64,000 bases of DNA, taken from contig JACTAT010000036.1 of the NCBI GenBank assembly GCA_014526335.1, positions 3,618,387 to 3,682,386 of the forward strand. The letters run 5' to 3'. This stretch comes from Chrysaora quinquecirrha (taxonomy: Eukaryota > Cnidaria > Scyphozoa > Semaeostomeae > Pelagiidae). Below the pieces are notes generated by a model. That model worked only from the letters and a program-made list of their open reading frames with translations, ran no database searches and had not been told where the DNA came from. Of the stretch, positions 1-64,000 are shown in pieces (position 1 is the first letter of the stretch; every line of letters begins with the position of its first letter). A program made the position numbers and the translations under genes.

Positions 1-2428
1 GTGGTCGCGGAAATATAGTCGGCGGTGCTTCGTTTACTGGAGCAGCATATGGGGATATATATGAACCAAATCTCTTTGGAAGTGCTGGGGGACAAGGAGT
101 GGACAGCAAGCGTGGGGGCAATGGTGGAGGTATTCTTTGGTTTAATGTAACGAACAGGCTTGAAATCGATGGGCTTGTATCTGCACATGGTGAAGCTGCA
201 ACTGAGAGAGGCTCCGGTGGCGGGAGTGGTGGCAGCATCTGGATCTACTGTCATACCCTTGCAGGTAGAGGGAGAATTGAAGCCAGAGGCGGCAACGGTT
301 CGTTTGATGGATCTTCACCTGGAGGTGGTGGAAGTGGTGGCCGCATAGCGGTTTACTTCAAAGTCAACGTAACTGGATATAGCTTCACATACCGTGCCCA
401 GGGTGGTGCAGCGTTTGGATGCATGAGAGGTAGGGAGGACCTCTGCAAGGCCGAGGCAGGCGGTCCGGGTACAGTGTTCCTTTATCACATGCTTGAAAAC
501 CACAGAACTCTGTTCTTGCACAACGGTTATCAAAAACCTTTGGTATCAGCCATACGGAATTACAATTCAACTCATGATGATGGATGTAAAGCTTGGGTCG
601 TATACCAGTCAGGGCGTCACGCATTCGCAGGCGGCAAAGATGACTTCCATTTTGAAGAGCTACAAATCTATGCTGGAGCCCATTTTGCCGTACTCACTAA
701 CCCACCGGAAAAGCCGGCAAGCTTGTTCTTCAGGCATATGATAGGTGATCGCACCGGGACTATTCACGTAGGCCCAAATCAAGTCATGGATCTAAAGAGA
801 GATGAGATAGACCTTCCTTTCAATGTTCATAATTACGAACGTGGCTTTCTTGGCCTAGCGCCTTATACTGAAGTACACGGCGTAACTATTTTCAATTCTG
901 GAACTCTCGCTCATATACAGAACCTTACTATACACCATGGCGGAGAGTTGTGGATGAATCACGGGGGACGCACAACAAATATGTCTAGCAGTACCTATGC
1001 ATTTGATGTTGTTCGTGTGCAAGATTTAGGCGCTATAAGGGGAAGAACAAAGCCTATTATTGACCCCGGAATCGTATTGAAGACACGTGCATTGATTATA
1101 GAAGGAGGTGGGACCGTTCAGTTTACCAGAGCAAAGTTAAATTCTGAGAATCTTACTGTTGATGACGGGGGGTTGCTTACATGTCAAGGTCTTGGCTACA
1201 ATCACACCCATGGGACTGGAACTGGATTTCTTGGGAAAATAAATGCTGGTATAGGCTATACGTCTTCGCTTGGATCAACAGGGGGTGGCTTTGGTGGTAG
1301 TGGAGGTCGTGGAAAAGGTGAAAAGAAAACCGGTCAACCTTACGGTGATTTGTACGAACCAAGTGTGTATGGTAGCTGCGGTGGAGGCTTGGCGCTATCT
1401 GGAAGCGGAGGAGGAATTTTGTGGATGAATGTGACTGATACTTTCTTTATTGATGGTCAGATATCCGCCAGTGGGAATACTGCCGCTGGTGGTTCTGGAG
1501 GCGGCGGCAGCGGTGGCAGTTTGTGGGTATATGCTAATAAGATAAAAGGAACGGGGCGATTGGTTGCCGTTGGTGGGAATGGAGGTGCCCTGGGAGGAGG
1601 CGGCAGTGGTGGAAGGATCGCTTTGTACTTCAAAGTCAATAATACGTTTACTGGGAAGTTTCAGAACTGGGGAGGAAAGGGTTCGGCAGAGCCCGGTGGC
1701 CCAGGGACATCTTTTATTTACCACCAAGGATATTTACACAGGACGCTTCATGTAGATAACAACAAACAGAAGCCTTATTCAGAGAGAATCCTGTCGTATG
1801 ATGATCTTTCAGAAGATGGTTGTCGAGCATGGATATTACCAATCTCTGGAAACCATTCTCTAGCATCTAATATCCACAATTATCACTTTGAAGAACTTCA
1901 AATATATGGCAATGCACACCTCGCAGTACTGCCTCATATCAGTAAGAACGCATCGATTTTCTTCAGGCATATGATTGGTGATAGATCCGGTGTTTTGCAT
2001 GTAGGAAAATACCAGACTATGAATTTAAAAAGACTCGCGATAGATACACCGTTCAGTTCTTACGTTTATCAAGCATGGATATCTTGGCCTAGCTACATTC
2101 ACATCGTTGCATGGTGTTTTCATTCACCTCGAAGGTGTCCTAGACCACGTGGTTGATTTAACGCTGATGATTGGAGGAGCGCTTCACTTATACCCAAGTG
2201 GTTCGACACACGCACAACTGGAATCACATTTGGATTTTAACGGCACTGTGAGAGTAAAGGCTGATTCGAAGATTATAACACACAGCTCTCAGGCCCATTC
2301 AAGGCCGTTTCAGCTACGGACCTCTGTACTGCAAATTGATGGTGGTGGATCGGTGAAGACTTATCATATCGATATAAATGCAGTCAACGTTACTGTGGAT
2401 GATGGAGGAACGCTGACGGCAAATGAAG
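1..2428 (+). CDS. Exon 1: modules M1 and M2 without introns
   Basis: The frame is open from base 3 (hinge residues GRGNIVGG, then YGDIYEPNLFGSAGG), so the exon or an upstream part of it lies outside the window. M1 core lies at about 100-500 (GGGSGGSIWIY, GGGGSGGRIAVYF, GGPGTVF) with GDRTGTIHVGPNQ near 750. M2 core lies at about 1380-1720 with GDRSGVLHVGKYQ near 1980. Both modules carry a Cys-containing DGCKAW/DGCRAW linker. A frame change (+1) falls at about 2092-2106, after which HGVFIHLEGVLDHVVDL restores the solenoid pattern. The donor GT is at 2429; the exon ends in phase 1. Confidence 0.85.
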
Positions 2429-5400
2429 GTACTGATTTTTCTGTTTATTTTCCAGTCTTAGTTATAGCCAAACGGTCAAAATTTGCCAAATATTTGAAAT
2501 TGGCTTATCAAGCAACTTTCCAACATTTGGCCACGCCTAAAACATTGCTTGACTAACAAGAATAGTAAAGTTTGTTATGCAATGTTTTCTTGAAAAGTTT
2601 AAAAACATTTTTAGCTTGAGACGACAAAATATTCTTGACCGTTACAGTTTTGCAACGCGGCTGGAAGAGCAGATATTTTTGCTTTGGAAACGAATTTAAT
2701 TCAGAACAAATTTGGGAACAAATTTCGGCCTTAAGTCTTGTCGTCAAGAGAGGATTTTTGCGATGGTGGTCCTAGGTTAAAGAAAAATTTTCCTCGATCT
2801 CCATTTAGCTTGGTCCTGAATTCCAATACGAATAATTATCGAACCGAATTTAAGACTAACTAGATCAGAAAGTGTTCGCCGCAAACACATGAAGTAAGCA
2901 GTTACTTTGTACAATATAGAAAACTTTACACTTGTACAAGTTAATCACCGACATAGGAACCGAAATAGAGACCTTCATAGAGAGGGGGCTTATTTCAACT
3001 TTTTGCTTGAATGAGTGGCTTGGTGCTTATTGAAGATACGGGTCTTAATAGATCTTAAACGGTATCGTTGCGATGTTAAATGCATTTTAAATTCCTTTCT
3101 AGGTGGACATCTATGGGGACAGGGCCCTGGCGCACCGAACAGTACAAGCAGGTTGAAGCATGGAGGTGCAGGGCATGGTGGAACAGGCGGACGCGGCTCC
3201 TGTGGAGGGCTGAAGAACTGCATAAGTAGGAAGGGTCTTCCTTATGGTAGCATGTTGCATCCGAACTCATTTGGCAGTGGAGGAGATGGAGCTGCAGCTG
3301 GCGGTAAAGGAGGCGGTATTATAAGCATTGTTACATCTGATACCCTTCAGGTAAGAAACTGAATTCAATGTGATTTAGTCACTTAAATAGCCTTTCTGTT
3401 CACAAACAGTCTCCTATCTGAATTTGAATTTGTTGTATGATTGCGAAATAGCAGTATACATAGGGTCTGCTCCAATCTTTTAAACTTTAATACTTGATAT
3501 CTCTGAGAAAACCTCAAGATTTTCCTTTAAACCTGGCCCTCAAGCATTTTTTCATCTTTAGGTCGATGGACTAATCATCGCGAACGGTGGTAACGCAACT
3601 AAGAACTTTGGTGGTGGTGGATCAGGGGGCAGCATATTCATAAATACAGAAGTCTTAACCGGTGGTCATACTGGATCGATCCAGGTAAAAGGCGGCACGG
3701 TACCCCCGTCGTTGAATGGAGGAGGTGGTGCTGGTGGAAGAATAGCTGCTTACTACAACAACACAGTAAGAGATGCATTCTATAACGGAACGTTTGACTC
3801 AGAAGGAGGCTCAGTTGGTTCAGTGTCGGAAGCAGGTGCTGCTGGGACTGTTTACCTGAAACACGTGGCCAATAATCATTCGAAATTGATCATTGATAAC
3901 AAAGGAGGCTGGAGCATGGATACCGAGATCGAGGCTAAGGGATATAAATTGGAGTTTTATAATGGTAACAGCGGCAGAAGTACCTCGTATTCAAAAGGAG
4001 GCATGACAGTCTCGTCTTCGTGTTCGATTTGGTATGATCGATATGTCCACAACCCGCCTAATCACGGATTGAGTAATTTGTTTGATCAGAGCTACCGCAG
4101 TGGATACCAAGGCTACTATTCACATTATTATATTGGACACTGCGCTAATGGACAACTGGATATAAATCTCAACAGAGTTATGCTGATTAATAGTGTGAGA
4201 ATATTCCCTATGCAAAATACTCATTTTAAGGTTAGTAGTCCTTCAGATTTTGTTTATGAAATTAAGCCGAAGCCTCTTTATTCATTGTGAAAGTGGTGAA
4301 ATGGTGTATTTGGCGCCAGTCGCTAGGATCTCAGAAGCAGGTTAACTGATCGAGACCTCACCCTGCCTATGACGTTATCGTTGCAGGGCTCCTTACCATC
4401 ATGCCACAAGTTTTGTTACTTTTGCTTGTCAAGCAATGTTTTCAGACGTGGTCAAACGGTCAAACATTTGTTGTAAAGCAAATTTAAAATGTTATACCAA
4501 CAATGTGTGATCGTTAGGCCAGGGCCTAAAACGGCAACTTTTACGTTCCTTTTACAGAACTGGTCGCAACCAGGCCCAAAACGGCAACTTCAACGTTCCG
4601 TTCCATTTTCAGAACTGGTCCCAACCGGGCCTATAACGGCAATTTTTACGTTCCATTATCAGAACTGGTCGCAACCGGGCCCGAAACGGCAACTTTTACG
4701 TTCCATTATCAGAACTGGTCGCAACCGGGCCTAAAACGGCAACTTTTACGTTCCATTATCAGAACTGGTCGCAACCGGGTTCCATTATCAGAACTGGTAA
4801 AACGGCAACTTTACGTTCCATTATCAGAACTGGTCGCAACCGGGCCTAAAACGGTCGTTCCATTATCAGAACTGGTCGCAACCGGGCCTAAAACGGCAAC
4901 TTTTACGTTCCATTATCAGAACTGGTCGCAACCGGGCCCGAAACGGCAAATTTTACGTTCCATTATCAGAACTGGTCGCAACCGGGCCCGAAACGGCAAC
5001 TTTTACGTTCCATTATCAGAACTGGTTAAAACGGCAACTTTTACGTTCCATTATCAGAACTGGTCGCAACCGGGCCTAAAACGGCAACTTTTACGTTCCA
5101 TTTTCAGAACTGGTCGCAACCGGGCCCAAAACGGCAACTTCTACGTTCCATTATCAGAACTGGTCGCAACCGGGCCTAAAACGGCAACTTTTACGTTCCA
5201 TTATCAGAACTGGTCGCAACCGGGCCCAAAACGGCAAATTTTACGTTCCATTTTCAGAACTGGTCGCAACCGGGCCCAAAACGGCAACTTTTACGTTCCA
5301 TTTTCAGAACTGGTCGCAACCGGGCCTAAAACGGCAACTTTTACGTTCCATTTTCTGAACTGGTTCCCAATAACACACTCTAAGAATGTTCTATTTTGAC

Positions 5401-8400
5401 TATTTGATATTTGTTTTGCAGCTTTCTGTGTTTAATTCAACTTGGCATCACATAACATCAGATTACGTGCAAGTCCTTTATTCGATCAATGCCGGAGCGT
5501 TTGTTGATATTCCAGTTAACATGTATTCGTCGAGCTTTCGGATCAGTCTAAAAGCAGCTAATCCAGCTACCAATAAAATATATTTGAACGAAATCGAGAT
5601 TTTCATTGGCGATACTCGTTACACAAACAGGTTAGTCGAGCATATTGAAATTTTATCAATTTTAAAACTTTCTCCAGCTTTGAAACATTCCCAGTGAAAC
5701 CTTTTTTGGGATGTGAGTTCTGCCTTATGTTGTTGTTGTTTTTGTTACTTTATTTTGAGTAGGCTGTTAATTCTAGCTTTTTCAGCTAATTTAGGCCTAC
5801 TATGCATGCCACATCCAGGCATGGGACCCCTGGTTTAACGTCCTTTCCGAAGGACGGCAGAGTGAGTTGTTCAGTCATCCATCCAGATGCTGACCTCACA
5901 CAACCAAGCTTTACTTCAGCTGAGAAGCTTGGCCACCCACTCCATATTTTGTGACTTTGATAAGCGAGCGAAAGGGGGTGGGGGCAGGGAATTCATTTTT
6001 CAAGGCACATCCATGTTTCTAGAGGCCTACCGTTCTTTCTAACTGTGCATCTGAAAGCAAAGTAAGAAAAATTGCGAGAAACTAAAAAAAGTTTTTTCGT
6101 CTGACACTCCTCAGAGTATAAACGTCAGAAAGAAACCGAAACAATTGGCTGAGGCGGAGTTTATACCCAGATGCGGATCGAAATGGGCCAATCAGAAAAG
6201 TTAAGCTAGATTGGTATTGTGTTTTGAGCACCAATAGGCTTGCAGGATACAGCGGGAAGGTAAATAGAATGCGCATTCTAATCTGCGTCTTTGTATAAAT
6301 TCTGCCTTAGTCAATTTTTTCGGTCTGTTTCTGACCACTATGGTTTTTGACTTTTATACTCTGAGGAGTGTCAGACGAAAAAATCATTTAAGAATATCCA
6401 AAGATGTTTGCTATGTTTCTCGCAATTTTGAAATTTTATACCGCTCACAAAGTATTCAAAGTAAGCCAAAGAACACACAAAACATCTGCTGTAAATTCTT
6501 ACAAGAATCTGTCAATTTCTCAGGTACAAGAATAGAGAATACAAGGGAGCGACAACGTGGGTAGAACCAGAGAACAGTGGTGCCTATTATTTCTCCGAAA
6601 TTCACCTCAAAGGAGCAGCAAGGCTGGCATTTATGGAGCGACCAGGTCAGGGAATCATAAAAGTAGGACATTTCTATGGTGAAAGCAATAGTTATATGTA
6701 CAGTGGTGTGGGACAAGAACTGCGAGTATTCAGAAGCAATGCAGATTTATCGTTTAACATCAGAAGTTATGAAGATTCACTGCTGCAATTGCCTTATAAG
6801 ATGTATGTTCATGGTGTTAGTGTGCACATGGGAAACAACAGCAAAGTAAGAGAACCTTTGATATTATCTGAGTAAGACCTCGTTAACACGGAATGGATCC
6901 GTTCCCATAACGTCACGATAGGGTTTTCGTTTGCTCCTTTTTGAGAACGGGAACGTTGTTTTTTGGGATACGCTCATGCTCGAAAAGCGGATCTATTGCG
7001 GATCCATTTGGATCCGTTCCCGATACGTTCTGGTGTAAAAGCAATGAAATCATATCCGGAAGGTACGGTTTTTTTGGGTTTCGTATCTTTTTCTCTCGTG
7101 TAAACGGGTTCTAAATCGCAAAGACCTTTTACAACATACACGGTATTTAAAAATAATGCTAACGCGAACTGATATGTAAAAATCTAGGCCTAGCTTAATA
7201 CAAAGAGCAACACATTCTCTGTCTTATAGACCTTTTTACTCTTTATGAATAGCAAGAACCGGTGGTGTAGAGCTCGGGAAAGGGCTCGAGGGAGAGCTGT
7301 GGCTCTGCTAGTCGCTTTGTTCAACTGAGCCCCTAATTTTCTTTCTTCAGTTTTCCAGTGTTATTGTCTCTCTTTCTTCAGAACCATAAAGGTTTTTGTA
7401 TTATCCGTACAACCATCTTACACGTAATTGTAAAGTTCAACTCATTTCTGGTAAATTTTGATGAAATGCAGTCAATCTACGCGAATCTAGAGTTGGTATT
7501 TTGATAAATTTTCTATAGGAGCATGTCCCCAAAGCCCCCCACGATGGGCAGAACACCGATTCAATTTACACCGGCGATGCATATCAGTGCCAGTCCGTAG
7601 CGTTGGTGCGACATATGGAAATTCTAATTTGCTGTAGAGCCCCTTAGTTATTGAACTCCACCCCACTGACAAGGACACTTAACGAAAACGAGGACACTTT
7701 TTAAACATATGCTGAAATGCTTAACTGACAGCATATTTTATTCTTCTGCAGTTCGTTGGAATAGAAGATTTGTATGTATTCAACGGTGGTCAAGTCAAAT
7801 TGGAAGCAACAGCTACGATCGGCAATGCGACGAAACCTGGTCAAATTGACTTGAGTTCTCTGCACGTGCAAAGTGGAGGATATTTTCAGATCACAACCAC
7901 TGAAAACGAAAACGATGTTTTTATGTCACTGAGTAACTTTACGGTTAGTACAAAACTTCAGTCATACAAAACTTAAGTTTTAAATTTTGCAATCTCTTTA
8001 AAATGCAGAAATCGTCAGAAAAAGACGTCAGAAACAGGTAGAAACAATTTACTCAGGCGAAACATGTGTCCAGATGTGGATTTCAATGCATCAGTTAAAA
8101 ATATCAAGTTGGTTTCGTATTGCGTTTACTAATCAATCAGTTCACAGGATTGAGCGCGGATAACGAATTCAAGTTGTTGAAGAGGCCAAGTGAGAAAGGA
8201 ACTCTTTCTGTCCGCAAAGCACTGCCGTTTGGTTTCGACATACGTACAGTACCTGCCAGAATTCTTTGAACCCAGAACGCCAGATTGGTTTTTCTTCCCA
8301 ACGCATCATCTCCTATCTCCTTCTGCATACAATGTTGGCTTACTGAATGATAGAACTTTCCAGACTCAAATGAACATTCAAATCACCCAAAAGCATTCTT

Positions 8401-11400
8401 CAACATTATGTAAAAACATTGTTTTTGATGGAGGGGGTTGAGTCAGCAATTTTTCCTTTTAGAATTGTAGCGAATCATTTATGTTAAAAGGCCAAAAGAT
8501 ATCAGAGGTGTTCCAATGTCAATCTGGCAGGCATTAGATTCCAATAACCTTATGAAACGAAGTCCCATATTTCAAGAAGCATTTTGATTTTATGCGTTCA
8601 TTTTCGTTTCATTTTCAATCAATATTTTGGCTGCCCGGAAGCTAGATAGCCCAGTTAGCAGAGCACTGAGCACTGGCTTAGGGAGGCGAAAATGGCTTGT
8701 TTGAGACTGTTGTGGCACAATCCAACATGATATAAGGGAAAATACAAGAAACATAGTTAAGCAGCAGTAAGTAAATTTGAAGAATAGTGGAATCATCTAT
8801 GACCTAGAGTGTTAATTAGTTTGCTTGATTCTGTTAGGTCTATGGTGGTGGACATTTCGAGTGTACCAATCGTTTACATGTGAACGTTTCCCACTTATTT
8901 GCTGTTTATTCCGGAGGAAAACTCAGTCTCGACTCTGGTGGATATCGAACGAAAACATCACCCCTACTATAAAGATTCATTCCACCGAAGGCCCTGGAGC
9001 TGGTAAAGGAAATACTGGTGGTGGAGGTGGTGGTGGGCATGCTGGGTCTGGTGGGCGTAGCAATGGAGTTGTTTATGCTGGTCAACCGTATGGGTCACTT
9101 TTCAATCCTTTGGATTATGGCAGTGCTGGAGGATTTGGAAATCATTATGGTAAATATTGTATACTATTATCATTTGTCAATTTTCTTCAAAGGAAAACAT
9201 CATTAAACAATAGGATACATTGAAAACGGGGTGGCTCTAACGCATGGTCCAGCAGAGCATTTCCTTACCAAGTGTCTTTTAGCTTTCTTTAACTGCAACA
9301 GACTCAACTACTTATATACCCCGTTGAGGGATAACTTAAGGTATGGCAAAAATAGAAGACTTGTCTCGCGCGACAATATATTCGACGTGTCTCCCAGGGT
9401 AGCTAAACAGGCGAGTGAAAAGCGAGCAACATGTCCCCCGAGTCATTTGGCGTCTCTTGCTACAAACTTTGTCACGCGCAACGAAGTTTCCGTTCCGAGA
9501 TGGCTAAACTTGAGACACCGAGGAGACATCAATTTCGCACGCGATATGTCTCCTGGTTTAGCCTGGCCTTTATAGTTTGCCTTGGTACCTCAGAACATAG
9601 TCAAAAGAAGTGACTCACTTCTCACTTCTATTGACAATGCTCAGAAGTACATGATAAATGGTTATGCATTACTTGAATAATTTGCCAATTTATGGGTTTA
9701 GTGAATCTGTTAGAGCCTTATTGAGATCTTTAGATGGAAAATATCCCAGTAACTAATTTCCCTTGACGTCCTAGCTGCCTGTTGTTGAGCGAAATCGAAA
9801 TTTATTTTTTCCGAGGAAAATATGCACATCGATGATACTTTTGACAAAATTTTTAAAAACGGCAGAAGTATAATAAACCTCTTGTAATTTTACCGCGTCC
9901 CCTACGAAGGACCTACACAACAAGGCTGATATTGATGTTTTCTAGCGAAGCACCAGTGTAACCTTAGAAAGGCCTAGGTAGTTAAACTTCTTTTAGACGA
10001 AGGTGTTCCATTTTGGCTTGACCTGGCACCCATATATTTGGAGACCTCAAAATTATACATGCTTTAGCTCTCAAACGTTGCATTCAAGTCTTCTTACTAT
10101 GCTTTTTCTCCTTGATCGTAGGTCAATTATATTTCGGCAACTACCACTCTAACACAACCACTGTTGTTGTTACAAACGCAGAGAAACTTCATTACCCATG
10201 GTGGTTTAGGTGGTCATGGTGGTGGCAGCCTTAATCTCAAAACGAGGCATGCTGTTATTGATGGACAGGTGTCAGTGAATGGTCAAGAAGGAGCCCTGCG
10301 GAGCACTGCTGGCGGTGGAAGTGGTGGGAGCATTTTGTTCCAATGTCAAGACCTGTCTGGATTTGGATCGTTTCTGGCTAATGGCGGAAAAGGTTCGCCG
10401 AATGGCGGAGGTGGTGGCGGAGGAAGAATCGCTGTCTACTACAACGAGCTGCATAAATTTGACGGGACTTTCATTGCCCATGGCGGAGACTCGAATATTG
10501 AAGTTGGCGGCGCCGGGACAGTTTATTTGGAGCAGAGGAATGGGTCGTTGGTTGTTAATAATACGCTTATTATTGACAACCGCAAGTTGAAATACCCCCT
10601 TGCAGTGCAGAAAAGCCAAGGGAATCTCCATAATTTGTTGAATGGAATCTATGATGATATCTCGAATGTTGGTGGTGTAACATGGCTCATTGAATATCAG
10701 AATCATTCGTTTACCAAAGTGGATATCAAAGGCAATGCACATGTAGCAGTGCTCTGGAAGCTGCATAAAGGAGATATCGAACTCAGGGCCCATACACTGA
10801 CAGGTAACATTGATATCATGTTATAAGCTTAATTCTTATACAAGTTGCATTTATTAATATTAATACCCATATTGATATTAAGTACTGATATCCGTTCATG
10901 TTCACAAATGAAAATGTTCATTTTCTTGAAAAAGACCATTCCTTAGTTAAATAAAAACCAAAATACTAGTGTCATCTGTGATTATGTCTGATTTTTCATA
11001 CCGCCCAAAATATTTCTTTTTGTAACAAAAGGGCGGGAAAAGACATAAACATGACAATTGAGTGTACTCATGTGGTGGCGTGATGTTTTCGAAAAAGTTC
11101 AAGAAACATTTTTGCCTGCGTGAAGTAAAAATGTTTTACGTATAATTTTTTCGGACGTGGCCAAACGGTCAAACATTTTGCTTGACAAGCGAAGTCCCAA
11201 TGTTTATCAAACAATGTTTGACCGTTTGGCCACGTCCAAAAACATTGCTGTCCAACAACTATGTTATTGCTAATGCACAAGCACGAACGCCTTGTTGCTA
11301 AGAAATGTCCGGGTGGTGAAATGTGGCAAGTTCTTGCAGTTTGTCAAAAAAAAGAAATATTTGACGAGTAATGTTTAAAAGGTGGCCAAATGATCAAAAA

Positions 11401-14400
11401 TTGCGTGACAAGAAAAAGTAACAAAATTTGTTGCGTGATGTTTTTGAAAAAGTTCAAAAATATTTTATGCTTGCGTCAAGCATAACGTTTTGGACGAGTG
11501 ATGTTTTTGGCTATGGTCAAACGGTCAAACGTTTTGCTTTACAAGCAAAATTCAAATGTTTATCAAACAATGTTTGATCATTTGGCCAGGGCCTAAAACC
11601 GTTTTACATTCTTATAGGTGACAACACTGGAGTTCTTCATCTTGGTAAACAGCAGCTATTCGGATTCAAATTCGTGAATATCTATTTCCCTGTAAATAGC
11701 ATGGTATATGCTGGCGGTGTCCTTGAAATCCCGAAGAAACTCTATCTCCGCAACGTTTGGATGGAAGTGAACGGCACAATATCCGACTCAGTGGAATACA
11801 CAGTCGATAAAAAAGGCTCATTGTCTATATGGTCAACAGGCAGAACACGCAACTATCCACAGGTGTATATCATTTTGTCAATTTGACCGTCAGGTCTGAA
11901 GGACTGATCTATACAACGACATTGGGAAGTGATCCAAATGTTCAGATGAAGGCAACAATGGTCGTGGTTAATGCTGGTGGAACAATAAGTGGAAACTCAT
12001 TGAAGATTGAATCTATGAATCTCACTGTGGATATGGCAGGTATGAATGAGGTTTAAGATTTTTCTGGGAAATGAGCGTAAATTAGACTTTTTCGAAGAGG
12101 TCTGGATCGGCGCGACATTTTTCTGGAAGATGGTAGACATTTTGAGAAAGGGAGTCCTCTTCGCGTGCAACGACCTCGATTGCAGTCGCATCAAAAGATT
12201 ACTGCAGCAAATTTTGCTTCAAATTCACGAATTATTTGAGTAGAAGTGAAAAAAGGATTCAAGTCCAAGCTTATCTGGTCAAGGAGGCATTCTATCAAGT
12301 ATTTTCCTTTTTGTTTGTAACTTGCATCTTGTTTCTGAGTTTCTGCAGTTATTTTCAACATTTATTGTCGCAGATTCCTTTTTCTCTCTTTCTCTTCTAT
12401 TATTCATAATTTTAAGGAAACTTCGCTGCACTACCCCCCCTAATGCGTCTGCAATCCCGATCGTTGCTAGCGGAGGGGGTTCCCTCTTTCAAGATGGCGG
12501 CCGTCTTCTTGTACGATAAAGAATGGAATGGAATGGTGCTCGTACATATTTTTGATCTTTCTTGCTGGTTAGTTAGTGTCTTAGTTAGTTAAGATAGTTT
12601 AGATGATTTTAGTTAATTAGCTATTCAACTAGTTGAACAGTTTGTTAGCAATTTAGCTACCAAAGCAGTTGGCTAGCGCTGCATTATTTTGACAGGCAGT
12701 TAGTTAGTTCATTTGTAAGTTACTTTGTTAATAGATAGATAGATAGTCACTTATTTATCCATTGAACCCTGGTCAAACGGTTAAAAATTTTTGGTCAATC
12801 ATTTAAAATTTGCTTCACAAGCAATGTTTGACCGTTTGGTCACTTTGAAAAACTGTGCCTGTCACTTATCTTTTCATAGAAGCTCGAATTTAATTTTTCA
12901 ATTATGGAACTTATAAAATCAGTAAAATCCTTTTTAAAACCTGCAAATCGAAGTTTTGTAGTTCATGATTTTCGGGGCTGGTTTCTCACAGCTGGACTTC
13001 TTTTAAACTAAATTTGTGTGCGAAAGAGATTATTGAATAAATATAGGATGACTAACAGGAATTTTATTCTCTGCTTCTTAGGTCAGATCATAGCCAACAG
13101 TAGAGGATATGCACCAAATCAAGGTCCAAGCTACAATGGTATTCTGTCCTTTGTTAAACAGGCAGGAGGGGGTCATGGAGGACGGGGAGGCTATGGCCCA
13201 TCCGATATATCAACGTCCTTCTCGTATGGCTCAGTATTGTCTCCACGAACTTGGGGCAGCGGCGGAAGAGGTGATGGCGGACGTGGTGGCGGATTCTTAG
13301 AATTCAACATTTACAATAAATTTCGAATCGAAGGCACTGTCAGCTCTGACGGTGAGAATAAAGGAACTGGAGGTGCCGGTGGCAGTATACTTGCTACGGC
13401 GTATCATCTTGATGGCGACGGGATCTTGCAAACGAATGGTGGTTCTGGATCAACTGGTGGCGGAGGCGGCGGTGGAAGAATCGCAATAACCTACACTAAT
13501 CAGAGCTCGTTCATAGGAACTATTCAATCACTTGGCGGTGATGGAAAGAGCGATCTCGGTGGTGCTGGGACGGTGTTTCTTCAGAATTCATCCATTCTAA
13601 GCAAGCCCTATAGAGTTTTGAATGTTGTCAACAGAAACAAAGAGAGAAAATTGAAGCCTCAGATTCCAAGAGTTTTTAACATGGCAACACAATCAAGCCC
13701 CCATTGCACTTCAACGTCTCTCACATACCCGAATGGAATCATCGTCTCTACAAGCACCACTCCATACTGTCCTCATTCAGCAAGCTACCCCCTATCGAAT
13801 ATCTTCACCAAGGGACCCTATTTCTTGTCCTCAACTAGCAGTGGCAGCATAACAATACAGTACCCTTTACACTGTTTGTCGACAGCGTAAAGGTTTTCCC
13901 TGCCATTGGTTGGAGTTATGAAACGAATTTCAAAGTATCAACGTATGCCTCTAATGTTTTGCTCACCACACAGACTGACTGGGTAGAGACATTTGGTGCT
14001 CGTAGTGGACTTGGAGAGACAGTTTATATTGGAAAAAACATCGATAAGGCAAGTTCAGAAACCTCTATATTCTGTAATATAATGAGGCCCTGGACAAATG
14101 AACTGAAAATTCATTGAACATCGTCAAAAATTAAAGTTCAGTGAAGAATCCGGTTCTTTGGACCATCTTTTTCAGTCACTGAACATTGTGTAGTAAATGT
14201 TTGGTCGGAGTAAAAAATGTTTGGTGAACAAAACTTGCTCAGTGCATTTGCCCAGGGCCTAAGATTAAATAACGCCAGAAGACATTTGACAATGGCTCAT
14301 TGTCTTAAAGCCTTGCCAAACTATCAAACATTGTTTGATAAACATTTGAAATTTGCTTGTCAAGCAAAATGTTTGACCGTTTGGCTACGTCAAAAACAGT

Positions 14401-17400
14401 GGTCGTCTTCAAAAACATCACGCCACATATTTTGTAACTTTTGCTTGTCAAGCAATGTTTGAATGTTTGGCCGCCCAACATTGCTTGTCAAACATTTCTT
14501 TTTTTGACAAACTATAACAACTTGCGGCATTTCAGCTTCTTGCAACATTTCGTTGCAACAAAACGTTCGTGCTTGTGCATTAGCAATAACTTCGTTGCTC
14601 CAAAGTGTTGCACAGCAATGTTTTTGGACGTGGCCAAACGGTCAAATCTTTGTTGTAAAGCAAATTCAAAATGTTGGACCAACAATGTTTGATCGTTTGG
14701 CCAGGGCCTTAAGCATGTTTCACACCAGTGCAATAAGAATATTCTTACTGAAGTTTTAGTGAGATTATGCGTTTATCTCCTTTGTGTGATTGCCGATATA
14801 TTGTCTGACTGGTGTTTTTAGCCCTCCAACTAGCTACAATCTAATTTTCCCATCTTGCTTCTTCCTTAGATTGTTATAAATTTGCAAAAGAAATCTGGAG
14901 CATATTATCTGGCAATGGATTATTTGGAAATAAACCTAATGGAAGACGAGAATGCTGCTAATCAAACCGTCGATGGAGGTGGCCTTGGACGAGCATCCAC
15001 TTGGATAGTTGATTCAGTAAAGGAAATGCATTTTGAGGAGGTAATGGCATCAGCTTTAATGAGATATGTTGCATTGACACTCTATAAGAGTTTCAATACA
15101 ATCTGTAGTCATAATTCACTATTGACTATAGTCGTATATCTACGGACTTTTCGTAGATACCTAATAGACGTTTTTTGTCTATCTTATAATGATAAGAACT
15201 TTGCATTAGCAAATTACTGAAGACTATTAGCTGGGTGATCTGTCAGCTGGGTTGTGGTCCAATGAACTTTTATTTTAGCCTGGCTTTTGTAATTCTAAAG
15301 CATTCTCTTTTTATCGTGATTCCCTAATTCGAGTTGTGATTCCTCTTGATTAAAAAAATTCATCACTGCATCATAATATTTACAAGATTCACGGACAGTC
15401 ATTGATTTATCTATATTTCGTTGATTAATCAAGAGATTTCTCAAATCAAATTTTCCTTTCATCTATTTTTTTAAAATCTGATTACCCAGAAGAGTCTCGA
15501 GGGTTTTACCGGTTTTTGCGCTTCCCATATGACGAGGTTTTAAGCCCTGAAATTTCTAAACATTGGAATAGTTAAATCAAATCCACAATTGAAGAGAAAT
15601 TAATTCATCCTATTGTAGAAAGAATAGTGTTAAAAACGTCAACAAAGTTTCTAGTACAATTTCAAGTAACAGTTAGGCCTAGAAAGTCTCATTACTGTCA
15701 TATTCTGCTTATTATTACTCATAATATAGTGTCTGTGTCTATATTATACGTGGATGGGTTTGTAAAATCTGGTGGTACATCACCGTCCATTCATAAGCCA
15801 TCTCCCTCCCTTTTACAAGAAAAGCTATATCTGATATCTTTTCCCTGCTTTAAAACATTTATCCATGATTCATTATATACAAATATAATCACAGTAGATA
15901 GATAACGTCAGATGGTTTAGAACTATTTCTTTATTTAGCGAATCTTTGAATGTATCTGATAGTACATGTTCAATTCCAAAAACCGTTCATTTTCGGTACT
16001 CTTGATTTCTTCTACGCAAATATAATATCGATCTTGTAAATTGTTGATTCTTATTCCTAGATAAACATTGGTGGATCAGCCAGTCTCAGTGCCAACAGCA
16101 ACATATCATTACTTATCGACAAAGCTCGTGGAGACCAGAGCGGTGAATTAGTTATTCGACCTGATCAATTCGTTTCATTCAACTTCTCAGATGGCTTCAT
16201 CCCGTTCTCAGTTCATGGCAGACAGAGCTCTCTAGTCAAGCTACCCTCAATAACAAAATGTCGAGGTGTCGGTTTAACGCTGTCAGGAACGCTGTATGAG
16301 CTCAAGAACCTTACAATAAGCTCCGGTTGTTCTTTCAAACTCTATAATACGGTTGCCCGTTCGTTCAGCTTCGATAACGTGCTTGTTCAGCGTCTCGGTC
16401 ATTTTGCTGTTCTGAACAAAGACAACGTTGAGATGAAGATAGATGGGGTTACATTTTCTGTTCATGGTGGTGGAAAGGTAAGAAAGTTTCTTGTTTCTTT
16501 TAGGGGAAATCTGGTTTCCACGATGTTGGGATTTCTGTTAACGTAGACATTTCTCTCTCGAAAAAATCTCTAAACGTGGGTACCGTTTTGCCTTAAACTC
16601 CCCTAGAAGGTGGACTTAAATGCATGAAATCGACAAGAAACACTATAAAGCACCCTAGTCAAGCGATCAAACATGGTTGGCCAAACATCTGAGACTTGTT
16701 CAATGCTCCAAAAACACTTTCTTCTTGTCGGAAGCAAAATTGTTTGACAAGCAATGTTTCTCTGCGTGGCCAAACGGTGAAACATTTTGTTTGACCAACG
16801 TAACAATGTTTATATTTTTTAAGTAGTACAAAATTTCAAAATTGCGATAAAAACCTCTACTTAAAACTTTTCGTCAGACATTCCTCAGGGTATAAACATC
16901 AGAAACAGACAGAAACAATTTACCAAAGCGAACTTTATACCCAGATGCATACCAAAAAGCACCACTTAGTAAAGTGAAGCTACCAGCGGCCTGACCTGAT
17001 CCAGTTACATTAATTGATGAGTCCCAGTGAGAAAACGAACTCTTTCTGTCAGAGAAACGGCCTTTTTATTTTGAAGGGACAGAATATTTTCACCTTTCGC
17101 TTTCGTATTGGTGCATGTGGATCCGCATCTGGGTTTATATAGTGCCATAATCAATTGCTTCTACCTGTTTCTGGCGTTGACACTCAAGGAGCGCCAGACG
17201 AAAAAAGCTTCTTAAGAGTACCTATATGAGATGTTTCCGTTATTTCTCGCAATTTTAAATTAAGCAGAGAAGTAAGAGAATCGGAATAGTTTTGGTTTTG
17301 GGTTTTAGGTGCATTTTTACAATATAGAGGTTTCCGCAAAAGATGGCCGCCGTTTCTGTCAATCCCTTGTTTTTGTTAAGGTTTTTCGAAGGGAATTCTG

Positions 17401-20400
17401 GGAATAATTTCCTTAGCTACGAATTCAACGTCTGCAGCTATGTAAAATACGTAACTAAGGAAATTATTCCCAGAATTCCTTTCGAGAATCCTTAATGAAA
17501 ACAGTAGGCAAAAACGGCGGCCATCTTTTGCGGAAGCGTCTATAGAATAGAGTTCTCCAACAGAATGTTTAAGTTTATGGTGTGCTAAGAAAAAGCAGAA
17601 TCTGAAAACATTAAAACGACCCTGCCAGGACTCGAACCTGGAATCCCCTGATTCGTAGTCAGATGCCTTATCCATTGGGCCACAGGGCCAACGTTATATA
17701 ATGGTATTTTCCCGTTTATATTTTAGTTTAGTTGTTTTCAAATCTCTTTATTGGAGTAGATCATTGTCAGAGTCATTGTCATTGTCCATAGATCGTTATC
17801 AATAGATTTTGTGGTTGCTAAACAATGTAAACAAAGCTTCAAGGGTGGGTAGTTGTTGTAACGCAGTGTCATCTCAGTAAGGGGTGGATGGCAAGACGAA
17901 AATAAGCATCGTCTCGGATTTTTGTTTGTTCTTTAAATTTACCATATTATAGCGTCTTGTTACAGCGTAGCATTGAGATTCTCTGTTTCTACAAGGATGA
18001 AATCCTCTCCTTAAAATAGTGAATATACAAATAGAATTAACCGTCCTTAGCCGAGGTGACCCGCTTTCCATGGTTTATCTCTCCTTGCATGTTTTGTTAT
18101 GTCAAATTCTCTGGTTCTGGAAGGGTTAAAGCCTCTTTATCTTAAAAGTTAGTGTTTGAAGAATTTGATTTGACCGTAGGTTACTCCGTTGTTCGTTGTT
18201 TTAGGTAAGAGACCCGCTTCCTAAGGTTAGAGATTACACCCCCTTTCTTGTTATGTTTTGTCACAATGTTAGAACTTATGAATTATATATGCTACCCAGG
18301 GCTACCTGAATACCTGATATAGTCTTTCTTACGTTCAATATGCGCGAATGACCTAAATATTTTAAAGTCAAGACAATATAAGCGTTCCCTCTGGTTTGAG
18401 CCAGCCATTATGTTGGTCCAAAACACTCCATTGATAGTGTATGTGCAAGCTCTTGATGGGAGACTCAAGAGACACAAGTCGTTTCAAAACTTTGTTATCG
18501 TCAGATCGTTAGTTTATTCATAAATCTTCGAATAATTGCTCCTCTTTGAGACGGATTTGAAATAAGCGACCCGGGCCTTTAATCGAGGAAGTCTGGTTGA
18601 TTACTTGACTGGTAAAAGCCTATCTAACGAAGATTCATTTGATCGAAATCTCTTATTAATGTCAAAATTTCCCTCTCAGGTTGAAGCCACCAATCTACAA
18701 TTGTTTTTCACCAACATCACGCTTGAACCATTCAGCACCTTTGCCTCTGACGCACTTTCAAGAAACACCGATGGCTCCCCTAACCGAGGCAAATACATAA
18801 AGGCTCAAAACCAATATGGTGCATCAGGAGCTGGCCATGGGGGAAACAGTGGGCAAGGAAAATCTCAAAGCGTTGTTGGTGTTGCCTATGGTAATTTTAG
18901 ACTACCCAGTCATCAAGGCTCGCGCGGCGGGAAATCTGTTTTTCCCTTTACCTCTGAATCAAAAGGAGGCGGTAGGATTAGTCTGAATGCTCTTCATTCA
19001 TTGGTTCTGGATGGTGATATATCTGCTAAAGGTAATATAGTTGTTGTTTTTCTCTATTTGGTTGTGTTTACCGTTTTCACCGTCTGCAAATGTATTTGGC
19101 CCTGGCACAAAGACATTGTTTTTCAAATATTTGATATTTGTTTACCAAGCAATGTTTGAGCGTTTTGACACGCCACAAAGCATTGTTTGACAAGCAAGAA
19201 CCATTTTTTGTGAAACATTTTTTTCCTTGATGCAAGCATTCTCGACGTCGACCAACTGTGAATCATTTTTCTCGACAGGCACATTTCAGATGCTTGACAA
19301 GCAATATTTCGTGCAAAGCTTTGAAACATTTAAGAATCTGAAAGGATGACATCAGTGCTCGAACGAGATCTCACATATCATTGAACTTTGTTAGAAATTT
19401 TGTCACTTTAACATGTTGCGAACAGTTAATTCAACTCATATTCTGCAACGGTATGGCATACATTTGACGAGGAAATATTCTTGTGGTCAAACTTCCAGCG
19501 TCCGAAAAGCAGCGTACCAAAATTTTCTCGTCTTTTTAATTCTCTTTAACATATGGAGCAAAAATATCTTTGTAGAGAGCCTATGTAGAGGCCTAACATT
19601 GAAATACCCCCTTCCCCCTCTCTGCAAGGGTTGTAAAGTAGTCACATTGACAGACTTGATAACAAAAATATTTCTTTATCAATCACTCAAGGTGGCTCTG
19701 GTATATCTGCTGGCAGTGGAGGCGGCAGCGGAGGCTCTCTGGTATTGAATACAACATATCTTCATGGAGATGGTACCATTGATGTTTCAGGAGGCTTGGG
19801 CAATACTTTGTCAACTAGTACTTGGAGCAGTGCGAGCGTCGCTCAAAGCTTCTCAGGTAATTTTGTACTGTAATGATACTTTAACACCCTGAATTTCAGG
19901 AAGCAGACAGGAAGATCGTATATCATATCAGTTGTAGCAGTGAACCTGCCCGGGGGATAGCTTGCTTTTTCTTCCTCGAGCTTCCAAAGATTTTCGACTG
20001 AATTTTGTCCTTTTGAGTTTGAATTGCGATCTAAGGCTTGAATCAATAACCCTAGATGGACGCGAAGGTTATATGAAGTTTTTAGCGCAAGCTGCTAGTA
20101 CCTCGGAAGTAGATGAGCCAGCTAGAAATGGACCCTGGCTGTGACGCTACCCTAACTGGTGTTCGAACTCCGACCTCAATGAGCTCTTGACATCACGAGC
20201 TAGCTAGATTAGAACACATTATCACAGCACCTTCAACCCTAGAAACCCATGGAAAATTTATTGGGGTATTCGTCATCTCTGCAGTTTTAGGGGAGGGGAT
20301 CCGCTCACTGAGAAGTTAATTAAACAACCAGAACCTGACTCCTTATATTTTTCCTGGGCAATTTGATGCTCAGCTCTCTATACCTTTTTTGTTTACATAG

Positions 20401-23400
20401 CAGCAGTCGTGGATCCAAATACAACAGTAATAAAGTATAGAAATCGTAGAATAGCTCTTTCTTTTGAACCATTTATAATTAAAATCTAATCTTCTTTGAA
20501 GGTGGTGGTGGAGGAGCCGGTCGCATTAGCATTTATTATGGCCTAAATCAGTTCACTGGTCGGTATATCGCAGCAGGAGGAAGCAGTGCTTACGAAAATG
20601 GAGGACCAGGGACTTTGTATCTTCAGAAAACTCAGATAAACATGTCAGCTGCGTTTACACCTAACCGTACATTGTATCTAAATAACAACAATAAGTACCC
20701 TCGTGATCGTGTAAAGGATATCAGAGCAACATACAAAAATCTTGGAGAAGCTCCATCAGTTGGTTGGCTAACGCTTGGCGGCAGCGAAGAAGATAGGAAT
20801 TTGGAGATAGATGAGATACAAGTATATGGCGGAGCAAGAGTGGCATTTGTCAATACTGCGGATCCAGAAGGCAGAATCAACGTTACGCTTGGCAACATAA
20901 AGGGGATCGCTCCGGCCAGTTCTTTATTGGATTCAATCAATCGCTGTTATCAAAGGAATCACCGCTGTTGATGGGATTGGCTGTGTATCCAGGTGGTGTG
21001 GTCAGTTTGCAGGGGAATCTTACAGTGTCTGGTGTGCGCATGGTACTTGATGGTGTGCTGGAGAATTGTGAGAATATTGTTGTAGAGAAACATGGAATTG
21101 TTGATATGAAAGATATGATTGATATCAAAGGAAATGCAACTAGGGTAAGATTTTGTTTATATGGTACATTTGGTACTATTTAAGCTATTCGGCCTTGAAT
21201 ACTCCAACCAGCTACCCCATTCTCAAATTTCCATCCCATCCGCATTTCACTCTTATTGGAGCTCATCAGTGACGTGTGAGAATCGAAGTAGGGTTTCTTG
21301 CACGAGAGACACCAATGATAATCACAGGACCACCGGAGCTGAGCTAACTACACTTCTGTTCCACATTGCCGTCAAAATAAACTAACAGTTATATCTTATC
21401 GAGAATCCGAGCTCTGGAACCAACTTGATTGCAGGCACCCTCTCTAGGCACTTCTAAGAATAAATTAGGCTATCGAATTTAAAAACTTGTATGGTAGCTA
21501 TGTACTTTTAGTTCTCTTTCAGGTCCCCCTGAAGAGCAGTCTGAGATACGATTCTGTCGGGGATGCAATTCGTGTCGGCTGCATTAAGTCTACGGAATTT
21601 TTCATTTTCCCTTAAATGCAAAAGTTTTTCCTGCTATTTATTTCATCTTTTGTTCCTTTCTCTAAAGCTTTTGCGTTCGAAAAGATCGAAGTCAGGAATC
21701 TCGGGACATTGACAGTTTCAAATGAGAAAGTCGTTCGAACGTTCAAAGGAAATGTTCTGAAGGTATTAGGAGGAGGCAAAATAACCGCAACAAACCTGGA
21801 AATCAACGTCATAAACATGACATTGGATTCTCTTGGTATCATAGAAGCAACGATGAACAACCACCCTAACTTAGGAAAAGGTAAGAGAGACTAAGTTGAA
21901 CTCATAACTTACTGTAAGTCGTAGTTATCGCTTTTGAATGGAATTGCTAGTTGCCCAAACAAGTTTGATCGATCTCATTTTGGTGTAAGCCTGGATTTGA
22001 TGAGCGATAACTGGGACTTAGGTGATACATCTAAGAAAGTCTTAAACTTACTGAAACTTAGCAGTTGACGTCTGCTATCTCGAAGCCCAAACCTATGTTT
22101 CCTCGAATGTTTTTTTGTCACCTCATCATGGATGTACATTCAAATTCTGCAACGTTTTTCGAATATTCCCTTTTTAGAACGAATTTTCTTGTTCAGTAAG
22201 AGTTCTAAATTTCTGTAAAGTTTGCTTTGTCTGGCTGGCTTTCTGAATCCCTTGTTTTCTGTTTCATCAGGACTTGGACCAGGATATGACTGTCCTCTTT
22301 CATCAGGAAGTCGTGCAGTGCGACTGGCGCAGGACATGGTGGAAGTGGCGGCAGATCTGCCAATCAGCAATGGTCAGCAAGACCGTACGGGTCTTTCAGA
22401 AAGCCACGAGACTACGGTAAGATTTTAATAGCTGCATCTAAGACCCTTGCCAACCATCAAGCATTGTCAAACATTTGAAATTTGATCGCCGAGCAATGTT
22501 TGAACGTTTTGTCACGTCAAAAACATTGTTTCGGCAAACAAAAACAAGCATTATTTTTTGGAGATGTTTTTGAATAAGTTCTAGCATTGTTACTAGACGA
22601 GCATTTGTTTCCAACGTTGCCAAACGGGAAAAATTTTGCTTAAGAAGCAAATTTCAAATGTTTGACAAACAATGTTTGATCTTTGAAACTATGCTGAGAT
22701 ATTGCATTTTTGTATTGAACTTAAAAATAACAAATTGGCCTCCATTCCTAGGAAGCAGTGGTGGCTCAGGAACAAGAGGTGGCTCCGGCGGAGCAGGTGG
22801 CGGAATTCTATTTCTGAACATCAGTAAAACATTGACAATAAATGGCGATTTACAATCGAATGGTATGCCTGGCGTTACGACGGGATCTGGAGGTGGAAGC
22901 GGTGGCAGTATTCATATAGAGACGGAATCGTTTGAAGGAACGGGCACTGTTCAGGTGACGACTTATCGTTTGTTTATGCCTCAATCTTTAAAAAAAATAC
23001 GGTGAAAACCCTCTGCTACCTAACTGTCTGGTAGTGAAAAGAAACTGAATGTTTGAAAGTACTGAAAGCATTTTCGGCTGACGTTGGTCTTTTTGTGGTG
23101 AACTGCAGATACTTCATATACTTTGACGCGTGTCTAAGAAAGCTATTTAAGTTCTTTCTAGACAACTTACTTTGCTTTTGGCCCCTGCCAAAATATCAAA
23201 CACTGTTTGTCAAACATTTGAAATTTACTTATACAACCAATGTTTGAAAGCTCGACTGCGTCACAAAACAATGCTTGACAAGCATCAGAATTAGTTTGTC
23301 GATGTTTTTTTTGAAGAAATTCAATAAAATATTTTGCTAGACGCAAGTAAAAAACATAGAACAAGATTTTATAAACAATTTTGTTCTTTGTAAGTTATTC

Positions 23401-26400
23401 GATAGTATCTCACGATATATCTCAGCAAGTAAAAAACGTTGACGAGCATTTTTGTGACGTGGGCAAAACGGTAAGAAATTTTGCTTGACATGCAAATTTA
23501 AAATTTTCAAGAACAAAGTCTGATTATTTAGCCAGGCCCTGGAAATTTAGGGATCTAACCACTGACGATCGCTGAAGGTGAAGTACAGAACAACACCCTG
23601 ATGGCAAATCTCTGATGGTACATCTTCTAAATGCGTCCTTTCCTTTAAGGTTAACGGTGGTAATGGCTACTCAGGTGCCCATGGTGGTGGCGGAGGAGCA
23701 GGAGGTCGCCTGGCAATTTATTACAAAAAGAACAACTTTGTTGGGTCATTGAAATCACTTGGTGGTTACGGAAGTCGGGAATCTGGTGCTGCTGGGACGT
23801 CATATTTGGCGCAGAAATCGAATGAAACTGGCATATATGATGTTCTGAATATCAGTAATGGAAATAGAAAGCCTTCAACGCAAAGAATAAATCAGGTAAT
23901 TTTATTTATTCTTTGCTACGAAAGCAATTCGCTTGGTTCGGTCAGAGAAAGCGATGTAGCTTCGCTACTGCAATGAATAGAATGGTACAATATCGAATCA
24001 AACTTTTACTTCGCTCCAAAAGAACGCACCCATGAACAACTTTATTTTTGGCCTATGAAGCTTTTTTATTTTGATCTAATTGTGACATCACTAGAACTTA
24101 TTTATTGCTTGAACTGCCAATCAAATTTCGAATTGACTAAAGCTATGGCTAAACTAGGAGACTTCGGCTATGAAGTGAACTGAAATAAATTAATGTTCAG
24201 TTTTGTTCTTATCGTTTATAGACGCAAACTAATCACGATTTCGTCTTCAAGGTTGAGCTTCTCGATGTTTCAAGATACGAAGGCGGAGAGCAAACCAACA
24301 GACTGTACGTATGCCGTTCCGGCGTCACCGCACAAACGGACCAACCAAGTGCGACAATTAACTACTGGAATTTCTTAGGAATCATCATCAGGACTCTGTA
24401 TTATCCCCTTCTCAATTTGTTCGATGGTCAATTGAATTCCTTCTACTCATCCAGTGCGAGACTCGTCAAAGTTAAGATTCAATTACCAAGAAAGATGTTT
24501 ATTCACCATGTGGATATATACCCCGTAAGTACTGTTATCTTCTTAGAATTAAAGATCCTGGCCAACGATCAAACATTGTTGGCTAAAAGTCGAGATTTGC
24601 TTTACAAGAATATTCTAAAACAATTAACCCGGTACCTATTGGCTACCGACATTGACAGGGTAGACAGTTGAGTTGGTTTCAAACTGTTAGGAAACGGTCA
24701 AGATGAAAGTCATATCAAAGACCTGGTGCGCGTAAGCCGTAGAACCTTGACTGCTTGACCATTCCACTTAAAGAAACCTCTGAAGCTAGTGAGTCAAGTT
24801 TTCAACACAAAGTGTCTAAAGTAGCTACTTAAGCCCATGGCCAAACGATTAAACATTGTTGGCCAAACATTTGACACTTGCTTGTCAAGCAATATGTTGG
24901 GTCGGTTTGTAACATCAAGAGACATTGCTTGTCCATGTAACATTGTTGGATTGCGGCAAGCAGAAAATTTTTTTGGAATTTGAAAAAAAACATTGCCAAG
25001 CAAGTTCTGCTTGTCAAGCAATGATTGCGACGTGGCCAAACGTTCAAACATTTGTTGCAAAGCGAATTTCAAATGTTTGACCAACAATGTTTGATCGTTT
25101 GGCCAGCGCCTAATGTAGCTTTAATTAGCTCATACTCTAGCGACTGACGAGTTTACCTTTACTCTTCTCCCTAGAACTGTTTACCTGGAAACCAAAGTGA
25201 TGTATACGTAAGCACGGACGATGGTACTGGAGCATTAAACAGGACAAATGGGTTCTTAGATATTGGCGAGTGTTTCAGTGGTATCTACCACAAGCATAGC
25301 ATCCCTATTAAGACAACAATAACCACTATGGAAGTTCATATCAAGGCGAGGCAAACGTGGTCATCGTTGAATGAAATAAAGCTGTATATAGGGCAAGATA
25401 ACCCAAGCTATATACCCTATGATTTGCTGCAAGACAGTGCAAGGACTTGGCTTATATTGGACGATAAAGATATTAGCAGCTCGAAACTGAGTGAGCTGCA
25501 AATAACTGGAAATGGAAATCTTGGCATGACTAATAGTGGGAATAGGACGAAGTCGTTGATTATATCGAAGCTTACTGGTGATTATACTGGGATTTTGCAT
25601 GTTGGAAGGAATCAAAATGTCTCAGTTCACTCCGCTCCAAATTCAATCATTTCAGCTTCAATAAACTCCTACCAGGTGAGCTGATAAGAAACTACGACTC
25701 AGTTAATAAGTCTAAGTTAAAGCGGAATGAAGGGTCTCTATCTAACTGTTTGATAAACTGAAAAAGCTCTCATTCATAGCAAAATTTCCCACCCGCCCTC
25801 ACTCATTTAATTCCCTTCTCCTTATTAAGCCCCTCTTTTTCAAGTGAAAATTTGAAATAAGCACCTCTCTCTATTAAGCCCCCTCTTAACGTACGAGATT
25901 AAATGCAGTTAAGTGGAAACGTGTTTGATATTTTGAATTTGTGTCTTAACTTCTAACCACTAGAAATTGCAATGTTGGCAGAAAATTGTAGATTAATTAT
26001 ATATCTCAATACAAGAAATTTTCTTATATAGCTAATTTTTTAATATCTATAACATTACACTCTTTTTTTTATAAGAACCAGGAAATTTTGATCGAGGCTG
26101 GCTGTTCTTAAGTTTTTGCCTCTTTTGAGCCTGAAATGTTCTTAATCTGTTCTTAATTCCTTGGTTACTGAGACATCTAGATTTTGTCAGTGAATGTCTT
26201 TAGTGGTAATAGGGTTGTGTAAAAATGGAGCTTGCTTGTCCAGTTTACTGTTTGTCTGCTTTTTACGTTGTCTGACTGTCGTACTTTCATATTTAGCTGA
26301 TATTCTTAGGACTTATGAAAAGGCCCAGCCTCAGCTTGTTCTTATTTTGTTCTTAAAATCTGGGCAAAGTCCAGGCTCGTGTTCTTATAAAATTGTTCTT

Positions 26401-29400
26401 ATAAAAAGAAAAGAGTGTAGTTTTGAAAAATAAATATCAAAATATACTAAATTGATTTATTAAGCCCCAACCTCTACGTGTGCAGCCTACCGTAAAGAAG
26501 GGGGCTTTCCTGGGCAACTATCACAAGGAAAGTTTCTTCTGAACGTAATTCAAATGAGTTTCTTAATCATTTTTTCTAGAACTCTATGATAAGTTTGCCA
26601 GAAACAGTGAACCTCCAGCAGTCTGGTATCAGCCTAGAAGGAAAACTGCAGAACGTTACCAATTTTCAAATACTTCACAACGCTGAACTAAGTATGTACG
26701 AAACAGGCTCGATTAATTCCGACGTAAAACGATCAATGAAACTTCGATCACTCGGCATCCACAACGCTGGGAAGCTAACCCAAGTCTTGAATGGCTCTCT
26801 GAATGCCCTCAATGTAGACTTGTCGTCTGATCTGCATGTGTACGCCGGTGGTGTCCTAAATGCAAGTGCTGTCTATGTGAATGCGACTGATATATTTGTC
26901 GATGTGGCTGGCATGTTGACCACTGCAGGCAGAGGCAATCCCTCAGACAATGGATTAGGCAGTGGTATCGGTTCGCTGTCGATTGGAGCGTCAGGAGGTG
27001 GCCATGGAGGATCAGGTTTGTTTAAGTTGTTTGTTGTAACTTTTACAGCCCGTTAAATTCTCTGTTTACTAAAAGCAGCAATGGCCGCCAAGAGTAGTTG
27101 GAACACGCCCTGTTTAAAATGAGAGTTGGTTTAGCAGAAATTGCATCTATTAATCAAATTTTGGAAACATTGCAGGACTCATATTGTCATTCTCTGAACT
27201 TTCCAGTCTCCATTTACAAGATCTCTCTCTCTCCTCCCTAAACCAATAATGATGTGGAATGCAACACTTCTAGCGGCCACGAAATGGAAGGTAGTTGGGA
27301 ATTTCCTTCTCAATCACTATTGTTCAAGGGGAAAGAGGGGAGAGGAAAAGGCACAGCTCTAGGCCAACCTTTTAGAGGTTTGTTCTAACTTGAAACAGAC
27401 TTGTACCATGAACTACAGGGTTTTCTTGATCTTGTATAGCATAGCCAAGGAGCTGTGATATCATGATGTCTATCAACAATAATCATAATATTCTTCGGAA
27501 CAACTCATCATGATTTTCGCTCCCCACTACTGAACATCCCAACACTACTCGAAGAGCAGCCTTCAATCATTGGGATATCTGTCACACTTTACATACCTAA
27601 TTCTCTTGAAAATTCACCACACTGCTGCACATGTATTGTCTGCATATACGTTGTATGTAATGATATGGTCTGTACTGCATGGAAATCTACGCATAGTCAC
27701 ATTACTTTTTACTCGTGTATGAATATGACGAAAGCTTTCTTCGTTCAAGGTGGTGCTGGCAGTGGACAGGTATCAGCTGGAAAAGCGTATGGGTCGTATA
27801 TTCAGCCAGATATGTTTGGCAGCGGCGGTGGCTTTGGACGCAGTCGACTGGTGAGTGCCTGTATATAGCTGCTGTTAATTAAATTCAATTCAATCCATTC
27901 TTTTCATAAAATACAAGGTTTTACAAGAAATGGTTAGCTATAAAAATACTTGCATTCTTCGCGACCCAAGGGAAGCAAAGCTTATGCATAGCTTTGGCCT
28001 CTAAATTATAAAAAGTCAAGTTGCAATAATCAGTTGCAAAAACAACAAAGATGAAATGGTAACCAAAGTGCAATAAAATGGTGCTTACTGAATTGAAACA
28101 AATCAACATCACTTTATATCTGCTTCTTGCCCAAAGTTTGGTATACCATCAGTTCTAATCCTTGTGTATCACATTGAAATGAATGAATGCATTTTCGCCT
28201 TCATTTGCGTCTTTGATCGCCATTACCAAAGAACATGTTTTTTAATGTTTTAACTTGCATTGCACATCATTATCATAATGAGGTTTTTTCGATTTACAGC
28301 CTGGTGGTGCTGGAGGAGGTATTGTGCAACTAACTGCAAAGGAAAGTATAAATGTGGACGGCATTATTGATGCAAGTGGTCAAAGTGGAGCGAATTCTGG
28401 AAGTGCTGGTGGTAGTGGTGGAAGCATATTTATGAAGAGTAAAACTCTAAGCGGAAAAGGCAGTCTCATAGCCGATGGCGGTAATGGTGAAACTGGCGCT
28501 CTTGGTGGCGGTGGAGGTGGCGGGCGTATTTCATCGATTGCAGATACGAATACTTTCACAGGTAATGTTAGTTGATTCAATATGATAATCATATACTTTT
28601 GTGGGATTCCACTTATATAGCAACGTAAATTACAACGCTTTAACAAACAGTAATTGTGATGATAGCTAAGCTAACCTTTTCACTTTTTTGTTGACAGGAA
28701 AGCATACTGCTTTTGGAGGCTCGAGTGCTTCAGAAGCAGGTGGAGCTGGCACTATTTACATGCAGTTTGGAAATCAATCAAGCATTGCCGAATCGAAGAT
28801 TCTTATAATTGACAACAAAAACCAGCAACCCAAGAATGTCTATTTGCAAAATGGAACTGATACTAGCATTAACACCGGAAAAACATGGATAATCGCAAAG
28901 AACCAATCACGTATCGAGTTGAGCAAACTTGTTCTAAAAGGAAGAGCTCATGTTACCATGAAACCTGGAAACGAATCTGTTCTCGGAATCAATACGAGGT
29001 TATTTGAGGGTGACTTTACTGGACAGATTCATGTCACTGATAAAGTGAATTTAACAACGCAGAAATCTAGTGCATTCTTCCCAGCATCCTTTCGTGTCTA
29101 CAGTGGTGGACATATTGGCTTACCAGAGAGTATTGCCTTGGATTCTTTTGCTAATAAAGACGTTAGCATAGATGGTACTATATCTGGTGTGAAAGATCTC
29201 ACTGTGAGCTCGGGAGTTCGGGTTCTGTTTGGTGAAAAGGTGAGACATTTGATATTTGTTCAACAATTTCACTAGTTTAATGAACATCCTAGATGCATAT
29301 TGGGCTTGGGAAGCTCCGTCTTTCCATAACCCCAGTTGCCACTGCTTGGTTCGTTCCAATGACTCCTATTTGAAATTAATGTCCCTTCTTTGTCCAGCAA

Positions 29401-32400
29401 CACATTGGAGCAATCTTTTTTTAATGCAGCTCTGCCATTTTGTCATTCTCAGACAAATGACAAAATGACAGGCCCGCTTGTACAATGAACACTATGCTTC
29501 TATGTTAGTCATCCCTTTTGCTTTTTCCAACCTCTTCTTTGTGTTCTTGTCTTTCTTGTTCTCTTACTTCATCACTCTAAACACCTGCGCAAGCAATAGC
29601 AAGCTCACCTACAGTTCTTATTAAAATTGGGTGAATAATTGGCTAGATTCGACGTTTTGCGTTTAAATAGCTATAAAATGATGTTGCATCCAAGAGAGCC
29701 TTTCTCTCTTTCTCTGGAGTCTTTAATACTGGATCAGAATGACCAAATTTGAAGCAAGCGACTCAAGTTACATCCTGACGATCTAGACTTTTGTGGACAT
29801 CTCAGCGGTCGTCTATGAATACGAGCAACATAAACGCATGCAGACGTCTTTACTGGACAGACTTTTAGGCTCCCTGAACGGCCAAGCCGTAAGCCGTCTT
29901 CTGTAGTACACATAAGCCGTCAAGTTTTTAATCATACCATAATTGTCTTGTCATCTTAATGAAAATGTCTTTCTAAGGCTGGTACATATGGTAGACCTGC
30001 AAAGCAATTCGATCTACGTTCACTGAGCATCGGAAACGGGGGTATCATCCAATCAAAAGCAGCAATTTCAACAAAGAAGCCGGCGTTGACATTAACAGTT
30101 GAAGACAGCGTCCGGATTCTTCCAGGTGGAAAGTTACTGGCTAACTGGATTGATATCTCGGCAAAGAGTCTCTCTGTTGATGGATCTGGAGAAATTTCCG
30201 CTGCCGGACTCGGACACATTAATGGACCTGGTGCAGGAAAAGGTTTGTGGAATATTTTGTACTTTTTCAGTGAGAAATTCGAAAATATAGATGACTTTTT
30301 TAAATGTTTCGATCCATGATCTTCATCAGTAATTGGTGTTACAAAAATTTTGGGCCAACTTAGATACCTATATTACAATGGGGGTAACATCACAATAGCA
30401 ACCTAACATAGGAACCTACATATACTGTCTCATTCATTCCTTGTAAGACAAAGGCATAGCTAGATAGGACAATTTTAGACTCGAATCTGAATGTGTGATC
30501 AAAGAACTGACAAAAGCCCCACTGAGCTAAAGAGTTTCCAATAAAAAGTTTCTTATGAAAATACATGTCAGTTGGTTATAGAAGCAGATACGTTATGCGC
30601 GGGAAAAGAACCTGAATAAGATCGGTTTTGAATTATACAAAACGTTATGGAATTCTCAGGGTGATCTATCATTAACCGAAATTTTCTAGAGGTAGGCAAA
30701 TACCTGATAGTTTTTTAACTTAGTATGACGTAGGCAGTTAGTGAAGGTGAAAGTGAAATGGTGTATCTAGCGCCAGTCGCTAGGCTCTTAGTAGTGCGTT
30801 AACTAATCTAGACCTCGACCCTGACTGTGACGCCATCGTAGCTGGGGCTGGAACCCCGGCCTCGCTGAGCTTCTGACGCCATGAGCCAGCCAGATTAGGC
30901 AACGGCGCCACTGCACCTTCTTTTTATTGATAGTTTGGTATGTTTGGCCATCGCAGCACTAATTATGTTTTACAAAATGACTTAATTAATTGCTTTGTTG
31001 TAGGTGGGAATGGTGCTACACATGCAGGCAGTGGTGGCCATGTTGCTTCAAGCTTCCCAGTTGACACAACGTATGGGTCGGTGACAAAACCGTCAGATTT
31101 TGGCAGTGGAAATGGTCAATTTGCCGGTGGTGGTATCATACGCTTAGCTTCAACTAACGACATGCGGATTGATGGCTTGATTAGCTCTAATGGTGCTACA
31201 ACTGGCGGCAGTGGCGGAAGTATTCAGCTATCTACAGGTTCACTGTCTGGAAGAGGTGTAATAACAGCGAAGGGTGGCGATGGAGCATCATCTTCGGGTT
31301 GGTATACAGTAGGTTTTTGATTTTAGCTGATTTCTAAGGCCCTGGACAAATGAACTGAATATTTCAATGAACATCGTCAAAAATTGATGTTCATGGAAAG
31401 ATTTGGCCACCTTGTTCAATCACTGAACGTGGTTCGAAATTGTTTATGGAATTTCAGTACTTTTGGCCACTCAGTGCATGCACATGTTAAACTGGAGCCG
31501 ACGTAATCAATTTTATCAATTAAAATTTTGAATTTCGCGCCAAAACAACTGCATAGAAGAGAGGCTGGCTGTAAATGTTCCGTAAATGTTCAGTGAAATG
31601 TTCTGTTTATTTGCCCAGGGCCTAACTCACGTTTGTTGATATCTGTGTTAGGGTGGACAATAGTATAACAGGAAATAAAAGTTCGTTTCACGGTCAATCT
31701 ATAGTTTTATGAAGCTTAAATGCATGGAATTATGCATAAAAGATTGGTGAAAGTTCAAATGAGCTAAAATAGCACAACTTAATCGACTGAAAAATCGGGT
31801 CAAGCAGGAGTCCTATTATATGAGTTGTAGTTTTCGCTCCTTAGCCAGTCTCGTATACAGGTAGCTAAACACAACTCCACACAAAACTGCGATAAACAGA
31901 GGAAACATTTTCTGGCATACTTAAAAGCTTTTTCGTCTGACACTTGCTGATTATCGCAATTCTGAAGTTTTGTGCAGCTCAAAAACTATAAATCCACTCC
32001 AAGCACTTAGGCCATCCAATTCATTATTTTCGATATGTAAATGCTTGTTGTTGTTTTTCGAAAATTTGGCCTTTTTGTATTGAGTCTACAGTTCATCAAG
32101 CCAAGAAATTTCATTTCAATTTGTATTTATTTCTTGTCCTAGGTGCTGGTGGCGGTGGAAGGATTTCAATTGATTACTACAACTCGACTTTTGCCGGATC
32201 TCTTCTCGTCCTGGGAGGACTCAGTAACAAATACCCTGCCGGAGCCGGAACAGTGTACACAATGAACCGAGCCACAAACAAATCCAAATTACTTGTTGAT
32301 AATAAAATCGACGCGCGATTGGCTTCAACCGACCGGTCAGAAATGACTAAAATGACTTGGATTTTCGCCGCATCTGGAACGACTAAAGTCGCCTTTGATG

Positions 32401-35400
32401 AACTAGATATTCGAGGCGGTGGAAAACTTGCCGCTAAAACGGAGAATGCGAATTCTAGGCTGACATGGATAGTTGGAGACGTGCGAGGTGACCGCAATGG
32501 GATGCTGTTTATTTTGAAGTATCAGGATATCGACATGTCGAAAGGAAACGGGAAAGCGCAGGAGCTTCTCTGGGGTTTGAATGTTCAACAATATGGTGAT
32601 CTGTCTTTGCCTGCAAGCCTTGACATAAACAGAATTGGAATTGTTGTCGCCGGGAGGATTAGTGGAGCGGAGAATGTTACCATTGGTCCTGGTGGAACTT
32701 TCTCGATAAAGTTAGTATATCTATGTCCAATATTCAATTTTAACCTGCGGATGTTGGATTATCAACGAGCTTTACAAAATTATCTTAGACATTTCGAGCG
32801 AAAACATCTTTGGACATACGTAAAATTTTCTGAAACAATTGACTAAGACGGAATTCAAACCCACATGCGGATCGAAATGCAGCAATAAAAAAGTGGAGCC
32901 GAATTGGCATTTGGTTTTGAACACCAATCTGTTTGCAGGAAACAGCTGGAAGACCAATAGAATTAATTTACCGAAGATCATTCTCCGGAATTTATGTTCA
33001 AGAAATCGGCGTTTTAGACCCTTACAGTAAATCCCCACATATAACAACCAACAAAATAAGAACCTTTAGGCTGATTTTTTGGAGAAAACAATGGACTAGA
33101 CAATAGCCTATTGTTCATTAAACAATACCCTGAATAAAATCTCAAAGGTTCTTGTATGCGGGGATTTACTGTACCTCAGAGCATCAGTCGCTTCTGATTA
33201 ATTTTAACTGTCAGGAATTTTTTTTGTTAATGATTCTTTAGGCTTGATTTATGCGTTTATGTCTTTTCAGGGAAATGGTATCGCCAACAGGCGAAATAAG
33301 TCGTTCAGTGTCTCTGAACTCAGTCAGTGTCCTTGGTGGAGGTATCCTTTCATTGCAGTCTGATAAGAATGGTATTAATTTGAACGTGACAAATTTCAAG
33401 ATCAACACGGGTGGCAAAGTTGATGCAGTTCGTTTGAATCTTGAAAGCAAAACTGTTGAAATTGCACAATCTGCTCTGCTTGATTTGAACTACAAGGTTT
33501 GTACAGCGTTAAGTTTTTTTGCAATTCAAAGTTTAAATTTGGCAGCTTGGACTCCTAGGAGATTTGTGACCGAAGCTACCAGGAAATTTTTTTGAACATC
33601 TTTCGTGGGATTGCAATGTTGCAGGAAATTTGCAAAAATGCTAACTTGAACCCTTTAAAAGTTTGTGATTGAACGGAATTCAGCTAGGTTTTGGAGAAAA
33701 TTCTGGTTTGTAACCTTTGCTGTCGGAACGAGAAACCGTTTTTCCAACCCTGCTTTCCTTTGAGCTACAGAGGTTGTAGATCTTTCGACAATGAAAGGCG
33801 CGGAATGGAAACAGTTGATCAGGGAAACAGCTTTGCTTAATGGTATGAAAGAGGCGGGTTGTAAAATATTATTTTCTTGACGTGGGTAATTTTGCTTGAA
33901 GTTTATGCCATTCCATTTTTAGACTTCATACCCCTTTATTGGTCAGTTAAACACCAGTAGTCATATTTTCTGTTGAGTCTTGAACCGTAGCTGGTCATAT
34001 ACACTATCATACATTAGATGCGCTTATTGACCTCCAAGTATCACTATTATGTAATGATTGTTTTGTAGGGTAACGTCAATGGACTCGGCATAGGAAATGG
34101 TCATGTTAATGCCCACGGTGCATCAGGAGCTGGCCATGGTGGTTATGGGGGCAAGGGATATCTCCAGGAGTCTCGTGGAAGCTACTACAACGATTTGCTG
34201 AAACCGTCAATGTATGGAAGCAGTGGAGGCGGCGGAAAGACATCAGGTGGTGGCGTGCTGAGGATAAACTGCGTTAATTTCAAGCTGGACGGTGATGTGA
34301 AACTTGATGGTCAAAGCGGAGCATCAGTGGCTGGACCGTTTAATGGAGGAGCAAGTGGAGGAAGTGCTTGGATTACTACATCGATATTCGAAGGCTCGGG
34401 AAGTCTTTCAGCAAGCGGAGGCAGCGGTGACTCGTTCAGTGGAGGTGGTAGTGGCGGAAGAATTGCTGTTCATTACTCTTTATCGAATACATTTGAAGGT
34501 AGCCTTGTTGCTTACGGAGGCGAATCTCATTATGAAGCTGGAGCTGCGGGGACAGTGGTTATTGTCAACACAGCAACTGGGGCTAGTAATCTAACCGTTG
34601 CGAATAGAGGGAATAAACCTTCGACGACGAGGATTGCGGATTTCACAAAGCTTTTTGTAGATGCTGCACGAACGTGGATCCCGCTGAGTTCAGCTTCACT
34701 TAAACCAGTCTACTCATCGCCAGTTATCGGAGCAACTTCTAATCAGTATCTGACAGAATATAACTTTGATATAGTCACCCTTGGGGGCTCTGCTCATTTG
34801 GCATTTCAACAAAATAAACAACTCTATACCAGTACGTTTGTTATTAACAAGTTGCTGGGGACTTTCGAGGGCAAAAGTTACGGTTATATTCACTCAGCTG
34901 ACAGACAGTTAATCGTTATCAAGAACTCAGATTACTATCTTCCTATTAATCTGCAAGTCTACTCAGGTGGTTTGGTTCAGATGCCAGATAAAGTGATGCT
35001 ACATCGGAATGACTTGAACCTGGAAGGGTCGTTGGTTGGCCTAAAGGAACTAACCGTCTCCGCTGGGACATTGCAGCTTGCTTCATCGTCAAGGATCGGT
35101 TATAGTCTGACTTCAACTCAAGGTATTGATCTCACAAAGCTCAATATCCTAGCTGGTGCCTTCGTTCGAACTCCTGCTGATACCCTAACCGTGTATAAGA
35201 TCAAGGCAGGATATATCAGTATTGAAGCTGGTGGCAGCATTGAAGGCCGGGCTCTGTATCTTGAGACAGATACTTGTCTGATTCAAGACTCTGCAAAGAT
35301 AAGTGTGGATTTTGGTGGCTTCAAAAAGACAAAGGGGACAGGCTATGGTCCAACTGATCTTAGAGCCAAAGAAGGTTGTGGTGGAAGCCATGCTGGGTTT

Positions 35401-38400
35401 GGTGGTCGACCTGCTTCACTGGCATATGGGACGCCGTATGGTAATATGTTTCAGCCAACCCTTGCTGGGTCTGGTGGAGGAGGACTTAGTGCTGTTAATG
35501 GTGGAGCAGAAGGTGGAGGCAGTGTGAAGATATCAGGAGTACATGTAACGATAAATGGAAATATATCTGCAAGGTAAGCTATAAGCAGGTATTGTGAACG
35601 CTATTCCAACGCGCGGAGGGACAATGCGTACGTCTTGGCCTAACAACTCGTATCTCATATGTGCAGAAGAAAATCAGTTTCTTCTATTGCAAGGTCTTAC
35701 TGGATTTTTTAAAAGAGCTGAGAAGGAGCGCTGTTTTTAAACCAATGTTTCTTTGTTGTCACCAAGTCTGACAATAGACTATAGAATAGTTTCTGACATG
35801 GCTGCAGCGCAGCGTCTAAATCAACCAGTGATTTTAGTGTGGCATTGCGAAAAACTACCACGGCGTCGATTCAGACGTTTAGTCTCTGCCATGCCAGAAT
35901 TTGTCAATGCCAAGTGTGAGCTTTACTGCCAGGTCCAAGCCCTCGCCTCGTTTGCCAACCCGACAGAAATAGAATTGATACTAAGGCTAAGATAATACAG
36001 AGAAAATTGGCATGGCACGACTAGCCTGAATCAATCGTCATGCCATGCCGTATAGAGTATATCTCTAACATCGGCACTACGTTTGAACAAAGCCTTATTA
36101 TGTTCATTTATAGTTAATTATGCATATACGCTTGTCTTTGTAGGGGAAATTCCGGTAAGCACCCTGGAGACGGTGGCGGATCAGGTGGCAGTGTGTGGAT
36201 AGTAACAACTAATCTATTTGGCAATGGAGTCATATCAGTAGCGGGTGGTAATGGATATACAAGGAGTGGTGGTGGTAGTGCAGGTTATATAGCTCTGTAT
36301 TACGCTACGCAGTCAGCCAGCATTAATTACGAGATGATTGGCGGTAAACTAGCGATTCCAGGAGCAAATGGAGTCATTTACAAAAGCTTTGGCAGCAATC
36401 GTGAGTTGATTGTTAATGGAAATTCAGTAACGTCTGCAGAGTCAACTGTTATAGCTTGCGATGCAGGAACAAGCATTGAATACACAAAGATAGCTTTAAA
36501 GCAGTCTGCAAAACTGAGCATTCAATCGTGCAATAACGTACCGTCACGGTCAATCTTCACAGATACCATAACTGGAGAGTCCAATTGTGTTATGACAGTG
36601 TCAAACGCTCAACAGCTTTATTTGGCGTACAAAGGTGAAGCAAGTTACGATCTTCCCGTTTCAATACGTGTTAACAACGGCGGACTGCTACAAGTTCCTA
36701 ATAAATTCAGCGTTAACCCAAGTGTGAAGCTGTTCCTAGCTGGTCAGCTCATCGGCGGGTCGTATCTTACACTACAGCGGCTGAGTCAACTTTCAGTGAA
36801 ATACCCTGGGTTTTCCAGCTACAAAGATCTCAGTATATCCAAGTTCAGCTTTCAAAAGCTTTTAATTGAGACACAAGCTTCTGTTTTGAGCGAATCACCC
36901 GGCAGAGTTCATTTTATTGTGTCCGACTTTGAGCTGCGATACGGTGGAGTGTTCGCGTCATCTTCGATTCCTCTCACTGCGACTAAAATGCTGAAGCAGA
37001 CGTCCGGGCCAGCACTCGGACGTTCATCCTGCCCACACGGACATGAAATCGTTGATATTGCCGCTGAGAAAGTTTACGACCCTTGCGGTACCGGGAAATT
37101 GATCTACGCACCGCGAAACGTTAGTTATTTAGTTAATATCACAAAATATCGTAATGTCTCGCGAATACACATTAATACAGTACATGTCAAAACTAATGAA
37201 GGCATGATTATCAATGGAACGTTTGTTAATAATACTATCGCAGTGAATAAGACCTCGATAAAGTACGCTTTGCAGCCTTATCCCTTCGAAGTCACACGCT
37301 GGAAAATCGTGTATAATATCACTTGTGATTATAAGGACTTCACATTGCTCGTTGGACAGACGTGTACTCTGAAGCCAGGAGAATATAAGTACGAATCCTT
37401 GACTATACAACAGCAGGCGGTCATTTACGCTGAAAGCAACGGTGTCCAGGGATTTAAGATTGAAGCTAATGAAATCAGAGTCTTCGCTGATGGACAGATT
37501 ATTGCAAAGCCGCATTCATTACTAAGTAATACATCTGATAGTAGCGGTGGAAGTCATGGCGGAGAAGGTGGACAAAGAAAAGCGTTAGGGCCAAGAGTGC
37601 AAGATGTCTTTGGTAATGTTAAAATGCCGTTTGATGCTGGAAATAGTGGCGGAAAGATAGTAGTGGAAATTTTGGAAAAGGTGGTGGACAGTTGTTTATC
37701 ATAGTAAGATCAACGCTTATACATGATGGTATTATTACTGCAAATGGAGACAGTTCCCCCGGAAATGGCGGAGGAGGCAGTGGAGGTAGTATAGTCATTC
37801 AGGGGGGTGTTGTAAAAGGAAGAGGAAGTTTTAAAGCAGTTGGAGGGGCTGGGTCGTCTGTTAGTGGAGGTGGTGGTGGCGGCGGAAGGATAGCTGTTTA
37901 TTCTTCTGGGAAGAAAAGTGATTTCCTTGGCACGTTTTCTGTTACTGGAGGAAAAGGATATAGCTCGGGACAGCCTGGAACAGTATTTGTCTCATATAAG
38001 GGCGCAGAAAACAGTATATCAACTTCAGATTTGCTGTTAATGGAGCCGGGCACAATATCACTTCCGAGAAGCGTTGTTGCTTTTGATTTCGACTCTATAA
38101 CTTTGGGACCATCCACAAAATTGCATGTTAAAGATTTCTCATTGCAAACAAGATATTTGAGCACGAATACCGGCTGTGAAATAGTCATCGATCCGCACTT
38201 TTCTTCGATATTAATTCGACTCTGAACACTGATCTGAAATGTAAAGTTGTTATCAAAGAACATGGGAATCTGTCGTTCGGTGGACCATTGATGCTTAAGT
38301 CAGCTGCGGGTAATATCGATAACGTTCGTGGCAGATTAACCACACCGTTAGTCAGTGTAGGATCGCTGCAGACTTTGAACGTAGCGGGCCAGTTGTCAAC

Positions 38401-41400
38401 GAAGAAGCTCTCTCTTGCACGAGGCTGCACAGTGAATCTATGGAACAGCTCCAATCTCGGTGATAACAGCACTTTGCGTAATAATTTACAAGAGCTTAGT
38501 CTTGCTAAAGATGCAATGATTGTCTGGAATTCATCTGAAACCATCATCACAGTCAGTAAAGTTATTATGGCCCAAGGCTCTCGCATATCTTCAACATTAC
38601 CAATGAATTTCACTATGTTTGCGGATGATATTGTCATTGAAAACGAAGCTAGAATAACATCGTTTAATACAGCGGAAAAATCTGTAAGCTTTTCTACCGG
38701 TAACTCAACCTGTGGATTCGGTGCGAGTCATGGCGGTCAAGGTGGTGGCAGCAAACCGGGAAAACCGTATGGTTCTCTGGTAAAGCCGAATAGCTTCGGA
38801 AGCAGTGGAGGAAAGCTAGCCGGTACATTAGGAAGCAATGGTGGTGGTGTTATCTCGGTTATCACTAAGAAATTGAACCTGAACGGTATACTGTCTGTTA
38901 ATGCGACGTCTTCTAATAGCTATGCAGGTGGTGGCAGTGGCGGAAGCTTATTCATAAAGGCTGAAATGCTTTCAGGACATGGAGAAATTAGCTCTAATGG
39001 TGGAGACTCTCTCTGCGGAGGTGGCAGTGGAGGGCGTATAGCATTGCACGTCAATGACAGGAGTGGTTTTAAGGGGACGATGACGGCTTACGGAGGTAAA
39101 GGCCGTTTACCGGGCAGTGCTGGTACGATTTTTATTCTCGAGAAAATCATCGGTGTCGATGTGAATACTACTGTTATCGATAACAACGGCGTAAAAACCG
39201 ATGCATTGACTACCATCATCGCAGCTAATGCGAGACTGTCTATTCAGAATCTCGTCATCTCAAAGCAAGGAAAACTGTTTTTTACCAAGGAGAATTCAAG
39301 CTCCAACAGTATATTGACTGTGTCGTTTTCTAAAGTCAAGGGTGATTTGAGCGGATTAATTGACATCTTTGAGAATCAAGTGATTTACCTGCAGACATCA
39401 AAAGCGTATTCCGAAAACCTTTTATGTTGCCTTGTTCACTATCTGTTAGGGAAAACGCGACACTGCATTTGTCATCAAGGTTATTCGTTACGAAAACTAT
39501 CAATCAACCATCCTTGTATGTGGCTGGGCTAATTAACGGAGGCGAAAACATCATAGCAGGAAAACAAGGCCAAATTGTCATAGCACGTTCTGGAAAGATC
39601 GGTATACCAACAAATCAAGCGAGGGTCTATTCGTTTAGGTCTATAAGCATTCTTAACCAAGGAAGCATCAAGTTTGAGTCACAGCTTGAAGATAGAGTCG
39701 AACTGAACTCTGAGAGTGTTGTCATAGGGTACGGCGGTGCCTTTTATGCACGCAACATGAAGATCATATCCCCGGCTGTTACTGTTGCTTATAATGGGAG
39801 GATATCGGTTGATGGAGAAGGCTATAAGTATGGTGCAGGACCTGGCGCAGGAATGTATGCTGCAAGTGGTGGATCCAGTGGAGGAAGCTTTGGTGGGTTT
39901 GCTGGTAGTGGGAATAGAGTCAGAAGAAGAAACGTTGTTTATGGGTCTTTATACAGAGCAGCAGACTATGGAAGTGGTGGAGGAAGTAATGGTGTGTCTT
40001 CTGGAGGTTCTGGTGGTGGTATCTTGGAATTTGCAGTTTCAAGGCTAAACCTTGATGGTACTGTCTCTTCCAACGGTGTAGCCGGCAGCTCAGATGCTGG
40101 TGGGGGCTCAGGTGGAAGTATTCATGTCGAAGTAAGCTCCAGCCTGAATGGTCTTGGTACTTTTCAAACGCTTGGTGGTGATGCGAAGGGTCTAGGAGGC
40201 GGTGGATCAGGAGGGCGGATCTCTGTGAAAATGCTAGGAGAGTTCAAGTTTGCAGGAAGCTTATATGCGACGGGAGGGAACAGTACTGGAGGCCAAAGCG
40301 GCGGACCTGGGACAGTTTATATCAAGGATATAATCAATGGTTATATTCAACGAGAGAAATTGATAATACAGAATCATTTGCTTCTGGAGTATAATGTCGA
40401 ATTGGCGCTGAATCAGACGATTGAAAGCTATAAATTTGATGAGTTGATTCTGAAAGGTAGAGTGACATTACATCTTGATAAAACTACTGACATCTCAAAG
40501 CTGACATCGGATGAGACAAGTATTATTCATGTGCCTGACAACGTAATCTTAACAGCTGAAGCGTCCTCTAAGACGAGTAATATACAAGCTAGCTTCCACG
40601 TGGACAGGCTAGGAGAAGTACGCCTTGCTAACAAAGTCACTTTCCTCGGAACAGACAACAAGCTACTCGGTACACTGACTGGAGTATTCGATTTTAATAT
40701 CGGAGAAACCAAGTCGACAACACTATCTCTATCTGGTAGGACTGCCCAGTTCAAGGATGGGAAATATGTCTTTCTATCGAATCGCGGGGAATACAAGTTT
40801 GTAAAAGTGACTTTAGAGAACAGAGCGAAGCTGTTGTTTCAAGACTCTGCGAGTAGATTGGTTCCTCTGACTCTGGCCTCGCTTGAGATGCATTACGGCT
40901 CGCTCTTGTCAGTTCCCATGCTGTACATTGACGCCGGAGATATTCGTCTGCATACTGGTGGTATAATCGATGTTTCTGGCTCTACGGTAACCACTAGTGC
41001 TGTTAATTCTGGTGATGGTGGGAGCAGTTGTGGACAAGGCGGTGGAAGAAGCGTCATGCAAAGAAGAATTGATCTTTCTTCCACACATCCAAATTCAACT
41101 GGTGAAGCAGGAGGAAGCAAGAATGCTGGTGGTGAGTGCGTTTTTTATGTTTAAAAACCTTAAAAGTGAACTTCCAAAATTTTCAAAAATCGCGACTTTG
41201 AAACGTTACAAAATTATTTCTAGATAAGATATGCAGATTCTGGTTGTAGTTTTGAAATCAGCAAGTAAAAATGTATCAAAAAACGCAAAAAATGCATATC
41301 ATGGAAAATTTGGTGCCATAGTCATAAGTAAAGTTTCCTTATGACCTATCAAGTAGCTACAACAGTTTCCAATACAACAGCTTCCAATAAGGCCTTTTTG

Positions 41401-44400
41401 GAATTGCCCTGACCTTAACATTAGTTTGTTGCCCCACTGCTTTTTCCCGGGATGTGCCGCTGAGATGTGACGGGATGTGCCGCTGAGATGTTACAGACCC
41501 ACCCACTTGTAATGTGGACAAAGACCCTATACTATGGGTAATAACAGACTGAATATGAGAGTAATAAGACTTTGTAGGCCTTATTGTTATTTGAAATCGC
41601 ACTAAAAATATTTTGACGTGATATTAGCACAATTCTGACTCAAATCAAGCGATCTTTTTTAGTTTTCTTAGATTTTCCACCCTCTTATGTTGTTTTTTTG
41701 GTTAAAATCATACCCATTTTTTGAGAATTCCAAGTATAAAAACCCACCGATATGGGCGGCATACACCCAAATCAAAATTAAATTTAGTACTCCCTGGCTG
41801 ATTTTGGGTTCTTTACCAACTTCTTTGCCAAGTTTCGCTTATCGCTTGTTTAATATTCATTACTATTTGTTTCCTTCAGGTGGTTTTCTTAAGATGAAGA
41901 TAGCTGGCGGTCTTAACCTTGACGGAAGCCTTATTGCCAATGGATTACCCTCGAACATTACTGATGGCGGTGGTGGAAGCGCTGGCAGCATTTACGTCAC
42001 GACAAATACTTTCAGTGGACTGGGTTCTGTAATTGCAAATGGCGGCAATGGCCTAAATAATGGAAATGGTGGAGGCGGAGGTTGCATTGCCTTTCATGTT
42101 GCTCAGATGAGTAATTTTAAAGGTAACTTTCAAGCCTATGGAGGGACTGGAAAAGCTAGTGGTGGTGCAGGGACTATTTATGTAGAAGACAACAAGGAAT
42201 TGTTTGTTAGAAGGAGGCTTGTGTCCAAGAATCCGTCATACGTGAAGACAACTGTAGGGCTGACAGAGTTTGTTGATGAAACGGCTGATGGCGTATCATT
42301 TGACCAGCTCGATATCATGGGCAGTACTCGTCTTCGTTTCAGGCTGAACAGCAAGAAAAGAAATGATATATTTGTTGCAAGGTTAGTTGGTGATGGAAAA
42401 GGAGAAATCGGGGCTCTTGAAAACCAGAAAATGATGATCGAAGTCAAAGAAGCCGAAGCAAAGCTAATCACGTTAACTGCGAATGTTTTTGTTGATTATA
42501 ATTCAACGTTGGTCTTGGCTACAAATTTGACAATTGATGGGTCATATCTTCAAGTCCACGGGATATTAGCCAATGTAAGGACGTTGATTTTGGAGTCGAA
42601 GTCAAGAATTTACTTTGGGCCTAAATCACAAACGGGTATATTACAGGGAGAAGCTTATCAGTCAATTACTGAACAGGGCGTTCAACAGTTTGGTGAGGTG
42701 GTTCTAAAAAGCAGTTCAACTTATGATGGAACTGGCGGATTGAAGATGATTGTTGGCAACTTTGTGATAAAGACAGGGGTCACTCTGCATAGAAGCGCAA
42801 TTGATTTACAAACACGTTCTTTGAGAGTTGAACGAGGATCTATTCTGTCAACCAGTGGAAAATCTGAGTTGAACTGGGGCGCTGTAGGAGCTGGCTCTGA
42901 TGGAAGCGGGGCTGGACATGCGTCAGTTGGAGGCTCAAGCAATAGGGCGACATCAGGGAAAGCATATGGCTCAGTTTTTCTGCCAATACTGCCTGGTTCT
43001 CCAGGCGGTAATAAAACTGGGACTGGCGGCGGAATAGGTGGTGGAAGTGTTCAAATTGTTGCAAGTAGCTTATCTCTAGACGGTGTAATTGAATGTAACG
43101 GTGGTAATGCACTGCCAGGAATTGGCGCAGGTGGCGGAAGCGGTGGCAGTATTCTTTTGAAAGTAGATAGCGTATTTTCTGGTGGTGGCAATTTGGCAAC
43201 AAATGGCGGAAAAGGTGATGGAAGTGGTGGAGCTGGAAGTGGAGGACGAACTGCTGTTCACGTCAAGGCGAAGAGTTTGTTTTATGGCACTATGGAAGCA
43301 GTCGGAGGCGTTGGACAAAGTGTAACGCTTTCTGGTGGCCCGGGAACAGTTTATACCAGTGAAATAAGAGACAAGATCGAATACAAAGTCTTGAAAATTG
43401 ATAATAAAGATCAGTCGATGGAATCGTTTGTTGTGTTAAATGAAAGCTTAGCTGAGTACAAATTTGACGAGTTGCATTTGTTTAGAAAGGCCGCTCTGTC
43501 CATGGCAGTAGATGAAAGCAAGGCTATTCAGCTAAAAGTAACGTTGTTTTTTGGAGACAACTCGGGGTTGATTCATATCCAACGAGGGCAGTCGTTTTAC
43601 TTCAATTACAACTTATATAGAAAAACGACCTGCCGGATTAATTTCAATCTGAAAATTGACTATGGTTCTGAAGCTTTTCTTGGAGATTATACCTACATAC
43701 AAGGTACAGGAAGCGTTGCATTGGACGTCAATGGGACATTGAACGGTATTCAAGACCTTACAGTAGCCGAGAAACGTATAGTCAAGATACATCCATTTAC
43801 GAGAACTAAGGTTCGTTAATGGGAAATTCATTATGAGCCCTGCAGGGAGTTATCATTTCGCCTCTGTGAGTCTGTTTACTGGCAGTGAAGTTAAACTTGA
43901 AGGCGGAGTTGGCGTTGAAATCATCACTGGTCGTCTCAACCTGAAATATGGCTCCAAAATGTCAGCAAAGTTCTTCAAACTTCTAACATCGACTGTGGAC
44001 GTTGAATCAGGATCTAATATCGACTGCTCTGGAACTGTAGCTGATAAAAGAGCAGACGTCGGCTCTGGTAAAGGTGCTGGGCATGGCAGCTATGGTGGTA
44101 AGGGTACAGGAAATGTAGCCGCGCCCTACGGGTCATATGTGACACCAAACACTACTGGTTCTATGGGTGGCTCTGGGTCTACAAACGGAGGCCTCGGTGG
44201 CGGTTTAGTCTACATTGCAGCAGGTTTGGAGGTTATAGTCGATGGAACAATAAACACAAATGGCCTAAGTGCTGGTGTTGGCAGCTCAGCTGGGGGCGGA
44301 AGTGGAGGAAGCATATTGATTAGTACGTATGAAATCAAAGGCACTGGGACAATGATGGTTAATGGTGGTAATGGTGATCAGAATGGAGGCGGAGGATCTG

Positions 44401-47400
44401 CTGGAAGAATCGCAGTGCATTCCACGACAGCTAATGGGTTTATGGGAATATATTCAGCTATTGGAGGAAACAGTGGGAAGGAAGATTCATTTGGCGGGCC
44501 TGGTACAGTTTATATTTCGGACATAAAGGCCAAACTTTCTCATACTGAACTTAGAATCCATAACAACGGCAGGAGAGGCATTTATCCCGTTATATTGAAT
44601 GAGAATAACATCACTGATTACAGGATAAATGATGTCTTTCTATGGGGTGGAGCGAAGCTACAAATCCGTCCTGGTCCTGGAACACTGAAGGTTGACAATG
44701 TAAAAGGAGATAGGACTGGAATCTTACGAGTGCTCGCAAATCAAACATTTTATATTGAATCCGAGAAATACTCCACCAAAGCTCCAGTTAATTTCATTGT
44801 TGATGACCAATCGAAACTTGTGTTGCCGTCAGTCGTGCGTTTATTGGGTGAATATAGCCTAGTTTCGCCGGAGCCTCAAGCTTCCCTAGTATTGCATGGG
44901 TTACTGGATGGAGTAAGAGATATGGTCGTGGCAAAAGGACGAAGATTTTACTTTATTGGCAATGCCCATACGTCATTTACTGAGAACGGCACGTACACTA
45001 TTGAGAAACCACAGACATTCCGTTTTCCGTTGTTTGAACTTCAAGATGGCTCTCAGTTTCAACTCATAAACGTCACATCAATGAAATGTACTATTGGAAA
45101 CTTCCATTTGAAATACGGTGTAACTCTTGTGGCAGATATCATTGATATAAGTGCCTCTAATATGAGAATGGAAGACGGTAGCAAGGTCACATCATCGGGT
45201 AAGGATCGGCCGGGTCTCGTTAAGCAGCCATCGCTGCCACTCGCCTGTATTGGAGCTGGAGGTAGCCATGCAAGTAGAGGCGGCGTTGGTACGACGGCAG
45301 GAATGTATGTTGAACCAAGAGGTAGTCTATACACTCCTAAGGAAATGGGAACAAGCGGATGTCCTGGTTATGTTAAAGGTGGATTTGGCGGTGGAACGAT
45401 TCGGCTGTTTGTCACCAATAAGCTTTATATAGACGGAGAACTAACTGTCGACGGAGCAGACGCTGCGACTGGATCCAGCGCCGGTGGAGGAGCAGGTGGA
45501 AGCATTCTGGTTGAAGCAGAGACGTTTAACGGGCATGGAACATTAAGTTCTAAGGGTGGTGCTGGAAATGATGCGAAAGGAGGTGGTGGATCTGGAGGCC
45601 GAATAGCTGTTAATCTGAGAAAGAAAATTGGATTCTTAGGTATTGTATTGAACACTCTATACATCATATATGTTTACTATATTTTCATGAATGGCGAATA
45701 TTAGATTAGATTTTTCCGCTAATGGCATACCACAGTAGATGGGACTCGAGCCTGGACTGCAAGAATTTTGAAAGTACTTATCTTTCTCCTTCTTTTTTTA
45801 TACATCACACTGTCTTCAATTTTACAAGGGTAACAAAAGGAGGGCCTCCTTTCGACTATCTCTGTAATCTTAGCTGCTTGACTCTATTGTATTATGATTT
45901 CACCTTGAAGTTTGAAAGTACAAACATAAGCATGTTCTGTCTCATTTATTCTCCATAACGCAGAGACGGACTCATACCATTTGGATTGGCTGGCCATGGC
46001 CCTCCGACCATTTTTTTGGCCCGCCCCAGATTATTTCTACCTTTTATCGTGTTGCATCATCCTGCTGTATTTTGTTTGGTGTTTTAAGCTATTTTGATTT
46101 TATCCATTCTTGTGCACGTTTGCTAATAGTTTTTTAAGCTATGATTTTCATCCCTTCTTAGGCACGTTTGCCAACGAGGGTGGAAAAGCCGGTGATTCTT
46201 CAAGAGACAAGATCGATAAAGGGGGAGGTCCTGGAACTGTGTATATTCATGATTATCGTAAAGGTTATCCGTATAGCCAATTGAGGATTGACAACGCCAA
46301 TAAAGCATGGTCCTTTTACGTCACTCTGAATGAAAACAAGACTCTGTACATGTTTAATGAAGTCCATCTATTCCGTTCTGCGTCTTTGCATTTGGTTAAC
46401 GATGGTGTCCAGAGGAATCTCACTATTGATAAGATCTTTGGAGATCGTTCTGGGTTCATACATGTTCATAAGAATCAAGTATTGTTCTCTGAAGTCAAAG
46501 ATGCTAGGGTGACGACGAGCAGGACCCTTGCGAATTTCAAACTCGATGCGGATTCAGAAGCCATAATGCCAACTGTTATGCATATTGTTGGACTGGGATC
46601 AGTTGCTTTTGACTGGAATGGTAGATTGACTAACGTCTTACATCTTCATATTGCTCATAAAAGAAAAGTCCTGATTGGTCCAAATTCACACACGTCACTC
46701 ATCATCAACAATGAGAGGATATACGTGGATGAATTCGCTACATTCCGTATGTCGACTCTTGAGTTTGGCAGTGGATCAACAATCGCTTATCCGCCACCGA
46801 TGGGAGTTAAATTTACTGTTGGGCTGCTGGTATGCTTATTATATTCTTCTCTATAACAAAATTGATAATGAAGCAATATAAAATGTACACTGATAGGAAC
46901 CGGCGTATAGGAACCTTCATTTGGTAAGGGTTTTTTCCTTGCTACCTGAGTCCTGAGTCTCAGCTATCGCTCATGAAATCAAGGACGAACACTAAAATGA
47001 GATCTCTCAAACTGGTATGGTCGCTTGTAGCTTGTGGTCTCTTTGGCACAGTGATTAGCGTGCAGAACTGACAATGAAAATGTTGTTGGTTCGAGCCACG
47101 GTCTTTCCACTTGTGATTGCAGAGATAACAACCTTGGGCAAGTTTTGAACACAAATGTGCCTCTCTCTACTTAGCTGTATAAATGCGTACCTGGTCAGTA
47201 GTAATGAGCGCCTGTGTTTGGGCTGCAACCTGCTATATGCTATATGCATCCAGACCAGGTGTAAAGTGTAAAGTCGACTAAATAGCCGTAAGCTAGTAGT
47301 CGTTTTGAAAACAGCAACTTTGACTTTACTTTACTTGAGCAGTCTAAGCACGGCTTATCTTCTGCCGTCATCAGAATTCATTTCCCGTTCCCAATGCTGT

Positions 47401-50400
47401 TTCGTTCGCTACGGTTGTATCATGATGCATTGATACTTGTATCATTGTAGCATAAACGTCTGTCATGTTCATTTTGTTGTTTTGTTTTAGGACCTCAAAT
47501 ACGCATGCTACTTTACTGGAGAACATTTTGATGTTGAGGCGACGGAGTTTCAATTAGAAATAGCCGCAACTTTAGATTGTTCAGGAAGAGGCAGCATAAC
47601 GCACGGCCTAGGCAGCGGCACTAACTCATCTTCCTCATCCGCGGCTGGTGCTGGCCATGGCTCAATCGGCGGTGAAGGTTCTTCTGGCGTTACTGGTGGT
47701 GTAGCTTACGGCTCTATCTATCAGCCGGTGTTACTCGGAGCAAGAGGTGGTTCAGGACCTGGTGGCAAGGGTACAAGAGGTGGTGGCCGTATGCGGATCA
47801 GAGTTGGACATAAGTTTATTTTGAATGGTATACTGGCTGCTGATGGAGTCAATGTCGTGTCCGGAACTGGTGAGTCCACTTTTAAAACGACAGTTGCGCG
47901 GACATGCCTTCCTCTGTCCCTTTTTGTTTTTTCATTTTCTCATATTCTGACTGCAGTAGCATTTGATTTTTGCTTAGCTAGACAATGAAGTAAAACTCTT
48001 GGAGGAAGTAATCTCAGACGGGTTTTCAGGCCAATCAATGTGATCTTGCATGACTAAATTTTGCACATAGCGCAACATAAGATGAACTTAGGACTCCCTA
48101 TTTTTGTACTTACTAGTCCGACCAGTATAAATTTAGTTGGAGCGATTACTTTTAAGGCTTTGTTGAACGCCCCTCTCCCTCGAACCGGCACATAAGACCC
48201 TGCCGTGATAGGAAAGAATACAATCCACTACACAAACTTATTTGCTTGCAAGATCCTTTGTAAACACAGAAGATATTCTACGGATTTGATAATGCAAACG
48301 TTGTTTATCATTACCCAGGTGAGGGCGCTGGTAGTGGTGGAAGCATCTGGATAACAACAAATGAATTCGGAGGACACGGTGAAGTCAGAGTTAATGGCGG
48401 TAAAGGCTTCTTGAGGAACAATGTTATGTCTGGGAGTGGCTCTGGCGGACGCATCGCAGTTCACATATCAGATGTAAACCATTACAGAGGAGCTTTACGT
48501 GCTGTTGGTGGCCTTAGCAGTGATAAATCATCTGGAGGTCCTGGGACTGTGTTTGTAGAGAGAAAAGTCGGCTATGATTATCATCGGAGACTTATAGTTG
48601 ATGGGAATAACGCTTCTCCTGCAAAACCGTTGGTGATCAATGAAAGAAATCCATCTACAGTCTTGAGAAATGCTAGTGAACTGAATAATGCTACGTTTGG
48701 ATTCGACGATGTGGTTTTAACAAATAAGGTATGTCTACGATGCACTCGTTCTAGCGGACACACATTTTAACGAATTTTGTTAATTTTTTTGTGCATGCCT
48801 TTGAGTCATCTGTAGTTCTCCGTAATAATAGGTTGTTGTCTTCAGAGCTTCAGAACTGAATCCTAAATTACAAGGCCTAACCCCACATTCTAAGGTCCTA
48901 TTCAAACGATCAAACATTGTTTGTCAAACATTTGAAATTTGCTTGTCAAACCTAACGTTTCACCGTTTGGACATATCACAAAACATCGCTGGTCCAACAT
49001 TTTTTTCTTGATACAAGCATAGAATGTTTTTGAAGTTCCTGAAGGGATTCTGCTTGTAAAGCAATGTCTCGCGATGTTGGCCAAACGGTATAACATTGCT
49101 TGTAAACCAAATTTTTTAATGTTTGACCAACCATGTTTGATCGTTTGGCAAGTGCCTAACCCTAACTTTGATGCCCTATCCGTTAATTCAAATACTTAAT
49201 CCTGACAAAACGTTGCAATCTTCTAGTTCTTTAGATGTCAATTTTATAGGAAAATAATGAAATAAATACTGATGTGTTAACTAAATTGCTTTAGAAAATA
49301 CAGAATTGATTTCTAGTGAAATAATTTAGAGTTTTTTCCTTTTAGGCCGAGCTTCGAATTTCTTCTTCAGACCTTCCCAATCCATCAATTTCAATTTTCA
49401 ATCTCATTGGCGATGGAAGCTCATTCGTTTATATTTCAGCCAATCAGACGTTCTTCATAGAATACCGCGTCGACATGACACGTAGATCCAGGTCCAAAGT
49501 CAACTACGTCATTGAAAGATACGGCAAACTGCTACTTCCTAGCGACTTTGTTATAATGGGTGAAAACAACCCAGCAGTGGTTTTAAAGGGATAATAGCTG
49601 GAGTATTGAACCTGACAATAGCTTCCGGCAGAAAAGTAATGATTGAACAATATGGCGAGACTTTACCCCCGGCTTCAGGACTTCAAAGCAATGCGTACAG
49701 TATTCAGGGAATTAATATTGGGGTGTTGACATTGGAAGCAAATTCAAATCTTGTGTTTAGTGACGTGCTTGATGGAATAATAGAATCCAGTGATGTTATT
49801 GCAAGAAATGGTGCAATCATCGAGTCTAAGGTTCGCTGTTAGCTCTATTCTGTTAATATTGTTTTAAGCAGATTCTTCCACAATTGGCATACCACAATAG
49901 ATGGGTTTCAAATTTGGACTGAATAATCAGAGAGCTAATGACAATTCCACTGAGCTATAAAACTCATTGAAATCGCCGAGTAACTCTCCAAGTCATACAG
50001 CCCAAGGCTCTCCTCCAGTTTGACTTTTTTGTGTTTCGGCTATGTTGAGCCTTCTTTAGCACCATACATATTGGTATATATTTGTTATGAATGGCGAACT
50101 CCAGGATAGAACCCCACGTGGCATACCACAATATATGGCATTCGAATTAGGACTGCATGAACAGAGAGCCAACGACGTTTCCACTGAGCTAAAGGCCTCA
50201 ATGAAATCGCTGTGTAACTCTATAAGTCATACAGCCCAAGAATCTCCTCACATTTGATTTTTTTGTGTTTCGACAATGTTGAGCCTTCTTTAATACCATA
50301 CACAGTTGTATATATTTGTCATTGATGTTTTAGAGATCTTCTTCTTTCCAGTTTTACAGGTAACAGCTTGATCAAATATATTTTTTCTTATCATCGTCTT

Positions 50401-53400
50401 TTTAGAACCTCACTATAAGCTCATCAACAATTCACTTGGAGACCGGATCAAAACTGACAGTCGCTGGTAAAGGCTTTCCACAACAGACTGGTCCCGGAAA
50501 AGCTTTAATTCAACAGGAGCTGGTCATGGTGGCTACGGAGGAGGAATCAATGCTGGATTGCCGTACGGTTCGTATTATTCTCCCAGAGATGCTGGATCAG
50601 GAGGGGGCAGCGCTGGAGCTGGAAGTACTGGTGGAAAGGGTGGTGGAACAATAATGGTAAGCCGATTATAATAGTTAGATTGTAATAGTTGCTGCTTATA
50701 ATAGCTCAATTGGATTGTTGTTGACTCTGATAATGCAGGCAATCTCGCAGTCAATATTCGAGTTCTAATCCTATCAATTGTGATGAAATAAGATGTGATT
50801 TTATGTTTTAAAAATCGGTTGCTATTTCTTTTTATAGCTGAATATCTCTTATACTGCACACATCGATGGTAATATTACTGCTGATGCTGCTGATGCATCA
50901 AATGGTAATGCTGGAGGAGGCAGTGGTGGCAGCGTTCTTCTTGAAGTTGAAAACCTCTCAGGACATGGCATGATATCTGCAGTTGGAGGGAAAGGATCAG
51001 GAACAGGGGGAGGAGGATCAGGTGGGCGGATCGCTGCTCATGTGGCATGGAGAAGAGAATACCAAGGTAACTGAAGCCGTTTTTAATATCTCCAATCATT
51101 ATACACCCTGTTATTATGAGGATTATCAGTTTTGTTCAGTAAAGAGTCATGTGGGACGGGTGTCTTGTAAGAAATCGTGATAGTTGTGAGGGATACACTA
51201 AAAAAGATGTCCAGATTTCATAAAGCGAATAAGCGATTTTAAATCTACAGCGCAGTTGGGATTATAGAAAAAGGAGAAGTTCAGTATAAGCATGAGCTGA
51301 AATATGTGGACAAGCGTTGAGATCTCTTGTTATTGTTCCTTAATTTTTGTTTCATTTTTTGCTTAAGGCTTGTATGCCGCTTTTGGAGGCAAAGGGAGCC
51401 CAGCTGGAGCCGCTGGAACGGTTTACTACACAGACAACAACGTAGGCTTAGACAGAAGACCGAGAGCCGTGAAAGCCGCGTCAAACAAGACAACCTGGGG
51501 CTACAATTTCAAAAAGCTTGTAATCGACAATGCGAATATGAACAAAGATGCCTTGACTGCAATCATCGAACCAAACATGAATTACGAATTTGACGAAATA
51601 GAAGCGAAGAACCACGCGAATTTGATTTACAACGGAACTGGTGCAAAACTAATCGTCCATAAATTCAGCGGTGACCGCACGGGATTGTTTCATTTACGCG
51701 CGGGACAGACAATTTACGTGGAGATTGTAGAATCCAAACGTGGTTTTACTATAGCGCCTGTGAGCTATAAGATCGACGCAGATGCCACTATTGAATTCCC
51801 ATCGAGCGTGACAGTCCTTGGAACACGGTGTATCTTTGATGGGCTTGTGGCAGGCATTGACACGTTGAGAATCGCCAAAGGCGCTGGTGTTATTGTGGGA
51901 AGCACAGCTAGAACAGCGAAAAGAGAAAACGGTACGTATATCAAGATGACACAACCAGGAAACATGAGTTTTTCTGAAGTGGTGATTTATAATAGTGCAG
52001 TGATGGATTTCACGAGAGTTAACAGAACTTTGTTATTAACAGCGAATGAATTGACCATCAAGTACAATGGACTTCTTAAGCTGAATAATGCAATGATTAA
52101 TTCAGCCGACATAGAAATAGAGAGTCGTGGAATTCTTGAGATCACTAAAGCTGGGTTTAAAGCTGAACAGGGACCCGGAAAAGGGGCATCATCGCTTGGT
52201 ATCGGATACGGTGCTGGTCATGGAGGAGAGGGAGGAGCTTCTATCAACTCTTCTGGTGGTGGCAGCGCGTATGGTTCTATATTCAAGCCCACTGGACGCT
52301 GGAAGTGGAGGCGGAAGTGGCTCTGGGACTGGTGGTCCAGGAGGCGGGTTTCTGATTCTTGGCGTTGGAAGGGATATCTTTCTGGATGGATTGGTTTCTG
52401 TGCAAGGAGGAAACGCTGCTGGCGTTAACGCCGGCGGTGGAAGTGGCGGAAGCGTTCTTATTGAATGTCTGAATATATCAGGACACGGATTGATTGATGT
52501 TATCGGTGGGAATGGCACAGGATCTGGCGGCGGTGGAGCTGGCGGAAGAATCGCTGTACATGTAAGATTCAAGCATAAATATGGTGGGAAATACAGAACG
52601 GTTGGTGGCAATGGAAACACCTATGCGGCGGCTGGCACTGTTTACATTGAAGAAACGAACAGAGGACCACAATATGCTGATATAAAGTATGACGTCAATT
52701 TGAATAAAACGATATTCGTTGCTTTACACCGATATCTTTTCATTGATAACGAAGACCGAATTTCGCCTTGGTCCACCGTGCTCATAGAACAATCTCTTGC
52801 GTTCTGGGAATTCGATGAATTGCATTTGATCAGGCATGCTAATTTGATCGCGCACCATCCCGTGACGTCACCGAATGTTACAATTACCGTGCATCGATTC
52901 ATTGGTGATGGGACTGGACGAGTGCACGTGAAAGCCAACCAGCATTTGTACGTCGAAGTTGTAGAATCCGTGACAAACATAACAACGGCACCTTGCAGTT
53001 TCTTAGTAGACAAAGGCGCAGAGATCATCTTCCCTTCAGAAGTCCATATATACGGAACTAGGAGCATCATTAACGGAAGAATCACTGGAGTCGAGGATTT
53101 GTTTATTGCCAGTGGCGGAAGAATTGAGTTTTCATCTTCATCGCAGACGGCTAAAGTTGAAAACCGAATTTACATATACATATCAGAGCATGGAAATTTC
53201 ACATTTGCAACGTTAACTGTCAAACGCAATTCTCAGGTGACTTTCAAGAAAGTTAATGATACTCTTAGACTGTATACAAGTGAGCTGAGGGTGAAATATG
53301 AAGCGAAATTGATAATGAACCATGGTTTGTTCTATGCAACGTTTGGATGGATTGAGAGTCGAGGTGTTGTGTTGTTAGATGGCACCGGGCATGAAGGAGG

Positions 53401-56400
53401 TGTAGGAAAGGGTTATGGGGAGACTGTTAATAGTGTTGGTATGGGTGCTGGATATGGTGGCGAGGGTGGCGGATCTATGCGTGGTAAAGCTTACGGGTCA
53501 GTTTATTCGCCAATTGATATGGGAAGTGGTGGCGGTCATGGACAAGGCAAGGGCGGTGCCGGTGGTGGGTATTTGTATCTTGTTATCAGCAAAAGGCTGC
53601 AGGTGAACGGGTTGTTGACCGCTAGAGGCTCATAACGGAACCTGGAGTCAACGCAGGCGGAGGCAGTGGTGGAAGTATCTTCATCAAGACGACGAACTTT
53701 ACGGGGCATGGTGAGATCAATGTCGAAGGTGGTGTTGGCAGTGGCAGTGGTGGTTGCGGTGCCGGCGGAAGGATTGCAATCCACTGTAGATGGAGATACA
53801 AATACGGTGGAAAGTTCAAAAATAAAGGAGGGCAAAACGTGTTTAATGGACAAAATCTTGGCGCTGCCGCTGGAACGGCATACAAGGAAGAGAATTACCG
53901 CCCGCTTGAATACAGAATTAAGAAATACATGAAAGCTACGAATACTTCAATTCTAAAGGTTGATCATACATACTTGCATGTTGACAACGAAGGCTTTAAT
54001 GTGCCCGGTGCAACGGTGTTGATGGAAGAATACAGAGACACGTATGAATTTGATGAGCTTGAACTGACTGGGTATTCACGGTTGGTTGTCTACCATCCTC
54101 AAAACAACAGTGTTAACGTTACAGTTCATAAATTCATCGGTGACAAAACAGGCCAATTTCATATATTTGACAGACAGAAGATATTCGTTGAAGTTGTTGA
54201 ATCCGTGAATAATGTCACAGAAGCTCCGTGTAGCTACCTTATAGAAGCCGGCGCGGAGATATTATTTCCCAGTGAGGTTCATTTATACGGGACTCGGACT
54301 ATATTAAAAGGAATGATGACGGGGGTACAAGATTTATATATTTCGTATGGATCAGAAGTCGATATCTATTCATCAACACAAACTGCACTTATGGAAAATA
54401 GAGGGTACGTATTCATCTCTCCCCCTGGAAATATTTCTATAGCGAAGATAGTTGTGAAACAAGGAGGCAATCTTGAATTCAGAAAGATAATCAAAGATCT
54501 CACGCTGACAGTCGATACTCTATTTGTTCATTATCAAGGAAGGCTATACATAAATCATGGAACTATTTTGAGTACCTACGGACATTTGTACAGCCAGGGA
54601 CTACTTAGCGCTGATTTCACTGGACATAGCTCCTTCTCTGGTCCTGGTCGTGGGGATAGTCTGTCTTTATCCGGGCAGAGTATTGGATCTGGTGCCGGAC
54701 ACGGTGGGCAAGGTGCATATGCGAACGTTTCGAAGTCAGGCTACGCTTACGATTCAGTGTACAGGCCTGTAATGCTTGGGAGTGGCGGAGGAAACGGTGG
54801 AGGCGTCGGCGGCTTTGGAGGAGGGCATCTAACCTGGCGTGTGAGTCAGAAACTCGAACTTGACGGATTGTTGACGGCAAAAGGCGCAGATGGTAAAGGT
54901 GGCAATGCCGGTGGTGGAAGTGGTGGTAGTATCCTTATTTTCACAACGAATATGACCGGACATGGCGTTCTGAATATCGCTGGCGGGAAAGGTTACGGCA
55001 AAGGAGGAGTGGAGCTGGTGGAAGAGCTGGCGTTCACTGCAGATGGCGTTATAGATTTGGAGGCACATTTAGAACTCATGGAGGACAAGGAGGACTTGGT
55101 GCAGCTGCGGGGACTGTATATAAGGAAGAAAATCTACGTGAATTGGACTATAGAATTAAGAAGTACATGAAAGGGACGAATTCGACTTATTTGGCTGTTG
55201 ATCATACAATGCTCTTTATAAGCAACGAAGGTTATAACGTTGATGAGCCTACTGTATTAATGGAGAAAGACAGACAGATATATGAGTTTGATGAAATGGA
55301 ACTAACTGGATACTCAAGATTGATACTATATCATCCGAACAATGTCACCCAGATCAATGTCACTGTGCATAAGTTCATTGGTGATAGGACAGGCCAGTTA
55401 CATGTCCGTAGCAATCAGGTATTGTTTGTGGAATATGTTAAGTCGATCATGAACAGAACCGAGGCACCGTGTAGTTATAAAGTAGACTTTGGTGGGGAGA
55501 TTTTCCTTCCATTTGAATTCCATGTCCATGGTGTCCGTACAGTGTTGGACGGCCGAATGACAGGCGTACATCATTTGTTCATTGAGCACAGCTCCAGTAT
55601 AGAGATATCAGAAACGGCAAGTACAGCACTGGTAGAGAACCGTACGTATACTGAAATATCTGGTCAAGGCAATGCCTCTATTGCTAACATCGTTATTAAA
55701 ATGGGCGGTGAAATGAATCTTACTCGCCGTCGTGATGTCTTCGTTGGAATAAAGGCAGAGCTCTTTGAGATTAAATATCACGGTAAAGTGAATATCAACC
55801 ATGGCGTTATCTATTCTACGTTTGGTGACATCGAAACAGGAGGTTTGCTTGATCTGAAAGGCGCTGCTATGAGTATGGGTAGGTCACCAGGTGGAATTCT
55901 ACAGAATGGCTGCGGAGCAGGAGGTGGCTATGGAGGAGATGGTGGCGGATCTAATAACGGCACGTATGGCGGGAAAGCGTATGGATCGACGTTTTATCCT
56001 GTTGAACTTGGAAGTCAAGGTGGAAATAGTGGCAGTAGAGGTTCGTGACTGGATTTTTCTTTATCCAAATATAAATTTCCTCTTTAAAATGTTAACCCAA
56101 GCAGATGAAGCTGTTATACTCTGTAACTGATGCAGTTTCTTGATGCAGATGCAAATGTCAAAAAATTTCCCCACGGTGTGGATCGAAATTGGTTCGGGTA
56201 CCAAAAGATTGGCCCGGCTTTGGTAAATTATCGCAGTGTAAACGATTGAAATGTACCTATCTTTATCTATGGCGAGGCCCTATTAACGCTACATCTTTAA
56301 TTCGTGCTATTATTATTGGTGCCCGCGCCAATTTCTCCCGTGCTGGGACCTCCTCTTCAATCGACCGTTTCAATCGAAAATTTTGGTAAAATCGGGTATA

Positions 56401-59400
56401 AAAACGCTGATAAATTATGTCCATCTTAATTCGACCTTTTCGAGAATTGAATCGAGGAAGAACAATAAATTTAATTTACCTCATTTGATTTTAGGTGGTG
56501 GTAGCCTGTACTGGATTGTAAAGAAACACCTTGATCTGGATGGACTTATCACTGCTCAAGGTGCTGATATGACGATAAATGGGAAAGGAGCTGGCAGTGG
56601 GGGCAGCATAATGGTGCTAACGACAAATGTAACTGGTAAGTTGTTGCAATATGCGTTATTTTTACGTTGCCTGCGTCGCGAAAAGAAAATCTGCTTATTT
56701 TTGCTCTCTGTATGCATACTATGTCGTGATGAATTAGACTCGTTAATGTCATAAATTTCCTTTACAATAACCTTGCAACGCGTTCTTTCTTAGGCCATGG
56801 CGAAATAAACGTCAACGGTGGCTCAGCCAGCGGCTGCGGAGGTGGTGGTGCTGGAGGGCGCATTGCTGTCCATGCAAGGCACAGGATCGATTATGGAGGG
56901 AAAATGAGAGCTGTTGGAGGCAGTAGTGGCTCCTACATTGGAGGCCCTGGAACAGTGTACATGTATCAAAGCAGAAGAGGACCGCAGTATCGGGAAATCA
57001 AATACAACCCCAACCTGAATATCAGTGAATTCAAACCGGAGCACTCCAAGATTCAAGTGGATAATGAATACCGGGTATCTCAGTCTTATGCTGTGATTAT
57101 GGACCAGAGTAGGACTTTGTTTGAGTTTGACGAGCTTTATATTGGTGGGAAAGCCCATGCTTCATTTTATCAACCATTTGACGCGTTAAACCTCACTATA
57201 TACGCGAAAGAAATAACGGGTGACAAGACCGGAGTGATCAGAGTCCACAATCGACAAAATCTATTCGTCTTTATCGTACAGTCAACGCACACATACATGG
57301 ACGCACCGTGCGGATTTTATATCAGCGATTACGCGGAAATCGTCTTTCCAACTGAGGTTATTATACGAGCGGAGCAGGTGACGCTACGTGGCCGCATGCG
57401 AGGCGTTGAAGATCTTACTATCGAAAGAAGCGGTAATTTTATTCTTCAAGGATCTGCACATACTGCGAGTCTTGGCGATGAAGCGCAGTGGTTCAATCCG
57501 CATCCGTTTTATCCGTTCACCGCTGGGCTGCTTGTTATCCCAAGGCTGTCTGTGAATAATAATGGAAAGCTCTCAGTGGATATGAATCCTACCATACCGA
57601 AGCTGAATATTGGTGAACTGAGAGTGAAAAAAGGTAAATTTTGAGTTAAGCAGACATTATGTATATTCCACTTTCCAAAGTTACAAAACGTCATTGAGAT
57701 GACTGTTAGCTAATGTCAGTTCCAGCTACTATTGCTGTTTTTTGTTACGTTTTTGATAATATGCCCAGTTACCTTCTTTGCAACGCTTTCCTACTCAGTC
57801 TTGTTCTTACGCACTTTCTTGCATGTTTTAACGCACTCCAAACTCCTCAATACGAAAAATTAACCTCTGTGATTGTATTAGTTCAAGTTAGAGCTAGGGC
57901 AAAGACAGTCAGAAAACCTGCTTTTAGTGGAGGGAGTTTTCGACTAAGTCATTTTGAATTTTGATGTGTTCATGGCATGAGCATGCTACTTATGAATGTG
58001 AATGGTGTGACACCCCAGAAATGTCTAAATTCCCGATAATTGGAAACACAGTTATCTTTTCAGGGCGATTCTCGGGCAAAACTCGTAGAGAAAAATCGCC
58101 CTGGTTACCTTGAACATCAGGAAAACAGAGACTCATACACAAGCAATGAATTAATGCGAAGCCGGATTAATTTCAAATGTGTTCTTTATAGGAGGTACAT
58201 TGAAGATCTTGACTAAGCATACATCGTTCAACAGTGACACATTGGCTATTGAGTCTGGAGCAATCCTGGATGCCTCATCTGCAGGCTACAGCGCCAAACA
58301 AGGACCTGGAAAGGGAGTCACACAAAACGTTGGTGGAAGCTTTGCATCTCATGGCGGATACTCAAGCGAGAGCTCTGTTTATGGTCATTACAATGCATTA
58401 TTCCAAGCAGGAAGCGGAGGAGGAATTGGCTCGGGAGGAGCTTTCGTTGAGCTGAATATTGGAGATGAGACTATTGTTGATGGGAAATTGCAAGCTGATG
58501 GGCAGTCTGTTGGTGTCAATTCAGGCGCAGGTAGCGGTGGTTGTATTGTCATACGAACATATGATATGAGAGGAAAAGGAATGATAACTGCGTCTGGAGG
58601 TTGGTATTACTTTAAATAATGTTTCGTTACCACCAGATGAAAACTGAATGAAAAGCTACTTGCCTGAAAGCCTGAAAGGCAATGTATATTTTAAGTATTT
58701 TTAGACGTTCTACGTAGAACTTTCCACTCATTCACTGTCTGAGAAGCTATTAAAATTTTGCAGGTTCAAGTCCACAAACAGTCCACACAAACGGTGGTGG
58801 AGGGTCTGGTGGTAGCGTGGCCGTCTTTCTGACGTCAAGTTATCGATTCGCTGGAACTTTGGCTGCATTAGGAGGAACTGGGATACGTCACGGTGGACCA
58901 GGAACAGTATACGTCGAAACCACAATTGCCAATCGTACTACCAACCGACTAGTTGTTGATAACCTTGGTCGTGATGAATCGTATTACCTGACTCTGGCTG
59001 TTGCTAATTCAACTATTGATGTTTTGGATTTGAGAAGAAAAGCTGTTGTAACTCTGCCTTTGGTAATTACAAACTATTTTCATTTAATATTGGAGACTTA
59101 GGCCCTGACCAAACTATCAAACGTTGTTGGTAAAACATTTCAGATTTGCTCATTAAGCGATGTTTGAGCGTTTGGCCACGTCACAATGCAAGCATAAATA
59201 GACAGAATTCCTTGCGCGAAGTTTTTGAAAGAATTTAAAACCGTCCTTTGTTTTTTTGGAAGCAAAAAAAAAGTTTCAGGACCCTTTTTTCGCAACATGG
59301 CCCAATGGCAAAACATTTTGCTTGGCAAGCAAATTTCAAATGTTTGACGAACATTGTTTGATGGTTTGGCCAGGGCCTTACCTGGTTACCCGTTGATGTC

Positions 59401-62400
59401 GTGTGAAAAATCTATACATTGCTTTCTGTTTAAACACAATATGGGTTCGTTTCCCAAAAATAATAAGGAACTGAAAGTGCATTTTTAGTTTTGGCTCACA
59501 AATTTTTCCTTGATTGTAGATTGGGCTTCATATTAATAGAGCTTAACTCAAGCTCCTTACTTTTATCGTTAAACGTACACTGTAGTCTGTATAGTAATCG
59601 TTAGGACACGAATCCAAGATCGGGAATCCAAATGGATCAGCCGTCCTAGCGTACCCAAAGATACGACCCCTTTCCCAAAAAGGTACCAAGCGCGCACGTG
59701 GCAGAAGCCTATCGTGGCCTTTTCCGCAACCTATCCGAGAGATCCGAGTGGAAATATCCGTGTTAACGGTGTCTTAAACTTAAAGAAACCTGTTAAGGAA
59801 CATTTACCTGAATTCTGCAACTCCAAACACTCTTGCAGTACTTCCACCATGTTTCACCTACAGTATTTTGATAAATATCCATAATTTCGTAAATTATTTT
59901 ATTCTTCTTTGTAGGACTCAAACTTTGTCTTCTATTGCGGATCAGTCACCGGAGATCGCACTGGCTTGTTGAAAATACGGAGGAGGAATAAAGTCTTCAT
60001 TTCACAGAATATACCACGCAGTCACATGGACGGAAATATCGAAATATTCTACGGAGGAGCATTGACACTACCACTGGTTTTCACCATAGCAGGAACAAGG
60101 AACCCTGCTCTGAATATCTACGGGTCCTTACTGGGAATAAAAACCTTGAGAATATTCAAAAGCAGTACAGTGTATCTCCAGTCGACCGGCCAGACTTCAT
60201 GTAAAACGTGCTTTTTTGCTGCAGCCAACACAACCGAATTCCCCGGTCAGTATTACTTTGGATCTTTGATTCTGATGAAAGGAGCCATTTTGACAATTTA
60301 CAGCCATTCAAATGACGTAACAGCGAAATCCGTGCGTTTGCATGTTGATTCTTTGACATGGAAAGTACTTCATATATCTCAGCTGACGTGCTGCAAATTA
60401 TCGCACTGCAAATGAAGCTTGAGTTGGATTCGAAAATCACTCTGTCTGCTCGTGGTTGTGCTGCTGGAAGTGGCCCAGGAAGAGCTTCTTGTGGGACATG
60501 TGCTGGGGCAGGACACGGTGGTAAAGGTGGCGTTGGATACAAAGCTTGTGGTAGTTGCTATTCAGGTAAGACCTCTCATAATTCAAGCTCTATTGTTATA
60601 TTGTCTATATTTTGAACCTCTGTTCTATGGCCCATACGAATATCGAGACCTAGGCTTGCTTTTCATGAAAGTGTCATTATTAATCTGAATGCTACTTTTC
60701 TTTACAATTTTTAATGTCCATTAGTTGTTTTTCTACTGCGTATTCTAAACAATTGTGGCTTTCACGTGTATTTTCTAGAGGGTCATTTCAGTCGTCGAAA
60801 AAGCGTATGAGATTTGTATGAAAACAAAAGGATTTATACAAGATTCCTACGAAAACAATAGAGATTCCAGCTAAGGGTGTACGAGATTCAAAGGGGTGAA
60901 TTGGCCCTTGTATTTGCTTACATTTCTTAACGTTATTTGAGCTCTGATATCAATATCAATGTATCAGTATTGAAACGGCTGCTTAAGAATGATAAGTTTG
61001 GGCTAGAAAATGGGAAACTGAAGAATAACGAGGCTCAACGGAAAGGTAAAGGTATTCCTATACAAAAGTGTGCATAATCGGTTCTTTAAACTTCAACGAC
61101 AACAAAGATATTGTTAGAGCAACATAATATACGTTAAGAGGAGTTGATACTAAACTTATTGATTGATAAAATGCCCAGTTAAGAATATTTTTAAATGAAA
61201 AAGAAATATTGTATATCCACAGGAGGGCCAGCTGTTTCTGATCCATGCAGCCCAACTATCAGTGGAAGCAGCTCGACCGGAATAGGAGGTGGTGCGTTGC
61301 TACTCAGTGCATTTCACGTCTTCGAACTGGAAGGTACAGTTGTTACCGATGGAGCGGCTGGAAGCTATGGTGGCGGTGGTGGCAGTGGTGGTAGCATATG
61401 GACTGATGCAGCTGCATACGAAGGTCATGGATTCCTACTTGCGAGAGGAGGAGCCGGCAGCTGCTACACCGGTCACTACACCTGCCAAAATCAATATGCT
61501 GGCGGAGGTGGTGGAGGACTTATCAGGGCGTTTTCACCTCTGGTCGTTTCTCCAGGTAAGTTTGCATGAACATTTGTCAGTGGAGTTTGTCCAAAGTCGT
61601 GCTAAAGCTTTTCTTGACAGACCTAGCTTATCTTTTGAGTATGGGTTCAGGATCCATCAACATCATAATCAGAAGTAATGGGTATCAAGACACTAAATTT
61701 TTCAAGCTCTCTTTCTAAAAACGATTTAAAGGCGAGGATATGAAACGTATATCTAATGGAATACCCACAGCGTCTTGTAACAGAAATAACTGTATCGCAA
61801 ACATCGAACATTAGCAAGCGAATAAAAAATGCATAAGGCCCTGGTTCAAACAATGTTTGCCAAACATTTGAAATCTGCTTGTCAGACAAAATGCTTGACC
61901 GTTTGTCCACACCATAAACATTGATTCAAGCATTAAACAACCAAAAATGTTTTCGAAAAGTTTAAAGGACATTGTTCACACAGACGGTGCCAAACGGTTA
62001 AACATTGCTTTCGTTCAAGCAAATCTCAAATGTTTGTCCAACAATGTCTGATTGTTTGCAAATGGCCCAACAGAGCGTGGAATAAAATCAAATCGATTTT
62101 GTTTGAAGTTTAGATGTTTTTGCTACTCTTCAAAATCAAGCCTGTGCTGTGATGTAGGGTTTTTTCTAATTCAATTTTTTTTTAATTTTGTATCAAGTGC
62201 AAGTTGCTAATAGATGAACTAACGAGACCTCGACCTTTGCTGTAACGCTGCCGTGGCTGTGACACTACAGAGTGTGCTGGATTAGACCATGACGCCCTGG
62301 CACCTTCAATTCTTGTATAGCCAAAAATCCTTTTTTTAATAATATTCTTTTCCGTTATAGATATTGTAAGTCAAAGATCAGTAACTGGAGGTACATTGTC

Positions 62401-63732: not shown

Positions 63733-63780
63733 GTATGTATGTTAATCTTCAGTTGAATTCTGCTGTGGAGTGATTCAATC

Positions 63781-63892
63781 CAGCCTTTGAAATAAATAGG
63801 AAATAAACCATATTTATCATTGCCTGATGATGGGAGACGGATCTCTCCCGAAACGTTGCCCTACTAAATATCAAAGGCTTGTTATGATAAGT
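63781..63892 (+). other. Hammerhead-ribozyme-like motif, possibly from a Penelope-like element
   Basis: Core CTGATGA (63824-63830), stem II GGGAGA/TCTCCC (63832-63837, 63844-63849) and GAAAC (63850-63854) are in hammerhead order. Stem III could pair AC with GT and GCC with GGC (63853-63860, 63876-63882). Stem I could pair TTATCAT (63814) with ATGATAA (63884), which would put the cleavage site after T63883. An extra T at 63831 and a TGC bulge before the core weaken it. A GCCTTTGA/TCAAAGGC pair flanks the unit. Confidence 0.35.
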
Positions 63893-64000
63893 GGTGACTA
63901 TCATGTCGGTGTCAGAAACAGCCTTGATAAGTTCGAATATTTTTACTATGCAGTGATTGCCGTTCGGTGAATTACCGTTGAGAAACGGAAGTTGCCAGGA

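Follow-up and report, generated by a model that had tools for sequence, protein, structure and literature searches.

An internal part of a giant gene with ordered glycine-rich modules in the jellyfish Chrysaora quinquecirrha, a candidate for a cell-surface rod

Introduction

What kind of gene occupies a 64,000-nucleotide stretch of the genome of Chrysaora quinquecirrha, and what might its product do? The stretch analysed here, called the window throughout (GenBank assembly GCA_014526335.1, contig JACTAT010000036.1, positions 3,618,387 to 3,682,386), carries on its + strand an exon series that fills positions 1..63732, with both a start codon and a terminal stop absent from the window. An initial annotation, made from the letters alone, had read it as a single gene for a very long extracellular fibre of glycine-rich modules. 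The giant gene is real, and it extends beyond the window.

The gene model

The final gene model, which was guided by homology, tolerated frame slips and drew on 31 homologues as evidence, comprises 45 exons with 32,245 coding nucleotides and 10,745 residues, eight of them given as X at slips, and has no in-frame stops. Together with collinear homologues, it marks 1..63732 (+) as the internal part of a giant gene. The first estimate of 47 exons, about 33 kb of coding sequence and more than 11,000 residues was approximately right, and the reported lack of both start and stop is borne out; the 'matching phase' of the exons is not, as 15 frame changes lie inside exons. When slips were forbidden, a coding model trained on the long frames arrived at 47 exons but no more than 9,329 residues, crossing the frame changes through gaps of 44-100 nt, mostly with weak splice scores.

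The 44 introns (43 GT-AG, one GC-AG) have a median length of 660 nt (range 64-2,237 nt), with 22 in phase 1, 19 in phase 0 and three in phase 2. The splice dinucleotides and the lack of in-frame stops are largely built in by the design of the model and therefore provide no independent evidence. Exons range from 17 nt to 4,988 nt, the 17-nt exon (9214-9230) being dubious, and the midpoints of four of the 45 (exons 7, 16, 19 and 21) lack support from the 31 evidence homologues.

Several other elements lie within introns. A minisatellite at 4546-5424, mostly with 50-bp spacing and at least 13 overlapping copies listed, gives a spurious 289-residue open frame at 4530-5399. MITE-like repeats of about 60-145 bp are dispersed in both orientations (e.g. 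at 4432, 11138, 14317, 22620, 48903 and 59278), a pair of 216-nt repeats lies 234 nt apart at 49878-50327 with 81% identity, and a tRNA-Arg (anticodon acg) is found on the minus strand at 17616-17690.

An array of glycine-rich modules

Counted again in the final model, the array has 25 GGPGTVY-type motifs (motif C), starting from 457 to 58892 and spaced 314-560 residues apart (mostly 380-420), plus a shortened 26th module, in agreement with the earlier count of about 25 and one shortened module. Open frames with a Gly-rich repeat take up much of the + strand. In raw six-frame translation the same motif pattern occurred 26 times on the + strand and never on the - strand, while 30 order-2 Markov sequences of window length, searched in six frames, held a mean of 0.67 and a maximum of three motifs. 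The module consensus runs through GgaGTvY, L.idN, fdel.l, GD.tG..hv...Q, a Gly-poor solenoid stretch, gpG, GagHGG.GG, YGS...P...GS.GG, GGG, DG, GGGSGGSI and GGGG.GGRIAv. Compared pairwise (300 pairs), the 25 modules share on average 28% identity (range 21-52%). Most introns interrupt the later half of a module, and the modules are therefore not single-exon cassettes.

Along the + strand, modules W01-W09 (457..34539; motif starts 457, 1693, 3835, 10506, 13558, 20600, 23785, 28739 and 32238) are carried predominantly by short exons. Exon 1 (1..2428, +) holds the end of a module that starts upstream, followed by W01 and the beginning of W02, with a slip near 2071, and the proteins P0001-P0006 align along all of it at 73-80% identity. 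Modules W10-W18 (34540..48533, +; motif starts 34540, 36361, 37967, 39111, 40298, 42161, 43334, 44493 and 46224) include exons of 4,988 nt (36144-41131) and 3,760 nt (41880-45639). They are followed by W19-W25 (48534..61222, +; motif starts 48534, 51406, 52623, 53861, 55100, 56940 and 58892) and, in the final model, by the shortened 26th module (61223..61555, +), which lacks the GGPGTVY-type motif, stands ahead of an EGF array and aligns to residues 4372-4479 of the Amphiura protein P0121. The start of the EGF array was placed by the Pfam scan and final model at 62361..63732 (+); the frame at 63245-63742 matched EGF_Teneurin (E=3.7e-20), EGF_TEN (1e-18) and EGF_2 (1.5e-17).

No Pfam model covered the module in a scan of nine window frames. 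Module motifs are also carried by bacterial proteins and an Ochromonas protein, and the module type is therefore not limited to animals; what is special here is the long ordered array, rather than the module type itself.

The beta-solenoid that had been proposed from the glycine and hydrophobic pattern agrees with structure prediction. Two stretches in single open frames were modelled, one of 689 residues (3..2069, +; model m8e1849505170, pLDDT 93.9, pTM 0.91) and one of 454 residues comprising W22 and its flanks (53644..55005, +; model m89817ea2cf6d, pLDDT 85.4, pTM 0.80). Both are of the beta-solenoid type, as read from strand tables and structural matches of the predicted models, and the solved structures nearest to both are beta-solenoids, mostly parts of bacterial adhesins. 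Two viral proteins in BFVD also match the module fold (A0A7S6NY19_2 and A0A6H1QWC9; Foldseek probability 1.00); they come from a Bathycoccus virus and an Ostreococcus virus.

Relatives in other animals

Relatives were found in bivalves, an annelid, ambulacrarians (brittle star, acorn worms), a tunicate, a sea anemone and the choanoflagellate Salpingoeca rosetta, under the database names 'uncharacterized', 'TENX-like' and 'Tenascin-X'. The earlier statement that no named protein has this layout thus stands for characterised proteins and falls for database entries, and no description of the family or its function was found in the literature searched. The giant relatives are those of Amphiura filiformis (P0121), Saccoglossus (LOC100369350, P0125), Mya ('TENX-like', P0124), Potamilus ('Tenascin-X', P0122), Patiria ('Tenascin-X', P0161) and Actinostola (P0123, P0140; P0123 bears the precomputed Pfam entry PF26129). 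Mean identity along the alignment chains is 33-45% for P0121-P0128, and up to 60% for a single module. The modules of about 400 residues are collinear with those of the reference proteins, a Teneurin-type/EGF_2 array follows the last module, and the relatives' models that reach far enough likewise run from modules into an EGF array. From these sequence features we take the window gene and the giant animal proteins to be probable members of the same family.

In a tree built from 28 rows of W20-W22, the window stands outermost in a group with Actinostola, which belongs to Hexacorallia, and P0072, P0073, P0074 and P0076 (support 100/100), a placement that suggests a cnidarian outside Hexacorallia. 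A second well-supported lineage, with Pecten (P0157, P0154, P0156, P0075, P0144, P0146, P0147 and P0150), stands beside the Mya/Potamilus lineage and is perhaps a molluscan paralogue. In an exon-1 tree made with a quick method (57 rows) the window joins P0001-P0006 beside 14 further rows, and Ptychodera P0208 and Solemya P0215 fall in the group next to this cnidarian-like one, apart from the other bilaterians; the exon-1 tree therefore mixes module copies or paralogues. The two Mactra proteins P0127 and P0158 share 59% identity where they overlap and come from contigs of different length, and the animal-type protein P0085 is filed under a Candidatus Thiodiazotropha MAG, probably through host DNA in the bin.

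Beyond the ends of the window

The ends of the protein can be read from relatives. In Saccoglossus, P0165 has 2,909 residues ahead of the window's first residue; its N-terminus, alignable with those of Ptychodera P0208 and Potamilus P0163, is by eye signal-peptide-like, and an F5/8 type C domain lies near the N-terminus of relatives (residues 256-386 and 265-380). Such N-termini, and the 147 N-X-S/T sequons of the final model, support the original view that the product is extracellular. On the other side, Amphiura residues 4567-4723 align to the EGF array at window 63260-63727, Teneurin-type EGFs lie downstream of the modules in Pecten and Ptychodera, and the tail of Actinostola P0123 continues with LamG_3, a hydrophobic helix at 5692 and a basic tail. 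A hydrophobic helix is also present at 6850 in Pinctada, and the regions adjoining the two helices share 24% identity (E=9.5e-9). The claim that the protein ends in EGF repeats is therefore not supported, the relatives going on with LamG-like domains, a membrane helix and a cytoplasmic tail. Summing 2,909, 10,745 and either 1,676 (Actinostola) or 5,672 residues (Pinctada) gives about 15,300-19,300 residues; as the figure mixes species, a full-length protein of about 15,000-19,000 residues is an estimate.

Our preferred reading, with a probability of about 0.6, is that the window is the middle of a gene for a membrane-anchored coat or adhesion rod roughly a quarter of a micrometre long and about 15,000-19,000 residues in size. 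We infer that the Chrysaora quinquecirrha gene probably has the same ends as its relatives. The product would then be a giant type I membrane protein whose domain order, taken from those relatives, would begin with a signal peptide and solenoid modules accompanied by an F5/8 type C (discoidin) domain and proceed through about 33 module lengths of beta-solenoid, the EGF array, LamG-like domains, a membrane helix and a cytoplasmic tail. The stacked modules may form a stiff rod, for which we infer a length of roughly 0.25 micrometre, and the EGF stalk would hold this rod off the cell surface. Its distal discoidin domain, glycine-rich loops and position-specific module faces could attach to glycans, to the matrix or to an adjacent surface, and it is from such binding, and by analogy, that a role in a cell coat or in adhesion is suggested.

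The same giant protein might instead be secreted in the jellyfish as a fibre of matrix or mucus with no membrane anchor, which we consider unlikely. Its C-terminus lies beyond the window, databases give tenascin-X-type names to family members, and a scallop byssal protein, a putative family member, is reported under the name tenascin-X (PMC5700196). A strong C-terminal hydrophobic helix was present in two of the 15 proteins scanned, most of the others ending earlier, and Pecten P0157 ends beyond its EGFs without one. Against a secreted fibre, the sharing of the helix and its neighbouring region by sea anemone and pearl oyster suggests an ancestral anchor, and the sequence of EGF array, LamG-like domains, helix and cytoplasmic tail in relatives makes a membrane-anchored rod likelier than a free fibre.

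One gene or several

Gene models of other animals, laid on the window as tblastn chains, bear on whether the modules belong to one protein. Mactra residues 2949-7472 chain to window 30-35322, Owenia residues 1770-5705 form a chain starting at window position 3, Saccoglossus residues 1-5934 chain to 2107-47793, Potamilus residues 78-6775 to 8981-55205, Mya residues 3-5760 to 36265-63580, Amphiura residues 8-4723 to 42113-63727, and Pinctada residues 3-1646 to 54526-63727, with the Pinctada protein running on to 7318. As these chains overlap, each internal stretch is joined in the model of at least one species. Among 143 chain-covered modules from 22 proteins, 118 had their best blastp match at the collinear place, a comparison in which chain and best match, both drawn from one set of alignments, depend in part on each other; the 25 others include modules of Mya P0124 (5/11) and Mactra P0127 (4/10), and W01 has near-equal second matches (e.g. 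346 versus 341 bits in Mactra). The relatives' models are all partial or split, with the full protein length in none: paired pieces sit on different contigs in Mactra, Actinostola, Solemya and Diadema, and Actinostola P0123 skips approximately W08-W16, jumping from about W08 to W16/W17, and reads in part of its EGF region like another frame.

Two or more tandem genes, the first encoding an N-terminal protein up to about W03 and the next starting at W04, would fit the breaks near W03/W04 in the annotations of both Saccoglossus (P0165/P0125) and Potamilus (P0163/P0122). This arrangement seems to us improbable, given that the models of six species (Mactra, Owenia, Mya P0160, Patiria, Mytilus and Lytechinus) cross W03-W04 in a single protein and that the window model requires neither a start nor a terminal stop. 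The single gene originally proposed is the most likely arrangement on these alignments, as collinear models of other animals jointly span the window.

Comparison with known proteins

Tenascins are defined by FN3 repeats and a C-terminal fibrinogen-like domain, teneurins by NHL and YD/RHS regions after their EGFs. The family has its type of EGF repeat (EGF_Teneurin, EGF_TEN) in common with tenascin-X and teneurins. However, no FN3 or fibrinogen-like Pfam domain was present in the nine window frames or the relatives scanned (P0157, P0159, P0161, P0162, P0163, P0165, P0216 and the tail of Actinostola P0123, the one scanned piece reaching a C-terminus), and the EGFs of P0157, of P0159 and of the P0123 tail were not followed by any NHL or YD/RHS match. 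We therefore reject both identities.

The closest working analogue that we found is PKHD1L1, a stereocilia surface-coat protein of 4,249 residues that is mostly extracellular, with 13 IPT domains, two G8 domains, parallel beta-helix repeats, one membrane helix and an 8-residue tail (excerpt of PMC6707252). The likeness to PKHD1L1/fibrocystin lies in large size, a mostly extracellular protein, the single helix and the parallel beta-helix, the last also being seen in the predicted fold models; in contrast, the excerpt mentions neither a 400-residue glycine-rich module nor an EGF array. No IPT/TIG Pfam match occurred in the scanned window frames or relatives, and a partial G8 match scored 18.3 bits in the window (cut-off 22.9) and 31.6 bits, above the cut-off, in Patiria.

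The N-terminal model of AgmC, a Myxococcus gliding protein (NF047640), shares the glycine-rich stretch of the module (E 3.9e-9) and matches 37 of the 50 rows of alignment A1; as its score of 35.9 bits, over 106 of 412 profile positions, lies below the cut-off of 275, an AgmC equivalogue is rejected. The solenoids of HMW1, EtpA, Ag43 and TibA were not among the sequence matches listed at E <= 1. To our knowledge, these bacterial secreted and autotransporter solenoids have no membrane helix and no EGF array.

The bacterial occurrence of the module type, in the AgmC model and in the bacterial matches, and the largely bacterial adhesin origin of the nearest solved solenoids would also suit a defence or microbe-binding surface protein whose solenoid binds bacterial glycans. 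We regard such a function as quite improbable: module order is kept between animals and a choanoflagellate, unlike what would be expected of a fast-evolving immune receptor.

Frame slips

The 15 slips inside exons lie at 2071, 8956, 11860, 13867, 20905, 37661, 38193, 39410, 43800, 50493, 52290, 53633, 55010, 60350 and 62502. At 12 of them, all except 8956, 50493 and 60350, the commonest or top-scoring homologue alignment crosses with a net change of 1-2 nt. The crossing is clear at 2071 (73 of 91 homologues), 11860 (26/34), 52290 (201/243), 53633 (137/246), 55010 (96/200) and 43800 (44/88), mixed at 20905 (8/30), 37661 (55/198), 39410 (29/102) and 38193 (5/21, best alignment -1), and thinly covered at 13867 (1/1) and 62502 (2/2). 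Judged by these alignments, the 12 bridged slips are indels, not introns. P0171, a metagenome relative of 3,163 residues whose chain spans 36142-46853 with 57% identity, retains a single open frame across a range that holds four slip sites, and all nine sites inspected by eye fall within short runs, which appear to resemble errors of long-read assemblies. The slips are most simply explained as assembly indels. A decaying pseudogene copy, in which those 12 indels relative to homologues would be real mutations, is highly improbable in view of the 10,745 codons without an in-frame stop and the splice sites present (both favoured by the model), the open frame of P0171 and the short runs at the nine inspected sites.

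An ordered rod older than animals?

In S. rosetta, PTSG_13036 matches W20-W25 in order (six of six collinear) at 28-51% identity per module. Its matches are spaced 430-684 residues apart, F5/8C, as in the animal relatives, is on the model from a contig of equal length, and an EGF or membrane part was not seen in either model. The first 500 residues of PTSG_13037 (P0211) gave no alignment to the Saccoglossus N-terminus. P0211 is 82% identical across 1,144 residues to a second S. rosetta protein, P0196 (PTSG_11389), and its model includes a segment resembling a ribosomal oxygenase (PF08007), which may reflect the fusion of two gene models.

That module order is kept in a cnidarian and bilaterians, and for six modules in a choanoflagellate, suggests specific functions of single modules. 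One tentative extension, which we put forward as a long shot, is a pre-animal rod on the surface of cells with microvilli or cilia (e.g. collar cells), in which about 33 order-keeping modules would serve as a molecular ruler, or as an address strip, roughly a quarter of a micrometre long; as modules keep their individual identity and order, each position would have its own binding site. If so, part of the module order would predate the choanoflagellate-animal split, and the animal ancestor would have had the rod, which vertebrates and ecdysozoans would then apparently have lost.

Annotation pipelines split this family into pieces, some of which are labelled tenascin-X. If our reading of a membrane-anchored rod is right, these pieces would belong to one of the largest animal proteins, a rod older than animals for which we found neither a Pfam module nor a functional description, and the family would bear on the origin of cell-surface rods and coats before multicellularity.
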